DNA of 64,000 nt, from positions 1 to 64,000 of IMG/VR virus record IMGVR_UViG_3300032116_011488; one strand, written 5' to 3'. The notes beneath the pieces were generated by a model. It worked only from the letters and a program-made list of their open reading frames with translations. It had not been told where the DNA came from and did no database searches. The position numbers and the translations under genes were made by a program. Each line of letters begins with the position of its first letter. Position 1 is the stretch's first letter. Below are positions 1-64,000 of the stretch, one piece after another. Source of the stretch: a virus.

Positions 1-114
1 AGTAAGTTCCGTAAAAAGTATGGTGACGAATGGAAAGACTATCTTTGGGCATCAGCATCAGCCGCAGCATTCAGACAAAGTGGTGGTAAAAGTGATGATA
101 AGCGGAAAAAATAA
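1..114 (+). CDS. C-terminal fragment of a small basic protein
   Basis: The reading frame is open from base 1 and stops with TAA at 112-114, so only the last 37 residues are visible. The stop shares its final A with the next ATG (TAATG). The tail is basic and Lys/Ser-rich, and its Lys-Trp-Lys plus Ala-rich stretch resembles the C-terminal half of the 100-residue protein at 1661-1963. The 5' part lies outside the window and no function can be given. Confidence 0.7.
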   Translation, partial: SKFRKKYGDEWKDYLWASASAAAFRQSGGKSDDKRKK

Positions 115-1301
115 TGAAGTATTCATCATTTTTTAATTTTGAACAATACCACCATCCTCACAAAAGACACGACCCACCTGGGTCAGAAGATGCAGATGTG
201 AATAATGATGGTAAAGTTGACAAAAATGACAAGTATATAATGGCAAAACGCCGGTTATACAGACAATATCAAGCAGCACAAAAAGATAAAAAAGCTACAG
301 AATTTTCTACACCAAAGTTGGAGAACAACATGATTAGATTGTCAGCACTAGTGAATCTACAGGCATTAAAAGAAGAATCACACGAAGAACCAACACCAGC
401 TCCAACTGTAGCTGTTGATAAAAAGTCACGGGTTGAAATGAAGCTTAAGAAGCTTAAAGAAATGCAAATGACCCCAGACCAAGAAAAGAAAGTTGATGAA
501 CTCTTGGCTCAATATGAAGAATTGTCTGCTAAACAAAAACAACTTGATGTAGACAAAGACGGCAAGATTGAAGGTGATGATTTAGCAAAACTTCGTGCAG
601 GTAAAACTGACGAAAAGTTAGATGCTGTCGGTCAAGAAGATGGTGATGTTGATAATGACGGAGATAAAGACTCATCTGATAAGTACTTACAAGCTCGTCG
701 GGATACTATTGGTAAGGCAATGAAGAGTGAAGGTAGTGGTGAAGACCACGAAGCATCTATGGCAAACTCTACTTTAGATTCAATTATCAAGCACGCAACC
801 GAACTTAAGGGTAAGATTGGAATGGAAGAAAAGGACATTCCAGCATGGATTCAAGACCACATCGCAGTTGCTGAAAATAATCTTGACCAAGCAAATACCA
901 GTTATCACGAATATGGCGATGAAGAAATGACTGATAAGCCAGTTGACCAAGATATGGCAGCTATGGCAGAATCAGTTAACGAAGGTGCTCCCGAAGGATG
1001 GGAAAAGACCGTTAAAGCAATGAAAAAACACAAGGAAATTGATAATCCTTGGGCACTTGCAAACTGGATGAAGAAGAAAGGATATAATCCAAAAAAAGAA
1101 GAAACCGAAGAAGCAGTAACTATAAAACCACAAGGTGGGTTAGCAGCTGCTATCTCGGCATATAAAAATACACCAACACATAGTTCAAAGCAACATGTAC
1201 AAGTGATGCCAGCACACAAACCAGGTGACACTTGGAAGACTGACAGTGGTAAGACAGCAAAGAAAAATTCAGATGGAACTATTTCTTACACAGTAAATTA
1301 A
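114..1301 (+). CDS. EF-hand-loop protein, probable calcium binder
   Basis: This 395-residue protein has three canonical 12-residue EF-hand/dockerin-type loops: residues 28-39 (D28, N30, D32, G33, D36, D39), 145-156 (D145, D147, D149, G150, E153, D156) and 178-189 (D178, D180, D182, G183, D186, D189). The first and third are followed by similar helices (KYIMAKRR and KYLQARRD), pointing to internal duplication. The middle is a charged helical region. The C-terminal part (about 290-330) has a Trp/Lys-rich motif (GWEKTVKAMKKHKEIDNPWA) that I recall from other phage proteins. It lies just upstream of the head genes. Calcium binding is strongly suggested by the loops; the role is unknown, and a structural or assembly job is a guess from position. 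Confidence 0.75.
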   Translation: MKYSSFFNFEQYHHPHKRHDPPGSEDADVNNDGKVDKNDKYIMAKRRLYRQYQAAQKDKKATEFSTPKLENNMIRLSALVNLQALKEESHEEPTPAPTVAVDKKSRVEMKLKKLKEMQMTPDQEKKVDELLAQYEELSAKQKQLDVDKDGKIEGDDLAKLRAGKTDEKLDAVGQEDGDVDNDGDKDSSDKYLQARRDTIGKAMKSEGSGEDHEASMANSTLDSIIKHATELKGKIGMEEKDIPAWIQDHIAVAENNLDQANTSYHEYGDEEMTDKPVDQDMAAMAESVNEGAPEGWEKTVKAMKKHKEIDNPWALANWMKKKGYNPKKEETEEAVTIKPQGGLAAAISAYKNTPTHSSKQHVQVMPAHKPGDTWKTDSGKTAKKNSDGTISYTVN

Positions 1302-1302
1302 T

Positions 1303-1659
1303 ATGGTAGCCAAATTTATTTCTCTTTTACTTTCTAGTAGACAACAAGCACACATCTTTCATCTTCAAACTTCTTCATATGCTGCACATAAGGCGTTACA
1401 AGAATATTATGAAGGAATCGTGGATTTAGTTGACGCTTATGTAGAAGCTTATCAAGGTCGATATGGTATTCTCAAAGGATATATGCCAACTAATACTATT
1501 TTAGAAGATGACTCAGTAGTTAGCTATTTTACAGGTCTTCAAAAGTTTGTAGACGAAACCCGTGGTCAACTTCCACAAGACGGTGAACTTAATAACACTG
1601 TTGATGAAATTGCCGCAGTAATATCTAGTACGATTTATAAACTCAAATTCCTCAAATAA
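1303..1659 (+). CDS. DUF5856-like helical protein
   Basis: The protein has 118 residues. The N-terminal half (LLLSSRQQAHIFHLQTSSYA, then an EYYEGIVDLVDAYVEAYQG stretch) matches the pattern I remember for DUF5856, a small family of T4-like phages with a ferritin/Dps-like helical appearance. His and Glu residues are spaced in a way that could hold metal, but no complete metal site can be asserted from sequence. It starts one base after the previous stop and ends one base before the next ATG. Function is unknown; the family assignment is from memory of the motif. Confidence 0.7.
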   Translation: MVAKFISLLLSSRQQAHIFHLQTSSYAAHKALQEYYEGIVDLVDAYVEAYQGRYGILKGYMPTNTILEDDSVVSYFTGLQKFVDETRGQLPQDGELNNTVDEIAAVISSTIYKLKFLK

Positions 1660-1660
1660 T

Positions 1661-1963
1661 ATGAAATACAGAGATTTTTTTCCAGAAGGATATTCAGACG
1701 GTACTTCGTTTCCCCAAACCAAAGCAGATTTTGGTCAAGAAAAGCCAGAAGAAATGCCAGAAACCGACCCACAAGATTTAGCAGTTCGGTCGGCTCGTAT
1801 CAGTGATATTCTCGAACGAAATACCCCAACCAGTCCAGAAAAGTGGGCGAAGGCAAAGGCAGCAGCACGTTCGAAGTTCAAGGTTTATCCATCTGCTTAC
1901 GCCAATCTCTGGGCAGCAAAGAAATATAAGAGTATGGGCGGTGGTTGGAAGAAGGGAAAGTAA
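1661..1963 (+). CDS. Small basic phage protein with Lys/Ala-rich C terminus
   Basis: The protein has 100 residues: an acidic/proline-rich N-terminal half (residues about 20-45) followed by a basic half containing KWAKAKAAARSKFKVYPSAY and a glycine-rich end (MGGGWKKGK). This C-terminal motif recurs in small proteins of many large phages. It probably folds as a short helical nucleic-acid- or protein-binding module, which is inference. The stop codon overlaps the next ATG (TAATG). No enzymatic motif is visible. Confidence 0.7.
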   Translation: MKYRDFFPEGYSDGTSFPQTKADFGQEKPEEMPETDPQDLAVRSARISDILERNTPTSPEKWAKAKAAARSKFKVYPSAYANLWAAKKYKSMGGGWKKGK

Positions 1964-2118
1964 TGATTAAGTTAATGGACCTTATACCAGAAGAATGGAC
2001 AAAAAAGTATAAGAAATCCATTAATTGTAGTAATCCCAAAGGCTTTAGTCAAAAAGCCCATTGCGCTGGTCGCAGAAAGCGGAAGCGTGGTGGTACAACT
2101 AAATCAAAACCAGTATGA
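1963..2118 (+). CDS. Tiny basic Cys-containing phage protein (51 aa)
   Basis: The ATG at 1963-1965 overlaps the upstream TAA, and the TGA at 2116-2118 overlaps the next ATG at 2115. The 51-residue product has a central motif, NCSNPKGFSQKAHCAGRRKR, that I recognise as a recurring short phage protein. Tight stop/start coupling on both sides and the motif make it a real gene despite its size. Two Cys and one His could bind metal or form a disulfide. The basic tail suggests nucleic-acid contact; function is unknown. Confidence 0.75.
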   Translation: MIKLMDLIPEEWTKKYKKSINCSNPKGFSQKAHCAGRRKRKRGGTTKSKPV

Positions 2119-2444
2119 CACAATTCGCTGATATATTAGTTGAAGTATCAATCGACCTTGACGAAAAGTACAAGACTAAAGGTAGTCTTGGTAAGTGGCT
2201 TCGTCAAAAGTGGGTTGATATTTCTCGTAAAGATAAAGACGGTAAGCATCCACCGTGTGGAGCTTCCGCTGGTAAAAAGGAACGAAAGGGCGGGTCATCA
2301 AAGTATCCAAAGTGTCGTCCAGCTCGTTCCGCAGCAGCAATGAGCAAAGGTGAAAAGCGGTCAGCAGTAGTTCGTAAGAGAAAAGCAGGTAATCCAGGTG
2401 GAAAACCAACAATGGTGTCCACATTCAAGAAGGAAGAAGAATAA
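2115..2444 (+). CDS. Small basic Cys-rich protein (DUF5872-like)
   Basis: This 109-residue, strongly basic protein has a KWVDISRKDKDGKHPPCG block followed by a KYPKCRP block, a pattern I associate with DUF5872-type phage proteins (family number from memory). Two conserved Cys at about residues 49 and 68 lie in Lys/Arg-rich surroundings. It overlaps the previous gene by four bases, and its last base is the first base of the next ATG (TAATG). Nucleic-acid binding is plausible from charge; the role is unknown. Confidence 0.7.
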   Translation: MTQFADILVEVSIDLDEKYKTKGSLGKWLRQKWVDISRKDKDGKHPPCGASAGKKERKGGSSKYPKCRPARSAAAMSKGEKRSAVVRKRKAGNPGGKPTMVSTFKKEEE

Positions 2445-2860
2445 TGGAAAACTTAACTGAAGCTTGTTGGGAAGGATATAAGCAAGTAGGGATGAAAGAC
2501 AAAAGTGGTAAAATGGTCCCAAATTGCGTTCCTATCAACGAAGAAGATATCATTGAAGAATATTGTCCACGTTGTTTGGCAACTGAAATAGTACGGGCAG
2601 CAACTCAACCATTAGAAGAAGCCGAATATCACGGTCGTAAAGTTTCTCTTGGAAAACCAATGCGTGGGGACGTAAAAAAGTTCAAGGTGTTTGTCAAAGA
2701 CCCAAGTACCGGAAACGTCAAGAAGGTTAACTTCGGTGACAAGACGATGCGAATCAAGAAGTCCAATCCCGCTCGCCGTAAGTCATTTAGAGCAAGACAC
2801 AACTGCGATACCCCAGGCCCACGGACAAAGGCAAGATACTGGTCGTGTCGGAAGTGGTAA
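2444..2860 (+). CDS. Conserved small phage protein with two Cys-containing modules
   Basis: The 138-residue protein joins two modules. The N terminus (CWEGYKQVGMKDKSGKMVPN, then C) resembles a short module often found at the start of phage accessory proteins. The C-terminal 80 residues (EYHGRKVSLGKPMRGDVKKF, then RARHNCDTPGPRTKARYWSC) form a basic, Cys-containing domain conserved in T4-like environmental phages. A CPRC pair occurs near residue 42. No enzyme signature is present. It belongs to the run of small overlapping genes upstream of the portal and could be a minor virion or nucleic-acid-binding protein, which is inference. Confidence 0.7.
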   Translation: MENLTEACWEGYKQVGMKDKSGKMVPNCVPINEEDIIEEYCPRCLATEIVRAATQPLEEAEYHGRKVSLGKPMRGDVKKFKVFVKDPSTGNVKKVNFGDKTMRIKKSNPARRKSFRARHNCDTPGPRTKARYWSCRKW

Positions 2861-2861
2861 T

Positions 2862-3071
2862 ATGAAAGTCTCCAGAAAGATATCTGACGCTATATTAAAG
2901 AAAATGAAGTATACATTCAATCCAGAAGAATTTCATATGGGAATGAATGTAGAGATGGAACATCAAGATGTGACTAATGGAAATGTGGTCAAAACAGCAA
3001 AAATAGCTGCCGCCCACTTGACAGAGAACCCAAAATATTATACATTACTTAAGAAGTATGTGGAGAAATAA
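2862..3071 (+). CDS. DUF5661-like small protein
   Basis: The start is placed at the ATG at 2862, one base after the upstream stop, rather than at an in-frame ATG 171 bases earlier that would lie inside the previous gene. The 69-residue product has EEFHMGMNVEMEHQDVTNGN followed by TAKIAAAHLTENPKYYTLLK, the pattern of DUF5661, a short family of phages and bacteria. Several His and Glu residues are conserved-looking but no function is established. Confidence 0.75.
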   Translation: MKVSRKISDAILKKMKYTFNPEEFHMGMNVEMEHQDVTNGNVVKTAKIAAAHLTENPKYYTLLKKYVEK

Positions 3072-3072
3072 A

Positions 3073-3411
3073 ATGGCATTATTAAAAGATTTACTCAGCG
3101 AAGTTACCAGTCAAGTTCCACGTAGAGTTCAATTGATGCGTGTAGAAGCGGTATTAGAAAACATCGCACCACAACTTAAGGAAGCTGACCAAAAGAAGCT
3201 TGCAGAAGTGTATATTGAATTAAAGCAATTAGCAGAAATGCTAAACGAAACTCCATATACTATCTTTAACGCAAACCAATGGGGTTTACTGGAAATGGTA
3301 TTAAAGGGTAAAGTAGCGGAATTCAAGTTACTCGCAGAAGATATTGCAGAAGATAATAAAGATGTCGATGTCTGGCCATTGGCAACAGCACTCGACACCG
3401 TTCTCATTTAA
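3073..3411 (+). CDS. Hypothetical helical protein upstream of portal
   Basis: The ATG at 3073 is preferred over one at 3058 because GGAGAA lies five bases upstream of it and the 3058 start would sit inside the preceding gene. The 112-residue product is almost wholly helical, with Leu/Glu/Lys heptads and no Cys. It ends just before the portal gene, so it is probably co-transcribed with the head genes. I do not recognise the family. Confidence 0.65.
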   Translation: MALLKDLLSEVTSQVPRRVQLMRVEAVLENIAPQLKEADQKKLAEVYIELKQLAEMLNETPYTIFNANQWGLLEMVLKGKVAEFKLLAEDIAEDNKDVDVWPLATALDTVLI

Positions 3412-3421
3412 GTGAGGGGTT

Positions 3422-5308
3422 ATGGCAGATACTAGTATTTACGGCCGCCTACGGAAACTGTTCGCAACAAATACAGTTGTCCGAAATGTAGGTGGAAAGA
3501 AGTTAAAAGTCGCTGATACCGACAATATCCAGTCGTTTATTAATAGACGGGGCATTGACCGATATCATCGAGTTTATTCGTCTATGACAGGTGGATATGG
3601 TGCTTCGGGTGGTCGTTATGAATCCGCAGCAGCATTCCAAGGGTCACGTTTACAATTGTTCCGTGATTATGATATGATGGATAATGACCCAATCATTTCA
3701 TCAGTAATGGACATCTACGCTGACGAATCAACCGTAAAGGACGAATTCGGTCAAGTACTTAGTATCCGCTCAAAAAATCAACAAATCCAAGATATTCTCC
3801 ATAACTTATTCTATGACGTATTGAACGTTGAGTTCAATCTCTGGCCTTGGGTCAGAAATATGGCTAAGTATGGGGACTTTTTCTTATTCCTAGATATTGA
3901 TGAAAAGTATGGTGTCGTAAACGTCATTCCTCTTTCTGTGTACGAAACCATCCGTATTGAAGGCCAAGACCCAGGCAATCCATTCTCTGTTAAGTTCAAA
4001 GTAGAAAATGATTTCTTGGCACTTGGTAAAAAAGAATTTGACAATTACGAAGTTGCACATTTCCGACTACTTTCAGATACTAACTTCCTTCCATATGGTA
4101 AGGCAATGGTTGAAGGTGGTCGTCGTGTGTGGAAGCAATTGCAATTGATGGAAGATGCGATGTTGATTCATCGTATCATGCGTGCACCAGATAAGCGTAA
4201 GGTGTTGGTTGATGTTGGAAACATTCCACCAGCAGAAATCGATACACATATGCAACGTATCATCGACCGTATGAAGAAGGTACCACTCGTTGACCCAAAG
4301 ACTGGTGATTACAATCTTCGTTACAATATGATGAACATTACAGAAGATTTCTATCTTCCTGTTCGTGGTAAGGATTCTGGTACAGATATTACGAATCTTC
4401 CAGGCCTTCAATTCAATGCTATCGAAGATATTGAATACCTTCGTAACAAGTTAATGGCAGCATTCAAGGTACCAAAGTCATTCCTTGGATACGAAGAAGA
4501 TAATAGTGGTAAAGCATCATTGGCAGCACAAGACGTTCGTTTCGCACGAACCATTGAACGTATTCAACGCATTATGGTGTCAGAACTTACCAAAATTGCA
4601 ATCATTCACTTATACGTTCAAGGATTCACCGACGAAGACCTTATCGACTTTGAATTAGAAATGACTTCACCATCGGTCATTTACGAACAAGAAAAGTTGA
4701 ATCTTTGGAAGGAAAAGGTTGGATTGGCTAAGGATATTGCAGATAGTAAGTTCTTATCACGTGACTGGATTTACCATAACATTCTTCAAATTGCAGAAGA
4801 TGATGCACGGTCAGAACAAGAAAAGATAGTGAAGGATGTGGAATGGGTTGGTAAGGCAGAAGCAGTACAACAACAAGCCGCACAACCACAACAACCGCCA
4901 ATGGGCCCAGAGGGACAACCTGCTGAACCAGAAGCTGGAGAAGAACAGCCAGCGGAAGAACCAGAAAAATTAGATACCGTAGACGCGGTGTTAGCCTCAT
5001 TAGAAGACATGCCAGAAGAAGAGGAAGTTGTAGATGATACAGAATTGGAAGAAGCCAAAATGGGTCGTCCTAAGACTGGTATGCAATTTGGCCAAGATAG
5101 TCACCCACGCGGTCGCGACCCATTAGGTCATAAAGAAAATCTTGGCGCACTAAGAGTAGGGCAACAACGTAAACCATCTAGAAAATCCCCACTTTCGTTA
5201 GAAAATCACGAAGTTTCTAACTTAATTAAACAATTAAACGCCCATAAAATCGCACCAGAAACCTCTAGTATCTTAAACGAAGAAAATATCTTAGACATAG
5301 AAAACTAA
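3422..5308 (+). CDS. gp20: Portal vertex protein (gp20-like)
   Basis: This 628-residue protein matches the T4 gp20 portal family, the dodecameric ring at the head vertex through which DNA is packaged and to which the neck attaches. Recognisable blocks include RLQLFRDYDMMDNDPIISSV (about 79-98), a DIYADE segment, GRRVWKQLQLMEDAMLIHRI, the DITNLPG block and AFKVPKSFLGYEEDNSGKAS (about 350). It is longer than T4 gp20 (about 524 aa). The extra length is a Gln/Pro/Glu-rich segment at about 480-540 and a basic tail. GAGGGGTT precedes the ATG as a ribosome-binding site. The protease and scaffold genes downstream fit a prohead module. Confidence 0.93.
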   Translation: MADTSIYGRLRKLFATNTVVRNVGGKKLKVADTDNIQSFINRRGIDRYHRVYSSMTGGYGASGGRYESAAAFQGSRLQLFRDYDMMDNDPIISSVMDIYADESTVKDEFGQVLSIRSKNQQIQDILHNLFYDVLNVEFNLWPWVRNMAKYGDFFLFLDIDEKYGVVNVIPLSVYETIRIEGQDPGNPFSVKFKVENDFLALGKKEFDNYEVAHFRLLSDTNFLPYGKAMVEGGRRVWKQLQLMEDAMLIHRIMRAPDKRKVLVDVGNIPPAEIDTHMQRIIDRMKKVPLVDPKTGDYNLRYNMMNITEDFYLPVRGKDSGTDITNLPGLQFNAIEDIEYLRNKLMAAFKVPKSFLGYEEDNSGKASLAAQDVRFARTIERIQRIMVSELTKIAIIHLYVQGFTDEDLIDFELEMTSPSVIYEQEKLNLWKEKVGLAKDIADSKFLSRDWIYHNILQIAEDDARSEQEKIVKDVEWVGKAEAVQQQAAQPQQPPMGPEGQPAEPEAGEEQPAEEPEKLDTVDAVLASLEDMPEEEEVVDDTELEEAKMGRPKTGMQFGQDSHPRGRDPLGHKENLGALRVGQQRKPSRKSPLSLENHEVSNLIKQLNAHKIAPETSSILNEENILDIEN

Positions 5309-5319
5309 CGAAGTGGGAA

Positions 5320-5345
5320 TTATCATACTATTTAATATATGATAA
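5320..5345. promoter_or_regulatory. Inverted repeat in the portal / next-gene gap
   Basis: TTATCATA (5320-5327) and TATGATAA (5338-5345) form a perfect 8-bp inverted repeat with a 10-base A/T loop, ending three bases before a TATTTATT promoter-like motif. No U-run follows, so it is a poor terminator; it may be an operator or an mRNA hairpin. Confidence 0.4.
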
Positions 5346-5347
5346 GG

Positions 5348-5356
5348 TATTTATTC
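5348..5356 (+). promoter_or_regulatory. Candidate phage late promoter element (TATTTATT)
   Basis: TATTTATTC lies 29 bases upstream of the ATG at 5377, in the 68-base gap after the portal gene. It matches a motif repeated before several structural genes in this window. The promoter role is inferred from recurrence and spacing. Confidence 0.4.
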
Positions 5357-5376
5357 ACTTATGGCGGATTATTTTT

Positions 5377-6249
5377 ATGAAATCAAGTATTAAGCATAAT
5401 AAGTTGAGAAACACCGGCATCCTCTTTGAATTGTTAGTCCGTCAAATCACATCTGATGTGATGGAAAACAAGAAAGATGGGGCAGCTGTTAAGTTAATGC
5501 GTGAATTCTTTAATTCCAAAAAGGAATTGGGGAAGGAACTTATGTTATACCGTGCATTTTTCAATGTTCAGAATCTATCTGAGCAAAAGGCATTCCAATT
5601 GTTGAAGTTGGTTACCGAACAACGGAAGAATCTCGACCAACATGCATTAGACACTCAAAAATACCTTTTAATTAAAGAAATTAAAAAGAACTTTGACTTG
5701 AAGGAATTCTTTGCAGCACGTATTCCATCGTATAAGATTTACGCATCAATCTACAAGAGTTTTGATGCAGCAACTAACGGAATCAGTGATACGACTACAA
5801 TTGAAGAGTTGGCAAACAGTCAATTCACTATCGTAGAACATCTTTCTGGTAAGATTCTTACAAAAGAAATTAAAGAACATAATGAATTGGCATCTATCGT
5901 TCGTAGTCAAGATGATGATATCCGTTTCCTTTCTTATAAGATTTTAGTTGAACGTTTTAATGAAAAGTATAAGGGATTAGACGAAGCACAAAAGAAATTA
6001 TTACAAGAATATATCTATAACATTTCTAATACATCTAAACTAAAGACATATACCCAAGGTGAAAGTCGTAGATTAGCAAAGGAAATCGCACAATACAGTA
6101 AGAAAGTATCGGACAAAGTTGTTCGCATTAAGTTATCGGAAGTTGTATCCCAACTTCAAAAGGTACAAATTGCTGTTGTGATTAAGGAAAATCACATGAC
6201 TGCGATGTTGATTGGATATGAAATTCTTAAGGAGCTTAAGTCATTATGA
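5377..6249 (+). CDS. Conserved head-cluster protein, possible prohead core component
   Basis: The 290-residue protein is mostly helical and charged, with an N-terminal KHNKLRNTGILFELLVRQIT block. I recall this block from uncharacterised proteins beside the portal gene in other environmental T4-like phages. No catalytic motif or membrane segment is seen. In T4 the two genes between 20 and 21 encode the prohead core proteins gp67 and gp68, and this gene and the next occupy the same place, so a core or scaffold-assisting role is inferred from position only. Its end overlaps the next start by four bases (ATGA). Confidence 0.7.
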   Translation: MKSSIKHNKLRNTGILFELLVRQITSDVMENKKDGAAVKLMREFFNSKKELGKELMLYRAFFNVQNLSEQKAFQLLKLVTEQRKNLDQHALDTQKYLLIKEIKKNFDLKEFFAARIPSYKIYASIYKSFDAATNGISDTTTIEELANSQFTIVEHLSGKILTKEIKEHNELASIVRSQDDDIRFLSYKILVERFNEKYKGLDEAQKKLLQEYIYNISNTSKLKTYTQGESRRLAKEIAQYSKKVSDKVVRIKLSEVVSQLQKVQIAVVIKENHMTAMLIGYEILKELKSL

Positions 6250-6734
6250 CAAACGAAGAAAAACTCCGCACTATCATCCGTAAAATGTTACAAGAAGAAC
6301 TAGACGAAATGACAACCACAGCAAATGTTGCTGGGTATAATATTCCTATGGCATTTCAAGGAAATAATCCTAAGAATAAGGCACGTAAGAAGGGTATTGC
6401 AACACAATTAGGAATGCAATTAACTCCTAAAGGTGAAAAAGATTTAAACCGACCAGCAGATAAACTAGAAACCCTTGCAGAAGCAAAGGTAAGATATCAC
6501 GAATATAAGAAAGATGAAAGTGCAACTCCAACACAAAAGATTGCCAAGGCCATTTCAGAAGTCAATCGTAGTCTTGAAGAAATGGAAAGAGTGTTAAAGA
6601 TGAATACTCGTTTACAAAAGGAATCTGGAATTGCTAGTGAAGCACTTTATCGCCGTACTCAACAAGGACTTTTAAAACTAGAAGCACGGTTACTTCACCT
6701 CGCCGGTAAAGTACGGGACATCAGAGGAAAGTAA
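6246..6734 (+). CDS. Small helical prohead-region protein
   Basis: The 162-residue protein starts inside the preceding stop (ATGA). It has an N-terminal amphipathic helix, an EMTTTANVAGYNIPMAF motif (about residues 21-37) seen in phage scaffold-related proteins, a basic linker, and a long C-terminal helix suited to a coiled coil (about 105-160). Position between portal and prohead protease parallels T4 gp67/gp68. It may be a minor core protein processed by gp21; that is inference. Confidence 0.65.
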   Translation: MTNEEKLRTIIRKMLQEELDEMTTTANVAGYNIPMAFQGNNPKNKARKKGIATQLGMQLTPKGEKDLNRPADKLETLAEAKVRYHEYKKDESATPTQKIAKAISEVNRSLEEMERVLKMNTRLQKESGIASEALYRRTQQGLLKLEARLLHLAGKVRDIRGK

Positions 6735-6735
6735 T

Positions 6736-7323
6736 ATGAAGAACTTATTAGTTGAATATAATGTCATTGAATATGGAAAGGATTTATTAGCTGAAGCGGC
6801 TGATGTTAGTAAGCCATTAATGTTAAAGAATGTCCTTCTCCAACGTGCTGAAGCAAAAAATCAAAACGGACGTATTTACCCACGTGAAGTATTACAACGT
6901 GAAGCTGGATTGTATAAAGAAAACTTTGTAGTCCAACGCCGTGCACTTGGGGAATTAGACCATCCAGAAAGTCCAGTAGTTAATCTTAAAAATGTATGCT
7001 GCAATGTGACTGAACTATGGTTTGAAGGCCAAGATGTTCGTGGAAATATTGAAATTCTTTCCACTCCATCAGGTAACATTGTCCGTGAACTCATCAAGAA
7101 TAACATTCGTCTTGGTGTATCTTCTCGCGGAATGGGTTCAGTAAGTCCAATCGGTGAAAATACCGTAGAAGTTGGTGATGACTTCGCACTTATCTGTTTT
7201 GATATCGTCAGTAACCCAAGTACCCACGGTGCATTCATCAACGAAAGTAAGAAGGCACAAATCGTTACTCAATACTCACGTATCGACTCTCTTGTATACG
7301 ATTTCCTCAGTGAAGTAAAATGA
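6736..7323 (+). CDS. gp21: Prohead core protease (gp21-like)
   Basis: The 195-residue protein belongs to the T4 gp21 prohead protease family, a serine protease that cleaves scaffold and capsid precursors during head maturation. Diagnostic blocks are KNQNGRIYPR (about 41-50), GELDHPESP with the probable catalytic His76, GVSSRGMGS with the probable nucleophile Ser129 or Ser130, and CFDIVSNPS containing Asp156. T4 gp21 has about 212 residues. It lies two genes after the portal and shortly before the scaffold and capsid genes, the expected substrates. Its stop overlaps the next start by four bases. Confidence 0.92.
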   Translation: MKNLLVEYNVIEYGKDLLAEAADVSKPLMLKNVLLQRAEAKNQNGRIYPREVLQREAGLYKENFVVQRRALGELDHPESPVVNLKNVCCNVTELWFEGQDVRGNIEILSTPSGNIVRELIKNNIRLGVSSRGMGSVSPIGENTVEVGDDFALICFDIVSNPSTHGAFINESKKAQIVTQYSRIDSLVYDFLSEVK

Positions 7324-7883
7324 AACTAGCGAAGGAATTTGTTAAGTTTACCATTAAAGAATTGGGATTAAAATCATTACCTAAGAGCATTAAGTTCGAA
7401 GGTGATGATTATTCTGCGCAACATTTAACATTTGGAACTTACAATCCTTCTACTGATGAAATCGTTGTAGTCAAGGGGCAACGTCATCCTATCGATGTAT
7501 TACGTACGTTAGCTCACGAATTGGTGCATCACAAACAACGTGAAGATGGACAAGAATTGAATGGCGAAGATGGGTCAAATACAGAAAACGAAGCAAATGC
7601 AAAAGCTGGCGAATTGATGAGAAAATTCAGAACCGTTCGTCCAGAAATATTTAATGTTGGTCCTTGGGGATTTCATACCAATATGGAAAATAAGATTCAA
7701 TCTATCCTAAGTGCAGCAAAAACTGGTAAACCAGCAAAGATTGATGAAACCTACGTAGACCAATATACTGCCAAGTTATTAATTACAGTGGCACACAATC
7801 TATCCCCAAAGAATAGAACAGAGTTTTACAACGAATCCATCGATAAGATGGTAGAATTAGCATATAAATTAGTTACTCGGTAA
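7320..7883 (+). CDS. Putative zincin metallopeptidase (HExxH)
   Basis: The 187-residue protein has an AHELVHHKQRE segment with a textbook HExxH zinc site (His66, Glu67, His70). About 20 residues later NTENEANAKAG offers Glu91 as a possible third ligand. No signal peptide or membrane segment is visible, so it should act in the cytoplasm or inside the head. It is coupled to the prohead protease by a four-base overlap, which suggests a second proteolytic activity in head maturation or a packaged protease; this is inference. The C-terminal 60 residues have no recognised domain. Confidence 0.75.
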   Translation: MKLAKEFVKFTIKELGLKSLPKSIKFEGDDYSAQHLTFGTYNPSTDEIVVVKGQRHPIDVLRTLAHELVHHKQREDGQELNGEDGSNTENEANAKAGELMRKFRTVRPEIFNVGPWGFHTNMENKIQSILSAAKTGKPAKIDETYVDQYTAKLLITVAHNLSPKNRTEFYNESIDKMVELAYKLVTR

Positions 7884-7895
7884 CCCGGAGGTAGT

Positions 7896-8114
7896 ATGTA
7901 CGTTGAAGTAAAAGGTGATAAACAATCTGATTTAGAACGAGCACTCCAACAGTTCGTTAAGCAAGTCAAAAAAGCAGAATTGATGGAAGATTTAAAGAAG
8001 AAAGAATTCTATTTGAAGAAGTCCAAGAGACTCCAAAAGAAGAGCCAAGACGCCCTCCGCAGAAGAAAGCGTGAAGAGAGTAAGGCGCAGAAGAAGAACA
8101 ATAATACATTTTAA
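7896..8114 (+). CDS. rpsU: Ribosomal protein bS21 homologue
   Basis: The 72-residue protein has the length (E. coli bS21 is 71 aa) and layout of bS21. A short beta start (MYVEVKGDK) is followed by a LERALQQFVKQVKKAELMED helix matching the family's ALRRFKR...EKAG block, then LKKKEFYLKKSKR, matching the conserved RREFYEKP block, and a Lys/Arg-rich tail. bS21 sits in the 30S subunit near the anti-Shine-Dalgarno end of 16S rRNA and aids initiation. Phage-borne bS21 genes are known from several environmental phages. The gene has an exceptionally strong ribosome-binding site (GGAGGT). It lies between the head protease and scaffold genes, so it is probably expressed with the late genes. It could bias host ribosomes toward phage mRNA. 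Confidence 0.87.
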   Translation: MYVEVKGDKQSDLERALQQFVKQVKKAELMEDLKKKEFYLKKSKRLQKKSQDALRRRKREESKAQKKNNNTF

Positions 8115-8119
8115 CTAAA

Positions 8120-8156
8120 AATTGATGTTTTACAAAAAACAGTAATATATATTTAA
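8120..8156 (+). promoter_or_regulatory. Candidate promoter region with shared upstream box
   Basis: AATTGATGTTT (8120-8130) and CAAAAAACAG (8133-8142) precede TATTTAA (8150-8156). Nearly the same pair occurs at 13672-13696 before a TATTTATTA motif. The repeat of an upstream box plus a -10-like element suggests a phage promoter serving the scaffold and capsid genes. Confidence 0.45.
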
Positions 8157-8160
8157 TAGT

Positions 8161-8184
8161 ACACCTCATTTGGGGTGTGATTTT
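8161..8184 (+). promoter_or_regulatory. 5' UTR hairpin, weak terminator-like
   Basis: ACACCTC (8161-8167) pairs with GGGGTGT (8172-8178) around an ATTT loop and is followed by GATTTTG. The U-run is short. The hairpin lies just downstream of the candidate promoter, so it may cap or regulate the scaffold/capsid transcript, or weakly terminate the bS21 transcript. Confidence 0.4.
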
Positions 8185-8201
8185 GTTGTATATAATCTGT
8201 T

Positions 8202-8223
8202 AATGACTCATAATAGTCATTTT
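8202..8223 (+). promoter_or_regulatory. Second hairpin upstream of the scaffold gene
   Basis: AATGACT (8202-8208) and AGTCATT (8215-8221) form a 7-bp stem with loop CATAAT, ending about seven bases before the shared CTCATAGGAGA ribosome-binding region. It is a possible mRNA stability or translation element. Confidence 0.35.
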
Positions 8224-8227
8224 AATT

Positions 8228-8238
8228 CTCATAGGAGA
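8228..8238 (+). promoter_or_regulatory. Ribosome-binding site shared by scaffold and capsid genes
   Basis: CTCATAGGAGA occurs here, eight bases before the scaffold ATG. The identical 11 bases occur at 9529-9539, six bases before the capsid ATG. The AGGAGA core is a strong Shine-Dalgarno sequence; identity beyond the core suggests selection for matched high output or a duplicated leader. Confidence 0.65.
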
Positions 8239-8246
8239 GAAACTTT

Positions 8247-9527
8247 ATGGCAGAGTTCGAATTTACGAACAAGCTTTTAAAGGAAGCAATCGCAGATGCA
8301 GAAGCAGTTCGTCAAACTGCTATTGAAAACGCAAAGCTTTCATTAGAAGAAACGTTCACACCCCAAATCAAGTCTATGTTATCACGTAGACTCCGTGCAG
8401 AAGCAGAAGGCATGGAACACGATGCAGAAGAAAAGGATGTAGAAACAAAGGAAGCACCAGAAGCAGAAAAGGAAGCACCAAAGGCAGCTCCAGTTGCTTC
8501 AGCAGAACCAAAGATGGAAACCGCAAAGGAACTTCCATTCCAAGACGGTGAAGCAGAAGGTTCATCAGAAATGCCAGCAGACTCATCAGACATCGGTGCA
8601 GGTGACAATAAGGAACCATCCGATGCATCATTCGATTCAGCAGATGACGACATGAGTGGTGAAGATGCAGGTGAAAGTGATACCGATTGGTATGACGATT
8701 GGTCAGATGCAGATTTCGACCTTGACGAAGTAATCAAGGAACTTGAAGCAGACCTCAAGGAAGTCTCACATGACGAAGAAGAAAAGGAAGAAATGAAGGA
8801 AGAAGTAGAAGGCGAAGAACACGAAGAAGAAAAGGAAGACGAGAAGGAAGAAGAAATGGCAGATGAAGCATACCCAGCAGAAAATCCAGAAGCTGGTGTT
8901 GCAAAGCCAGAAATTCCAGCTAAGTCTTCAGATATCGGAACAGAAGCTGCACACACCGCAGCAGATGTAAATACTTTCGTAACTGAACCATCAGATGTAA
9001 ATAAGATGGAAGGTGAAGAAATGGGAATGGAAAAAGGTCACGAAGAAGAAGGCGAAGAAGAACTTGATTTAGAAGCAATTCTCGCAGAATTGGAAGCCGA
9101 AGATGAAAAGCATAAGGCATCATCCGAAAAAATGGCAACCCTAGAGAAAGAACTTGCAGAATATCGTCAGGCTGTAAAGCTCCTACGAGGCAAGCTACAC
9201 GAAGTCAATCTTCTCAATGCAAAGCTCTTGTACACCAATAAGATTTTCCGTAAGGAAGGTTTGACTACTGAACAAAAGGTAATGGTCGTAGAAAACTTCG
9301 ATCGTGCAACCACTGTTCGTGAAATCAAGATGGTATACACAGTTTTGGTAGAAACATTAACTTCCGCAGCAAAGGTAGTAAAGGCAACAAAGGCACCAAG
9401 TAAGGTGGTAGCAGAAGGGTTCGCAAGTAAGGCAACCCCAAGTACCGCTCCAAAGACTGAAGCACCAGCAGTTATCGCAGAAAACTCTGTTGCTAAGCGT
9501 TTACAACAACTCGCAGGAATTATCTAA
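8247..9527 (+). CDS. gp22: Prohead scaffold / core protein (gp22-like)
   Basis: The 426-residue protein has a helical N terminus, a very acidic low-complexity middle (about residues 55-290, Glu/Asp/Ala/Lys runs) and a conserved helical C-terminal part (KLLRGKLHEVNLLNAKLLYT, then the KIFRKEGLT and NFDRA blocks, about 305-370). That C-terminal block resembles scaffold proteins of marine T4-like phages. It is much longer than T4 gp22 (about 269 aa) because of the acidic insert. Position between the prohead protease and the major capsid gene fits the internal scaffold, expected to be degraded by gp21. It has the same strong ribosome-binding site as the capsid gene. Confidence 0.82.
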   Translation: MAEFEFTNKLLKEAIADAEAVRQTAIENAKLSLEETFTPQIKSMLSRRLRAEAEGMEHDAEEKDVETKEAPEAEKEAPKAAPVASAEPKMETAKELPFQDGEAEGSSEMPADSSDIGAGDNKEPSDASFDSADDDMSGEDAGESDTDWYDDWSDADFDLDEVIKELEADLKEVSHDEEEKEEMKEEVEGEEHEEEKEDEKEEEMADEAYPAENPEAGVAKPEIPAKSSDIGTEAAHTAADVNTFVTEPSDVNKMEGEEMGMEKGHEEEGEEELDLEAILAELEAEDEKHKASSEKMATLEKELAEYRQAVKLLRGKLHEVNLLNAKLLYTNKIFRKEGLTTEQKVMVVENFDRATTVREIKMVYTVLVETLTSAAKVVKATKAPSKVVAEGFASKATPSTAPKTEAPAVIAENSVAKRLQQLAGII

Positions 9528-9528
9528 C

Positions 9529-9539
9529 CTCATAGGAGA
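9529..9539 (+). promoter_or_regulatory. Capsid gene ribosome-binding site, copy of the scaffold one
   Basis: CTCATAGGAGA is repeated exactly from 8228-8238 and lies six bases before the capsid ATG at 9546. Its start abuts the scaffold gene's stop codon. Confidence 0.65.
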
Positions 9540-9545
9540 TTAAGC

Positions 9546-11141
9546 ATGTCAGACGTAAATTCATTAATCAACGAAGCCGGCTCAGCACACAAGGTTATCG
9601 TTGAACAATCCCGCCAATTGGCAGGAAAGTGGGAAAAGTCAGGCCTTCTTGAAGGCATGAAGGGAGCAGAGAAGCAAGGTATGGCAGTAATGCTTGAAAA
9701 CCAAGCTTCACAACTTCTCCAAGAAAACTCATACACCAACCTCGCAGGCACCGCAGGTGAACAATGGGCAGGTGTAGCACTTCCATTAGTTCGTAAGGTC
9801 TTCGGTTCAATCGCAGCTAAGAACTTCGTATCAGTCCAACCAATGAACCTTCCTTCAGGACTTGTGTTCTACATGGACTTCAAGTACGGCACAACTGTAA
9901 ACGGAAAGACCTCAGGAACCTCACTCTATGGTAACGCACTTGGTTCACCATTTGGTGGCTTCGGTAACTCAGATGAAGGCGGCTTATACGGCGCAGGTCA
10001 ATTTGCTTACACAGTAAATGATGCATCTTTGACCGGATTAACTACAGCTCCAGCATCTGCATCAGCATTATCAGACATCAACTTCAACTCAGATTACTCT
10101 GCTTCATTAGCAGCAGGTAACCTCTCGAAGTACTCAATCGCAACCAGTTCATTAACTGGTCTTGACAAGCTCGCAGTCCGCTCATTCATCCCATCAGGAT
10201 CAGTAGTTGACTTCGCAGCATTAGTACTTCCAGAATTCACCAAGATTGTTGGTGCAAACGTAGTGTTTATCGTTAACACCAACGTAGCAGCAGGCAAGAC
10301 CATCAACTCAGTTGCATACAGTAAGCAACCAACCGATTCAACCCGTGGTGATTTCGAAGATACAACTGGTGCAGATTTGAACATCCCACAAATCGACTTA
10401 GAACTTAAGTCAGAAACAATCGTAGCAAAGACCCGTAAGTTGAAGGCAGTCTGGTCACCAGAACTTGCACAAGACTTGAACGCTTACCACAGTGTTGATG
10501 CAGAAGCTGAATTAACAGCAATGTTAAGTGATTACATCTCAACCGAAATCGACCTCGAAATCCTTGATATGTTAATCGCAGCTGTTCCAACTCAAACCAC
10601 TGAATACTGGTCAGCTGAAATCGGTCGTGTGTACAACTCATCTTCTGGTGCATTCGCAGCATCATCATATACTGGTACTGCATGGACCAACATGACCTGG
10701 TTCCAAACTCTCGGTCAAAAGATGCAAAAGGTAAGTAACAAGATTCATCAACTCACCATGCGTGGTGGTGCAAACTTCGCAGTATGTTCACCAACCGTCG
10801 CAACAATCCTTGAAACCATCCCAGGCTTCATGGCAAACACAGATGGTGACAAGATGGAATTCGCAGGTGGCGTAACCAAGGTTGGTTCATTCCAAAACCG
10901 TTACACTATCTACAAGAACCCATACATGAAGGAAAACGTGTTGTTGATGGGCTTCCGTGGAAGTAACTTCCTCGAAACCGGTGCAGTATACGCACCATAT
11001 ATCCCACTCATCATGACTCCGCTCGTGTATGACCCAAACAACTTCACACCACGCCGTGGTGTAATGACCCGTTACGCAAAGAAGGTTGTACGCCCAGAAT
11101 TCTTCGGAAAGGTGTACATCGACGGATTAAACTTAATCTAA
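9546..11141 (+). CDS. gp23: Major capsid protein (gp23-like)
   Basis: The 531-residue protein matches T4 gp23 in length (521 aa) and in blocks such as SVQPMNLPSGLVFYMDFKYG (about 96-115), a long variable insertion rich in Ser/Thr/Gly, the ELAQDLNAYHSVDAEAEL block, FAVCSPTVATILET, FQNRYTIYKNPYM and the C-terminal YAKKVVRPEFFGKVYIDGL. The N-terminal 65 or so residues should be the gp21-cleaved propeptide, judging from T4; the exact site cannot be fixed here. Codon use is more GC-rich and regular than in the flanking genes, as expected of a highly expressed gene. A strong ribosome-binding site precedes it and a hairpin terminator follows. Confidence 0.95.
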   Translation: MSDVNSLINEAGSAHKVIVEQSRQLAGKWEKSGLLEGMKGAEKQGMAVMLENQASQLLQENSYTNLAGTAGEQWAGVALPLVRKVFGSIAAKNFVSVQPMNLPSGLVFYMDFKYGTTVNGKTSGTSLYGNALGSPFGGFGNSDEGGLYGAGQFAYTVNDASLTGLTTAPASASALSDINFNSDYSASLAAGNLSKYSIATSSLTGLDKLAVRSFIPSGSVVDFAALVLPEFTKIVGANVVFIVNTNVAAGKTINSVAYSKQPTDSTRGDFEDTTGADLNIPQIDLELKSETIVAKTRKLKAVWSPELAQDLNAYHSVDAEAELTAMLSDYISTEIDLEILDMLIAAVPTQTTEYWSAEIGRVYNSSSGAFAASSYTGTAWTNMTWFQTLGQKMQKVSNKIHQLTMRGGANFAVCSPTVATILETIPGFMANTDGDKMEFAGGVTKVGSFQNRYTIYKNPYMKENVLLMGFRGSNFLETGAVYAPYIPLIMTPLVYDPNNFTPRRGVMTRYAKKVVRPEFFGKVYIDGLNLI

Positions 11142-11168
11142 TCCTCGTAGTAACGGTGGGAATAAATG

Positions 11169-11193
11169 GGGTGGCCGAAAGGTCACCCTTTTT
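11169..11193 (+). terminator. Rho-independent terminator after the capsid gene
   Basis: GGGTGGCC (11169-11176) and GGTCACCC (11181-11188) form an 8-bp stem with one G-U pair and a GAAA tetraloop (11177-11180), followed directly by TTTTT (11189-11193). It lies 28 bases after the capsid stop codon. Confidence 0.88.
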
Positions 11194-11230
11194 ATTTGCC
11201 TTAAAATACTACTTAATGATTTAATAAAAC

Positions 11231-11239
11231 TATTTATTG
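11231..11239 (+). promoter_or_regulatory. Candidate phage late promoter element (TATTTATT)
   Basis: TATTTATTG lies 32 bases upstream of the neck-protein ATG and after the capsid terminator, so a new transcript must begin here or read through. It matches the motif seen before other structural genes. Confidence 0.5.
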
Positions 11240-11262
11240 TAAGTCCCTAATTAGAGATTATT

Positions 11263-12417
11263 ATGGAAACACAAGAACCAATATTCTATGATGGTAGTCC
11301 TTCAAATCCATTTGGAATAACTCCATTCGGATTCTATGATAGCGATTCTGAATTCCAAACGGATGCTCCAAGAGCAGCAGAATTCGTTGCAAGAAAACTT
11401 GGATGGCCTGTTGTAGAAGTTGAATTAATTGATAAACAAATTTATGCGTGTTTTGAAGAAGCTATTACCACATATGGTAATCAAGTCAATCAATTTAATG
11501 CGCGTGAACATATGATGACTTTACAAGGGGTATCAACAGCTACTTCCGCAACACAACGTAATATCGTCGGGTCTGCTATTCCACAAGTAGTAAAGTTAGC
11601 AACAGACTATGGCGTAGAAGCACAATCTGGTGGTGATGTTACCGTAAAACAAGGTTATATCTCTGCTTCTATGGGTACACAAAGTTATGACATTAAAACT
11701 TTGTGGGCAGATGTTAGTGAAAGTGGTAAGAAGTTAGAAATTCGTCGTATTTACCATTACATGCCACCAGCAGTCGCTCGTTACTATGACCCGTTCGCAA
11801 CAACTGGTCTTGGGTTGACTAACTTGATGGCAGAATTTGGATTCGATGGATATTCACCACCGGTGACCTTCGTGATGATGCCAGCCTACGAAGATTTACT
11901 CCGTATTCAAGCAATCGAAATCAACGATATGATTCGTAAGAGTCAATATGGATTCGAAGTGTCAAATAATATTATTAGATTCTCACCAGTATTTAAAGAA
12001 TCAAAGACAATATGGTTTGACTATATGATAGTAGATGATAAGCAAGCAAATACATTCCAATCTGGGTCAAATATCGCAAGTGATTTATCGAATGTCCCAT
12101 ATACCAATATCAATTACACAAAAACCAATGATATGTCACGACTATGGATATTCCGTTATACACTTGCATTAGCAAAAGAACTTCTTGGTATCATTCGTTC
12201 TAAGTTTGAAAATATTCCATATCCAGACGGACAAATTCGTTTGGACGGCGAAATTCTTAGAAGAGAAGCTATTGCTGAAAAAGAAGGATTAATTAAAGAA
12301 CTTCGTGAAACACTTGAAGAAACTGGAATGCAAGCACAAATGAAGAAGCAAATGGAAAATTCAGAAAATATGCAAAAGATGTTCAAGAATGTTCCTACTC
12401 TCATTTACATAGGTTAA
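11263..12417 (+). CDS. gp13: Neck protein (gp13-like)
   Basis: The 384-residue protein begins a neck/tail-completion block. An early segment (RKLGWPVVEVELIDKQIYAC, then FEEAITTYG) and the pattern RIYHYMPPAVARYYDPF resemble gp13-like neck proteins of environmental T4-like phages. T4 gp13 is about 309 aa, and the C-terminal 70 residues here form an extra charged helical tail. gp13 and gp14 form the connector joining portal and tail. The next genes look like gp14 and gp15, which supports the call. Homology to T4 gp13 at sequence level is weak. Confidence 0.65.
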   Translation: METQEPIFYDGSPSNPFGITPFGFYDSDSEFQTDAPRAAEFVARKLGWPVVEVELIDKQIYACFEEAITTYGNQVNQFNAREHMMTLQGVSTATSATQRNIVGSAIPQVVKLATDYGVEAQSGGDVTVKQGYISASMGTQSYDIKTLWADVSESGKKLEIRRIYHYMPPAVARYYDPFATTGLGLTNLMAEFGFDGYSPPVTFVMMPAYEDLLRIQAIEINDMIRKSQYGFEVSNNIIRFSPVFKESKTIWFDYMIVDDKQANTFQSGSNIASDLSNVPYTNINYTKTNDMSRLWIFRYTLALAKELLGIIRSKFENIPYPDGQIRLDGEILRREAIAEKEGLIKELRETLEETGMQAQMKKQMENSENMQKMFKNVPTLIYIG

Positions 12418-12420
12418 TCA

Positions 12421-12879
12421 ATGGCACGCTTCGTTACAAAACGAGATTTTGAATTTATCCAACACATCACTCGGGAATTGATTGATGAAACGATGGATGT
12501 TGCTGTTGTATTATATAAAATTGTAGTGGAATCTGCTAAGGTAAATATCTATGGAGAAAGCACTGTAAAACCTAGATATACTCCTGTCAAAGTTAACGCT
12601 ATCGTCAAATATGATAAAAATACACTAGCAAGAGATGAAGGATTTGGACTAAATCAAGAACAGCAAACAGAGTTTAGATTTGCTCGTCGTATGTTACAAG
12701 ATGTTAACACCTATCCAGAAATTGGTGATATTATCGGATATAATAATCATTTTTATGAAGTCCACAATATCACAGAAACACAACTTATTGCAGGTAAGCC
12801 AGGGTTTAATACCGCAATCATTTGTATGGCACACTTAACTCGTCGTACAAGTATTGATATTGAAGAGGCACAAGTATGA
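12421..12879 (+). CDS. Neck / head-closure protein (gp14-like)
   Basis: The 152-residue alpha/beta protein starts MARFVTKRDFEFIQHITREL and contains RYTPVKVNAIVKYD and DIIGYNNHFYEVHNI, a layout common in phage head-closure or neck proteins. T4 gp14 is longer (about 256 aa). Assignment rests mainly on position between the gp13-like and gp15-like genes. It overlaps the next gene by four bases (ATGA). Confidence 0.55.
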   Translation: MARFVTKRDFEFIQHITRELIDETMDVAVVLYKIVVESAKVNIYGESTVKPRYTPVKVNAIVKYDKNTLARDEGFGLNQEQQTEFRFARRMLQDVNTYPEIGDIIGYNNHFYEVHNITETQLIAGKPGFNTAIICMAHLTRRTSIDIEEAQV

Positions 12880-13673
12880 CCTTCGACCCAGAATATAAAG
12901 AACCTGTAAAGATTGTTAATGATAGCCAACAATCCCCAAGGTTACAGAGTAGAGCAGACGATACGGTAACAGATTCTCCAGCAATTAAAGTTACATTATA
13001 CACAGTTGATAATGCAATTTTAAAATATATGAATGACCGCATTAAACCAATTGTAACACAAAATGGGTCACAAGTTAAAGTACCGGTATTGTATGGTGAC
13101 CCAGAACGATGGAAGTCTGCTCAACGGGATGGAGTTATGCGTGATTCTATTGGAAAGATACAACTTCCAATGATTATGCTTCGCAGAACATCAATGAAAA
13201 AGACTCTAATTAATTCTGCGGTCAACAAATATTATGACAGAACATTTTATTCTGGGTGGAACAGACGGACACCATATGACCAATTTAGTGTTGTAAACAA
13301 AGTAGTTCCAAGTCGAGAATATTTTAATACAACGGCAGCTCCAGACTATTATGAATTTACATATAAATGTATGGTCTGGACTGAATATATGGAACAGATG
13401 AATAGTATTGTTGAAAATATCTCATTTGAAAGTGACGAATTTTGGGGCGAAAGAAACAACTATAAATTTCGTACTATTATTAAGGGATTTGAACCACTTA
13501 CCGAACTACCAAATACCTCCGACCGCGTGGTACGCACTCAATTCGATATGACCGTATACGCATACCTATTACCAGAGTCACAATTAGATGTTGGTGGTAA
13601 TAGAGGATTGGTCACAAAGAAGCGCTATGGAGTCAAAAAAGTGGTCACTTTTACTGAAATAGAAAGTGAATAA
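12876..13673 (+). CDS. gp15: Tail sheath stabiliser / tail completion protein (gp15-like)
   Basis: The 265-residue length is close to T4 gp15 (272 aa), the terminator ring that caps the contractile tail and meets the neck. Recognisable parts include VPVLYGDPERWKSAQRDG, an IQLPMIMLRR strand, YDQFSVVNKVV, EFTYKCMVWTEYMEQMNSIV and the end KKRYGVKKVVTFTEIE. The gene is coupled to the gp14-like gene. Sheath and tube genes follow within 3 kb. Confidence 0.75.
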   Translation: MTFDPEYKEPVKIVNDSQQSPRLQSRADDTVTDSPAIKVTLYTVDNAILKYMNDRIKPIVTQNGSQVKVPVLYGDPERWKSAQRDGVMRDSIGKIQLPMIMLRRTSMKKTLINSAVNKYYDRTFYSGWNRRTPYDQFSVVNKVVPSREYFNTTAAPDYYEFTYKCMVWTEYMEQMNSIVENISFESDEFWGERNNYKFRTIIKGFEPLTELPNTSDRVVRTQFDMTVYAYLLPESQLDVGGNRGLVTKKRYGVKKVVTFTEIESE

Positions 13674-13706
13674 TTGATGTTTAGGTAAAAAAACAGATAT
13701 TTATTA
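13672..13706 (+). promoter_or_regulatory. Candidate late promoter with upstream box
   Basis: AATTGATGTTT (13672-13682), AAAAAAACAG (13687-13696) and TATTTATTA (13698-13706) repeat the arrangement at 8120-8156. The TATTTATTA lies 34-42 bases before the ATG at 13740. Confidence 0.5.
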
Positions 13707-13739
13707 TACGAGTTGTATTGTACACAAAAAGAGGTTATT

Positions 13740-14006
13740 ATGGCTGAAATCACAAAAGAAGAGCTGGAACAAATTAGTAGTTTGCGAAATAAGCTCGCAA
13801 CGGTAGTCTCTGATTCTGGACAATTGACATTACAAATTCAATTACTCCAAGCAGATATTGTAGAACTGAATAATAAACTTGGTGAACAGACTAAGTTGTT
13901 CAAGGGGCTGTTAGAAGAAGAACAAGTATTAATCAAAGGGTTATCTGAAAAGTATGGCGCTGGTCAAATCAACTTTGAAACCGGCGAATTTACACCAGAG
14001 AAATAA
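13740..14006 (+). CDS. Small coiled-coil tail-cluster protein
   Basis: The start is set at the ATG at 13740, with GAGG six bases upstream, rather than at 13713, which lacks a ribosome-binding site and lies closer to the promoter motif. The 88-residue product is a two-heptad-run coiled coil (about 5-65) followed by a short LSEKYGAGQINFETGEFTPE tail of a kind common in small phage proteins. It lies between the gp15-like and sheath genes and may be a minor tail or chaperone protein; function is unknown. Confidence 0.7.
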   Translation: MAEITKEELEQISSLRNKLATVVSDSGQLTLQIQLLQADIVELNNKLGEQTKLFKGLLEEEQVLIKGLSEKYGAGQINFETGEFTPEK

Positions 14007-14031
14007 CAAAATTTAGTTTGGAGAATACCGT

Positions 14032-16368
14032 ATGGCAGAAAGAATCGTGTCGCCTGGTGTCTTTACACAAGAACGCGACCAAACATTCCTCGCTCAAGGC
14101 GTTGCTGAAATAGGCGCGGCGTTTGTTGGTCCAACCACAAAAGGACCAGCATTCGTAGCTACCCCAGTTCAAGGACTAGATGGATTCGTCACCTCATTTG
14201 GTGAACCAGATGGTACTTCTTATATGGGATACACCGTTAAGAACTACCTTCAAGAAGCAGGTAGTGCAACAATCGTTCGTGTTCTTGGTTTAGCTGGATA
14301 CACAACCAGTGTCGCAACTATCTTCGCTTCTGGTTCAGCTGGAAATAAGGTATTCGCAGTTCTTCATCCGACTGTATCAGGAAGTTCACTTAGTAGTGTA
14401 GTGGTAGGTGGTACCACATCAAGTTTCAGTGTAGTGGTCAGTAGTTCCGCTGCAATTCATTATTCAGCAAGTGTAGTAAGTCCAACAGAAACAAATTCTT
14501 CATTCATCAACCAAGTATTTGGTACCGATGCACAAGGTAAGAGTTCAACTATTCCTGCATATGTTTATGCAGTGTTTCCAGATGCACTCAGTCAAGTTGG
14601 TTCATTCGCTGGAGAATTAATCCATTTCTCAGCAAGTATTAACACACTAAATTTAGCAACTCAATATGATAATGCAACCACTCCTTTTATTCGTTCACAA
14701 ACCATCGGTGGTACAAAGTATAACTTGTTTAAGGTACACACATTAAGTGATGGTACTGGTGCAAACAAAGAAATTAAGATTTCTATTACTGGTATTTCAC
14801 CAAGTACAAATCCAGACAGCGATTATGGTACATTTACTCTCAATGTTCGTGAATTTGGTGACACGGACACATCACCAGTTGTACTTGAAAGTTTCAATAA
14901 TTTAAACTTTGACCCAACTAGTCCAAACTATATTGCACGGGTCATCGGTAACAGTGTACCAACATATGATTCAAGCACGGGATTAACTAATTATGAAGGT
15001 GATTATCCAAACCTTTCAAAGTATATTCGTGTAGAAATGAGTGAAGATGTAATCCCAGATACCGCAGTACCATATGGATTCGCAGCATTGAATTCAATAT
15101 TTTCATCAACCGCAGGTGAAGTACCGTTACACGCATATGTAAACAGTCGTTGGGTAAGTGCAAGTGTTGCTGGATACAATGCAGACGCAACTGGTCCAAA
15201 CACTAACTACTACGGATTCAACTTTGATGGTACATACGTATCTGGTAGTGGTTTTACCGCAGAATCATATCTCGCACCAACAGTAGGTTCAAATACGGTT
15301 GGTGGTGAATTCAATATTGAAAATCTTCCAGCAACAGAAGTTAATGGAAGTTCAATTTCATTAACCAATCGTGACCACACAACCTATCGTCGTTTCTCAG
15401 TTCCATTCCAAGGTGGATTCGATGGATTTAAGCCAAACCGTGAAATCGCACTTGGTGGTGCAATCACCGCAACAAATACTCAAGGATTCAATCTTAACGG
15501 TGCAGCAGCATCTGGTTCAGTAGAATACAAGAGAGCATTAAATCAATTAAGTAATGCAGATGCAGTAGACTTCAACCTCTTGGTCGTACCTGGTGTTATC
15601 TACTCGCAACACACCAATGTTGCACAAACTGCAATCGACATCTGTGAACAACGTGGAGATTGCTTTTTCATTCTAGACCTCGATGTACTTGAAGCAACAA
15701 TTACTTCAGTGACTTCATACGCAGAACTTCTTGATACTAATTACGCAGCTGCTTACTATCCTTGGGTTCGTGTTCTTGATGACATTACTGGTAAGTTTAT
15801 TTATGCACCTCCTTCAGTAGTACTTCCAGAAGTGTATCAATATAGTGATAATGTTGGCGCAGAATGGTTTGCACCAGCAGGCTTGAATCGTGGTGGTATT
15901 CCAGGCGCAATCGGTGTCAAGGCCAGATTAACACAAGCACAACGCGACGAATTGTACGAATCAAGAGTCAATCCAATCGCACAGTTCCCAGGCCAAGGTA
16001 TCTGTGTATGGGGACAAAAGACACTTCAACGCCGTGCATCAGCACTTGACCGTGTAAATGTCCGTCGTCTTCTTATCACTGTTAAGAAGTACATCGCAAG
16101 TTCAGCACGTTACTTGGTCTTCGAACAAAATACCGAAGCAACTCGTACACGTTTCTTGAACATTGTCAATCCATATCTCGCAGGTATTCAACAACGTTCT
16201 GGTTTGACCGCATTCCGTGTGGTTATGGACGAAACCAATAATACACCAGATATTATTGACCGTAACATCTTGGCTGGGGCAATCTTCCTCCAACCAACTC
16301 GTACCGCAGAATTCATCCAGTTGGATTTCAACATTCTCCCAACTGGTGCAACCTTCGATACCATCTAA
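14032..16368 (+). CDS. gp18: Tail sheath protein (gp18-like)
   Basis: The 778-residue protein has the contractile sheath signature: an N-terminal SPGVFTQERDQTFLAQGVAE, with AFVGPTTKGPAF close behind, a large Ser/Thr/Gly-rich variable middle, and a conserved C-terminal half (YPWVRVLDDITGKFIYAPPS, then GLNRGGIPGA, KYIASSARYLVFEQN and the final IQLDFNILPTGATF). T4 gp18 has 659 residues; the extra length is in the middle, surface-exposed part. Sheath subunits stack around the gp19 tube and drive contraction. TTGGAGA precedes the ATG. Confidence 0.94.
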   Translation: MAERIVSPGVFTQERDQTFLAQGVAEIGAAFVGPTTKGPAFVATPVQGLDGFVTSFGEPDGTSYMGYTVKNYLQEAGSATIVRVLGLAGYTTSVATIFASGSAGNKVFAVLHPTVSGSSLSSVVVGGTTSSFSVVVSSSAAIHYSASVVSPTETNSSFINQVFGTDAQGKSSTIPAYVYAVFPDALSQVGSFAGELIHFSASINTLNLATQYDNATTPFIRSQTIGGTKYNLFKVHTLSDGTGANKEIKISITGISPSTNPDSDYGTFTLNVREFGDTDTSPVVLESFNNLNFDPTSPNYIARVIGNSVPTYDSSTGLTNYEGDYPNLSKYIRVEMSEDVIPDTAVPYGFAALNSIFSSTAGEVPLHAYVNSRWVSASVAGYNADATGPNTNYYGFNFDGTYVSGSGFTAESYLAPTVGSNTVGGEFNIENLPATEVNGSSISLTNRDHTTYRRFSVPFQGGFDGFKPNREIALGGAITATNTQGFNLNGAAASGSVEYKRALNQLSNADAVDFNLLVVPGVIYSQHTNVAQTAIDICEQRGDCFFILDLDVLEATITSVTSYAELLDTNYAAAYYPWVRVLDDITGKFIYAPPSVVLPEVYQYSDNVGAEWFAPAGLNRGGIPGAIGVKARLTQAQRDELYESRVNPIAQFPGQGICVWGQKTLQRRASALDRVNVRRLLITVKKYIASSARYLVFEQNTEATRTRFLNIVNPYLAGIQQRSGLTAFRVVMDETNNTPDIIDRNILAGAIFLQPTRTAEFIQLDFNILPTGATFDTI

Positions 16369-16388
16369 TCAGTTTTTTCAATAACCAC

Positions 16389-16397
16389 TATTTATTA
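16389..16397 (+). promoter_or_regulatory. Candidate phage late promoter element (TATTTATT)
   Basis: TATTTATTA lies 37 bases upstream of the tail-tube ATG, in the 57-base gap between the sheath and tube genes. Confidence 0.5.
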
Positions 16398-16425
16398 AAG
16401 TACCAATCTATATCTGGAGAGCCAT

Positions 16426-16914
16426 ATGGCAAATTTGGTCAATGAACAAGAACTATTTTTCACCGCATTCGAACCAAAGACTGCGAATCGCTATATTATG
16501 TCTATCGACGGAATTCCTTCCTATCTTATCAAGAAGGCAGACCGTCCAAAGATTACCCAAGAAAAGAAGCGTTTAGACCACATCAATCTACAACGCTACA
16601 TCAAGGGTAAGACTGTATGGGATGAAATGGTATTAGAATTATATGACCCAATCGTACCATCAGGTGCACAAGCAGTAATGGAATGGGTTCGTCTTCACCA
16701 CGAATCAGTCACCGGCCGTGACGGATATGCAGAATTCTACAAGAAGGACATCATCATTAATGTTCTTGGTCCAGTAGGTGATAAGGTTGAAGAATGGATT
16801 CTTAAGGGCGCACAAATCACCAAAGTTGAATTCGGTGAAATGAGTTGGGAAAAGGACGACCCTATGTCCATCTCATTGACCATCCAACCAGACTACTGCA
16901 TCCTCAACTACTAA
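16426..16914 (+). CDS. gp19: Tail tube protein (gp19-like)
   Basis: The 162-residue protein matches T4 gp19 (163 aa) in length and layout. It has an N-terminal FEPKTANRYIMSIDGIPSYL strand pair, a KTVWDEMVLELYDPIVPSGA core, the GRDGYAEFYKKDIIINVLGP block and the C-terminal QITKVEFGEMSWEKDDPMSI. The tube forms the inner channel of the contractile tail. It follows the sheath gene directly, with a CTGGAGAG ribosome-binding site, and a hairpin terminator lies 16 bases after its stop. Confidence 0.94.
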   Translation: MANLVNEQELFFTAFEPKTANRYIMSIDGIPSYLIKKADRPKITQEKKRLDHINLQRYIKGKTVWDEMVLELYDPIVPSGAQAVMEWVRLHHESVTGRDGYAEFYKKDIIINVLGPVGDKVEEWILKGAQITKVEFGEMSWEKDDPMSISLTIQPDYCILNY

Positions 16915-16930
16915 TATTGTAGTAAAAGCA

Positions 16931-16959
16931 AAAACCCCACCTAAAAAGTGGGGTTTTTT
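16931..16959 (+). terminator. Rho-independent terminator after the tube gene
   Basis: AAAACCCCAC (16931-16940) and GTGGGGTTTT (16948-16957) form a 10-bp stem with a 7-base loop, and the U-run continues to 16959. A strong intrinsic terminator closes the sheath/tube unit. Confidence 0.92.
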
Positions 16960-17016
16960 GTTATATACCAATACTTAGTGATACTTATATAAAGGTGTAT
17001 TTTTTCGAGGAAGACT

Positions 17017-17355
17017 ATGGCAGAAATTACTGAATTCAACATTGGTCAAGGGGAAACTTTCAAAATATTGACCAGCCTAGAAAATATAGATACAGATTCT
17101 TACTTAGATATAACAAATTATACATTTACTGGCCAAGTTCGTGAAAATTTTAGCACGGATGAAATTGCTGCTACATTTACGATTACAAAAATAAATCCAC
17201 AGACTTCGGGAAGTTTCTATATAGAATTAAGCCCTTCGGATACAAGTGCATTAACACAGCGTAAGTATGTGTATGATGTCAAGATGACCAGTGGTTCCAT
17301 CACTCGTCGTGTTCTTGAAGGATACTTTGTCGTTCGCCCAGCTGCTACGAGATAA
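17017..17355 (+). CDS. Small beta-rich tail protein, Ig-like fold suspected
   Basis: The 112-residue protein is beta-rich. The spacing of LDITNYTFTGQVRENFSTD, SGSFYIELSPSDTSAL, KYVYDVKMTSG and RRVLEGYFVVRPAATR is a pattern seen in small baseplate or fibre-attachment proteins of many phages, where it probably forms a beta sandwich. GAGG precedes the ATG. It opens the fibre region and may link fibres to the baseplate; this is inference. Confidence 0.65.
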   Translation: MAEITEFNIGQGETFKILTSLENIDTDSYLDITNYTFTGQVRENFSTDEIAATFTITKINPQTSGSFYIELSPSDTSALTQRKYVYDVKMTSGSITRRVLEGYFVVRPAATR

Positions 17356-17358
17356 TAG

Positions 17359-18438
17359 ATGAGTAATTTTATCGTCAATACCGATATTCCAAATCTTCGG
17401 GTTGTTGTTAGAGAAGGTGACCAATATAATATAAACATCGTCCCAGGTAGAATTACTACACAAGTCACTGGGTCGTTTACTAGTTACGCAGATATGGCCG
17501 GAATGGCAGCATCTGCTTCATATGTTAGTGGTGCAGGTGTATTCGCAGAGTTTGCAACATCGGCAAGTTATGCACAAACCGCAGAAACTATAAATTTTGC
17601 AACGGTAACAGATAATAGAAGATTTCCTGTTGTATTTATCAGCGGTTCCCGTATATCCACAGATACGACAGGACATTTTGGATTTAATCCGAACACGCAC
17701 ACAGTAACTATTAGTGGTAGCCTTGACCAAGATGGTGGAGTCGCAAGTCTATCACCACGAAGTATACTATTCTTTTCCGGTAGTAGTTCTGCAATATTAG
17801 ACAAGTATGGAATGTATGCTAATTCCGAAGGTAAACTAATAGGATTAGCATCGAACCCATCACAAATAGATCCATTTTTATCGGGTAATACCGACCCTGC
17901 AATATTTCTTACATCGGGTAGTGGATTTAACAGTGCATACATACCAGTACAATTTCAAGCATCAGGAAGTTATACCGACGGTCGGGTAACAGTAAATACT
18001 CCACTTTTAGCAAAACAAAGTGTAGAAGTCACTGGATCAGCTACAATAACGGAATTTGTAAAATCTAATGAATACAAGTTAAATGCAGGTACAGTTTCAA
18101 TCATATTCACGGGTTCAATTAATCAAGGTATATTTGGGGTAACTGAATATATCCAACCCTACATTTCTACCACAGAATACTCAGGAATGACAGTAGAATA
18201 CCTCGCCCAACGACCAGGCGCATGCAGAATGGGTATTATTATGGCATCGTGGTTAGATACAGCCAGTATTGTATTTACTGATATTTCCACTACCGATATC
18301 GGGGATACAAGTGATATAACATTTAGATTTTTAAGTAGTTCAAATGAATTACGGTTACGGGTCAATAGTGACGGGTCAGGCAGTGGAGCTTGGACTGTAC
18401 AAAGTTTATTCAAATTGTTTCCAAATTTGAGTTCTTAA
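17359..18438 (+). CDS. Tail-fibre-like protein
   Basis: The 359-residue protein is rich in Ser, Thr, Gly and Val, with repeated SGSF/TGSF and SASY motifs typical of phage fibres made of beta-strand repeats. It lacks GSSGTSG tracts. Its last 110 residues contain IVFTDISTTDIGDTSDITFR, which parallels VEFTDVSTNDLGNTADVVLS at the end of the next protein, so the two share a C-terminal domain. It starts three bases after the previous stop. Probably a short fibre or fibre-tip protein. Confidence 0.7.
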   Translation: MSNFIVNTDIPNLRVVVREGDQYNINIVPGRITTQVTGSFTSYADMAGMAASASYVSGAGVFAEFATSASYAQTAETINFATVTDNRRFPVVFISGSRISTDTTGHFGFNPNTHTVTISGSLDQDGGVASLSPRSILFFSGSSSAILDKYGMYANSEGKLIGLASNPSQIDPFLSGNTDPAIFLTSGSGFNSAYIPVQFQASGSYTDGRVTVNTPLLAKQSVEVTGSATITEFVKSNEYKLNAGTVSIIFTGSINQGIFGVTEYIQPYISTTEYSGMTVEYLAQRPGACRMGIIMASWLDTASIVFTDISTTDIGDTSDITFRFLSSSNELRLRVNSDGSGSGAWTVQSLFKLFPNLSS

Positions 18439-18450
18439 AGAAGTATTTAA

Positions 18451-18461
18451 TATTTATATAC
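18451..18461 (+). promoter_or_regulatory. Candidate phage late promoter element (TATTTATA)
   Basis: TATTTATATAC lies 36 bases upstream of the ATG at 18487 in a 48-base gap. The strong TTGGGAGAA ribosome-binding site follows. Confidence 0.5.
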
Positions 18462-18486
18462 AATAAAACCCCGTTGGGAGAACCGT

Positions 18487-20943
18487 ATGGCAAATGAATT
18501 TATTGCACGTAAAGGTCTGATAGTCCTTGCGAATGGCGCGAAGGTAACAGGCTCTTTAGGTGTTCAAGGTGATATTAACGCAACTGGCTACAATGTCACG
18601 GCATCAAACCTCCAGTTACTTGGAAGTGCAAGTATCAATGGTGACATTACCGTTGGCGGAAATCTTACAGTCGGTAATGCGGATATTGATGTCGTCAAGT
18701 TCCTGGCCGAAGTTAGTTCATCTATCGTACCAGATATTAATAATTCGTTTGACCTTGGGTCTGGTTCTAAGTCATGGAAAGACTTATATGTGAGTGGAAC
18801 CGCATATGTTAACAATGTTGCAGCAACAAGTATAACTGGTTCAATAACCGGTTCGTTTACTGGTAATGTAAACGCAACAACATTTAGTTTTGATATAGAC
18901 GGATTTGGTAGCGACCTAACTGGTATCACAGTTGCCGGTACAGACAAATTAATATTATCAGATGGTGGCACCGATGGTCGTATCAATGTCAGTCAACTCG
19001 CTACACCACTTGCAGGAACTGGACTTGAAGCAGATGCAGGTACCATTCGTATCGCATCATCAGCAGCAGGTTCTGGTTTAACTGGTGGGGCGGGTTCCGC
19101 ACTTGCAGTTGGTGCAGGTAGTGGTATTACAGTAAACCCAGAAGATGTCGAACTTAATACTGGATCTGCACATTTCGTAACTGGTGCAAGAGCAACCATT
19201 TCATCCACTGATACTACAGGTGCAAGTGGTATTAATCTTAGATACAATCCTGCAACTGGTGTCATCTCTGGTTCTCTTGTTAATAGTTCAGTAACAGTAA
19301 GTGCAGGTAGTGGTTTAAGTGGCGGTGGTTCAGTTAGTCTTGGTGGTACTACTACAGTCACACTTGATACATCATCTGCTCACTTTACTGGTGGTGTTAA
19401 GGCTAAATTAAACGTAGATAATGTTGTCAGTAGTTCAATACAAATTGACCACGATGCAACTACAAACTTTGTAGCAAACGAACACATCGACCACACTGCA
19501 GTCAGTATCACAGCAGGTTCTGGTTTAAGTGGTGGTGGTGACATTACCACAACTCGTACAATCACACTTGATACATCATCTTCTCACTTTAACGATGGTG
19601 TCAAGACTAAGTTAAACACAGAAGGTATATTCAGTAGTTCTGTACAAACCGATGTTCGTAACACCACTGGTATTGCAACCATTGCAACTACTGGTTCAAA
19701 CACCTTTACTGGTATTCAAACAATCAGTAACACTACCAACAGTACAAATTTTGCAGATGGTGCATTAATTGTACAAGGTGGTGTTGGTATCACTAAGGAT
19801 GTAAACATCTCTGGTAGTTTGACCGTTACTGGATTGTTGACCGCAGTATCCAGTTCTATCCAATATGTTACATCTTCACAACTTAATATCGGTTTAAGCA
19901 GAATCACGGTAAATGACGATGACCTAGTAAGATTTGCTGGTCTATCCGTTATTGATTCTGGTTCTACATTTGGTACTGGTTCACTACTTTGGGACAGTCT
20001 GAATAATCACTGGATAGCTGAAGTTGACGACCAAAATTATAATTCTACTATTTTAATTGGTGGTCCAAAAAATAGTGGTTCACTTGGAAGTGAAATTGGA
20101 TTAACCGCAAATCGTGTTCCAGTAGCAGTAGACACAAACCACATTGATAGTAGACTAGAATCAAGTTCTATCCGTGTTGATTTCCCATCACGACTTACTC
20201 ATATTGAAGCTGGACTGGTTGTAACGGGGTCAGTAACATCTTCAGTAGGATTCTCTGGTGATGGTAGTCAACTTACAGGTATCGTTACAGAACTTGCACT
20301 TACTGGTTCAGATGGTGGTACGGGTACTGTCTCACTTAAGACACAAGCACTTACTGTAGATGGTACAAATGGTCTAACCGCAACCGTTAGTGGTCAAACT
20401 ATTACCATCAGTGGTAGTAATGCAACAACAACTACAAAGGGTGTTGCATCATTTACTGGTTCAAACTTTACCGTCATTGGTGGTGAAGTAAGTTCCAATC
20501 CAATTAATTTCAACGGTGCAAATATCAATCTTGGTGGGACGCATTCATTTGGTCTTGCAAACATTACTTCACAAGGTGCAAGTACTGCCGACCAAGTTAC
20601 ATTCAACGGTGGGGCAATTGTACATGGTGTTCTCTTTACTTCTGGTAGTAATCTAGATATTGATAGTGGTACAGAAGTTATTGCATCGGTATCAACTGGA
20701 AGTTTTGACGCAGCATACTTTGATTATGTTGTAAAGAAAGAAAGTAACTATAGAGCAGGTACCGTGACCGCAGTATGGGAAGCAGGTACAGGTAACGTTG
20801 AATTTACCGATGTATCTACCAACGACTTAGGAAATACTGCAGATGTAGTACTCTCAGTAGACCTAGCTTCAGCAACCGCACGGTTGAAGGCAACGGTAAC
20901 CTCAGACAATTGGATAGTTAAGACCGCAGTAAGAGCATTATAA
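18487..20943 (+). CDS. Large tail fibre protein
   Basis: The 818-residue protein is a low-complexity, beta-rich fibre. Its N-terminal [13 protein letters not shown] is nearly identical to the start of the 1619-residue protein downstream, probably a shared attachment domain. The middle has repeats of the kind AGSGLSGGG...TLDTSS(A/S)HF (at least three copies between about 270 and 380), typical of trimeric fibre shafts. Around residues 460-560 it has a LSVIDSGS...GSLLWDSLNNHW module that recurs in the next two genes. The C-terminal 80 residues match the end of the previous protein. No S74 chaperone or lyase domain is visible. Likely role: host recognition fibre. Confidence 0.82.
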   Translation: MANEFIARKGLIVLANGAKVTGSLGVQGDINATGYNVTASNLQLLGSASINGDITVGGNLTVGNADIDVVKFLAEVSSSIVPDINNSFDLGSGSKSWKDLYVSGTAYVNNVAATSITGSITGSFTGNVNATTFSFDIDGFGSDLTGITVAGTDKLILSDGGTDGRINVSQLATPLAGTGLEADAGTIRIASSAAGSGLTGGAGSALAVGAGSGITVNPEDVELNTGSAHFVTGARATISSTDTTGASGINLRYNPATGVISGSLVNSSVTVSAGSGLSGGGSVSLGGTTTVTLDTSSAHFTGGVKAKLNVDNVVSSSIQIDHDATTNFVANEHIDHTAVSITAGSGLSGGGDITTTRTITLDTSSSHFNDGVKTKLNTEGIFSSSVQTDVRNTTGIATIATTGSNTFTGIQTISNTTNSTNFADGALIVQGGVGITKDVNISGSLTVTGLLTAVSSSIQYVTSSQLNIGLSRITVNDDDLVRFAGLSVIDSGSTFGTGSLLWDSLNNHWIAEVDDQNYNSTILIGGPKNSGSLGSEIGLTANRVPVAVDTNHIDSRLESSSIRVDFPSRLTHIEAGLVVTGSVTSSVGFSGDGSQLTGIVTELALTGSDGGTGTVSLKTQALTVDGTNGLTATVSGQTITISGSNATTTTKGVASFTGSNFTVIGGEVSSNPINFNGANINLGGTHSFGLANITSQGASTADQVTFNGGAIVHGVLFTSGSNLDIDSGTEVIASVSTGSFDAAYFDYVVKKESNYRAGTVTAVWEAGTGNVEFTDVSTNDLGNTADVVLSVDLASATARLKATVTSDNWIVKTAVRAL

Positions 20944-21007
20944 GATAATAAGTAAAAAGGTTGTAATACAATAGAAACTTACCTTTGGATAATGAAGAAG
21001 GGGAAAT

Positions 21008-24000
21008 ATGGCAAATGAATTTATAGCCAGAAAGGGACTGGTTGTCCCTACTGGTAGTATAATAGTTTCATCTGGTTCGGTTACCGCAAATGATTTCTTC
21101 GGAACTGCAAGTCGAGCAGTTACCGCATCATTTGCGTTAAACGCAGCAGGTTCAGGATTCCCCTTCAGTGGTAGTGCAGTCATCACCGGGTCACTTAATG
21201 TAACCCAGGCGGTGACTGCATCGTTTTTTAAGGGTGACGGGTCACAAATTACAGGATTAAATACTTTAAGTAGTTCAGTAAATATTGATACACATACTTT
21301 CCAAGGTGATGGCTCTACCTCAAACTTTGTATTATCTCAAAGTTATGAACTGTCCTCATTATTTGTTTCTGTCGATGGATTATCGCAAACAAGTATCACA
21401 GACTATAGTATATCAACAAACATTCTTTCATTTGTAGAAGCACCGCCTTCACAATCAAGTATATTAGTTAGAGCCTTAATAAATGTAACCCAAGGTGCTA
21501 CGGGTTCATTTAGTGGTTCATTTCAAGGTGTAATTACAAGTGCAAGTTATGCAGAAACCGCTAGTTTTGCACTAACCCCATCAGGAACTTCTGGTAGTTC
21601 GGGAACGTCGGGTACATCGGGTAGTTCTGGAAGTACAGGCACCTCGGGTTCATCAGGTAGCACAGGAACTTCGGGTAGTTCCGGTTCAACAGGAACGTCT
21701 GGTTCATCTGGATCAAGTGGTATAGATGGTACTTCAGGAACATCAGGTTCATCAGGAACCTCTGGTAGTTCTGGTTCTACGGGAACCTCAGGTAGCTCGG
21801 GAAGTACAGGAACGTCTGGTAGTAGTGGTAGCACGGGTACCTCTGGTAGCTCGGGTTCAACCGGTACATCGGGTAGTTCAGGCACATCTGGTACTTCTGG
21901 TTCAAGTGGGACTGCTGGTTCTTCTGGAACAAGTGGTACGCTTACATTAACGGGTACCACAGATAATGGATTGATTACTCTCAATGGTTCAGCTCCAAAT
22001 GCAACCGTAGAAAGTAATCTTACCTTTGATGGTAATTCGTTAGTAGTTACAGGAGCAATCACAGCAAGTACTATACGAGTTAATGGTACTGCATCATTAC
22101 GATATTTAGAAACACAATTTGTAACCGCTTCAGTTATCTATGAAAGTGGTTCTACTAAGTTTGGTGACAGCTTTGATGATGTACATCAACGCACTGGTTC
22201 ACTAGAAATTACTGGCTCACTTGTAATAAACGGAACTTCGTATACCGCAGCAACTTCTGGAACATCAGGTACTGCAGGAAGCGCGGGCACATCAGGAAGT
22301 AGTGGTACTTCTGGAACATCTGGTTCATCAGGCAGTACCGGAACCTCAGGCAGTTCAGGAACATCAGGCAGTTCTGGTTCTTCAGGAACAACAGGAACTA
22401 GTGGAAGTAGTGGAACTTCGGGAGAAAATGGAAGTAGCGGAACCTCTGGTAGTTCGGGCACAACAGGAACTAGTGGTAGTGCAGGAACTTCAGGTTCTTC
22501 CGGTAGTTCGGGTACTTCAGGAAGCGCCGGTACATCAGGTACCGCTGGTAGTAGCGGTAGTACGGGAACCTCTGGAAGCGCAGGAACAGCTGGTAGTAGT
22601 GGAACAAGTGGTTCTTCTGGGTCAACGGGCACCTCAGGGTCAAGCGGTTCAACTGGAACTTCTGGTAGTAGCGGCTCAACAGGAACATCCGGTAGTAGCG
22701 GTAGTACAGGAACTTCAGGTTCATCCGGATCAACAGGTTCATCTGGAACCAGTGGAAGTTCGGGAAGTACTGGTACAAGCGGATCAGCAGGAACAAGTGG
22801 TACTACCGGTAGCTCAGGAACATCAGGTACATTAACGCTCACAGGCACCACTGATAATGGATTAATTACATTAAATGGAACCGCACCAAACGCAACCGTA
22901 GAAAGCAACTTAACATTTGACGGCAGTACCTTAACAGTGGTTGGTAATGAAGTTATATCCGGTTCCACTACAATTACAGGTAACCTCACAGTTCTTGGGT
23001 CATCATCAATTGGATATCTTACCCAAAGTCAATTAAATATCGGTACCAATTTAATCACAGTTAATGCACTCAATCCTGAATTCCGTTTTGGAGGATTAGC
23101 TGTTATTGATTCAGGATCATCACCAAAAGTTAGTGGTTCGTTATTATTTGATTCCATTAATGACCAATGGATATTCATTCATCAACAAGTAGCAGGGGCA
23201 GGTACTACATCATCCGTATTATTAATGGGCCCGCAAACCTTTAATGATGTTGGGAACGAAACGAATTTAAGTACAAATAGAATTCCAAAGAGTAATAACT
23301 CAGAACATCTCTCAGACTCCATCATTACGGATAATGGGTCGCAAATAACTGTTAGTGGGTCGGTATCTGCATCCTCATTTACAAGTTCTATTTCAAACGG
23401 AGTTGGCTTCTTTGGCACCGCATCTTATGCATTAACTCCTGCGGGAACTGCGGGTAGTAGTGGAACATCTGGTAGCTCTGGCACATCAGGTTCATCAGGT
23501 AGTACAGGAACCTCTGGTAGCAGTGGTAGTGCGGGAACCTCTGGCTCGTCTGGAAGTACGGGAACATCAGGAAGCTCAGGAACAACAGGTACTTCTGGAA
23601 GTTCGGGTACATCTGGAGCAGGGGGAAGTTCTGGAACCAGTGGAACAGCTGGTAGTTCGGGAACTACTGGAACTAGTGGCAGCGCAGGAACTTCTGGTTC
23701 GGCAGGAACTAGTGGTAGCGCAGGTACATCTGGAACCGCAGGTAGTTCTGGTACTTCTGGAGCAAATGGTTCATCTGGCACTTCTGGCTCATCAGGAAGT
23801 AGTGGAACTACGGGAACCAGCGGTAGTTCGGGTACTTCTGGAGCAAACGGTAGTTCCGGTACCTCTGGTAGTTCAGGAACATCAGGCAGTTCTGGTACGT
23901 CGGGCTCATCAGGAAGTAGTGGAACTACGGGAACCAGTGGTAGTTCAGGCTCCACAGGAACAAGCGGTTCTTCTGGTAGTACAGGTACATCTGGAAGTAG

Positions 24001-25867
24001 CGGTAGTACTGGAACATCTGGATCTTCTGGAACAGCTGGTAGTTCTGGTACTTCTGGGGCAGGAACCATTAGTGGCGGAGCAGCCAACAGAGTTGCATTC
24101 TACTCAGGAGAAACATCACTCACAGGAAGTGCAAATCTTACCTATGATGGTAATTCACTAGTAGTTACTGGTCCTCTTACTGCAAGTGCTTTAAGAGTTA
24201 ATGGTACAGCATCAATTAGATATTTAGAAACACAATTCGTAACATCATCTATTATCTTTGAATCTGGTTCTACAAAATTTGGTGATAGTTTTGATGATGT
24301 TCACCAAAGAACTGGTTCGCTAGCAATTACCGGTTCGTTAACTATAAATGGTACCTCGTATACAGCAGCAACTTCTGGAACATCGGGTACTTCTGGTAGC
24401 GCAGGTACATCAGGCACCAGCGGTAGTTCAGGTACCTCTGGTAGTTCTGGTTCTACGGGAACAAGCGGTTCATCAGGTACATCCGGATCATCTGGCACAT
24501 CAGGTAGCTCAGGATCTACAGGTACCTCAGGCTCATCTGGAACCACTGGTACATCAGGTTCTTCTGGAAGCACTGGTTCATCGGGTACCTCGGGTTCTTC
24601 TGGAACTACGGGCACATCTGGAAGTTCTGGTACCAGTGGCTCTTCAGGAAGTTCTGGTACAACCGGGTCTAGTGGTACCACGGGAAGTAGTGGTACTTCG
24701 GGTACATTAACATTAACTGGTACTAAAGATAATGGTTTAATTACCTTAAACGGGTCTGCCCCAAACGCCTCGGTCGAAAGTAATCTAACCTTTGATGGAA
24801 ATTTATTAACCGCTATCGGTAGTGGTAATTATCAAGCAGCAATTAGTGGAAGTACTGCTGCAGCATATACACAATTGTATATCAACGGTACTGGTCGTGC
24901 TTATGGCATTGGTGTTGGTAACGCAAGTGAAACTACATACGGTGTAGCAAACGAATTCTTCCTATTTGACCACAATGCAGCAGCAATGCGATTGGCAGTT
25001 GATATCAATGGTAACATTGGTGTCGGTACAACCAGTCCAGTAAACAGATTACAAATTGCGGGTAATGTCTCAGCGTCATCATATACCAGTTCTATTTCTA
25101 ACGCAGTAGGATTCTTTGGTACCAGTAGTGTAGCAGTATCTTCGTCACATGCAACCACCGCATCATTCGCACTAAATGCTGGTGGAGCTGGTTTCCCATT
25201 CAGTGGTAGTGCAGTTATTACGGGTTCATTGTATGTATCGGGTAGTAATATCTCTGGGTCATTTGTTGGCGATGGTAGTGGATTAACCAATGTAAACGCC
25301 GCACTGAATGTAATTGAATCTTCATTTGTTGGAGATGGTACCACCACATCATATTCACTGGGAGCTAGTTATCCAGCAAAATCATTAATTGTTACAGTGG
25401 ATGGATTAAGATTTAATGCTCCAGACGATTTCACTATGTCTGGAAACAATGTAGTATTTACCTCAGCACCACCATCTTCATCAACAATATTCGTTTCGGC
25501 GCTAATAAACACCGCAACAAATGTTACGGGGTCATTTAGTGGGTCATTCTTTGGTAATATTGCTAGTGCAAGTTTCGCAACTAGTGCGTCATATGTACAA
25601 CCAAGCGGGTTACCATCTGGTGTAGTCTCAGCTTCTTCACAAATTAGTATAGTGGCTGATAACCATGCATTAGTGGGGGACGGGACCACTACTATATACA
25701 CACTATCCCAATCGTATTCGCCGGCAATACTAACGGTGTCGATTGATGGATTGGTAAATACATTGACGGAAGATTATACAGTATCTACGAATCAACTCAC
25801 ATTCGTTTCCGCACCTCCGTCCTCGTCAAATATCTTGGTAAAAGGTATTAGAATAGCACTAATATAG
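21008..25867 (+). CDS. Giant tail fibre with collagen-like GSSGTSG tracts
   Basis: The 1619-residue protein starts with the [13 protein letters not shown] attachment motif also found in the preceding protein. Four long tracts built from GSSGTSG, GSTGTSG and GTAGSSG units separate folded beta modules. Glycine occurs at most every-third positions, as in phage collagen-like proteins, but the tracts are Ser/Thr- rather than Pro-rich. Folded modules include two near-identical RYLETQFVT...[10 protein letters not shown] units, one [13 protein letters not shown] unit, and three copies of a GDG(S/T)T...VDGL...APPSSS beta module (one N-terminal, two C-terminal). There is no C-terminal S74 domain, so trimerisation may rely on the next gene or another chaperone. 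Dense Ser/Thr makes the tracts possible O-glycosylation acceptors, which is speculation. Confidence 0.85.
21581..21940 (+). repeat. GSSGTSG coding repeat tract 1
   Basis: About 360 bases encode imperfect 18-21-base repeats giving GSSGTSG/GSTGTSG units. Synonymous codons vary from unit to unit (AGT, TCA, TCT, AGC; GGT, GGA, GGC, GGG), so the protein repeat is kept while DNA identity is low. Confidence 0.85.
22252..22830 (+). repeat. GSSGTSG coding repeat tract 2
   Basis: This tract of about 580 bases in the same gene is framed by a [12 protein letters not shown] entry and a GTLTLTG exit. Some units carry Ala (GSAGTSG) or an ENG triplet. Confidence 0.85.
23441..24065 (+). repeat. GSSGTSG coding repeat tract 3
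   Basis: About 625 bases, the longest tract in the window, run between an [12 protein letters not shown] entry and an AGTISGG exit. The same entry and exit recur in tract 6 of the next gene. Confidence 0.85.
24371..24705 (+). repeat. GSSGTSG coding repeat tract 4
   Basis: About 335 bases follow a second copy of the [12 protein letters not shown] entry and end in GTLTLTG, like tract 2. Confidence 0.85.
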
Positions 25868-25901
25868 AGGTAAAAAAATGGTTTTATTAGAGGTTTCTTT
25901 A

Positions 25902-25910
25902 TATTTATAT
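25902..25910 (+). promoter_or_regulatory. Candidate phage late promoter element (TATTTATA)
   Basis: TATTTATAT lies 36 bases upstream of the ATG at 25938, the same spacing as the copy before 18487. Confidence 0.5.
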
Positions 25911-25937
25911 CAGATAACTCATTTTTAGAGATTATAA

Positions 25938-28139
25938 ATGGCGATAACTAGACTTACCGGTGTATTGATTAAGAGCGGAAGTATTCCTACACATGCTTTA
26001 AGTGGTGGGGTAGTTTCTAGTTCGGCGCAGATTACCAGTTTACTACCCGCGGGCGCGGTTAGTAGTTCTGCACAAATCAATACTGGTTCATTTACTGGCT
26101 CTTTTACTGGTTCACTATTTGGCACCGCGAGTTATGCAGACTTTGCATTAACTCCCGCAGGTACTGCTGGTAGTTCGGGTACATCTGGTTCTTCTGGAAC
26201 CAGTGGCTCATCGGGTACAGCAGGAAGTAGTGGAAGTACAGGTACCAGTGGAACATCAGGTAGTTCTGGAACAGCCGGTAGTAGTGGAACCTCAGGATCA
26301 TCTGGTACAACAGGCTCTTCAGGAAGTACAGGTACATCAGGAAGTAGCGGTTCTACTGGCACGAGCGGCTCATCAGGTTCTACCGGAACATCTGGTAGTA
26401 GCGGAACTTCTGGTTCTTCGGGTACCAGTGGAAGTTCTGGAAGCACTGGCACAAGCGGGTCATCTGGAACCGCAGGAAGTAGTGGAACAGCCGGTAGTTC
26501 AGGTACTAGTGGAACACTCACTCTTACAGGCACCACCGACAACGGATTAATCACACTTAATGGCTCTGCACCAAACGCAACCGTAGAAAGCAACTTAACA
26601 TTTGACGGAAGTACCTTACGAGTTACGGGGTCCGCAATTATTACTAGTAACTTGACGGTACTCGGTACATCTTCTATTAGTTTTGTTTCTCAAAGTACCT
26701 TAGATATTGGTACCAATGTTATTACCGTTAATACATTATCTCCTGGTACAAGATTCGGTGGTCTATCGGTAATTGACTCTGGTTCATCACCAAAAGTAAG
26801 TGGTTCAATATTCTTTGATTCTCTCAAGGACGAATGGATATTCATTCATCAACAAGCAGCAGGTGCAGGAGTTACCTCATCTGTATTTATGATGGGCCCA
26901 CAAACATTTGATAGTGTTGGTAATGAACTTACTTTAACTACAAATAGAATTCCAAAGAGTCAAAATGCAGAACATCTTAGTGATTCTATTATCACTGATA
27001 ATGGGTCACAAATTACTGTCGCAGGTACCGTATCAGCTTCCTCATTCACAAGTTCGATTGTAAATGGCGTTGGATTCTTTGGTACCGCATCATTCGCATT
27101 AACTCCAGCAGGTACAGCAGGTTCCTCTGGAACATCTGGAACCGCAGGAAGTAGTGGAACCGCTGGCTCATCGGGTACAGGCGGCAGTTCTGGTACCACG
27201 GGTACATCTGGTAGTAGTGGAACAGCGGGAACATCTGGTAGTTCAGGAACATCTGGTGCAGCAGGTACATCAGGTAGTTCGGGAACCAGTGGTAGTTCAG
27301 GAACATCTGGTTCTTCTGGAACTACAGGTACATCAGGTAGTTCGGGAACAGCCGGAACCGGCGGTAGTTCTGGTACATCAGGAGCAAACGGAGCAACAGG
27401 AGCAACGGGTGCGGCAGGAACCAGTGGTAGTTCTGGTACAGCAGGTACTTCTGGCGCTGGAACTATTAGTGGTGGTTCCGCTGACAGAGTAGCAATATTC
27501 TCTGGAGCTACAACACTCACAAGTAACACAGGACTAACATATAGTTCACCAAGACTTACTGTATCTGGTGACAGTCCAAATATTTACTTAAACTCTGGTA
27601 ATGACGATTCCAGAATATATTTCACGGGTCTAGATAGATATATCCAAGGTTCAGCTGGCTCGGCCTTAAAATTCATCACACAAGATGGTCAACGCGCCCA
27701 TATGGATTCATTTGGTGTGTATGTTAATGCGGCACTTGGTGTGGGTTCTCAACCAACTACGGGATGGACTGGTGGTGAAATCCGCGCAACTAATGAAATT
27801 ACCGCATACGCATCGGATGCACGATTAAAGAATTTTCATGGAACTATTCAAGATGCGGTCAAGAAAGTATTATCAATTAATGGGTACTACTTCACAGAAA
27901 ACGAAGTGGCTAAGTCACTAGGATTCAATAAAGATGCAATGCAAGTCGGTGTCAGTGCACAAGAAATACAAGAAATACTTCCAGAAGTCGTTGCACCAGC
28001 TCCTGTTAATAATGAATACCTAACCGTGCGTTACGAACGGCTTACTGCATTATTAATTGAAGCAATTAAAGAACAACAAGGCACTATTGACAAATTACAA
28101 GAAAGAATTACGATTCTTGAAACAAATAATAAAGGTTAA
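25938..28139 (+). CDS. Tail fibre with GSSGTSG tracts and C-terminal S74 chaperone
   Basis: The 733-residue protein has a short N-terminal domain, two GSSGTSG tracts (about residues 73-193 and 390-508), a middle [13 protein letters not shown] module copied from the previous gene, a beta module at about 515-625, and a C-terminal peptidase S74 intramolecular chaperone domain. The latter begins at the ASDARLKNF motif, where the Ser-Asp pair supplies the self-cleavage site of this family, and continues through [18 protein letters not shown] to a coiled-coil end ([20 protein letters not shown]). S74 domains trimerise fibres and then release themselves. It probably forms the distal host-binding fibre. 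Confidence 0.88.
26155..26515 (+). repeat. GSSGTSG coding repeat tract 5
   Basis: A tract of about 360 bases in the S74 fibre gene, with an [12 protein letters not shown] entry and GTLTLTG exit shared with the previous gene's tracts. Confidence 0.85.
27106..27462 (+). repeat. GSSGTSG coding repeat tract 6
   Basis: A tract of about 357 bases, richer in Ala (GTAGSSG, GAAGTSG) and including a [16 protein letters not shown] stretch with true collagen-like Gly-X-Y spacing. It ends AGTISGG as tract 3 does. Confidence 0.85.
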
Positions 28140-28151
28140 CGGGAGTACGGT

Positions 28152-28328
28152 ATGGGTATAATACCAGCAACCGGTTCGGAAATTGCGATGGGGCGGGTGC
28201 GAAACGCATACGGCCTTTCGGGACAAGTCGCACTGCGTGCCAATCTAGGTGCTCAAATTGGTATTACTACTGGTCAAATTCGTTTGTCTATTGATTTCGG
28301 TGGCAGAACCACACCAAATAATTATTAA
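28152..28328 (+). CDS. Short fibre-associated protein (58 aa)
   Basis: An ATG at 28152, with GGGAGT seven bases upstream, opens a 58-residue frame ending TAA at 28326-28328. The product has a Gly-rich alternating pattern (YGLSGQVALRANLG, then GQIRLSIDFGG) and ends TTPNNY. I recognise this from short proteins encoded next to fibre genes in many phages. It starts 12 bases after the S74 fibre gene. It may be a fibre tip or accessory piece; function is unproven. Confidence 0.72.
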   Translation: MGIIPATGSEIAMGRVRNAYGLSGQVALRANLGAQIGITTGQIRLSIDFGGRTTPNNY

Positions 28329-28337
28329 TACTGGGAC

Positions 28338-28366
28338 TTGACAAGTTTAGTAGTATAATATATATT
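28338..28366 (+). promoter_or_regulatory. Sigma70-like promoter at the start of the accessory island
   Basis: TTGACA (28338-28343) and TATATT (28361-28366) are separated by 17 bases. A TATAAT at 28354-28359 also exists but with only a 10-base spacer. The ATG of the next gene is 33 bases downstream. The perfect -35 box suggests use by unmodified host RNA polymerase. The sequence TATATTTAAATA also resembles the late motif. Confidence 0.65.
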
Positions 28367-28398
28367 TAAATACGGTTATCTAATAAGGGGTTACTTTT

Positions 28399-28857
28399 AT
28401 GAGTGAAATAACATTCGAAACATTATTGGCAGCAGTAAATACTAACCCATCGGAATACGAAGAAAAGTATGTCCGATGGGTTTCTATTGGGTATGACAAA
28501 AAAGTTTTGGCAGAACTATTGTATGAATTACAATATCTGAAAGAGAAAGACGAATGGCCAGAACGAATTAAATTTTTAGAAGGTATTCTCGCCCAATATA
28601 ATCCACAACATTTATTGAATTTATTAAACGGTGAAACGCAAACGACACGATTTGCGTTAATTGAAAAGTGGTCACGTCAAGGGGCTATGGAAATACTCAT
28701 CTTTGATAAGTACAGTATCGATACATTAAATACTGTCACACAGTTTCCATTGGCAGATTATCAACTCTTTGTCAAACGAGTACAAGAAATTGTCACTATG
28801 ATTCGTGAAATCACCAGCCAAGCAGCAACATTAGCATCCGGAGTCGCCGGGCTATGA
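28399..28857 (+). CDS. Hypothetical helical protein at island start
   Basis: The 152-residue protein is helical and acidic, with Trp/Tyr-rich segments and no recognised motif or membrane segment. It is the first gene after the sigma70-like promoter, has a good ribosome-binding site (AAGGGG), and overlaps the glycosyltransferase gene by four bases (ATGA), so it may be made in step with it. I do not recognise the family. Confidence 0.65.
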   Translation: MSEITFETLLAAVNTNPSEYEEKYVRWVSIGYDKKVLAELLYELQYLKEKDEWPERIKFLEGILAQYNPQHLLNLLNGETQTTRFALIEKWSRQGAMEILIFDKYSIDTLNTVTQFPLADYQLFVKRVQEIVTMIREITSQAATLASGVAGL

Positions 28858-29552
28858 AGAACATCTACGACTTGACGATTTGGCAAACTAGACCTACAAA
28901 ATTAGCGATTCTTATTCCATGCAGAGAATCTGTATATAGTTTATTCACTGCGTCCTTAGTTGAGTTGGTCAAGACTACGACGATGGCAGGAATAGATGTT
29001 CATGTCATTTATGACCAAAGTACGATTTTACTCACACAACGAGAAAGATTGGCACAGCAAGCATTAGCGATGAAAGCAGATTATGCTCTGTGGTTGGACT
29101 CGGATATGATGTTCCCAAGCACCACCGCGATGCGTTTAATGGGACATAATGTTGATATCGTATGTTCCAACTATATGAAACGGTCGGTCCCACTTCAAAC
29201 AGTCGCATATCCAGAACGAGGAAACTGGGAAAACTGGTTACCACTAGAGGGTGACCAAGAACTGCAAGAAGTGGAAGGTGTGGGTATGGGATGTATGATG
29301 ATGAAAACCGAAGTACTGAACAAGCTGGTTCCTCCATATTTTGCCTTTGAATATAAGGACAAAGAATGGCACGGGGAAGATTTCTTTTTCCAGAGTAAAT
29401 TGCGCAAAGCAGGATATAAGATACTCGTAGATATGAATCTCAGTTTCCAAGTTCGCCATGTAGGACAATGGGCGTTTGGGCCAAGTATTGCTACTAATGA
29501 AGAACAACGAATTAAGAGACATACAAAAAAGGTAAAGAAAAATGCTGAATAA
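28854..29552 (+). CDS. GT-A-type glycosyltransferase
   Basis: The 232-residue protein has a Rossmann-like start (KLAILIPCRESVYSLFTASL), a QRERLAQQALAMKADYALWL block and a DSD metal/nucleotide-sugar motif (Asp82, Asp84) before MMFP, typical of GT-A glycosyltransferases of T4-like phages. A C-terminal WHGEDFFFQSKLRKAGYKI block carries the conserved acidic/aromatic acceptor-side motif. It should transfer a sugar from a nucleotide sugar to a glycan or other acceptor in the cytoplasm. The stop overlaps the next start by 11 bases. Confidence 0.8.
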   Translation: MKNIYDLTIWQTRPTKLAILIPCRESVYSLFTASLVELVKTTTMAGIDVHVIYDQSTILLTQRERLAQQALAMKADYALWLDSDMMFPSTTAMRLMGHNVDIVCSNYMKRSVPLQTVAYPERGNWENWLPLEGDQELQEVEGVGMGCMMMKTEVLNKLVPPYFAFEYKDKEWHGEDFFFQSKLRKAGYKILVDMNLSFQVRHVGQWAFGPSIATNEEQRIKRHTKKVKKNAE

Positions 29553-30651
29553 TGAGTCGTGGTTAGCACATAGTGATTTATTTAAAAAATATTGGGTAGT
29601 AGAAATTAAACCGTGGGTACGTAGTTTGGGTTGGTTTACTGACTATATGGAAACTGTAAAGGACGCAGATGGTTGGGCACAAGCAGGAGAAAAAGAATTA
29701 TCAGTATTTGATTATGTTCAGATTGTAGACCAACCGTTAGCTGAAAAGAAATTATATCGTTGTATTAATAGTGTTTCTTGGGAGCACATTTCTGGTCCTG
29801 TATTATTTGTCGTTCGTAAAGATAACGAGCAAGTGTTTATTGCAGGGTGGGCGGGAGAACGGAAGATTATTGAAAAGATGAAACAAGAAAGTGATGACCC
29901 ATGGCAATGGTCAGAAAAGATGATTGTCGAAGTTAATCCCGCATCTGCAATACGAACTGTGCCGACTGCAAAAAGACCAAAAGACAAAACTGTTCCTGTA
30001 TTTTTCGTCAGTAATGGGGAAAGTAATGCAGATGAAAATTGGAAGCATTTAACTAACTTATATCCACATGCAATTCGTATAGATGGAATAAATGGACGAA
30101 GAAAGATGTTTCATCGTTGTGTTGATTTAGCTAGGGACGCAAAGCAATTCTTTGTAATCACTGGCAAAAATTACATAACTGATTTAAATGTATTTAATTA
30201 TCCGGTTGAAACGGTTACAGATGCTCACATTATATTTCATGCAAAGAATATGAGTAATCGTTTGGAATATGGACATATGGGTATCGTCTGTTATAATAGC
30301 AATCTTGTACTGAATACTCCAAAAAACTTTGGATTGGATTTCACACAATTTAGTAAGACCGTTACTATTCCAATGACAGTCAGTGAAGCACACTTTGCAA
30401 CATCTCCGTTCGAAGCATGGAGAACTGCGTTCCGTGAAGCAGTTAAGTTATCTATGACACACACTCCAGATGCACATCTGTGGTTACAACGGTGGACTGC
30501 CTTTGCTGAAGGTCCAAACGCTAACTGGGTATTAAAGGGTACGGAAGACGGTATACAGTACGCAGAACAGTATGTAAAGAATCCAGATGAATTACAAAAA
30601 ACTGTGGATTGGAATTGGTTACAAGAAAAGTTTGAAGAGTTGCATGATTGA
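29542..30651 (+). CDS. Two-domain protein of conserved phage family, glycosyltransferase-associated
   Basis: The 369-residue protein has an N-terminal domain (about 1-140, Trp-rich) and a C-terminal domain beginning PVFFVSNGESNADENWKHLT. This continues through RIDGINGRRKMFHRCVDLAR, HIIFHAKNMSNRLEYGHMGI and FEAWRTAFREAVKL. The C-terminal domain resembles a family I have seen in cyanophage and other marine phage genomes next to glycosyltransferases. It looks like a nucleotide-sugar-transferase-type alpha/beta fold, but I cannot point to a DXD site. Role in glycan synthesis is inferred from neighbours. Confidence 0.6.
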   Translation: MLNNESWLAHSDLFKKYWVVEIKPWVRSLGWFTDYMETVKDADGWAQAGEKELSVFDYVQIVDQPLAEKKLYRCINSVSWEHISGPVLFVVRKDNEQVFIAGWAGERKIIEKMKQESDDPWQWSEKMIVEVNPASAIRTVPTAKRPKDKTVPVFFVSNGESNADENWKHLTNLYPHAIRIDGINGRRKMFHRCVDLARDAKQFFVITGKNYITDLNVFNYPVETVTDAHIIFHAKNMSNRLEYGHMGIVCYNSNLVLNTPKNFGLDFTQFSKTVTIPMTVSEAHFATSPFEAWRTAFREAVKLSMTHTPDAHLWLQRWTAFAEGPNANWVLKGTEDGIQYAEQYVKNPDELQKTVDWNWLQEKFEELHD

Positions 30652-30653
30652 CA

Positions 30654-31313
30654 ATGACAATAAATCCAAACAATTTAATTCCTATATCAACTATCAACGA
30701 TACGTTAATGATAAAGTCATCACGCGTTATTCAATGGATGACAACAATACGTGAATGTCCTCCTGGTGCACGTTATAGAATACTTGAAAATTTTTGGGAA
30801 AGTCAAATACGTAGTAAATGTTGGTTAGTGAATTCTATAAAAAAGCATTTGCCTGCATTAACTGGACGAGTTTATGTAATTGGCGGATGGTATGGAATAT
30901 TATCACAATTGATAGTAGATAATTTTCCTACTATAGTATATAATGTAGATATAGATGATAGTTGTATAAAGTATGGTAAACTACTTTCAAACGATGATTC
31001 TAGAATACAATTTATAACAAATGATATGGCAAAGTTCAACAAATATGTCGATGCCAAGTTGATAATCAATACTAGTACAGAACACGTTACGGAAGAAAAA
31101 TACAATGAGTGGTTTTCAGGATTACCAGAAAATGTACCTATTGTTGTTCAAGGAAATGATTTTCATGAATGCGAAGACCATATAAGAACTACAGAATCAT
31201 TAGATGAGTTTAATAGAGTTAGTTTATTAAGAACTATAATATATTCAGATAAAATAGAATGTCCGGGTGTAGGTAAACCATTTCACAGATTTATGACAAT
31301 AGGATATAAATAA
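30654..31313 (+). CDS. SAM-dependent methyltransferase-like protein
   Basis: The ATG at 30654 is chosen over an in-frame TTG at 30648. The 219-residue protein has a class I methyltransferase-like core: GRVYVIGGWYGILSQLIVDN as the glycine-rich SAM loop, YNVDIDDSCIKYGKLL as the acidic ribose-binding strand, and IQFITNDMAKF plus KLIINTSTEHVT as the later motifs. The GGWYG variant of the loop is typical of a phage family. The substrate is unknown; a sugar or glycan O-methylation role fits the neighbourhood. Confidence 0.72.
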   Translation: MTINPNNLIPISTINDTLMIKSSRVIQWMTTIRECPPGARYRILENFWESQIRSKCWLVNSIKKHLPALTGRVYVIGGWYGILSQLIVDNFPTIVYNVDIDDSCIKYGKLLSNDDSRIQFITNDMAKFNKYVDAKLIINTSTEHVTEEKYNEWFSGLPENVPIVVQGNDFHECEDHIRTTESLDEFNRVSLLRTIIYSDKIECPGVGKPFHRFMTIGYK

Positions 31314-31314
31314 T

Positions 31315-32727
31315 ATGAGCGCATCGGAGTTATTTAGAAGCACAAAAAGAAAACTGGACGTTATTAGTTCAACAATGTGTTTAGCAAAGTGGCAACAAGT
31401 TACAATTCATTTAGGTAACGGAACGACTCATAGCTGCCACCATCCTAGGGTTCATTTAATTCCTTTAGAAGAATTAGAAAATAATCCATCTGCTTTACAT
31501 AACACACAGTATAAAAAAGAATTAAGAAAGCAGATGTTAAATGGAGAACGTCCAGACGAATGTGATTATTGTTGGAGAGTAGAAGATAATCCACGTGGTG
31601 ATACGGATGGGGATGTATATAGTGACAGAATTGTGAAGAGTTCTGAAAATTGGGCTGCTCCGCACTATGACCAAGTTAAAAATATGCCGTGGAGCACCAA
31701 TATAAATCCATCATATATGGAAGTTGATTTCGATACTACTTGTAATTTTAAGTGTGCGTACTGTTCTCCGCTGTATTCTACTACGTGGATGCAAGAAATT
31801 AAACAACACGGTCCATATAAATTACCAACTATGGTCTTTAATAACATAGATCACTTAGAACGTGGTAAAGGATTACCTATTTTACAGTCTGAAGAAAATC
31901 CTTATATTGATGCGTTCTGGAAGTGGTGGCCTGATGCTGTACGTCACCTCCATACGTTTAGAATTACTGGTGGGGAACCACTACTAAGTAAGAATACATT
32001 TAAAGTTCTTGACTTCTTAATTGACAACCCACAACCACAGATGGAATTTAACATCAACAGTAATTTGGGTGCACCTAAGGAAATTGTAGATAAATTTATT
32101 GAAAAAATTGCAATCATACAAGACAAAAAGGCTGTCAAGGAATTTAAGCTATTTACTAGTAATGAAGCTCACGGCAAACGAGCAGAATATATTCGTTTTG
32201 GTTTAAACTACGATTACTGGTTAGGTAATGTGGACAGAGTTTTAAGCGAAGTGCCCGATAGTAAAGTCACTATGATGAGTACGTTTAATTTATTGTCTGT
32301 TACTTCTTACTTAGATTTCTTAAAGGATATGTTGGAATTGAAATTACGTTATTCACATCAAACAAAGAGACAAATACCATTAGCAGTAGACGTACCATAC
32401 CTAAGACATCCAGACTTTTTAGCAGCATGGGTGTTAACTGAGAATTATCTTGATTATATTGGAGAGTGTGTAACTTTCATGTATAGAAATCAAGAATTTG
32501 GCAGATGGTATCCGTTGGCTACCAAGGGATTCTTTGAACATGAAATTCACAGAATGGAACGGTTGTATTATTTAGTTTCTAAACAAATGGGAGTTAATAA
32601 ACCAGAAAACATAGAACAGAGAAGAAACTTTGGCCTATTCATTGATGAATATGATAAGCGTAGAGGAACAAATTTCACACAAACCTTTCCAGAATTAGAA
32701 GATTTTTACCGTTTCTGTAAGATTTGA
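31315..32727 (+). CDS. Radical SAM protein with twitch-type extension (1)
   Basis: The 470-residue protein carries the radical SAM cluster motif CNFKCAYC (Cys143, Cys147, Cys150) and the SAM-binding GGEPLL motif. Upstream, Cys41 (SCHHP) and the C83-x2-C86 pair resemble the auxiliary-cluster cysteines of twitch-domain radical SAM proteins, here placed N-terminal to the core. Such phage proteins are known but their substrates are not. Neighbours suggest chemistry on a sugar or a peptide-linked glycan. It begins two bases after the methyltransferase stop. Confidence 0.85.
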   Translation: MSASELFRSTKRKLDVISSTMCLAKWQQVTIHLGNGTTHSCHHPRVHLIPLEELENNPSALHNTQYKKELRKQMLNGERPDECDYCWRVEDNPRGDTDGDVYSDRIVKSSENWAAPHYDQVKNMPWSTNINPSYMEVDFDTTCNFKCAYCSPLYSTTWMQEIKQHGPYKLPTMVFNNIDHLERGKGLPILQSEENPYIDAFWKWWPDAVRHLHTFRITGGEPLLSKNTFKVLDFLIDNPQPQMEFNINSNLGAPKEIVDKFIEKIAIIQDKKAVKEFKLFTSNEAHGKRAEYIRFGLNYDYWLGNVDRVLSEVPDSKVTMMSTFNLLSVTSYLDFLKDMLELKLRYSHQTKRQIPLAVDVPYLRHPDFLAAWVLTENYLDYIGECVTFMYRNQEFGRWYPLATKGFFEHEIHRMERLYYLVSKQMGVNKPENIEQRRNFGLFIDEYDKRRGTNFTQTFPELEDFYRFCKI

Positions 32728-32728
32728 G

Positions 32729-34108
32729 ATGAAGAGAATAAATTTTTTGTATGAGTTTATAACACCGAACGGCGTATTACCGCTGGGATATCAAAAAACA
32801 GATCTTCCAATAATCTTTAGTGAAATTAATGAAGTATTAATAGGAGTAGACCACGCTACTATTAGAAGCGTGAATGCTCCTAAGTTTAGAGTGTCATCAC
32901 CAGCATATGATATTTTTGATATCATATCAGATTACTTTGAACCATATAAAGATATACGTAGAGTATTACTTAAAGATTTAAGTGAAGCAGAACTTAAAAA
33001 TGATTATAATATTTTTGCAATAACTAGTACACATGACCAATCTATTGTCGAGTACATATCTGGATTAGACTTTGATGATATGTTTACTAGTTCGGCGTTT
33101 TCATTACTTAAAAAGCATGATAGAGTAAAATTGGTGTTTATTGATAATAAAGAAGGCGGGTTTCAGTACCCAGATAAATTTTTTAAATCTATTCACACGT
33201 TTGTTGATAAGCATAAATTTAATAAAAACAAAATAATTTTTATAACTAATACTTCTAACATAAAAGAAATTTATGAAAATTATTTAAAAAAGTCACAATT
33301 ATATTCATTTATGATTTGTGAGTCCATTAACTTTTACATTAGTGGTGAACCTGGTAAAAATATTGTACGGTATGAAAACACCACTAAAAACTATCTAGTA
33401 GATAAGATAGTAGAACATGATATGGAGTATTCCTTGGATATGTCTCCATCAAGTAATCTACGCAATAAACACTTCTTATGTATGAACAGAAATAGTGGTA
33501 GACTGCATAGACCCAAATTAATATTAAAATTAATACAAGAAGGAATATTTGATAAAGGATTGTCGTCTTTATTAAGGTCCGACGAATTTAATAGATTCTG
33601 CGAAAAACCAGAAAATATAGATTATAAAACTAATATAAAAGAAAAGTATCCATTTGTGATAGATTATGAAAACGCAGATTATGTTGCGGGTATGCACAAT
33701 TATTTCACAAAAAAAGAAATGTGGAATGATACTTACTTCTCGATAGTAGCAGAAAGTTGTATAGAAACAGGTCCGGTGTTTATTACAGAAAAGGTAGTAA
33801 GACCTATGATATATTTTCATCCGTTTATAGTTTATGGTAATCCAAACACGTTGTCAGAACTACGTAAACTAGGATTTAAAACTTTCCCAGAATTTTTTGA
33901 TGAAAGTTATGATTTAATTGAGAACGAAGATGAACGTTTATCAATGATTGTAGAAAATATAAAGCGTATAAGTAATATGACATTGGAAGATGTACATAAG
34001 TTATATAACTCTGTATATCCAAAATTAGTCCACAACAGAAATTTGTTAGCTAAAATGGCAAAAGATAATTTTGTTGGTAACAAGTTTTTAGATACTATAA
34101 ATTTATGA
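32729..34108 (+). CDS. Exostosin-like glycosyltransferase family protein (1)
   Basis: The 459-residue protein is one of five relatives in the window. It carries the shared middle motif KHFLCMNRNSGRLHRPKLIL (about 250) and the shared C-terminal block VFITEKVVRPMIYFHPFIVY, then LGFKTFPEFFDESYD. This E-K-x(3)-P...PFI...GFKTF...DESYD arrangement resembles the donor-binding half of exostosin/GT10-like GT-B glycosyltransferases. The N-terminal half is poorly conserved and probably binds the acceptor. Base composition is very AT-rich. It overlaps the next paralogue by four bases. Confidence 0.68.
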   Translation: MKRINFLYEFITPNGVLPLGYQKTDLPIIFSEINEVLIGVDHATIRSVNAPKFRVSSPAYDIFDIISDYFEPYKDIRRVLLKDLSEAELKNDYNIFAITSTHDQSIVEYISGLDFDDMFTSSAFSLLKKHDRVKLVFIDNKEGGFQYPDKFFKSIHTFVDKHKFNKNKIIFITNTSNIKEIYENYLKKSQLYSFMICESINFYISGEPGKNIVRYENTTKNYLVDKIVEHDMEYSLDMSPSSNLRNKHFLCMNRNSGRLHRPKLILKLIQEGIFDKGLSSLLRSDEFNRFCEKPENIDYKTNIKEKYPFVIDYENADYVAGMHNYFTKKEMWNDTYFSIVAESCIETGPVFITEKVVRPMIYFHPFIVYGNPNTLSELRKLGFKTFPEFFDESYDLIENEDERLSMIVENIKRISNMTLEDVHKLYNSVYPKLVHNRNLLAKMAKDNFVGNKFLDTINL

Positions 34109-35538
34109 AAGACATTTTTTTAGTGCATGATTATATAACACCGTATGGTGAGTTGGAAAACGGTTTGAATTTTGATTATTTTTATTCTTATATTGAAAAG
34201 GATTTCAACAAATACCACGACATCATAGCCGATTTACAAAAAAAATATTACGATGGTGTCTCTGTATGGATTGGACAAGGTACTATCTCGTATGCAGTAA
34301 AGGAAGAACTATCCACATATGATGTATTTGCAAATAATCATAAAACCGATGGTGTGTATCTATATCCTATATCTCCATTTGGTGGAGCTAGTTGTGCGTT
34401 TGGAATAAACCATAGTTTACACCAGAACAGGTCATTTTTCTTTTTCATACCAGAGAAAACAAAATACTTAATTAGAACTTTAGAAAATTTCTACTTATTT
34501 ATAAATTATTCCAACGAAGGTACGTTGGATACTAATTTTTTTGAAGTAATATATAAAGATGCAGAAGAATTCAATATTCCGTTCGAAAAAATAATATTCT
34601 GTATATCTGATTATGATATAAAAATGAGTTTCGATGCTTGGTATCAAGGATATAAAAACAGACCAGATGTAAGTTCAAACATATCCAAAATCAAGATTTT
34701 GTATCACACATGGTCATTGAGAGACAAGGCAAAGGAGTTTAAAAAAATATTAAACAACGAGGCCACGGTATTTAATCACAATAAAAACAAATGTACAGTC
34801 GTAACAAAAGAAGAAGTTACAGACAAAATTGTTAGACAAAAACGATTTTTAATGTTGAATAGAAGATTAAGACCGCATAGGTTATACTCTATATTACTAT
34901 GCAGCCATTTGAATTTGCTAAACGAGTTTTATATTTCTTATGATTTAAACAATATGGAAGTGTTTGAATTAGAAAAATCAATGTATACAACCGACCATCT
35001 TAAAAATGAATTTCCATTTGAATTAGTAGAAGAAGAATACAAAAAATTAAAGATGACAGCTCCGGTTAGTACGCTAGATTTTAAAAATTTACAAGATGTG
35101 TGGGGATTTAATTTTGAAGATAAACGAATTTATCAGCAATCATACATACACATAACTTCGGAAACTAATTTTTTTGAAAATGGTGGATATTTTTCTGAAA
35201 AGACATGGAAACCCATCGGCCATCTCCAACCGTTCATTTTTCTTGGACCAGCAAATGGATTAAAAGAAATTAAAAAGTTAGGATTTAAAACATTTTCTCC
35301 ATTTATAGATGAAAGTTATGATGAAGAAAGAAATAATGCAAAACGATTTAAAATGATAATAAATGAAATAGAAAGATTAGCAAAATTGCCATTAGAAGAA
35401 ATTCATAATTGGTATCATTCTATTTTTGAAGATATTTTAATATATAATCAAGAGTTGTTTATACAATATGAAAATGATGACTTGATGAAAAATTTTTTCA
35501 CTAAAAATCTGTTTGAGGTCTTGGATGTTAACACCTAA
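34105..35538 (+). CDS. Exostosin-like glycosyltransferase family protein (2)
   Basis: The 477-residue paralogue of the preceding protein keeps the KRFLMLNRRLRPHRLYSILL motif and the C-terminal FSEKTWKPIGHLQPFIFLGP, then LGFKTFSPFIDESYD. The N-terminal half differs almost completely, so the two enzymes probably act on different acceptors with a similar donor site. It is very AT-rich. The tail overlaps the next start by 14 bases. Confidence 0.68.
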   Translation: MKDIFLVHDYITPYGELENGLNFDYFYSYIEKDFNKYHDIIADLQKKYYDGVSVWIGQGTISYAVKEELSTYDVFANNHKTDGVYLYPISPFGGASCAFGINHSLHQNRSFFFFIPEKTKYLIRTLENFYLFINYSNEGTLDTNFFEVIYKDAEEFNIPFEKIIFCISDYDIKMSFDAWYQGYKNRPDVSSNISKIKILYHTWSLRDKAKEFKKILNNEATVFNHNKNKCTVVTKEEVTDKIVRQKRFLMLNRRLRPHRLYSILLCSHLNLLNEFYISYDLNNMEVFELEKSMYTTDHLKNEFPFELVEEEYKKLKMTAPVSTLDFKNLQDVWGFNFEDKRIYQQSYIHITSETNFFENGGYFSEKTWKPIGHLQPFIFLGPANGLKEIKKLGFKTFSPFIDESYDEERNNAKRFKMIINEIERLAKLPLEEIHNWYHSIFEDILIYNQELFIQYENDDLMKNFFTKNLFEVLDVNT

Positions 35539-36532
35539 TGTAAATAATGAATGGGGACAACTTAAAAAAATAATACTGGGAAGTTCTTTCGGTGCGCAAA
35601 TTCCTACTACGAAGGATAAAGGACTGCATTGTGTAGATTACGCTCATTATACTGATGAAGAGTTTTCTACAATACCAACTGGTTCATATCCATTACAAGT
35701 CTTAGAAGAAACACAACAAGACTTAATGCAGATAGAACAAATTTTAACTGGATTGGGAGTCGAGGTATATCGTCCACCCTCTATTCCGAAAAATAGACCA
35801 TTTAATGACTCGTATTATGATTATTGTCCACGGGATTCTATGTTGGTAATTAAAGATAAAGTTATAGCTACTCCTATGACATTACGTCAACGAAGAGATG
35901 AAGCGGACAAATACAGACAACTATTTACGCCGGAAAGTTGGGTAACCTTTCCAAAACCAGTTGCAGATGATAGCTTATATGACCGTAGTGATTTGTCGAG
36001 AAGTACGTTGATGAATACTGAGCCCGTATTTGATGCAGCAAACGTACTTAAAGCAAACTATGATTTATTATACTTGGTATCAAATACTGGAAACAAGGCT
36101 GGAGCTGAATATTTACAAAATTGGTTACACGACAACATATCAGAACACTATAGAGTACATCTTGCAGAGAATATATACGCATATATTCATATAGACACCA
36201 CGTTTGTTTTCTTACGAGAGGGGTTGGTATTGACAAACCCAGCTAGAGTTAATGTAAACAACATGCCAGATTTTCTAAGAAGATGGGATGTATTAAATGC
36301 ATCGGAACCATATCCGACTCAAGTTATGTCAGATTGGTGTCCGGCGTCACCGTGGTTAGGTATGAATATTTTGTCTATTAATGAAAAACTGGTTATGGTA
36401 GAAGAACACCAGATTATGTTAATGAAAATGTTAAAAAAGTTTGGAATTGAGTCAATACCAGTTAAATTACGCCACGCAAGAACATTAAGCGGCGGTCCTC
36501 ACTGTATTACATTGGATATTGAAAGAGAGTAA
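35525..36532 (+). CDS. Amidinotransferase (AGAT/StrB-type)
   Basis: The start is the ATG at 35525, with GAGG seven bases upstream; an in-frame TTG exists at 35513. The 335-residue protein belongs to the guanidino-modifying (GME) superfamily, closest in layout to glycine or inosamine amidinotransferases. The catalytic features are in order: CPRDSMLV (Asp104), EPVFDAANV (Asp170), HIDTTFVFL (His222, Asp224) and SGGPHCITLDI with the nucleophile Cys327 near the C terminus. These enzymes move an amidino group from arginine to an amine. Here the acceptor could be an amino sugar or a small amine; StrB-type enzymes act on aminocyclitols. Confidence 0.85.
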   Translation: MLTPNVNNEWGQLKKIILGSSFGAQIPTTKDKGLHCVDYAHYTDEEFSTIPTGSYPLQVLEETQQDLMQIEQILTGLGVEVYRPPSIPKNRPFNDSYYDYCPRDSMLVIKDKVIATPMTLRQRRDEADKYRQLFTPESWVTFPKPVADDSLYDRSDLSRSTLMNTEPVFDAANVLKANYDLLYLVSNTGNKAGAEYLQNWLHDNISEHYRVHLAENIYAYIHIDTTFVFLREGLVLTNPARVNVNNMPDFLRRWDVLNASEPYPTQVMSDWCPASPWLGMNILSINEKLVMVEEHQIMLMKMLKKFGIESIPVKLRHARTLSGGPHCITLDIERE

Positions 36533-36536
36533 CCCC

Positions 36537-36565
36537 TTGACATATTTACAAAAAAGTATTATAAT
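36537..36565 (+). promoter_or_regulatory. Consensus sigma70 promoter
   Basis: TTGACA (36537-36542), a 17-base spacer and TATAAT (36560-36565) form a perfect consensus bacterial promoter in the 61-base gap before the PhyH-like gene. It begins five bases after the amidinotransferase stop. AAGGAGGGT follows as a strong ribosome-binding site. It should be read by host RNA polymerase early in infection. Confidence 0.88.
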
Positions 36566-36593
36566 TAATTAACCTTTAAGGAGGGTAAGTGTT

Positions 36594-37376
36594 ATGAAAG
36601 AATGGAAGTATATAACGACAGAAGAACAACAGCAAATGTTATTCGCATGGCGGTACATTGGTTTCGTTAATTTGGAACTTTTGACCGAAGAAGAAGTAGA
36701 CGAAATAAACGAAGAAATGGATACACTTCGCCGTGCAAGAACAGGAACTACTTCACCCGATGGAAAGGTTTGGGGAGAATGGGATCCATTCTCATATCCA
36801 CACAAGTTATCTCCTAAATTAGCAAAGTTGTATTCACACCCAAAGATTCTTGAAGCATCAGAATTCTTAATGGGAACAGAAATCATCGGTATGCAAAGTT
36901 GGGGATATTTCAAGCCACCCGGACAGCTCGGACGGGATATGCATCAAAACGCATTCTATACTAAGTGTGGCCCAAATGAAATCATCAATGTGGCTATTGC
37001 ACTAGATAACCATGACCCTGTGAATGGTGCGGTATGGAATTACGAAGGTTCGCATCTTCTCCCAGTACTTCCAATCGAAGTTGATGAAGAACGGACAAAG
37101 ACCAATCCAGCATTCTGGCACAATGAACGCGGTAAGCCTTGTGTAATGCCAGAAGGACATGGGTTCCGAAAGATTGAAGGTTTCCAACGAAAGGGAACGA
37201 TGACTCTTCTTCACTCCCACGTTGTCCATGGCTCTGAACCAAATGTATCAAATAGAATGCGCCGTAACTTCATCGGCGGTTATTTGAAGAAGGGAGCACC
37301 TTTCGCTTCTGGAAATCAAATGAAGCGTGAACCAATCGATATGTACGCAATGCGAAGGGAGCATTGGGGGTTCTAA
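36594..37376 (+). CDS. Phytanoyl-CoA dioxygenase (PhyH)-like protein with HxN
   Basis: The 260-residue protein has the PhyH fold layout: SWGYFKPPGQLGRDMHQNAF with the first metal His117, NGAVWNYEGSH (about 144-154), and LLHSHVVHGSEPNVSNRMRR with the distal His212 and a 2-oxoglutarate-anchoring Arg. The usual HxD is HxN (His117, Asn119), so metal binding or activity may be altered. Codon use is less AT-rich than that of the flanking genes. It is driven by its own consensus promoter. Possible roles are hydroxylation of a sugar or amino-acid substituent, or a redeployed non-oxygenase function. Confidence 0.8.
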   Translation: MKEWKYITTEEQQQMLFAWRYIGFVNLELLTEEEVDEINEEMDTLRRARTGTTSPDGKVWGEWDPFSYPHKLSPKLAKLYSHPKILEASEFLMGTEIIGMQSWGYFKPPGQLGRDMHQNAFYTKCGPNEIINVAIALDNHDPVNGAVWNYEGSHLLPVLPIEVDEERTKTNPAFWHNERGKPCVMPEGHGFRKIEGFQRKGTMTLLHSHVVHGSEPNVSNRMRRNFIGGYLKKGAPFASGNQMKREPIDMYAMRREHWGF

Positions 37377-37377
37377 A

Positions 37378-38346
37378 GTGAAAGTATTATTAACTGGTGG
37401 TGCTGGTTATTTAGGTTCTATAATCACCAACAAGCTACTTAATGACGGATACGCGGTGACTGTGTTAGACTCTTTGGAGTTTAACCAGCTATCGCTGCTT
37501 CCGTATGTCAAAAATAAAAACTTTACTTTTATTTACGGTGATGCTAGAAATAAAACCATCCTTAAAAAATTAATAGAATCACACGATGTAATCATCCCGC
37601 TAGCAGCAAGAGTAGGATTTCCAGCGTGCGATGCTGACCCTCTTACCGCAACGCAACTGAATTACGAACAAATCGTTGATGTGGTTAAGTTTGCAGATGG
37701 TAAAGCTAAGATACTATTCCCAAATACTAATAGTGGATATGGAGTGGCAGAGGGTGGACAGGTTTGTAAAGAAACTAGTCCACTCAATCCTATTTCTCAC
37801 TATGGAGTAACTAAGGTAAACGCAGAACGATTCTTATTACAGAATAGTGATGCTATATGCTTTAGACTCGCTACTGTATTTGGTCCATCCCCACGAATGA
37901 GAACCGATTTGCTGGTGAATGAATTCGTGTATAAAGCCATAACTGACAAATATATTGTATTGTTTGAACCACACTTCAAGAGAAATTACATTCATATTGA
38001 AGATGTGGCAAATGTATTTTCATTTATGTTAGCAAATTATGACACACATAAGAACGAAGTATTCAATGTAGGATTATCTGATGCTAACTTGTCAAAGTTG
38101 GAATTAGTTAATCTGATTAAAAAATATGTTCCAGATTTTGCTATAAGTGTTTCTGATTATTACGAAGACCCAGACAAGCGGGATTACATCGTATCTAACG
38201 AAAAGATTGAAGCAACCGGATGGCGTCCACAATATAGTATTGATGATGGTATCGTGGAACTTATTAACACATATAGAATGATTGTTCCTAGAATGTCATC
38301 TGAATTTAGAAACGGATTTCCATTGGGATACGCAAACAATCTCTAA
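37378..38346 (+). CDS. NAD-dependent sugar epimerase/dehydratase (1)
   Basis: The start is a GTG at 37378, two bases after the previous stop and behind a G-rich ribosome-binding site; an in-frame ATG at 37327 lies deep in the PhyH-like gene. The 322-residue protein is an extended short-chain dehydrogenase: KVLLTGGAGYLGSII (NAD-binding GxxGxxG), the YGDARNK acidic stretch, NTNSGYG and the catalytic HYGVTK (YxxxK). It should interconvert nucleotide sugars (4-epimerase or 4,6-dehydratase type). It precedes an RmlC-like gene, fitting deoxysugar synthesis. Confidence 0.85.
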   Translation: MKVLLTGGAGYLGSIITNKLLNDGYAVTVLDSLEFNQLSLLPYVKNKNFTFIYGDARNKTILKKLIESHDVIIPLAARVGFPACDADPLTATQLNYEQIVDVVKFADGKAKILFPNTNSGYGVAEGGQVCKETSPLNPISHYGVTKVNAERFLLQNSDAICFRLATVFGPSPRMRTDLLVNEFVYKAITDKYIVLFEPHFKRNYIHIEDVANVFSFMLANYDTHKNEVFNVGLSDANLSKLELVNLIKKYVPDFAISVSDYYEDPDKRDYIVSNEKIEATGWRPQYSIDDGIVELINTYRMIVPRMSSEFRNGFPLGYANNL

Positions 38347-38347
38347 T

Positions 38348-38899
38348 ATGAACTATAAATATACTCGCTGGAATGACTTTGAGGTTCGTCCATCAAAAGT
38401 ATTTGGTGACGAAGTTCCTATGTTTTCTCCTACATCATATCAAGAATTTCGCGGGGAAATCTGGACCAGCTATCATTCTAAGTTCCATCCGATGAAGGAT
38501 TATATTAGTTATATGACCGACCCCGTAATACACGATAGACATTCTCGGTCGTATAAAGGTGTATTGCGGGGACTACATTATGACCATAAAACTTGGAAAA
38601 TGGTTCAGGCGCTAGTAGGTGACATTTATTTAGTGGTACTGGATGTTCGGGAAGATTCATTTACCTACGGAAAATGGGAATCATATATAATCTCAGAAGC
38701 CAATAAAATGCAAGTACTTGTCCCACCTGGGTTCGCTAATGGCCATTATGCATTAACTGACTGTATATTTAGTTATAATTTATTTTATGACGGTGATTTT
38801 GTTGACGTAGATAAACAATTAGTTATCAAATGGAATGACCCCAAGTTTGGTATGGAATGGCCAACCTCTACCCCAATATTACAAAAACGTGATTCATAA
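38348..38899 (+). CDS. RmlC-like dTDP-4-keto-sugar 3,5-epimerase
   Basis: The start is the ATG at 38348, one base after the previous stop. The 183-residue cupin matches the RmlC family: RSYKGVLRGLHYDHKTWKMV (with His77 in the catalytic region), GDIYLVVLDVREDSFTYGKW, and ANKMQVLVPPGFANGHYAL. RmlC epimerises C3 and C5 of dTDP-4-keto-6-deoxyglucose on the way to rhamnose; relatives act on other keto sugars. The usual HYQ is HYD here. No RmlA or RmlD is seen in the window, so the host may supply the rest. The stop overlaps the next ATG (TAATG). Confidence 0.88.
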   Translation: MNYKYTRWNDFEVRPSKVFGDEVPMFSPTSYQEFRGEIWTSYHSKFHPMKDYISYMTDPVIHDRHSRSYKGVLRGLHYDHKTWKMVQALVGDIYLVVLDVREDSFTYGKWESYIISEANKMQVLVPPGFANGHYALTDCIFSYNLFYDGDFVDVDKQLVIKWNDPKFGMEWPTSTPILQKRDS

Positions 38900-39609
38900 T
38901 GAAAAGGTACAATCATGTATTATCTTTCGGATGTAGTTTTACCGAAGGTGGTGGGCTGGACTCACCAGAACATTATAGATATGTAAAAGGTAATTGTAAT
39001 ATAGGAAAAAGTACACTAAAAACATATATGTCGGACCACGCATATCCAGCGGTTTTAGCAAAACAATTAAAATGCGTTCACACAAATAAAAGTATTTCTC
39101 GTGCATCAAATGAATTAATTTTCAAAACTTTGTATGAAAATACAAAAAATATTTTTGATGGAACTGGATTATTAGTAACAATACAAACAACTATATTATC
39201 TAGATTACTATTATACCTTGAAGATAATAAGCAATTTCAGACGGTTAATGGATTGTATGGTCCCGATTATATTCAACAATACTATGAACTATACATAAAA
39301 CATTTTTATAACGCAAAAATTGAATACGCAAAATTATTACAAAATATAGATGTGTACAGTCAGTATTTAAAAAATAAAAATATAGATTTTGTTTGGTTGT
39401 TAGGGGACACAGACGGAGAACCAGTGGTAGCAAACAAATATACGATACCATTTGAACATGAAAGTTTACTGTCATTTATCAGTAGTAATAAATTAAGAAT
39501 ATGCGATTTACCTAATAACCCGTTCGTTGATTATCATATTTCTGAACGTGGCCACGAAGTAGTTTCAGAAAAAATAATAAAGCATTTAGAGGAATATTAT
39601 GGTTACTAA
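38899..39609 (+). CDS. SGNH-hydrolase-like protein (1)
   Basis: The 236-residue protein has an N-terminal SFGCSFTEGGG block with the probable nucleophile Ser13, an SISRASNELI segment corresponding to the Gly/Asn block, and a C-terminal VDYHISERGHEVVSEKI with the Asp-x-His pair (Asp211, His213). This is the SGNH/GDSL arrangement used by esterases and carbohydrate O-acetyl esterases/transferases. No signal peptide is visible, so it should act in the cytoplasm. It overlaps the following TPP-enzyme gene by 11 bases. Confidence 0.75.
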   Translation: MKRYNHVLSFGCSFTEGGGLDSPEHYRYVKGNCNIGKSTLKTYMSDHAYPAVLAKQLKCVHTNKSISRASNELIFKTLYENTKNIFDGTGLLVTIQTTILSRLLLYLEDNKQFQTVNGLYGPDYIQQYYELYIKHFYNAKIEYAKLLQNIDVYSQYLKNKNIDFVWLLGDTDGEPVVANKYTIPFEHESLLSFISSNKLRICDLPNNPFVDYHISERGHEVVSEKIIKHLEEYYGY

Positions 39610-40231
39610 TTTAGAAAAATATCCAGTAGTCAGAGACATTTTACATACAACCGACGATTTAATTTTATTTGAAGATAAAATTGTACAGCATTGGGAAGAT
39701 GGTAAGATTCGTGGTCCTGTTCATCTTTCGAATGGAAACGAAAGTCAGCTTATAGATATTTTCAAACGTATTAAAACAACTGATTGGGTATTCTCAACAT
39801 GGCGTTCACACTATCATGCCCTACTCAAAGGAATCTCACCAGAGTGGATTGAATCGGAAATTCTTCAAGGTAAATCAATTACGCTATGTAATATAGATGA
39901 AAAGTTTTATTCTTCTGCCATAGTCGGAGGAACTCTTTCTATCGCTCTAGGTGTAGCCACGGCTATCAAGCGTGACGGCGGGAATGACAAGGTGTGGTGC
40001 TTTATTGGTGATATGTCGTTTGAAAGTGGTATATTCTATGAAGTTCATAAGTACGCCAGAAACTTTGGATTACCATTATATTTTATTGTAGAAGATAATC
40101 ATGTTTCTACTAATACACCAACAGAAGCCACTTGGAATTATACCCTACGGGATATTCCAGAGGATGTTATTTATTATAATTACAAGTCAAAATATCCTCA
40201 TTACGGCACTGGAAAATGGGTAGTGTTTTGA
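39599..40231 (+). CDS. TPP-dependent dehydrogenase E1 alpha-like subunit
   Basis: The 210-residue protein resembles the TPP/Mg-binding part of E1 alpha subunits. It has RSHYHALLKGI (about 69-79), GGTLSIALGVATAIKR, then GDMSFESG (Asp138) and VEDNHVSTNTPT (Asn167), the GD...N thiamine diphosphate signature. It is shorter than the usual 320-360 residues, keeping mainly the PP domain. A beta-like Pyr-domain subunit is encoded at 46009-46524, so the two probably make one enzyme. E1-type enzymes decarboxylate 2-keto acids. In a sugar cluster, the pair could attach a two-carbon unit to a sugar or make an acyl donor; this is inference. Confidence 0.78.
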   Translation: MVTNLEKYPVVRDILHTTDDLILFEDKIVQHWEDGKIRGPVHLSNGNESQLIDIFKRIKTTDWVFSTWRSHYHALLKGISPEWIESEILQGKSITLCNIDEKFYSSAIVGGTLSIALGVATAIKRDGGNDKVWCFIGDMSFESGIFYEVHKYARNFGLPLYFIVEDNHVSTNTPTEATWNYTLRDIPEDVIYYNYKSKYPHYGTGKWVVF

Positions 40232-40235
40232 GTTT

Positions 40236-41435
40236 ATGCGGTATAATTCTGAACAGCACAACTTTAAAAAATTTATAAAAGAGTGGGATACTGACTCCGA
40301 ATATGTTTTATTTGGGGCAAGTAAAGAGTGCGTTCAGTTTATCAGAAGTTTGGATTTGTTGATGGGAGAAGGAACGCTAAAGATAAAGTATATAGTTGAC
40401 CATAATCTTAAGAGTTCTACGACAGTTGACAGTATACAAGAAATAAGTTCATTCTATCGGCAGTCCAAGAAAATAGATAACAAACGTAATAACTTAAGAT
40501 TAGTTCATATAGATGACTTTAATGATTCCGAAGCAAAGGTCATTATTACAACTGACGAATTTAGAAACGAGTATAAAAAGTACTTAGGAGAAAGAAACAT
40601 AAAATTTACTTGGTACAAAAATATAGCAGCTATTTGGCCGTTCGAACATAAAAACAAAGTCCACATATTTCAGACAGACATATTGGTTACGGAACGCTGT
40701 AACTTGAATTGTTCTCACTGTAATATGTTTATACCGCATTATGAAACCCCCACACATAGAGATGCGGATATTATGATAAATGATATTGATTTGTTATTTA
40801 CTAAGGCAGATTATGTAAGTATACTTCATCTGGTCGGAGGAGAACCGTTTTTATATCCTAACATAGATGCTGTGATTAAGCATATAGTGTACAATTATAT
40901 CAATAGAATAGATAAGTTTATTATCACTACCAACGGCACGGTCACTCCAAAAGATACCACTATGCAATTATTACGAAATAGTGATGTAATATTGAGTGTC
41001 AGCGACTATTCCAATAAACTAGAAAAACTTAAGACCAAAGTAACCAAAAACATAGAGAATTACCAGAACAATAATATCACACATTATGTTCGAAATAATA
41101 TAGAGTGGTATGATTTTGGTGATTTACGAGTAAAGAAAAACCTACCAGAAGATGAGTTAATACAACACTTTGATAGCTGTACAGCTCCGTTCCGTGGACT
41201 AAATGAAGGTAAATTCTACTATTGTCACTTGAACACCAGCGCGGTATTAACTAAATTGTTCCCACAAAACAACAATGATTATGTAGACTTAAAGTCGGTA
41301 TCTCGGGAAGATTTTCTAAAATTTGATTTGGGATATACAAATTTGGGATACATTACATTCTGTGATAACTGTAATGGATGTAATACTGGAATAAAAATAC
41401 CAGTTAGCTATGAAAAACAAGGGGTACGTCAATGA
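40236..41435 (+). CDS. Radical SAM protein with N-terminal Rossmann-like domain (2)
   Basis: The 399-residue protein starts with a domain (about 15-130) containing YVLFGASKECVQFIRSLDLL, then YIVDHNL, a layout seen in NAD/sugar-binding Rossmann domains fused to glycan-modifying enzymes. The radical SAM core follows with ERCNLNCSHC (Cys155, Cys159, Cys162) and LVGGEPFLYP. C-terminal cysteines (DSCTAP, then FCDNCNGC) could bind an auxiliary iron-sulfur cluster as in SPASM proteins. Substrate unknown. It is followed by a four-base-overlapping HAD phosphatase gene. Confidence 0.83.
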   Translation: MRYNSEQHNFKKFIKEWDTDSEYVLFGASKECVQFIRSLDLLMGEGTLKIKYIVDHNLKSSTTVDSIQEISSFYRQSKKIDNKRNNLRLVHIDDFNDSEAKVIITTDEFRNEYKKYLGERNIKFTWYKNIAAIWPFEHKNKVHIFQTDILVTERCNLNCSHCNMFIPHYETPTHRDADIMINDIDLLFTKADYVSILHLVGGEPFLYPNIDAVIKHIVYNYINRIDKFIITTNGTVTPKDTTMQLLRNSDVILSVSDYSNKLEKLKTKVTKNIENYQNNNITHYVRNNIEWYDFGDLRVKKNLPEDELIQHFDSCTAPFRGLNEGKFYYCHLNTSAVLTKLFPQNNNDYVDLKSVSREDFLKFDLGYTNLGYITFCDNCNGCNTGIKIPVSYEKQGVRQ

Positions 41436-41905
41436 TTGTTATAGTTGATATTGACGGTACGGTTGGTACCCATAAGAAAAGAACTGAGCTAGCGACAGAT
41501 AGTAATGGAGTATTTGATTGGGATATTTTCTATGCTCACGAAAATGTTATGTCTGATGAACCTATTTGGCAAACCATTTACAATGTTCGCCGGTATAAAA
41601 GTCAAAATTTTAAGATAGTAATGTTTACCGCTAGACCTGAATTTGTAAGGCGTTCTACTGAGGAATGGTTAAACTTGTATGATATACCATTCGATGAGTT
41701 ACACATGCGGAGCGCTGAAGACCATAAGATACCCGCGGTAGAATTAAAAAAGAAAATGTATGAAGCGTTTATTGATGATAGGGTGTTTTGTGCGTTTGAT
41801 GACAGAGATGAAATAATAGAACTGTGGTCATCATATGGGATACCAACATTTAAAGTAGATTATGAAATCGATAGATTACCAAACAAAATTATTACTGAGA
41901 AGTAA
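41432..41905 (+). CDS. HAD-family phosphatase (polynucleotide kinase 3'-phosphatase-like)
   Basis: The 157-residue protein has HAD motifs: VIVDIDGTVG (Asp6, Asp8), VMFTARPE (motif II Thr) and FCAFDDRDEIIELW (motif IV acidic pair). The arrangement is like the phosphatase half of T4 polynucleotide kinase, and similar stand-alone phage proteins exist. It lacks a kinase P-loop. In this setting it could dephosphorylate a sugar or nucleotide intermediate. It overlaps the next gene by 44 bases if that gene uses its ATG. Confidence 0.78.
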   Translation: MIVIVDIDGTVGTHKKRTELATDSNGVFDWDIFYAHENVMSDEPIWQTIYNVRRYKSQNFKIVMFTARPEFVRRSTEEWLNLYDIPFDELHMRSAEDHKIPAVELKKKMYEAFIDDRVFCAFDDRDEIIELWSSYGIPTFKVDYEIDRLPNKIITEK

Positions 41906-42863
41906 AGATTTGCGAAGCCCCAAATCATTTGAAGATTTGGGGTACATATATTTTGGACCTTTATTGTTTAATTTTTTTGTTTGGCTGAAACGTGAAGTAA
42001 ATGGTTGCGATAAAATTTTGTTTAATTCCAGAGAAGGATTTTTTCTTGAACAAATGTATAAAATGTTTCAAGAAAAATACCAACTGCCAGAGTCAGTTTA
42101 CTTTAAAACTTCAAGAAAACTTTCCTCTATGGCAGCATGTTTTACTAGAGAAGATATATACAAAACATTTGAATTACATAGATATTCTGGTCATCTATCC
42201 AATTTATTGAGAGATAGGTTTGGAATCTGTCCTAAAGTTGAACATGATTATGTATTAGATACACACATTACTACTCCTTTTTTAGACAATTATATAGATG
42301 AAATTTTGGATAAGGCTAAATACTTACGTAATGAATACAGTACATACATTAGTAGTATAGTAGCTAATTCTAAAGACATTGTAATGGTTGACAGTGGATA
42401 TCAAGGAACCACACAATACTATATTCAAAAGGCATATGGGTTGACATTTAAAGGTAGATATTTTACTTTTAAAGGTAACGAATATTTGAAAAATGTGTCT
42501 GGATTCTATGATTTTAAAACAACTATGTTGCCAAAAAATATTATATTTTTTGAATCAGTTTTTATAGATAATGTCGGTTCTTATATAGACATAGTAAACG
42601 GTCAATTTGTAAATGAAAAACTTGAGGAACAAGTTCAATTCTTTGAAGAGAAAAAAGAAATAGTTCTAGGAGCACAACGGTTTATAAAAGATATGTTAGA
42701 GAATAACATAGATATTGAGTATAACTCAGCCACATACTCAGACTATCTGTTTAGTCTTATGTGTACGAAAGATTTTATCAAAAACGTAGAGTTGATGGAC
42801 ATTTTTTATCACGATAACTATTATACTAGAGATAGTATTAAAAAAGTAATTGCAAAGGACTAA
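41862..42863 (+). CDS. HAD-like protein of the COG5610 type
   Basis: The 333-residue protein has CDKILFNSREGFFLEQMYKM and a second block IVMVDSGYQGTTQYYIQKA. These resemble the FLARDGYFL and VDIGWSGT blocks of COG5610, a predicted HAD-like family found with polysaccharide glycosyltransferases. Its exact chemistry is unknown. The ATG start overlaps the previous gene by 44 bases; a TTG at 41910 just after that gene's stop, with GAGAAG upstream, is a credible alternative giving 317 residues. The gene is very AT-rich. Confidence 0.65.
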   Translation: MKSIDYQTKLLLRSKDLRSPKSFEDLGYIYFGPLLFNFFVWLKREVNGCDKILFNSREGFFLEQMYKMFQEKYQLPESVYFKTSRKLSSMAACFTREDIYKTFELHRYSGHLSNLLRDRFGICPKVEHDYVLDTHITTPFLDNYIDEILDKAKYLRNEYSTYISSIVANSKDIVMVDSGYQGTTQYYIQKAYGLTFKGRYFTFKGNEYLKNVSGFYDFKTTMLPKNIIFFESVFIDNVGSYIDIVNGQFVNEKLEEQVQFFEEKKEIVLGAQRFIKDMLENNIDIEYNSATYSDYLFSLMCTKDFIKNVELMDIFYHDNYYTRDSIKKVIAKD

Positions 42864-42864
42864 T

Positions 42865-44052
42865 ATGAATACGTCTTTAAATTTTATATTCCTCAATGAC
42901 ACGTTGACAGCAAATGGAGATGGGTTATTCGGCACATCTGGACCATTTTTTAATTATATACAAAAGGAAAACTTTCAGTATAGCCTCAGTGGGACAATTA
43001 AAGATGGGTGTAAAAATATACTACCGATTGAAATTTCCAAAGGCGGTATGGGAATTAAAGAAATACCTAACGAAATTTTTGATTTTGTCAATACCAATGA
43101 CATAAAGTTATTAATAATAAACTTAGCGGACCCGACTGCTAAGAATCAATATATACAGTGCCTAAATTATCTAAAGGATAGGCATTTGGATTTTGATAAA
43201 TTAATTTATGTAGATAGTAATTTACAATTATCAAAGCTTAAAACAAATTTTACCAATAAAATTTATACGTTTAATTATTTTATAGAAGAGGCAACGTGGA
43301 CAAAGGATGGGTTTTATGACACCAATAATGATCTCGGGTATGTCAGTAAACATATAGAAGTAAGTGAATTAGACAACTTCAGAAGTAAAAAGTTTTTATG
43401 TTTTAATAGAAATATAGATAGAGCACATAGATTTGTTTTGTTATATGAATACATAAAAGGTGTATTTCATAACTCATACTTTAGTTTTCTCAGGCCTATA
43501 GATTATTTTAAAGAAAATCAACACTTCATTGAAAATTATAATCAAACCATTTTAACAGAAGAAGATATAGATTTTTATAACCAAAAGCTTCCAATTGAAT
43601 TGGATACACAAAATACAGAAAAAAAGCATGGATTTTCAGTTACAAATACTTTGAAAAAAGATTTATTTTTAGATAGTTGTATTCATCTTGTTACGGAAAC
43701 CAAATATATAGATAATGAACTGTTTTTATCGGAAAAGATACTGAAACCAATATTAGGGTATCAGCCGTTTATTGTATTCGGACCTCATGGATATTTAAAA
43801 GAGCTAAAAAAATACGGATTTAAAACTTTTTCTGATATTTGGGATGAATCATACGATGACATAAAAGACCCAGTTGAGAGAATGAAATCTCTAATTTCTC
43901 TAGTAAAACAACTAAATAATAAGAGTATAGAAGAGTTGAATGATATTTATAGAAGTACGAAAGAAATCTGCATACACAACAGAGATTTGTTTTATAGTTT
44001 AGAGTTAGATACATTAAAAGTTATTTTTGAGGAAATACAAAATGAATGGTAA
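42865..44052 (+). CDS. Exostosin-like glycosyltransferase family protein (3)
   Basis: The ATG at 42865 with AAGGA five bases upstream is used; an in-frame TTG lies at 42850. The 395-residue paralogue carries KKFLCFNRNIDRAHRFVLLY and the C-terminal FLSEKILKPILGYQPFIVFG, then YGFKTFSDIWDESYD. The N-terminal part contains an LFGTSGPFFNY segment not seen in its relatives. A GT-B-like fold is suspected. It overlaps the next gene by 11 bases. Confidence 0.68.
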   Translation: MNTSLNFIFLNDTLTANGDGLFGTSGPFFNYIQKENFQYSLSGTIKDGCKNILPIEISKGGMGIKEIPNEIFDFVNTNDIKLLIINLADPTAKNQYIQCLNYLKDRHLDFDKLIYVDSNLQLSKLKTNFTNKIYTFNYFIEEATWTKDGFYDTNNDLGYVSKHIEVSELDNFRSKKFLCFNRNIDRAHRFVLLYEYIKGVFHNSYFSFLRPIDYFKENQHFIENYNQTILTEEDIDFYNQKLPIELDTQNTEKKHGFSVTNTLKKDLFLDSCIHLVTETKYIDNELFLSEKILKPILGYQPFIVFGPHGYLKELKKYGFKTFSDIWDESYDDIKDPVERMKSLISLVKQLNNKSIEELNDIYRSTKEICIHNRDLFYSLELDTLKVIFEEIQNEW

Positions 44053-45025
44053 AAGGGTTCTGATTACAGGCGCCAACGGTTTAGTTGGTAACTACATGAT
44101 TGCAAAATGTATAAACCGTGGGGCATTAGTTACCGCAGTAGATATTGTAGAACCAACTAATCAAATTAAACAATATAAAGAAAATTATTGGTATAAAGAT
44201 AATTATAATTTCATCCAAGCCGATTTACGTGAATTTAGTCAATGTAAAGAAGTCGTAAAAGGTCAAGATATAATATTTCATATAGCCGGAGTAAAGGGTT
44301 CCCCCAAGAGAGCGATGGAACAACCCGCAGATTACTTCGTCCCAATGTTACAATTTAATACCAATATGATGGAAGCCGCTCGACTCGAAGATGTCGAGTG
44401 GTACGTTTTTACGTCTACCGTAGGCGTATACCAACCCGCAGAAGTATTCATTGAAGATGATGTGTGGAAGACCTTCCCATCAGAAAAAGATAAGTATGCT
44501 GGTTGGGCTAAACGTCTTGGGGAACTTCAAGCCGAAGTATACCAAGTATCCTATAATTGGAACAAAGCATCTATTGTCAGACCCGCCAACATTTATGGCA
44601 GACACGATAATTTTGGTCTAGAATCTACCGTTATCGCTTCATTAATTAAGAGATTGTTTGGCGAAAAGGAACACCCATTAGTATGTTGGGGTGATGGTTC
44701 GCCTATTCGTGATTTCATTTATGCAGGTGACGTAGCTGATGGTATCATCCAAGCATACGAACAACGTATCACACAACCAATCAATTTGGGTAGTGGAACT
44801 GGAGTGACGATTAAGGAACTTGCAGAAACTTTAGTGGAAATATATGAAGAAATGTACGGTGTTAAGGTTGCAATCGAATGGGATCCTACAAAACCAAATG
44901 GTGATGCCAAGAGATTGATGAGTACTGAACGAGCAGAATCGTTTGGTATTAAACAAAAAGTATCATTAAAAGAAGGATTGAAAGAAACTATAGATTACTA
45001 TCTAACACATTTTAAAGGGAAGTAA
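44042..45025 (+). CDS. NAD-dependent sugar epimerase/dehydratase (2)
   Basis: The ATG at 44042 is used, inside the end of the preceding gene and preceded by GAGGAAA. The 327-residue extended SDR has RVLITGANGLVGNYMIAKC (NAD-binding), FHIAGVKGSP, and KYAGWAKRLGELQAEVY with the catalytic YxxxK. WGDGSPIRDFIYAGDVADGI matches the substrate-binding block of UDP-glucose 4-epimerase and GDP-sugar relatives. Its base composition is less AT-rich than that of the glycosyltransferase-like genes. Confidence 0.85.
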   Translation: MNGKRVLITGANGLVGNYMIAKCINRGALVTAVDIVEPTNQIKQYKENYWYKDNYNFIQADLREFSQCKEVVKGQDIIFHIAGVKGSPKRAMEQPADYFVPMLQFNTNMMEAARLEDVEWYVFTSTVGVYQPAEVFIEDDVWKTFPSEKDKYAGWAKRLGELQAEVYQVSYNWNKASIVRPANIYGRHDNFGLESTVIASLIKRLFGEKEHPLVCWGDGSPIRDFIYAGDVADGIIQAYEQRITQPINLGSGTGVTIKELAETLVEIYEEMYGVKVAIEWDPTKPNGDAKRLMSTERAESFGIKQKVSLKEGLKETIDYYLTHFKGK

Positions 45026-45028
45026 GTT

Positions 45029-46012
45029 ATGAATAAGACAGATAAGATTTTAGTTACTGGAGCTAGTGGATTTATTGGTTCACGTTTATTGAAGATGTTA
45101 CATGAAACCGGGTATACTAATTTACGTGCTACATCTTGGAATAGAGAATTACGTGATACTTTATCAGATATAGAACATATTAAGGGTAACTTACAAGATG
45201 CAGACTTTTGTGAAGTAGTATCAAAAGACGTTGACGTAGTATTTCATTGTGCAGCTAATACGTCGAACGCTCTTGATACCAAGTTCAATCCTCTTCTTCA
45301 CGTTACTCCAAACGTTGAAATGAATGTGAACCTTATGGAACAGAGTTGGAAGAATAAGGTTCGTAAGTTTATTTTCATCTCATCAAATACCACGTATCCA
45401 GATATGGGTGACATTCCTTGCAAAGAAGATACAAACGTTCAAACCCCAGACATCGTTCCAGTCTATAAAGCGGTAGGTTGGATGAAACGTTATTGTGAGA
45501 CTTTGTGTGATTTCTTTTCTAATCAAATCCACAATCCTATGCAATGTGTAATTATCAGACCTTCAAACGCATACGGTCCTAATGACAAGTATGATTATGA
45601 AAAGTGTCACGTAACACCAGCTAATATCCGTAAGGTAGCAGATGGACTCAACCCAATTCCAGTTTGGGGTGACGGTACAGAAGTCCGTGACGTAATTCAC
45701 GTTGATGATATGGTCAGTGGATTTATTACCGTGGCTGAAAAAGTAGACACCTATGACATTTATAACGTGTCGTATGGAGAGGGATATACTGTTATAGAAG
45801 TTTTGAATGCCATCAAGGAAATTGAAGGTAACACAAATCCAGTCAACTTTGTAAACAACAAGGCACCAATGATTCCAGTTCGATTACTTGATAACACCAA
45901 GTTAAAGAGCTTGGGATGGTCACCCAAGTATGACTTACGTAGTGGCTTGGCAGATGCATTGCGGTGGTACAAGGAAAACAAGCACCAATTCAACCCAAAT
46001 TCACAGCCATGA
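45029..46012 (+). CDS. NAD-dependent sugar epimerase/dehydratase (3)
   Basis: The 327-residue extended SDR has KILVTGASGFIGSRLLKML, FHCAANTSNALD, and WGDGTEVRDVIHVDDMVSGF, the latter almost matching its neighbour. The expected YxxxK is not obvious: the region reads VPVYKAVGWMKRYCE, with the Lys next to the Tyr. The active site may therefore differ from standard epimerases. Spacing of three bases after the previous SDR suggests two consecutive steps on one nucleotide sugar. Confidence 0.82.
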   Translation: MNKTDKILVTGASGFIGSRLLKMLHETGYTNLRATSWNRELRDTLSDIEHIKGNLQDADFCEVVSKDVDVVFHCAANTSNALDTKFNPLLHVTPNVEMNVNLMEQSWKNKVRKFIFISSNTTYPDMGDIPCKEDTNVQTPDIVPVYKAVGWMKRYCETLCDFFSNQIHNPMQCVIIRPSNAYGPNDKYDYEKCHVTPANIRKVADGLNPIPVWGDGTEVRDVIHVDDMVSGFITVAEKVDTYDIYNVSYGEGYTVIEVLNAIKEIEGNTNPVNFVNNKAPMIPVRLLDNTKLKSLGWSPKYDLRSGLADALRWYKENKHQFNPNSQP

Positions 46013-46524
46013 GCTACAAAGATGAATTAACAAATGCTATGAAACTGTTGATGGATAAACCAGAAACAGTTTTCATCGGTCAACAAATCGTGTACTACGG
46101 TAATCCTATGTCAAAAACAATTGAGGGACTACCAAAAGAACGAATGATAGAAACTCCCGTTATGGAAGAAACTCAGATGGGAATGACACTGGGTATGGCT
46201 ATGGCTGGTAAATTAGTAGTAAGTTTCTATCCACGGTGGGACTTTGTAATTTCTGCGATGAACCAATTGGTAAATCACCTTGATAAGTACACACTTATGA
46301 CCGGTAAAAATGTTCATGTGATTATACGTGTTGGTAAAGGTTCGGATAAACCTCTGGACCCGGGCCATCAACATAAGGCAAATTACATAAAGCCGTTTGG
46401 TGAAATATTAAAAACGATAACCTTACTAGATTGCACAACAGTAGAAAGTGTAAGAAAAAATTATAATACAGCAATAAACACACCAGGTATCTATATCATA
46501 AACGAATATCCTGAGGTATATTAA
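46009..46524 (+). CDS. TPP-dependent enzyme E1 beta-like Pyr-domain subunit
   Basis: The ATG at 46009 overlaps the upstream TGA. The 171-residue protein matches the N-terminal Pyr domain of E1 beta subunits: RMIETPVMEETQMGMTLGMA with the probable TPP-activating Glu53, VVSFYPRWDFVISAMNQLVN, and VIIRVGKGSDKPLDPGHQHK. The C-terminal transketolase-C domain of full beta subunits (about 325 aa) is missing. With the alpha-like gene at 39599-40231 it forms a minimal split E1 enzyme. The two genes are 5.8 kb apart, with other island genes between them. Confidence 0.8.
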   Translation: MSYKDELTNAMKLLMDKPETVFIGQQIVYYGNPMSKTIEGLPKERMIETPVMEETQMGMTLGMAMAGKLVVSFYPRWDFVISAMNQLVNHLDKYTLMTGKNVHVIIRVGKGSDKPLDPGHQHKANYIKPFGEILKTITLLDCTTVESVRKNYNTAINTPGIYIINEYPEVY

Positions 46525-46525
46525 T

Positions 46526-47395
46526 ATGCAAAATGGAATATTATTTTTAGGTGATAGTTTTACATGGGGAGAGGGATTAGAACTTTATTGTGATACACCT
46601 AAATGGATTGAAGAACGAACCCAACAAAATGGTTGGCCAACATTATCAACTAAACAAGACGAAGATGGTATTCGTTTTCGTGAAGAAAATAGATTTTCTA
46701 GATTAGTTGCTAATCATTTTGGTAAAATTGATTGTGTTAATGACACAAATGGAGGATGTGTAGCGGGGTATATTAATGTTGCACATAAGTTTTTATTTGA
46801 TCCTGATATAAGAATTGACACCATTATTATTCAATTTTCTATACTTGACCGAGAGCCTATTCATGGAAGTTTTAGTTGTGTGTGTGACTTTTGTAAAGCA
46901 ACGGGATATCATCGATATTTTGAACAAGTAGAACACGTTATAGCAGCACTTATAAATGGTAATTTAACTGATAATCAAAAAGAAGCTTTAATATTTTTCG
47001 AAAAAAAAACAAATAGAAAGGCAACTGACAACGATTTTTTAGATGCTCTTATTAATGTAAGAGGAATCTGGTATTCCAATTTAGTACATGATTTTTATGT
47101 CAATCATATTTTACACTGGGAAGCTTCTGGGAAACGAAAAATATATTACATAGATTCATGGGATAACGAAACAAGTTATAAATTACACAATTCAATTATA
47201 CCTATAGATAAAAAAGGAATTCCTTTAATTGGAGAAGATGATAGAAAATATCAAATATGGACCAAGTGGGAGAATTCATTCGAATTTAAAAACATATCAC
47301 AGCAGTTTGTGAAAACTGGAAACGGTCACCCTACATTAAAACAACATCAACATTTAGCAAAATCTATTATACAATTTTTAGAAGAAAGACAATAG
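46526..47395 (+). CDS. SGNH-hydrolase-like protein (2)
   Basis: The 289-residue protein has ILFLGDSFTWGEGL with Ser11, a true GDS motif, a TNGGCVAGY block and a C-terminal GNGHPTLKQHQHLAKSI with the catalytic-type His. A CVCDFC cluster near the middle could bind metal. Relatives act as esterases or O-acyl transferases on sugars. It starts one base after the E1 beta-like gene's stop. Confidence 0.78.
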   Translation: MQNGILFLGDSFTWGEGLELYCDTPKWIEERTQQNGWPTLSTKQDEDGIRFREENRFSRLVANHFGKIDCVNDTNGGCVAGYINVAHKFLFDPDIRIDTIIIQFSILDREPIHGSFSCVCDFCKATGYHRYFEQVEHVIAALINGNLTDNQKEALIFFEKKTNRKATDNDFLDALINVRGIWYSNLVHDFYVNHILHWEASGKRKIYYIDSWDNETSYKLHNSIIPIDKKGIPLIGEDDRKYQIWTKWENSFEFKNISQQFVKTGNGHPTLKQHQHLAKSIIQFLEERQ

Positions 47396-47408
47396 GAGAA
47401 ATAGTATT

Positions 47409-47537
47409 ATGTTTAAGTTTATTAAAAAAATATACAATTCTTATTTAGAAAAGAAAAAAAAGAAGCAGTTAGAAAAATTATACAAAGAACGGTTAGAAGA
47501 ATTAAGAAAGCGTGATCCGTTCGTGTACAAGCATTGA
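47409..47537 (+). CDS. Tiny Lys-rich helical protein (42 aa)
   Basis: An ATG at 47409 with AGGAGA nine bases upstream opens a 42-residue frame ending TGA at 47535-47537. The product is a basic amphipathic helix (MFKFIKKIYNSYLEKKKKKQ and on) ending RKRDPFVYKH. The RDPF-aromatic ending recurs in very small proteins of other marine phages. It fills the gap between an SGNH gene and a radical SAM gene. Function unknown. Confidence 0.65.
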   Translation: MFKFIKKIYNSYLEKKKKKQLEKLYKERLEELRKRDPFVYKH

Positions 47538-47543
47538 TATTAC

Positions 47544-48797
47544 ATGCATAATAAAGAAACGTTTTGTATATTGCCATTCGTACATTTCTACACCCAACCA
47601 GACGGTGAGGTAAAGCCTTGCTGTATCGCAGGTGGATTTGACAATAAACAATCTTTGCGGGATAAAAATCTAGAGGATATATTTAATTCTGATGAATATA
47701 AACAACTCAGAAAAGATATGTTAACGGGAAAACGTAACAAGATGTGTGATATATGCTATAAAAAAGAGGATGCGGGGGAGTTTTCCCCTAGACATAATTA
47801 TAATAACAATCTTACAATTGGTGGTCCATGTGAATGGACTACTCCCGTGATACACGAAGATTATTCTGTACCTATCGAGTTTCAGCATATCGATATTAGA
47901 TTTTCTAATCTATGTAATTTTAAGTGTAGAATGTGTAATCATTCCTTTTCTTCCCATTGGTATGAGGATTCCCAGAAAATAAAAGTGGGAAATCATCATA
48001 TATATGCGACAAACGAGAACACAAAGATAATAGAAGCAAGTAAAACAATTATCGAAGATTTACTACCGTACTTAAAAAATTTAAAGAGTGTATATTTTGC
48101 AGGTGGTGAACCATTAATTAATGAGAAGCATTACAACTTGTTGGTTTGGTTAAGTGAAAATTTAGAGGATACCAATGACACTAATGGATTGGGTGCTCGT
48201 AAAAAGTTATCGATGCACTATAATACCAACTTGTCAGTTTTGAAATATCGTGATTATGATTTTGTGAAGTATTGGAAGAAATTTAAACGCGTACACTTAG
48301 CTATATCATGTGACGGAATCGGTAATGTAGGAGAATACCAACGAGTTGGATTTAATCATACTACATTTATAAAAAACTTAAAAGAATTACAAACATACGC
48401 AATATCAAAGTCAACAACAGGACAAATAGATAATATTTCGTATAGTTTTCAGTACACTACTACAATTTTTAACATAGAACACATATTTGAATTTATAAAT
48501 TTTATGATGGAAAATAAATTCATTGATAGTGAAGATTGTATTAATTTTTATTATGCATGGGGTCCATTGATGTCAGTAAACAATATGTCCGATACTGATA
48601 AAAGAAGAATTACGGATATGTTTACAAAAAATATAAATAATATTTCATCAGAGATTACAAAAAGTCAGTTGACGGCGATAGTAAATTATATGAATAGTTC
48701 ACCTACACATGAAATCAGTTTACTTAATGAATTGGTTACAAAACTAGATGATTTACACGGAACCGATTACAAAACTATAACTAACATACGACTATAG
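47544..48797 (+). CDS. Radical SAM protein with twitch-type extension (3)
   Basis: The 417-residue protein has the cluster motif CNFKCRMC (Cys124, Cys128, Cys131) and FAGGEPLIN. N-terminal cysteines (Cys8, the CC pair at 26-27, and C68-x2-C71) match a twitch-type region placed ahead of the core, as in the radical SAM protein at 31315. The segment FCILPFVHFYTQPDGEVKPC is characteristic of this phage/bacterial subfamily. Substrate unknown. Confidence 0.85.
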   Translation: MHNKETFCILPFVHFYTQPDGEVKPCCIAGGFDNKQSLRDKNLEDIFNSDEYKQLRKDMLTGKRNKMCDICYKKEDAGEFSPRHNYNNNLTIGGPCEWTTPVIHEDYSVPIEFQHIDIRFSNLCNFKCRMCNHSFSSHWYEDSQKIKVGNHHIYATNENTKIIEASKTIIEDLLPYLKNLKSVYFAGGEPLINEKHYNLLVWLSENLEDTNDTNGLGARKKLSMHYNTNLSVLKYRDYDFVKYWKKFKRVHLAISCDGIGNVGEYQRVGFNHTTFIKNLKELQTYAISKSTTGQIDNISYSFQYTTTIFNIEHIFEFINFMMENKFIDSEDCINFYYAWGPLMSVNNMSDTDKRRITDMFTKNINNISSEITKSQLTAIVNYMNSSPTHEISLLNELVTKLDDLHGTDYKTITNIRL

Positions 48798-48803
48798 AAC
48801 AAA

Positions 48804-49742
48804 ATGAAATATATATTAGCTACGGGATGTTCATTTACAAACAATATAAGATTGAATCCAGATATACCGCAACAAGATACGGAACACAAAAGACGTTCTT
48901 GGCCGTATTATTTACAGCAAGAACTTGGAAATGAGTATTGTGTTTTAAATTATGGTGGAGCAACTAATGATAATGTGTCAATGTGTAGAATTATATTATA
49001 TCACATAAATCGTTTGTTGAAAGAAAACATAGACCCAAAAGATATAAAGATTATACTCCAATGGTCATCTGGTACTAGACAAGCAATTTATATGAGTAGA
49101 CAGATGGATAAATATTCTCATAGTATGGGGCACACATTGGTCTATCATAATAATTGGGAAACAACACCCGGAGTGTTTTATTTGACAGGTGGGTTTGACC
49201 CCCCGATGGGACCTGGTAGTGCAATAGAAAAATTTGGTATATATAATGCGATAAAGTACTGGCAAGCGGAAATTATGTGGGATAACCATATCAATACCGT
49301 TATGCCTTGGTTAGAAATGTGGTTATTACTAGAAAAAACTTGTAAAGAATTGGGCATTGATGCGTATTACATGAATATGTGGGATAACTTTTCCCACCAA
49401 TCGGAGTCCAATTTTACAAAAAATGGTAATAGCTTGCAGTTATATGGTAATCCAACCACAGATATTTGGATGGATAAAATTGAAGTTTTAAAACCATACC
49501 TTGACAAGTTACCAATAAAGTCTGATAGACACTGGCATCATGAAAATTATAAGGGATTACTGGAATGGGCCATAGATACTAGAGATGATAATATACCTGT
49601 ATTCCAAGAGTTCGATGAATATAAAGCAAAAACGTTTGAAGAGTATTTATATGCTACTGGTGGAAATTCGTGGGGACATCCTTCCGCTGAAATGATGGGA
49701 ATATTTGTTAGAACAGAACTTCTTAAGTTGATAAAATTATGA
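48804..49742 (+). CDS. SGNH-hydrolase-like protein (3)
   Basis: The 312-residue protein has YILATGCSFTNN with Ser10, a GGATNDN block for the Gly/Asn oxyanion residues, IILQWSSGTR, and a C-terminal NSWGHPSAEMMGIF with the catalytic-type His. The QWSS block recurs in two other SGNH proteins of the window (58639 and 55565). Overlaps the next gene by four bases. Confidence 0.75.
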   Translation: MKYILATGCSFTNNIRLNPDIPQQDTEHKRRSWPYYLQQELGNEYCVLNYGGATNDNVSMCRIILYHINRLLKENIDPKDIKIILQWSSGTRQAIYMSRQMDKYSHSMGHTLVYHNNWETTPGVFYLTGGFDPPMGPGSAIEKFGIYNAIKYWQAEIMWDNHINTVMPWLEMWLLLEKTCKELGIDAYYMNMWDNFSHQSESNFTKNGNSLQLYGNPTTDIWMDKIEVLKPYLDKLPIKSDRHWHHENYKGLLEWAIDTRDDNIPVFQEFDEYKAKTFEEYLYATGGNSWGHPSAEMMGIFVRTELLKLIKL

Positions 49743-51850
49743 ACTTATACAAAAAGAAATATCTATATGCGAATGGTTCTTCCGTGACTGCAGGTGGTGG
49801 GTTTGAACCAATAGAAAAAAGAACGGATGTACGGCCATTTTATGAACAAAAAGGAATCAAATTGCCCGATACACAAATTGAGTGTTCTTATCCTTATTTT
49901 ATCGCAAAAAAATTGAATCTTGAACTAATAAACGAAGCTAAAAGTGGTAGTGGTATCGATAGATTGATACGAACCACCCTAGATTGGATATTAGCTAATG
50001 AAGATATAGTAGACCAAACAATCTTTATATTAGAACCACAGGTTGGTATACGTCTAGATTGGTATGTTTTTGAATGGCAAGACTATGGTGTGTTGAACGC
50101 ACATAGGAATGGACAAGGAGAGTACCCGTTTACTCTGGTCAAAGAATATTTCGAAGACGATGTAGAGGAGCAAATCGACTGGAATCTAAAATATAAGTCA
50201 GCGATAGATGGATATTTCTCTAATTTTTATGATCCAGATGAGCAATATAAATCTGAGTTCAAGCGATTAATATTATTTTTGGAATTTTTAAACAGTAGAA
50301 AGATAGATTATCTTGTTTCAATGCCAAGTCATTTGGATTTTGGATTGTACGAACAGTTTAAAAAAGTTATTCCGAAAAAATGTAATCTATTTTATGCATT
50401 TAAAGAAGCAATAGCAAAAGCTTCTCCTAATGGTTGGGCAACAACCGGTCCTACTTGTGTATGGGAATATGCAAGATATTCTGAAATTTTAATATATAAT
50501 GAAACTGATAGTGAAGATAATCACATAGGTTACAAGGGAAATCAAATCGTAGCAGATATAATCACGGATTATATCAGATACAACAATTTCATCAAATATT
50601 ATTCTGACAAACATTCGTATAATTTAGATGGAAATATCTATGTAAAAAATTTATCAATAAAGTTTGATAGAGTAGAAAATGTTGAAGATGCAGATTTTAT
50701 ATATTTGGGTGATATGAACATATTCAATTATGAGCATGTACTCAGACATTCTGGTGTATTTCACAATATCGTAGGTTATAGTGACACATTCCAAAAAATG
50801 GAAGATTATGTAAAATCAGTTGATGAAACTTGGTCATGGTTGAGGGAAATCAATAAGAAGGGAAAAAGATTTTTTATAAAACTGTTTCATGAAAGAGTAT
50901 TTACAACAACATTTATACATTTTCTTGATTTTATGGAAAAAGAATATGGTATAAAATCTTCACAGATATGGTATCTGGACTGTAATATAACAGACTATCC
51001 ATGTACTAATACTGTACCGTTGGAATTAAAACTTAGATCATTTGCTGCGTTAGATGCCTCAGAGGGTATAGTGGATGTAGATGTTTTTAATAAACCGGAT
51101 GATAACTTTAGAAACAAAAAACTAATTTCGTTGAATAATAAAGTTACCTTTAATAGATTGTTGGTATTTGATAGAATATTAAAAGAATACAATGACCACA
51201 ATTTACTAAGAAAAGAGAACATAATTTCTATGAGAGAGGATGGTGGAGTAAATGTACCATCAAATGAACCTCTATTTTCTCGTAACTTGAAAAATGATAT
51301 ACGTAGGTATGCGGATATACAACTCCCATGGTATATTGATTCTTGGACCAGAGAAACACAACAAGTAAACGCAAGTGAAGTGTTATTGGATATTATAAAT
51401 TATCATAGACAATGCATATTTTCAATAACAAACGAAACGGAAAGACAATTATATTATGAATATGATATGACACGTGATTATGAACTGCTAAAAGAAATAC
51501 AGTTCAGTGAAAAATGTATAGTGCCTATACTTGGGGGAGTATTTCCGTTCATCATAACCGATGGATTATTTTATAGAAATATGGAAAAAATTGGATTTGA
51601 CTTTAGTTATCTTAAAAAGTTCTTTGACATAGATTATTTAACAAATACCTTAAGTCAAAATACAGAATCGGTTTCAAAAATAGCAAAGTTTGTAGCAAAC
51701 ACATCTATTGAAGAATTAAACAAATTTAGAAAAGAAAACTATCACTATATTAAACATAATAGAAAATTATTATTAGATATTATGATAGGTGATTGCGGAG
51801 AAACAGAATTGAAATTTTGGGAAAGGCTTAGTGGAAAAAGCCTACGATGA
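49739..51850 (+). CDS. Fusion of SGNH-like and exostosin-like glycosyltransferase domains
   Basis: The 703-residue protein joins two families that are separate elsewhere in the window. Residues about 1-285 are SGNH-like: YANGSSVTAGGG with Ser15, AKSGSGIDRL, and EDNHIGYKGNQIVADI. Residues about 300-703 follow the exostosin-like pattern: NKKLISLNNKVTFNRLLVFD corresponds to the shared N-R...R motif, and FSEKCIVPILGGVFPFIITD to the donor-side motif. A diverged GFDFSYLKKFF replaces GFKTF. The fusion implies that acyl removal or transfer and glycosyl transfer act on the same substrate. Confidence 0.72.
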   Translation: MNLYKKKYLYANGSSVTAGGGFEPIEKRTDVRPFYEQKGIKLPDTQIECSYPYFIAKKLNLELINEAKSGSGIDRLIRTTLDWILANEDIVDQTIFILEPQVGIRLDWYVFEWQDYGVLNAHRNGQGEYPFTLVKEYFEDDVEEQIDWNLKYKSAIDGYFSNFYDPDEQYKSEFKRLILFLEFLNSRKIDYLVSMPSHLDFGLYEQFKKVIPKKCNLFYAFKEAIAKASPNGWATTGPTCVWEYARYSEILIYNETDSEDNHIGYKGNQIVADIITDYIRYNNFIKYYSDKHSYNLDGNIYVKNLSIKFDRVENVEDADFIYLGDMNIFNYEHVLRHSGVFHNIVGYSDTFQKMEDYVKSVDETWSWLREINKKGKRFFIKLFHERVFTTTFIHFLDFMEKEYGIKSSQIWYLDCNITDYPCTNTVPLELKLRSFAALDASEGIVDVDVFNKPDDNFRNKKLISLNNKVTFNRLLVFDRILKEYNDHNLLRKENIISMREDGGVNVPSNEPLFSRNLKNDIRRYADIQLPWYIDSWTRETQQVNASEVLLDIINYHRQCIFSITNETERQLYYEYDMTRDYELLKEIQFSEKCIVPILGGVFPFIITDGLFYRNMEKIGFDFSYLKKFFDIDYLTNTLSQNTESVSKIAKFVANTSIEELNKFRKENYHYIKHNRKLLLDIMIGDCGETELKFWERLSGKSLR

Positions 51851-51851
51851 T

Positions 51852-52565
51852 ATGAAAGTACTATATTCCAATGGAGATTCCGTTATCTGGGGAGCAGAAT
51901 TAGAAAACAAAACAGAGGAAAGATTTTCAAAGTTATTAGCAGATAAGTTGAAAATGGTTGATTGCAACAATGCTTCTGCTGGGGTGTCAAACGACTATAT
52001 CTACCGACAAACGATGAGAGATGTCTCTCATTGGTTAGACACTAAACAAATATGGAGTGAAGAATCTGATTGGGTCAGCGCAGATGAAATCCTTATAATT
52101 ATTGGGTGGACCTCCCCTACCAGATTTGAATGGTGGAACGGACAACAATACATTCAAGAAAGATTGTGGACAGGATATGATAAGTGGGGCAATCCAGACT
52201 TACATAGAACTACAGAAGATGAGTTCGTATTGCATCAAACAGAACTTATTCCATCTTATATACGAACGCTAAACCATATTAATGCTTTACATGCATTTCT
52301 TACAGTAAATACAATTCCTCATTATTTTTTCAATGTGTTCTATGAATATGAAGACTTATACGAACCAACGGATAAAATAGACACTTTTGGTAGAAAAAAT
52401 TACCAATTATCGACAAATTCTTTGTTAAAACTCACTCCAAACTCGTTTAGAAGCAAGACGATGTATAATTATATAAAGGAGAACGGGGGTGGATTTTTAC
52501 CTAGAAATCACCCCGATAAACTGTCCCACAAGTTATGGGCGGAGTTTTTATTTAAGGAGGTTTGA
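51852..52565 (+). CDS. SGNH-hydrolase-like protein (4)
   Basis: The ATG at 51852 follows the previous stop by one base; an in-frame GTG at 51831 would lie in that gene. The 237-residue protein has VLYSNGDSVIWGAEL with Ser10, ASAGVSNDYI, IIIGWTSPTRFEWWN and a C-terminal RNHPDKLSHKLWAEF. It overlaps the carbamoyltransferase start (TGATG). Confidence 0.76.
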   Translation: MKVLYSNGDSVIWGAELENKTEERFSKLLADKLKMVDCNNASAGVSNDYIYRQTMRDVSHWLDTKQIWSEESDWVSADEILIIIGWTSPTRFEWWNGQQYIQERLWTGYDKWGNPDLHRTTEDEFVLHQTELIPSYIRTLNHINALHAFLTVNTIPHYFFNVFYEYEDLYEPTDKIDTFGRKNYQLSTNSLLKLTPNSFRSKTMYNYIKENGGGFLPRNHPDKLSHKLWAEFLFKEV

Positions 52566-54196
52566 TGTACATAATTGGAATATCGTGTTTCTATCACGAT
52601 TCGTCTATTTGTTTGTTCAAGGATGGTGAATTGGTTTTTGCGTGTGAAGAAGAAAGGTTTACTGGCAAAAAACACGATTCGTCGTTCCCCCACAACGGAT
52701 TGCGTTACATATTAGACACGTACAAGATACGTTTAGATGAAATAGAAAAGTTTTGCTTCTACGAAACCCCAGCACTAAAGCTGGGCAGAATAGTCAAAAA
52801 CTACATCCGACATCCTATTTCGTCGTTTTCATTTACTAAACAATCCTTGATAAACTGGTATAAGAATGCCCAAACTCTACGAAAAGAGGTTGGGAATAAT
52901 GTCTATTACCAGCCACATCATCATTCCCATCTATATTATTCGTACTATACATCTATGTTCAAAGATGCAGTAGTTGTATCGGTCGATGGTGTGGGGGAAA
53001 CAGATACCGCAACCGTAGCGATTGTCAAAGACGGTAAATTTACATTCAAACCACTAATGAAATACCCACAGTCATTGGGACTATTTTACTCTGCGATGAC
53101 TTCGTTCTTAGGGTTCAAACCCAACAACGGCGAATATAAGTTGATGGGGCTAGCTGGGTTTGGTAATCCTCACATATACTACGACAGAGTTAGTAGTTTA
53201 AGTATGAAACACTTTGTATGGGACAAGTCTAATGAAGTAATGTTCAATGAGAACTTATCAAAGGAATTAGGAATCCCAAATAGACTCCCAGAAGAAGAAA
53301 TATTACAAGTCCATAAAGATATTGCCGCAGCAACTCAACTGGTATACGAACATAATTTGTTCTCGTTGTTAGACCAAGTAGCCAAAGAAACCGATATCAG
53401 AAACTTGTGCCTCGGTGGTGGATGTGCATACAACGGGGTGGCTAACGGTAAAATAAAGAACATCACTCCGTTTACAGAATTATGGATACCACCCGCTCCA
53501 TCTGATGCTGGGTCGTCTGTTGGTGCCGTACTAGGATATTTACGACACCAAAATGGATTTGAACATCGGGTAAAAGAAACCCCGTTCCTAGGACCAGAAT
53601 ATTCTGACGAAGATATTATCAACCAACTACCAGGAGTAAAGCTAAAGAAAGTCAGTGATAGTAAATTATACGAACTGGTTTCCCAAGAATTACAGAAGGG
53701 GAAAGTAGTTGGGTGGCTCAGAGGTAAGTCTGAATTCGGTGCAAGAGCATTAGGGCATCGGTCAATCCTAGCAAACCCATTCATCGATGGAACCAGAGAT
53801 AAGGTAAACAGTATCATTAAGAAGAGAGAAGGGTTTCGTCCGTTTGCACCTATGGTCCGCTATGATATTCAATCTGAATATTTTCACGAAGAGGACTATG
53901 TTCCGTATATGAACCAAGTGGTTAATGTCAAGGAAGAACATCGAAACTTATTGAAAGAAGTGTCAAATGTCGATGGTACGGCTAGAATACAGAGTGTGAA
54001 ACGGGCTGAGAACCCTACCATCCATAAGTTACTTACGAAGTTCTCAGAAGTATCGGGTAATCCACCCATCCTATTGAATACATCATTTAATGTTCGGGGT
54101 CAAACGATGGTCTTGACACCACGCATGGCATATGATACATTTATAAGTACCGATATTGGCGTACTAGTATTAAATAATTTTATTATAATAAAGTGA
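52565..54196 (+). CDS. NodU/TobZ-type carbamoyltransferase
   Basis: The ATG at 52565 overlaps the upstream TGA and has AAGGAGG before it. The 543-residue protein matches the O-carbamoyltransferase family (NodU, CmcH, TobZ), which makes carbamoyl-adenylate from carbamoyl phosphate and ATP and transfers the carbamoyl to a hydroxyl, often on a sugar. Motifs: ISCFYHDSSICLFKDG (1-20), QPHHHSHLYYSYY (His118-120, His122), VVVSVDGVGETDT, NGEYKLMGLAGFG and, in the YrdC-like C-terminal half, KVVGWLRGKSEFGARALGHR. Length is normal for the family and no key block is missing. Base composition is less AT-rich than that of flanking genes. Confidence 0.92.
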   Translation: MYIIGISCFYHDSSICLFKDGELVFACEEERFTGKKHDSSFPHNGLRYILDTYKIRLDEIEKFCFYETPALKLGRIVKNYIRHPISSFSFTKQSLINWYKNAQTLRKEVGNNVYYQPHHHSHLYYSYYTSMFKDAVVVSVDGVGETDTATVAIVKDGKFTFKPLMKYPQSLGLFYSAMTSFLGFKPNNGEYKLMGLAGFGNPHIYYDRVSSLSMKHFVWDKSNEVMFNENLSKELGIPNRLPEEEILQVHKDIAAATQLVYEHNLFSLLDQVAKETDIRNLCLGGGCAYNGVANGKIKNITPFTELWIPPAPSDAGSSVGAVLGYLRHQNGFEHRVKETPFLGPEYSDEDIINQLPGVKLKKVSDSKLYELVSQELQKGKVVGWLRGKSEFGARALGHRSILANPFIDGTRDKVNSIIKKREGFRPFAPMVRYDIQSEYFHEEDYVPYMNQVVNVKEEHRNLLKEVSNVDGTARIQSVKRAENPTIHKLLTKFSEVSGNPPILLNTSFNVRGQTMVLTPRMAYDTFISTDIGVLVLNNFIIIK

Positions 54197-54205
54197 GGAA
54201 GTGTT

Positions 54206-54610
54206 ATGAGTGAAAGAAAGTATTTGCCCACCTTAGCAGAGCTTGTGGATAGACTATCTATTTCGCAGCTGAAAGAAGTATTCATCCCACAACATAAGGG
54301 TGAGTATTCACAAGAAATTAAAGATATTGTTCACGATATTCAACTAGTACTGGACGAACAGCAAGGTGCGATTACCGCCGAAACTATTCGTGCTATTGTA
54401 GTATTGGCACAGATGAATCTACACATTTGGCATAACGAATCAAACTATCGTAAGGGTATCAAGGAGGGTAACAATCTTGAACTTACCCACGGTATCAATG
54501 GTATTCGTAACACCGCCAAGAACAAGATTCAAGAAATCGTTGGTGGTCGGAAGGACTACAAGATTGATTGTTTAGCGGCTGAATTTAAAGATTGGGAAAT
54601 TAGCTGGTAA
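54206..54610 (+). CDS. Conserved small protein of glycan islands
   Basis: The 134-residue helical protein has LPTLAELVDRLSISQLKEVF, IVHDIQLVLDE, VVLAQMNLHIWHNESNYRKG and LELTHGINGIRNTAKNKIQE. I recall this family from phage and bacterial genomes, usually near sugar-modification genes, without known function. The conserved HIWHNE...RKG and HGINGIRN segments look like a binding site for a charged ligand. It follows the carbamoyltransferase by nine bases with a GAGGAAG ribosome-binding site. Confidence 0.7.
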   Translation: MSERKYLPTLAELVDRLSISQLKEVFIPQHKGEYSQEIKDIVHDIQLVLDEQQGAITAETIRAIVVLAQMNLHIWHNESNYRKGIKEGNNLELTHGINGIRNTAKNKIQEIVGGRKDYKIDCLAAEFKDWEISW

Positions 54611-54611
54611 C

Positions 54612-55568
54612 ATGAAGAAATATAAATATTTGGTAGTGTGTGGATGTTCGTTATCATACGGTCAGCACTGTCCTGCCAATCAAACTTATGCGAAATTATT
54701 AGCAGATAAGTTAGGACTGACACTAATAAATTTGTCTACTCCAGCTACTGGTTGGTACTCGGTGGAAACAAATATAACATCATTTATACAAAATAACAAA
54801 AGTATACTTGATGAATGTTTTTTCATACTACAAAAATCAATGTTGGATAGGCGAGTGAACTACGAAGAGGTTTCTACATGTAGAACAGATGTGTGGGAAA
54901 AATGGAACATAAAGTATATGTCACCTATCAATGTGTTATTTCATGGATTTAATGATTGGTATACATATTTTGGACAAGACAAAGCAAGGATATATACTAC
55001 CAAAGATGTATCTATGTCTGAATTAGCAATATCAATTTTTCCAGAGCATAAGCGTTCTATAGACCGACATAATCAAGGTTCATTTTACTGGAAATTGCAA
55101 GAAGGCATGTTAGATGTACAAGCAGTTTTTGAGGAAATCATGTTACATTGGGCTATGCGAATAAATTCGTTTCACTTGTTCCTTAAAAATTTAAATCTTG
55201 ACCATATAATTGTTGATGGGTATTCTCCATTTTTGTCATATAAATTAAATTTTACAAATTATTATGATACCGACGATGATTACGAAATGGTAAAAAGATT
55301 CTGGTCAACCCAACCAACCACCACTCACGCAAATACTGACTTTATTTTTGATTTTAAAAATATAAAAGCAGGATGGATATTTGATTCTATAGATACAAAA
55401 TATAAGATAGATGACGTAGTACTTTGGGGATTGTATTTATTCAAGCAAATAGGAACAGCTTGGAATATCGATGGAGGTCATGCTGGACCGCTGGGCATGC
55501 AACTGATAGCAAATACGATATATAAGAATCTATTGAATAAAGGTTGGTTTTTGCCGGAGAATACATGA
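54612..55568 (+). CDS. SGNH-hydrolase-like protein (5)
   Basis: The 318-residue protein has YLVVCGCSLSYGQHCPANQT with Ser13, LINLSTPATGWYSVE as the second block, and a C-terminal DGGHAGPLGMQLIA with the catalytic-type His. A CPANQTYAKLLADKLGL stretch follows the nucleophile. It starts one base after the previous stop and overlaps the next SGNH gene by four bases. Confidence 0.74.
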   Translation: MKKYKYLVVCGCSLSYGQHCPANQTYAKLLADKLGLTLINLSTPATGWYSVETNITSFIQNNKSILDECFFILQKSMLDRRVNYEEVSTCRTDVWEKWNIKYMSPINVLFHGFNDWYTYFGQDKARIYTTKDVSMSELAISIFPEHKRSIDRHNQGSFYWKLQEGMLDVQAVFEEIMLHWAMRINSFHLFLKNLNLDHIIVDGYSPFLSYKLNFTNYYDTDDDYEMVKRFWSTQPTTTHANTDFIFDFKNIKAGWIFDSIDTKYKIDDVVLWGLYLFKQIGTAWNIDGGHAGPLGMQLIANTIYKNLLNKGWFLPENT

Positions 55569-56290
55569 AGAAAAAATTATTAATAGGAGGATGTTCCTTC
55601 TCACAGTATCAAGGCCCTCCAACAGAAAGTCGTAAACCAAAATGGAAGCCGTGGACGGATTTTTTGATGGACGAATTTGAAGAAAAATTTAAAATCATAA
55701 ACCGTGCGCAGAGTTCATTTGGCCAAGGTATGATTGCGCAATCTATTGTCGAAGAATTAATAAGATACAATTTTGAAGTTGATTATGTAATAATACAATG
55801 GTCAGCTATAGGTAGGTCTTATTCATTGAATAAAAAAGATTTCATCGATAGAGTAGTTCAGCATGGAGAATTACAATTCGCACCACATATGGAGGAGTAC
55901 GTTACTGGTAAGCCAGAAGGGCAGGTAACAGGTAACAATCCTCTTATGGATGTGATAAATGAAACTTCTTCACATTTTTATACAGCATCTCTAATAAAAA
56001 TATTGATGACGAAGGCACTATTGGAAAACAAAAAGATTCCATACATAATGTTCTGGGGATGGCAGCAAATTACTACGGAAATTGAATACGAAAATAAAAA
56101 GATAATAGATTCAATTTATGATGAAAATTTTTGGAGATTTAATGATAATGGTGGAATGAACGAGTACATAGTATCTAATTTAGGAAAAGAGATAGGATTG
56201 GTGGGTAAAGGTGATTTTCATCCATCTACCACTGGGCAAAAGTTTTTTTATGATAATATAGTTAAGTCTTGGAAGTTTTTATGGGAGTAA
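55565..56290 (+). CDS. SGNH-hydrolase-like protein (6)
   Basis: The ATG at 55565 overlaps the previous stop (ATGA); an in-frame TTG at 55544 is less likely. The 241-residue protein has LLIGGCSFSQYQG with Ser11, RAQSSFGQGMI, VIIQWSAIGR, MFWGWQQI and a C-terminal GDFHPSTTGQKFFYDNI with an Asp-x-His pair. Its end overlaps the DUF2061 gene by 10 bases. Confidence 0.76.
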   Translation: MKKKLLIGGCSFSQYQGPPTESRKPKWKPWTDFLMDEFEEKFKIINRAQSSFGQGMIAQSIVEELIRYNFEVDYVIIQWSAIGRSYSLNKKDFIDRVVQHGELQFAPHMEEYVTGKPEGQVTGNNPLMDVINETSSHFYTASLIKILMTKALLENKKIPYIMFWGWQQITTEIEYENKKIIDSIYDENFWRFNDNGGMNEYIVSNLGKEIGLVGKGDFHPSTTGQKFFYDNIVKSWKFLWE

Positions 56291-56490
56291 TAGAAACTAA
56301 GAAAAGAACTATGTTTAAAACTATTAGTTGGAGATTGGTTGCGATATTAAATTCATTTTTAATTTTAACTATGAACCTAACTACAAACAATTTACTCAAT
56401 GCGATATACATGAATATTACTGGGTTTTTTGTTTTCTATTTTTTTGAAAGAGTTTGGGCCAATATACAATATGGGAGATACATAGAGTGA
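56281..56490 (+). CDS. DUF2061 small membrane protein (1)
   Basis: The ATG at 56281 lies inside the end of the previous gene; an in-frame TTG exists at 56269. The 69-residue product has the DUF2061 layout: a basic start (ETKKRTMFKTISWRLVAILN), two hydrophobic segments (about 19-37 and 43-58), and an FFERVWANIQYG end matching the family's HERVW motif. The membrane topology is a short hairpin. The family role is unknown. A second copy lies at 62798-63019. Confidence 0.78.
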   Translation: MGVIETKKRTMFKTISWRLVAILNSFLILTMNLTTNNLLNAIYMNITGFFVFYFFERVWANIQYGRYIE

Positions 56491-57686
56491 TATATGTTTT
56501 GGATATAGATGGTTGGCCGTTCGATTCACAGTGGCCCAGTAATAAGGAACCATTTCAATATGTAACATTAGAATACTTTATTAAAGATTTTTTGTTTAAA
56601 GGGAAACAAATTGCGGTACATAAAATAGAAGGCAATAACAAAATTTCCCCAGAGGCTGTAGATAAAATACTGACAGAAAATACAGATATTAAAGTATTTG
56701 CCTGTAATTTAGATGCATTTGAAGACAAGCAGTCATTATTATTATATGATGAACAACTTTGTCAAAAATATCCGAACGTATTTTTTATATTTTTTTACCA
56801 CGAATTAGATTTTACATTTTTAGTAGACTCGACTAGCAAAGGTATAAAAAATATAAGTTATGTCGTTAATTCGTTCACTACAAATGATTATGAAGAACTT
56901 AATAAAAAGATATTTCCATACTATGTTATAAATTCCTACCTACAGAAAAATTATGAATCGATGTACAGAATGTACCATCCGAACTATAATCTAAGAAAAA
57001 TTAAGAAATTTAATTTTCTAAATGGCATACATAAACCGCATAGATTAGCTGCGTACGAATTGATAAAAACGCATAATATGTTAGATGATGGTTTCTTTTC
57101 TTATTTAGATTACACAAAATTTTTAAAGAATGACCAACACAAAGAAACAACAGCTAACTGGTTGGACATAACCATAGAAGAACTAGAAACCAGATTATCT
57201 AACCTTGAAGTTCCTTATTTGTTAGAAACATACGAACCAAAGAACCAACCTGGGGTATTTGCTGCACCGTTCTTAATTCCCTTTATATATTCTTGGCAAA
57301 GTTATATTTCGATTACATCTGAAACAAATTATATAGAACGTACAAACGTGGTATCCTTATCAGAAAAATCATTTAAAGCATTCGCTGGGTTTAATATTCC
57401 ATTGATATATGGACAACCCAATCTAGTTGAATATTTAAAAAAGTTAGGATTTGATATGTTCGATGATTTATTTGATAACACTGTTGTAAACAGCAAAGCA
57501 GAAACATTAAGTAAACTGGATAGAAATTTACAAGTTATTAAAAATATGTCGTTAGAAGAATTACACAATTTCTATGTAAAAAATTACAATAGGGTACAAA
57601 ATAATTTTTATAATCTAATTTACAAAATAAAAGATAGACACTTTAACCAAATTCAACAAAATGTTAATGAAATATTCAATAAGTGA
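56487..57686 (+). CDS. Exostosin-like glycosyltransferase family protein (4)
   Basis: The GTG at 56487 overlaps the upstream TGA and is the most plausible start; an upstream in-frame TTG lies inside the DUF2061 gene. The 399-residue paralogue has FNFLNGIHKPHRLAAYELIK, ISITSETNYIE, SLSEKSFKAFAGFNIPLIYG and a diverged LGFDMFDDLFDNTV in place of GFKTF...DESYD. A charged helical tail follows. It overlaps the aminotransferase gene by 26 bases. Confidence 0.66.
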   Translation: MIYVLDIDGWPFDSQWPSNKEPFQYVTLEYFIKDFLFKGKQIAVHKIEGNNKISPEAVDKILTENTDIKVFACNLDAFEDKQSLLLYDEQLCQKYPNVFFIFFYHELDFTFLVDSTSKGIKNISYVVNSFTTNDYEELNKKIFPYYVINSYLQKNYESMYRMYHPNYNLRKIKKFNFLNGIHKPHRLAAYELIKTHNMLDDGFFSYLDYTKFLKNDQHKETTANWLDITIEELETRLSNLEVPYLLETYEPKNQPGVFAAPFLIPFIYSWQSYISITSETNYIERTNVVSLSEKSFKAFAGFNIPLIYGQPNLVEYLKKLGFDMFDDLFDNTVVNSKAETLSKLDRNLQVIKNMSLEELHNFYVKNYNRVQNNFYNLIYKIKDRHFNQIQQNVNEIFNK

Positions 57687-58293
57687 TTCGTGGGACTGGG
57701 TTACACATTTTGAAAATACTATAGCAGAGTATTGTGGGTCACGGTATGCAGTTGCGTGTGATTCCAACACCAATGCAATACGACTTGTATTACACTATCT
57801 GGGTATACAAAATCAACGCATACATATTCCGGCGAGAACATATGTGTCTGTACCGAACCAAATTATACTATCAGGAAATACACCAGTATTCGTAGATATT
57901 GATTGGCAAGGGTTGTACAATATTGGAAATACTTCTATTGTTGATGCGGCTACCGCATTTTATAAGGGAATGTACCAAGAAAAGTATACCATATTATCTT
58001 TTCATCTTAAGAAAATTTTGAACATCGGAACGGGTGGTATGATTCTGACCAACGATAAAGAGTTTGAACAATGGGCACGCCCTATGATTTATGATGGTAG
58101 ACATAAGAACAAAATGTACGTTGATGACCAATTTGAGTGTGTAGGTTGGCATATGTATATGACTCCAGAACAAGCCAAGCGTGGATTAGAAATATTTCAT
58201 TCCGACAAAATTAAAGATTGGAACTCTCCGTGTGGTGGAAGTTGGTTATACAAAGATTTACGAGAACAAAATGTTTTTAAGAGTTACGTATGA
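57661..58293 (+). CDS. Compact DegT/DnrJ/EryC1 sugar aminotransferase
   Basis: The 210-residue protein keeps the PLP core of the DegT family: YAVACDSNTNAIRLVLHYLG (phosphate-binding region), IHIPARTYVSVPNQIILSGN, VFVDID, IVDAATAFYKG with Asp95, and SFHLKKILNIGTGGMILT, where Lys118 matches the PLP-binding lysine. Typical members have 360-400 residues; here the C-terminal small domain is largely missing. Such enzymes add an amino group to keto sugars, which would suit the amidinotransferase and carbamoyltransferase nearby. A second ATG at 57667 is an alternative start. Confidence 0.8.
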   Translation: MLMKYSISDSWDWVTHFENTIAEYCGSRYAVACDSNTNAIRLVLHYLGIQNQRIHIPARTYVSVPNQIILSGNTPVFVDIDWQGLYNIGNTSIVDAATAFYKGMYQEKYTILSFHLKKILNIGTGGMILTNDKEFEQWARPMIYDGRHKNKMYVDDQFECVGWHMYMTPEQAKRGLEIFHSDKIKDWNSPCGGSWLYKDLREQNVFKSYV

Positions 58294-58637
58294 CAAATTT
58301 AGTTTATTTTTTCTATTCTCTGGGATTATTTATTTTAGGTTCATTTGGTCACTGGTATATTATGTATTGGCAATTTAAGAATCCTAATTGGATTAAAATG
58401 CCGACGCCATACATACTAGCAGCAGCGTCCGCATTTTTCTGGATTTCCGCATCTCATTACGGGGTTAAAGCATTCAACGGTGAGATGTGGTCAAACAGAT
58501 TTTTGTTTTTCGTTACTGGTATAATGGTAGCAGCAATACTTTATCCTTATCATTTTAATCAACCATTTACAGGAAAGACGTTTGTACAACTACTTCTTTC
58601 ACTAACCATAATTCTTGTAAGTTTACTTTGGAAATAA
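58290..58637 (+). CDS. Small four-helix membrane protein
   Basis: The 115-residue protein has four hydrophobic segments (about 4-26, 42-56, 69-86 and 95-113) separated by short loops, like a small transporter or flippase subunit. KFKNPNW-like polar residues follow the first helix. I cannot place it in a family. In this context a role in moving a lipid- or glycan-linked intermediate is possible but unproven. It overlaps the aminotransferase stop by four bases. Confidence 0.62.
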   Translation: MTNLVYFFYSLGLFILGSFGHWYIMYWQFKNPNWIKMPTPYILAAASAFFWISASHYGVKAFNGEMWSNRFLFFVTGIMVAAILYPYHFNQPFTGKTFVQLLLSLTIILVSLLWK

Positions 58638-58638
58638 T

Positions 58639-59343
58639 ATGAAACAAAAACTATTTCATTATGGGTGTTCGTTCACAGAAAACATTCGTTCATTTAAACT
58701 ACATAACTTGTTTACGGACAAGTATGATTATCATAATCACGGTTTAGCTAGTTCCGGTAACGGATTGATTTTTGATACTTTTAAGAAAACCGCAGAATCA
58801 GATTCTATAGCTATTTTACAGTGGTCATCTCTTACTCGTCCTCGGGATGAAAATTATAAAATATTAGAAACGTCTGATAATCCATTGTATGATTATTTGG
58901 AAGAATGGTATGGTACCTTATCCGAAGCAAGAGAATTTTCCAATAAAAATAATATAAAACTAGTACAGTATATTGGATGGGCTGAGTGGAAGGACTCTGA
59001 GTTAAACGATTATCATAGAAATAAACTTCAATCGTTTGGTATACATTGGTTTAAGTCTAAAAAGCAGTGGGACATAATTGCATCAAATTGTTTTCAATTT
59101 GAGGATCCTTACGAATGGAGTTCTCCTCCCAGACAGTTACCAGATGGAGAATATTTCCTTTGGTCAGATATAGAATGGGGCGGCATGAGTGAATGGATTA
59201 GATCAAATATAGAGATACACGATAGATATAGGGGATGGACGGATGACACAGTTGCGGGAACCACATATTATGACCCGCACCCATCGGAGTATGCTAGTAT
59301 TCAGTTTATAAAGGAATTTTTATTAAAAACATTGGAAATGTAA
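58639..59343 (+). CDS. SGNH-hydrolase-like protein (7)
   Basis: The 234-residue protein has LFHYGCSFTENIR with Ser11, NHGLASSGNGLI (Gly/Asn block), IAILQWSSLTRPR, and a C-terminal YYDPHPSEYASIQF with Asp-x-His. This is one of the clearest SGNH layouts in the window. It starts one base after the membrane-protein gene. Confidence 0.78.
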   Translation: MKQKLFHYGCSFTENIRSFKLHNLFTDKYDYHNHGLASSGNGLIFDTFKKTAESDSIAILQWSSLTRPRDENYKILETSDNPLYDYLEEWYGTLSEAREFSNKNNIKLVQYIGWAEWKDSELNDYHRNKLQSFGIHWFKSKKQWDIIASNCFQFEDPYEWSSPPRQLPDGEYFLWSDIEWGGMSEWIRSNIEIHDRYRGWTDDTVAGTTYYDPHPSEYASIQFIKEFLLKTLEM

Positions 59344-59344
59344 G

Positions 59345-60142
59345 ATGAAAACTATACTTTCTATTGGTTGTTCTTATGCTCTTGATTTAAATCAACACTA
59401 TAAAAAAACTAGTACGCTTAGATTTTCATATGATGGTGCCTCGATAGAAACAATACTGGAAATGGTTAAGTATTTAGAAAGTACGGAAGAGCACTCAACT
59501 GAAAATTGGGTTGTGGGTATAACTCAAATAGGTAGATTGAATAAACAAATTCCAAAAGGATTAGAATGGCAATCTCCAACATTAATAAAACCTAGAAATT
59601 TATTTTTCGACAAAGACCATAAATGGTGTTTTTTCTCGGAAGGACAAGAAGAAAAAGAAATGTCCTCTAATTTTTCATCAGAGTGGTGGAAAACCGAACA
59701 TATCTCACACGTTTCCAAGCCAATAGAAGAACACATTAGAAATTATCTGAATGCTATTGTTGAAATACAAAATATTTTGAAAGATAAAAAATTTGTAATG
59801 TTTTTGATGAATAATACATTAGATGGTTGGGTTTATAAAAAAGATGGTAGATTATCACATATATATTCTGAATATAAAGGTTTCGACATACCAGAATTTA
59901 ATGACACATTCACATTAGAAAAGATATGTCCCAGAGAGTGGTCTAATATAGATTTTAGTAAATTTTGTTTGTATGAACACATGCAAAGTAAGTTTGGTGG
60001 GCTTGATGAATACACTATACACAAGTATGGAGTAAATCATTTTGGTACGTATCAATCGGCGGATAAAAATGTATTTGGACAACATCCTATACACGAAGCA
60101 CAATGGAATTTTTTCAATGAGGTCATAAAACACAGATTATGA
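59345..60142 (+). CDS. SGNH-hydrolase-like protein (8)
   Basis: The 265-residue protein has TILSIGCSYALDLNQ with Ser10, FSYDGASIETI as a weak second block, VVGITQIGRLN and a C-terminal VFGQHPIHEAQWNFF. The fold is likely SGNH, but the oxyanion residues are less clear than in its relatives, so it may be inactive or altered. It overlaps the 2OG-oxygenase gene by four bases. Confidence 0.66.
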   Translation: MKTILSIGCSYALDLNQHYKKTSTLRFSYDGASIETILEMVKYLESTEEHSTENWVVGITQIGRLNKQIPKGLEWQSPTLIKPRNLFFDKDHKWCFFSEGQEEKEMSSNFSSEWWKTEHISHVSKPIEEHIRNYLNAIVEIQNILKDKKFVMFLMNNTLDGWVYKKDGRLSHIYSEYKGFDIPEFNDTFTLEKICPREWSNIDFSKFCLYEHMQSKFGGLDEYTIHKYGVNHFGTYQSADKNVFGQHPIHEAQWNFFNEVIKHRL

Positions 60143-60924
60143 TAAATAAAAAAACAGAATGGGATTTTAATAAATCCGAATATGGATTTGGCAGAACTAA
60201 AATTGATAATTTCTTGGACGAAAACACCGTTCGGGCTTTATATGAAGAATGTGTAAACGCACCAAAGGGCGGATGGACTGTGTTTACTCGCGCGGGTTCT
60301 CGTATGGAAGAGTTTAACGACTTGATTTCTTTACCGACCGCACACAGGATTACATATGATATTATGCACTCCGGTGAGTTCTTATATGAACTAGAACAAA
60401 TGACTGGTATCGTTGGATTACTACCAGACCCACATTTAGTTGGTTCGGGATATTCGATTATCAGAAATGGTAACACACTTGGGTGCCATTACGACTTTAA
60501 CTGGAATGACCGTATCCGATTACATAGAAAATTGACATCATTGTTGTACATTACCCCAGACTGGCAAGACGAATGGGGTGGACATATTCAATATTATGAT
60601 GATAATATAGATGTTAATCCGAACGCAAAACTAATTGAATCGGTGGCACCAAGATTTAATAGATTTGTTATCAACGAGAATATTAAGCACGGACCATATC
60701 ACAGAGTAAGTGCGGTAAATGCACCAGATGATATTGGTCGGTGTGCTATCAGGTTCTTCTATTATATCAGTACTTCTGATCCAGATAAAGACAATCCACC
60801 ACACAGAAGTACTTATAAATCCAACGAATATTCACATCACAAGCTATATGAAGAAGAAACTTGGGATGGGCATTTCGTAGGAAATGGCGGGGAAGACTAC
60901 GGATATAACCACACGAATAAATAA
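60139..60924 (+). CDS. 2-oxoglutarate/Fe(II) oxygenase, prolyl-hydroxylase type
   Basis: The 261-residue protein has the P4H-type facial triad: GCHYDFNWNDR with His117 and Asp119, distal His188 in GPYHRVSAV and the 2-oxoglutarate-binding Arg205 in RCAIRFFYY. LTSLLYITPDWQDEWGGHIQ is the typical strand before the insert. It should hydroxylate an amino-acid side chain or a small molecule. Prolyl-type hydroxylases can prepare residues for glycosylation, which may matter here but is speculation. Confidence 0.85.
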   Translation: MINKKTEWDFNKSEYGFGRTKIDNFLDENTVRALYEECVNAPKGGWTVFTRAGSRMEEFNDLISLPTAHRITYDIMHSGEFLYELEQMTGIVGLLPDPHLVGSGYSIIRNGNTLGCHYDFNWNDRIRLHRKLTSLLYITPDWQDEWGGHIQYYDDNIDVNPNAKLIESVAPRFNRFVINENIKHGPYHRVSAVNAPDDIGRCAIRFFYYISTSDPDKDNPPHRSTYKSNEYSHHKLYEEETWDGHFVGNGGEDYGYNHTNK

Positions 60925-61571
60925 TGTATTGTGTTTTCCACTTACCGAGAACAGGCTCAAGATATTTACACAGTTTAATTAATAGTAGCTTGTCATATCT
61001 TGACCCAAGACACATAGGTACACATTTAGAACCATTCAATCCTGAGTTCAACACTTTAAATGATATTGAACATAAGTTTGAAGAGTTCACTAATAACGAA
61101 CCACCGACAACCGTGAAAATGGTTATCAATCATTATCCGTGGTTAGCGGATAAATTCATACAGCACCAAAAATACACTACGATTTTTATAAAACCTTTAA
61201 ATTATAGAAAACGTTTATTGAAAGCACTGGTAGAAAAACATTTCAGAACATACAGTAACGGAACGAATAGAAAGGATGTAAGAGAGCCATTTGTGGGTAA
61301 ATTAAAGTTTTCTGATGAATTAATAGAAGAACGTTTTTTTCATTACAAACTTCATATGGAATATGAAACACGATGCGACTATGTTTTTTATGATGAGTAT
61401 TTATTCACGCATACAACTGACGTATTAACTAAATTGAATTTACCATTAGTTACTACAAGATATAAACGGGTGGCACCATACTATTCAGATGAAGATATGC
61501 TAGAAAATATTGATGAGTTCAACAAACAATACGATAAACTTAGTGTAAAAATTTTTGGATATGTTGTATGA
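60924..61571 (+). CDS. Sulfotransferase-like protein (1)
   Basis: The 215-residue protein begins MYCVFHLPRTGSRYLHSLIN; PRTGS (8-12) is the 5'-phosphosulfate-binding loop pattern of PAPS-dependent sulfotransferases. The rest is compact, with FIKPLNYRKRLLKALVEKHF resembling the R-kkk 3'-phosphate region, and a C-terminal SDEDMLENIDEFNKQYDKL. The family is short compared with cellular sulfotransferases (about 260-300 aa). A paralogue lies at 62166. The TAATG overlap links it to the oxygenase gene. Confidence 0.68.
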   Translation: MYCVFHLPRTGSRYLHSLINSSLSYLDPRHIGTHLEPFNPEFNTLNDIEHKFEEFTNNEPPTTVKMVINHYPWLADKFIQHQKYTTIFIKPLNYRKRLLKALVEKHFRTYSNGTNRKDVREPFVGKLKFSDELIEERFFHYKLHMEYETRCDYVFYDEYLFTHTTDVLTKLNLPLVTTRYKRVAPYYSDEDMLENIDEFNKQYDKLSVKIFGYVV

Positions 61572-62149
61572 TAACAAATGAATTGTTAAAAATAGAACGT
61601 ATCAAACCTACTGATATGGTAGGTATAATGTTGTCTGGTGGAATGGATAGTGCATTATTATTATATCTACTAGCTAAAAATTTAACTAATCAAATAATTC
61701 CGTTCACTGTTCCAAAAACAGATGGTGCGAAACATTACGTCGTACCGATTGTTACGTGGGTAAATAATAAACTAAATAAAAACATACCAGAACCACAGTT
61801 GATAGGAAATCCATCAGTATATCATTCTCAAATAATAAACCATTCTTTAAAGGAAATAGAAGAAATGTACGATGTTTTATACTTTGCAGGAAATTCATAT
61901 CCAGAAAATATATTGCCTGGCGGACCCAATCGTACTAAAAGAACAAATTCCAAACATTTACAACCATTTTTTGAGTTATATAAAACAGATATCTTACGAG
62001 GATATATAACTTATGATATAATGGATTTAATATTACTAACTCATACGTGCACAGAATTAGAATATGGTAGATGTAATGTCTGTTGGCAATGCAAGGAAAG
62101 AGAATGGGCCTTCAAAGAACTAGATATATTAGACAGAGGGATACAATGA
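61568..62149 (+). CDS. PP-loop ATPase, QueC-like
   Basis: The 193-residue protein has GIMLSGGMDSALLLYLLA (PP-loop SGGxDS, Ser23 to Ser28) and a C-terminal CTELEYGRCNVCWQC arrangement, C-x7-C-x2-C-x2-C, followed by KEREWAF, as in the zinc site of QueC (7-cyano-7-deazaguanine synthase). No QueD, QueE or FolE is visible here, so it may have another ATP-dependent amidation or ligation role, like the amidotransferases of amino-sugar pathways. It lies between two sulfotransferase-like genes. Confidence 0.78.
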   Translation: MITNELLKIERIKPTDMVGIMLSGGMDSALLLYLLAKNLTNQIIPFTVPKTDGAKHYVVPIVTWVNNKLNKNIPEPQLIGNPSVYHSQIINHSLKEIEEMYDVLYFAGNSYPENILPGGPNRTKRTNSKHLQPFFELYKTDILRGYITYDIMDLILLTHTCTELEYGRCNVCWQCKEREWAFKELDILDRGIQ

Positions 62150-62165
62150 TAATAGAGATATTAAT

Positions 62166-62801
62166 ATGTATTGTATAGTTGCATTACCTAAAACTGCTTC
62201 TACACTTACATGGCACATAATTGATGACGCACTGAAACGAAATAATTTAAACTGTGATTACGGAGATATAGAACCATTTAATCCATATAATAAAAATTAT
62301 ACACCTAGATTAGAAAACCAAGAAATTATTTATCAACGTTTGTTGATTAGTAAACCGTTACCATTGATAAAATTATTAACTAACTATAACTACAATATAT
62401 TTAATTGGTTTAATAATTCACCGTATCAATTGATTTTTTTAAAACCAAAAAACATTAGAAAACAAATACTTGGTTCATTAATAGGCAACGTGACAAAAAA
62501 TTATTTTGGTATAAGAGAAGAACGATTGGAGTTGAAAGGTAAGTTAAAATTTGAAAGATATAAAATAGAACAAAAAGTGTTCGCATACAAAAAACATATG
62601 AGACTAGAACGATTCTGTAAATACAGTTTTTACGATACAGAAATCATAACCAATCCAAATTATTTATTAGAAACTTTAAAGTTACACAAAACAGAAACAG
62701 TATATAATAATTACACACTACCAATTATCAGCGATGATGATATGTTAGAAGATATTGATGAGTTTAATAAACTATATGAGGAGTGTATTAATACATTATG
62801 A
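62166..62801 (+). CDS. Sulfotransferase-like protein (2)
   Basis: The 211-residue paralogue of the protein at 60924 begins MYCIVALPKTASTLTWHIID, with PKTAS (8-12) as the phosphate-binding loop. It has FLKPKNIRKQILGSLIGNVT and ends SDDDMLEDIDEFNKLYEEC, almost the same C-terminal motif as its relative. The flanking AT-rich sequence and divergence suggest an old duplication. A sulfuryl-transfer role is inferred from the loop and the APS-kinase domain gene downstream. Confidence 0.68.
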   Translation: MYCIVALPKTASTLTWHIIDDALKRNNLNCDYGDIEPFNPYNKNYTPRLENQEIIYQRLLISKPLPLIKLLTNYNYNIFNWFNNSPYQLIFLKPKNIRKQILGSLIGNVTKNYFGIREERLELKGKLKFERYKIEQKVFAYKKHMRLERFCKYSFYDTEIITNPNYLLETLKLHKTETVYNNYTLPIISDDDMLEDIDEFNKLYEECINTL

Positions 62802-63019
62802 CAGTTCATATAAAAAGACATATTGCAAAAGCAATTACATATAGAATAGTAGGTACCTTGACAACATTTATTATTTCGTATATATTTACGGGTAGTATAT
62901 CTCTATCATCCGCGATAGGGGCCACAGAATTAATAGTCAAACCCGTCAATTATTTTTTACACGAACGGGCGTGGTATAAGTGGATTAAATTTGGTCTTAC
63001 TAATAAGAACGAGGAATAA
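62798..63019 (+). CDS. DUF2061 small membrane protein (2)
   Basis: The 73-residue protein is a clear DUF2061 member: HIAKAITYRIVGTLTTFIIS, a second hydrophobic segment (SAIGATELIVKPVNYFL) and HERAWYKWIKFG. It is closer to the family pattern than the copy at 56281. Both sit downstream of sugar-modification genes. The function of the family is not known; two short membrane helices suggest a membrane-anchored helper. Confidence 0.85.
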   Translation: MTVHIKRHIAKAITYRIVGTLTTFIISYIFTGSISLSSAIGATELIVKPVNYFLHERAWYKWIKFGLTNKNEE

Positions 63020-63022
63020 TAT

Positions 63023-63787
63023 ATGAGAATTTTGGTTATGGGATTGCCTGGGTCTGGAAAGACTACATTATCTAAGGTATTGGCGGAAAAGTTAGATGCC
63101 GCTTACTTCAATGCAGACGAAGTACGGAAACAGTTCAACGATTGGGACTTTTCTGAAACTGGTCGTAAACGTCAAGCATATCGGATGCGGGAACTTTGTG
63201 ATATGTCAGAAACGTATCATACGGTGGCAGATTTTGTCTGTCCCACAGAAGAAACCCGTGAACTCTTCTTACCAGATTTTATTGTGTTTATGAATACAAT
63301 AGATGCTGGGAGATTTGAGGATACCAATAGAGTGTTTGAGGTACCCGAAAAGGTAAATGTATTGGTGAATGGATGGATAGACACAAATACACAAGCAGAT
63401 ATTATCATTGAACAAATCAAGAAAGTGGACGTACATTTTGGTTGGCAGAATCCTACGGGACTGATGATTGGTCGGTTCCAACCATTCCACGATGGGCACT
63501 TGAAGTTATTTGAGACTATCTTGGAGAAGGAAGGTCAGGTACTTATTGCGGTCAGAGACACCTATAATACCGACGAAAAGAACCCATTCAATTATGTGGA
63601 GGTTATCGAAGGAATCCACAAGAAGCTGGAAAATAAGTACCGTGGAAAATACTATATAATGTCTGTCCCGAATATCACTGGGGTCTATTATGGTCGGGAT
63701 GTGGGATATAAAGTCGAGAAAATCAATCTGGACCCACAAACTGAATCGATTTCTGCTACCCAAATTCGGAAGGAAATGGGGAAGTAA
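63023..63787 (+). CDS. Fusion: APS-kinase-like domain plus HxGH nucleotidyltransferase
   Basis: The 254-residue protein has two domains. Residues 1 to about 135 are APS-kinase-like: GLPGSGKTT P-loop (7-15), YFNADEVRKQFNDWDFSETG, which parallels the DGDNVR...FSEEDR block of CysC, and WIDTNTQADIIIEQI at its end. Residues about 140-254 are a nucleotidyltransferase: MIGRFQPFHDGHLKLFE (HxGH) and SISATQIRKEM (ISATxIR), as in NMN adenylyltransferases and related enzymes. It is not a classical ATP sulfurylase. The kinase half could supply PAPS for the sulfotransferase-like proteins; alternatively both halves act on a nicotinamide- or nucleotide-type substrate. Confidence 0.82.
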   Translation: MRILVMGLPGSGKTTLSKVLAEKLDAAYFNADEVRKQFNDWDFSETGRKRQAYRMRELCDMSETYHTVADFVCPTEETRELFLPDFIVFMNTIDAGRFEDTNRVFEVPEKVNVLVNGWIDTNTQADIIIEQIKKVDVHFGWQNPTGLMIGRFQPFHDGHLKLFETILEKEGQVLIAVRDTYNTDEKNPFNYVEVIEGIHKKLENKYRGKYYIMSVPNITGVYYGRDVGYKVEKINLDPQTESISATQIRKEMGK

Positions 63788-63802
63788 ACGATATTTATTA
63801 GT

Positions 63803-64000
63803 ATGCAAGTAAATGTACCTGCGAATTGTGAAAGAATAAATGTTTTGTTTTCTGGAGGGGCAGATAGTTCACTATTGGCGTATCTGTTGATAAAGCAAAA
63901 TACTGATATACCGATAGTTCTTCATTTTATGAAACATAGGCTGGATTTTCAGAGTCCACACATGACTAACTGCCACAATTGGTTAGAACGACATTTTAAT
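63803..64000 (+). CDS. PP-loop ATPase, N-terminal part (runs off the window)
   Basis: An ATG at 63803 opens a frame that is still open at base 64000 (66 residues). NVLFSGGADSSLLAYLLIKQ contains a PP-loop SGGxDS, similar to the QueC-like protein at 61568. It may be its paralogue. The C-terminal zinc motif, if any, lies outside the window. Confidence 0.75.
   Translation, partial: MQVNVPANCERINVLFSGGADSSLLAYLLIKQNTDIPIVLHFMKHRLDFQSPHMTNCHNWLERHFN

Follow-up and report, generated by a model that had tools for sequence, protein, structure and literature searches.

Organization of the locus

The window, the whole stretch of 64,000 nucleotides analysed here, comes from an uncultured T4-like freshwater phage and carries a 36-kb block of glycan genes directly behind its tail-fibre genes. 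Between 28,399 and 63,787, 40 ORFs are packed on the plus strand (as are all features below, with genes named by their first base). At 35 of the 39 junctions neighbouring ORFs overlap or are separated by no more than 10 nt, and gaps of more than 50 nt occur at just three places (after 36,532, 47,395 and 56,290), which bears out a preliminary description of about 36 kb of tightly coupled genes. GC content is 0.42-0.47 in the fibre genes and 0.28-0.39 in the island, and sugar-type genes run past the window, to about position 67,990 of the 73,316-base record. The same description had nearly all recognisable products as sugar- or group-transfer enzymes; about 20 were confirmed as such, while the "sulfotransferase" genes 60924 and 62166 and the "methyltransferase" 30648 found no profile support. 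The region forms the hypervariable glycan cluster of this phage.

Tail fibres and the operon head

A gp14-type gene (12,876) and the tube gene (16,426) lie to the left of the fibres, and the island lies to their right. Fibre gene 21008 (21,008-25,867) encodes Gly-x-x (GSSGTSG) tracts of 210 triplets by sequence count, and is assigned through the family of its partner 25938 (25,938-28,139; PHROG tail fibre, 6e-39), which counts 79 triplets and ends in a C-terminal fibre chaperone-type domain. Together, the two fibres hold 289 Gly-x-x triplets and 521 Ser/Thr residues, with no Pro. The operon behind them starts from a sigma-70-like promoter (TTGACA-N17-TATATT, 28,338-28,366), whose hexamers are conserved in three relatives (G003, G002, G017) while the spacer drifts; the structural genes use another, structural-type motif. 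The island may therefore be expressed early. An internal, perfect sigma-70-like promoter (TTGACA-N17-TATAAT, 36,537-36,565), also present in G003, precedes the PhyH gene. Promoters of this TTGACA/TATAAT type speak against a host in the Bacteroidota, although the closest relative of the capsid protein is that of a Flavobacterium phage.

The first gene, 28399 (28,399-28,857; 152 aa, no assigned function), has no match in Pfam, PHROG or deposited phages, and is paired in most loci with 28854GT (28,854-29,552), a GT-A-like glycosyltransferase with LDSDM and GED motifs found in 80 loci. 28854GT matches PHROG glycosyltransferases, and Anp1 at 5.8e-6, just under the Pfam cut-off. The pair stands behind fibres with or without the island. 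As a rule, 28854GT is not tenable as a tract-specific enzyme, because no tract is present in 37 of 64 upstream stretches, some of them from relatives about 80% identical. Gene 29542 (29,542-30,651), without an assigned function, accompanies 28854GT in close relatives, also in those where the island is missing, and the variable island begins with 30648 (30,648-31,313), methyltransferase-like by eye only.

Sugar synthesis and tailoring genes

The island continues with a twitch-type radical SAM enzyme (31,315-32,727; N_Twi_rSAM, NF033640, 1.2e-95), a member of the amidinotransferase/arginine-deiminase superfamily (35513) next to a PhyH oxygenase (36594; together 35,513-37,376; PF02274, 3.2e-5 and PF05721, 3.3e-19), and an SDR epimerase (37327) followed by RmlC (38282; 37,327-38,899; PF01370, 3e-31 and PF00908, 4e-33). 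A TPP-dependent enzyme is split in two: its E1-alpha-like subunit (39,599-40,231; PF00676, 5e-16; TIGR03182, 5e-26) is 70-80% identical across phage islands, and its E1-beta-like subunit, the PYR half (45964; PF02779, 1e-6), follows two SDR enzymes (44027 and 45029; PF01370, 1e-38 and 1e-44) in a stretch of conserved gene order (44,027-46,524). Between the two halves lie a radical SAM gene (40236) and a HAD phosphatase (41432), both supported by profiles, and 41862, which has no assigned function (40,236-42,863). Further along are a radical SAM/SPASM gene (47544; PF13186, 9e-8) flanked by the SGNH-like genes 46526 and 48804 (46,526-49,742), and a carbamoyltransferase with both of its domains (52562; PF02543, 2.6e-60; PF16861, 3.8e-58) next to the SGNH-like gene 51831 (51,831-54,196). 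The most conserved island gene, 54206 (54,206-54,610), is 64-85% identical in 17 relatives and encodes a predicted four-helix protein of 134 aa (model pLDDT 78) with no assigned function and no PDB match by fold or sequence. A short DegT-type aminotransferase (57,661-58,293; PF01041, 2.6e-24) and a 2OG-Fe(II) oxygenase (60,139-60,924; PF13640, 1.5e-12) come before a last group (60,924-63,787), also present in G023 and G076, with the related, P-loop-like genes 60924 and 62166 and three profile-supported ones: the QueC-like PP-loop gene 61568, the DUF2061 gene 62798 and a kinase plus nucleotidyltransferase (63023).

The SGNH-like set, assigned by motifs alone, comprises eight genes, among them 54612 and 55544 (54,612-56,290) and 58639 and 59345 (58,639-60,142), and the N-terminal half of 49739. 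All nine have the block I GxS near the N-terminus and six have a C-terminal HP motif by simple pattern; no Pfam or PHROG profile of that superfamily matched them, and they are without signal peptides.

A predicted GT-B-fold glycosyltransferase family

Five island genes form an uncatalogued family, the D family, with a predicted GT-B fold, which the product list of the preliminary description had not set apart. Its members are 32729 and 34105 (32,729-35,538) and 42850 (42,850-44,052), assigned by alignment, model and Foldseek; 56454 (56,454-57,686), assigned by alignment; and 49739 (49,739-51,850), in which an SGNH-like domain with an N-terminal GSS motif is fused to the GT-B-family domain. For the latter, the D-family profile matched the same ORF in the identical contig G001, in a 707-aa frame. 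The predicted model (pLDDT 91) matches GT-B enzymes in Foldseek with E down to 2.6e-5 and a probability of 1.0, whereas sequence searches of the PDB gave nothing meaningful. With trehalose-6-phosphate synthase, SenB and other GT-B glycosyltransferases the family shares its predicted fold, but it is only 8-10% identical to them, with a TM of about 0.4. There are 410 relatives in viral contigs, with no match in deposited phage records and no matching Pfam family. Identity as a GT10 fucosyltransferase was rejected, since none of six records matched PF00852 at E 10, despite an SEK-type motif that looks similar by eye. No cellular origin was confirmed in a non-exhaustive scan of 84,980 genomes with one peptide pattern.

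Conservation and placement of the island

In 16 of 22 records the island has a fibre or virion gene on its 5′ side, while in G076 and G077 the island is at least 31 kb away from the fibre trio. Gene order is conserved around a core of TPP E1, epimerase, RmlC and 54206, and the core genes are highly identical between the closest sister genomes, in which they are co-inherited. Around this core turnover among sisters is high, with blocks present or absent and 38899 missing in all of them. Conservation is far higher in the genes for sugar synthesis than in those of the GT-B and SGNH types, and GT-B domains share one ORF with SGNH domains (49739 here) or, in relatives, with epimerase domains. That the genes together make and decorate one complex glycan, as first proposed, is an idea we infer anew with good support from the conserved core order, the GT-B fusions and co-inheritance. 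The same E1 pair occurs in SAR11 and other cellular loci alongside polytopic membrane proteins, and cellular loci with related sugar cores look like surface-polysaccharide loci.

The GSSGTSG tract had been put forward as a natural acceptor, and this stands in part. In this clade the island follows a tract fibre, and no 28854GT carrier has the tract without the island: all 18 carriers with a GST tract have the island, compared with 4 of 23 without one, in a raw count with no ancestry correction, where as few as about five changes on the tree account for the tract label. However, tract phages without the island, named at the outset as evidence against the idea, do occur: of 34 long contigs found by tract alone, most of them fragments, 33 lack the GT-B family and 25 lack any SDR epimerase. 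Some relatives (G021, G014, G009, G012, G099) also have the island placed behind fibres that carry no GST tract. These base rates rule out the tract as the island's constant partner; it is instead the fibre locus that recurs beside the island.

Possible acceptor of the proposed glycan

When large aquatic phages carry glycan islands, the usual but unproven reading is that the islands modify the host surface. We favour, with a probability of roughly 0.45, cytosolic glycan assembly at the fibre locus with the tail fibre as the most likely acceptor. The core (SDR enzymes, RmlC, split TPP enzyme and 54206) would make one or more unusual nucleotide sugars, which the radical SAM, oxygenase, carbamoyl-, amidino- and aminotransferase-type enzymes would tailor; the five GT-B enzymes and 28854GT would then assemble the glycan, SGNH proteins would put on or take off acyl groups, and the virion tail fibre would receive it, with attachment preferred at the GST tracts of fibres that have them. 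The analysis establishes the gene content, the GT-B fold at the level of prediction, the conserved core, the repeated adjacency to fibres and the lack of membrane machinery; the existence of one single glycan, its chemistry, the SGNH and GT roles and, above all, the acceptor are what we infer. Counted in favour of fibre glycosylation are the fibre adjacency, the 28399-28854GT pair, the raw 18/18 against 4/23, the predicted GT-B fold, the fused GT-B enzymes, the lack of polytopic proteins and, with one exception, of signal-peptide-like N-termini, the conserved donor genes with fast-changing transferases, and the mycobacteriophage and mimivirus precedents discussed below. Counted against it are the tract phages mostly without an island, the islands without a tract, the placement in G076 and G077, the sigma-70-like rather than structural-type promoter, and the related sugar cores in cellular loci with polytopic proteins.

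A close rival, and a serious possibility, is that a host surface glycan is remodelled in infection, for receptor masking or superinfection exclusion, with phage sugars and transferases acting on a cytosolic lipid-linked precursor that host machinery exports. The hypervariability of the island, its promoter with possibly early expression, the E1 pair of SAR11 and other cellular loci, and the published reading of a comparable pelagimyophage cluster (PMC7029224) all speak for it. Against it, the island is behind fibres in most records, the SGNH genes lack signal peptides, and no gene for a flippase, polymerase, ligase or initiating membrane transferase, nor one of gtrABC type, was found near the GT-B family in 77 loci, although polytopic proteins are seldom encoded by phages and the host could supply these functions. 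A gtrABC-type serotype-conversion cassette differs in its membrane flippase and membrane glycosyltransferases. None of 1,331 ORFs neighbouring the GT-B family is polytopic, and no ORF in the 77 loci has at least 5 hydrophobic segments. Within the island, only 58290 and the DUF2061 gene 62798 are of membrane type, and no product has a signal-peptide-like N-terminus, one small membrane protein excepted.

It is improbable that the block is a plastic cargo zone gathering unrelated metabolic genes behind fibres with no single pathway: turnover between sisters, block presence or absence and the absence of 38899 from all sisters would fit, but the ordered core, its high identity between closest sisters and the near-gapless operon argue otherwise. 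Least likely is glycosylation of phage DNA bases as anti-restriction by GT-B enzymes like the T4 glucosyltransferases. The predicted GT-B fold is in keeping with this, and there are known cases of glycan hypermodification of DNA encoded by viruses (Pyle 2024, as cited in PMC12619734), but neither the fibre-locus position nor the many tailoring enzymes and SGNH proteins, which it would not need, agree with it. The thymidylate synthase/dCMP hydroxymethylase family (PF00303), which includes the dCMP hydroxymethylase of T4-type DNA glucosylation, was not found in any of 14 records that bear the island; 13 of these span 127-257 kb, but the records may be incomplete, and other modification routes could serve.

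Returning to fibre glycosylation, a wider form of it would hold that in widespread aquatic T4-like phages a self-contained cytosolic pathway (the uncatalogued GT-B family with the TPP/SDR/54206 core) O-glycosylates fibres, with collagen-like GST tracts as acceptors, giving the receptor-binding apparatus a fast-changing sugar coat; this we offer tentatively, as somewhat doubtful. If fibres are glycosylated, phage host range and evasion of recognition would involve fibre chemistry as well as sequence. New here are the GT-B family, donor genes steadier than transferases, no nearby polytopic protein, the fibre gene 5′ of most islands and the 28399-28854GT pair. Since the island combines a defined conserved core with an uncatalogued glycosyltransferase family, and recurs behind the fibre genes of phages whose fibres differ, it yields concrete, separable predictions (virion versus host) for named genes: 28854, 54206, the GT-B family and the split TPP enzyme.

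Comparison with known systems

A literature search on glycan islands of freshwater phages yielded a pelagimyophage study, a paper on aquatic jumbo phages and reviews. Like this phage, pelagimyophages and cyanomyophages have a large non-syntenic island inside the structural region, their host recognition cluster, where tail fibres occur together with several glycosyltransferases, genes for sugar synthesis and radical SAM cassettes (PMC7029224). That cluster sits between VrlC and gp14, whereas the island here sits behind the fibres that follow gp19; the two are comparable, but the present island is built from different families. The GT-B, SGNH, 54206 and split TPP core genes have no close match in deposited phages, with only distant carbamoyltransferase and TPP genes. 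The sugar cluster of Synechococcus phage S-SM2 also has a TPP gene ("transketolase central region", 44% identical to 39599) among epimerases and glycosyltransferases, but its glycosyltransferases are GT11 and GT25 with no D family, and it lies near nrd and tRNA genes and not behind fibres. Mycobacteriophage virions are glycosylated on capsid or tail tube by a few glycosyltransferases (Freeman 2023, as cited in PMC11256854 and PMC12619734). Phage-encoded glycosyltransferases are common to both, action on the virion being here a proposal, and the mycobacteriophage system, as described there, is without a large sugar-synthesis island, unlike this phage. Mimivirus encodes collagen glucosylation, and in the collagen-like glycoproteins of giant viruses, as in the spore exosporium, proteins with Gly-x-x repeats are modified by sugar enzymes that belong to the organism itself (PMC9614988); enzymes and hosts are unrelated, and the likeness is an analogy of working rather than kinship.

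Genome setting and extent of the island

The window takes bases 1-64,000 of an IMG/VR virus record of 73,316 bases. PHROG profiles identify its left half as a structural cassette of T4-like type, with genes for portal, protease, major capsid protein, head-tail adaptor, sheath and tube. Flavobacterium phage immuto and Microcystis phage Mel-JY01 have capsid proteins that match this one at 54% and 51% identity, respectively, and no comparable island was present in the annotated stretches viewed of these two phages. Behind the tail-fibre genes 21008 and 25938, 40 plus-strand ORFs lie at 28,399-63,787 with hardly any gaps and at lower GC, and about 20 sugar or group-transfer enzymes of the island are backed by Pfam and NCBIfam. 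Two assignments of the preliminary description, sulfotransferase (60924, 62166) and methyltransferase (30648), lack profile support. The SGNH assignment of 38899, 46526, 48804, the N half of 49739, 51831, 54612, 55544, 58639 and 59345 is motif-based, with block I present in all and the C-terminal HP motif picked up by a pattern in six. A viral contig 100% identical to window 16,730-64,000 (G001) carries the same virus further right; beyond the window, sugar-type genes run to about 68 kb of the record and are followed by another gene block and a helicase. It is a new version of a known general kind of phage glycan island, that of the pelagimyophage host recognition cluster (PMC7029224).

The island's right end carries a subtilisin-like protease gene (L001:9394-10893, record 64393-65892), also found in the related contigs G003, G002, G017, G023 and G076 (41-46%), adjoining a QueC-like PP-loop gene. 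A DUF2061 membrane protein adjoins a kinase and nucleotidyltransferase gene (window 62798-63787) with weak adenylylsulfate-kinase similarity, and a link to sulfate activation is possible. Between island and terminase gene, the relatives G021 (L289:12376-17883) and G008 (L292) encode multidomain proteins of 1,835-1,999 aa with an N-terminal nucleotidyltransferase domain; shorter related proteins occur in G014 and G009.

A predicted GT-B family and a conserved sugar core

Judged from its predicted structure, the D family (32729, 34105, 42850, 56454 and the C half of 49739) is an uncatalogued GT-B family. The AlphaFold2 model (47 sequences) reached pLDDT 91, and its best PDB matches are GT-B glycosyltransferases, including trehalose-6-phosphate synthase (E 2.6e-5) and SenB. 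No meaningful Pfam or PHROG match was found and none of 50,697 phage records matched; IMG/VR holds 410 relatives. One viral match of the model sits in a protein that carries the annotation UDP-glucose/GDP-mannose dehydrogenase, and the D domain shares an ORF with an epimerase domain in related phages and with an SGNH-like domain in the window. A non-exhaustive, single-pattern scan that covered 84,980 genomes yielded no confirmed relative from a cellular organism. One locus filed as a Pelagibacterales MAG (VHCC01000006.1) has phage-type island order, an E1-alpha 80% identical, the D family and core genes at 54%-80%; it probably represents a phage contig that was misbinned.

D-family neighbourhoods repeat a gene order in which 54206 (window 54206-54610), a 134-aa four-helix protein, occurs with SDR enzymes, RmlC, TPP E1-alpha (39599) and an E1-beta-like gene (45964). 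This protein is 65-84% identical across the neighbourhoods, better conserved between phages than the capsid protein, and its gene always has SDR and TPP genes next to it. Against the sister genomes G003 and G002, respectively, median identity is 92% and 86% for donor-synthesis and tailoring genes, 65% and 61% for GT-B genes, and 55% and 35% for SGNH genes (rank test, p 6e-6 and 5e-4, the exact values being affected by entering unfound genes as 20% identity). In G017 the capsid (91%), helicase (93%) and layout are kept, yet genes of the island proper are mostly 25-83% identical. The pattern would fit a sugar supply that stays constant while linkages and decorations change.

Fibre tracts and adjacency

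The Ser/Thr-rich Gly-x-x tract (GSSGTSG; GST type) of fibres 21008 and 25938 is real, with 289 triplets and 521 Ser/Thr, and the proposal that it is the O-glycosylation acceptor is supported in part. Among carriers of the GT-A-like glycosyltransferase gene 28854, a tract lies within 5 kb upstream in 27/64, against 4/135 background tiles, and the island is present in 18/18 carriers with a GST tract against 4/23 lacking a tract (Fisher 5e-8, which ignores ancestry; five changes of tract label suffice on the GT tree). By these counts tract, glycosyltransferase and island are associated within this group. Elsewhere the tract needs no island, since the 34 long contigs found by tract alone include one with the D family and nine with any SDR epimerase; the GST tract, in turn, is dispensable for the island.

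In 16 of 22 records, which are not mutually independent, the island has a virion or fibre gene on its 5' side: a fibre gene in the window, G002, G003, G017, G074, G021, G014, G009, G012, G013, G087, G082 and G099, and a virion structural protein gene in G015, G020 and G028. No virion gene was recognised there in G016, G019, G098 and G092, and G010 does not count among the 16. Genes 28399 and 28854 are consecutive in most of 80 loci, with 29542 kept beside them in the closest relatives; island genes were not detected in 32 of the 65 loci with enough downstream sequence. The three are better viewed as a trio tied to the fibres, apart from the island proper, and in G076/G077 at least 31 kb separates island and trio. 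A 58-aa ORF (window 28152-28328), under the ORF size cut-off used, follows the last tract fibre and precedes the operon promoter; it might encode a small fibre-tip protein.

Transcription and the candidate acceptor

Four genomes have TTGACA-N17-TATATT ahead of 28399, with constant hexamers and differing spacers, and TTGACA-N17-TATAAT precedes 36594 in the window and G003. Because consensus matches overall are no more frequent than in shuffled sequence, the promoter claim relies on these two top sites and on their being conserved; the conserved element before 28399 suggests that the operon probably starts from a host-type promoter. Several structural genes (gp13, tube, 18487, 25938) have a conserved TATTTAT-type motif instead, and so does the gene at 68,275. 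The motif occurs upstream of structural genes at window 5348, 11231, 16389, 18451 and 25902 and in L001 (record 68239), with several of these sites kept in sister genomes, and it is a candidate for the late promoter used by these phages.

We regard the tail fibre as the most likely acceptor of a cytosolically assembled glycan, the best reading at a probability of about 0.45. Remodelling of the host surface by the island is almost as likely, and glycosylation of DNA is unlikely. A host-type promoter could mean that the genes are expressed early to act on a host target, or could allow enzymes to be stocked ahead of fibre synthesis. Among the 1,331 ORFs that surround D-family genes there is none with at least five hydrophobic segments, while such ORFs occur in 10 of the 22 cellular loci that share the E1 enzyme, loci that come in many cases from SAR11 or other uncultured lineages. 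The absence argues against a gtrABC cassette and against a self-contained system for exporting surface polysaccharide; as polytopic proteins are rarely phage-encoded, it is supportive, not decisive. In marine genomes from single cells or metagenomes, of SAR11 and others (L400-L405), adjacent E1-alpha and E1-beta genes share their locus with polytopic membrane proteins, and such cellular loci are a possible source of the phage sugar core.
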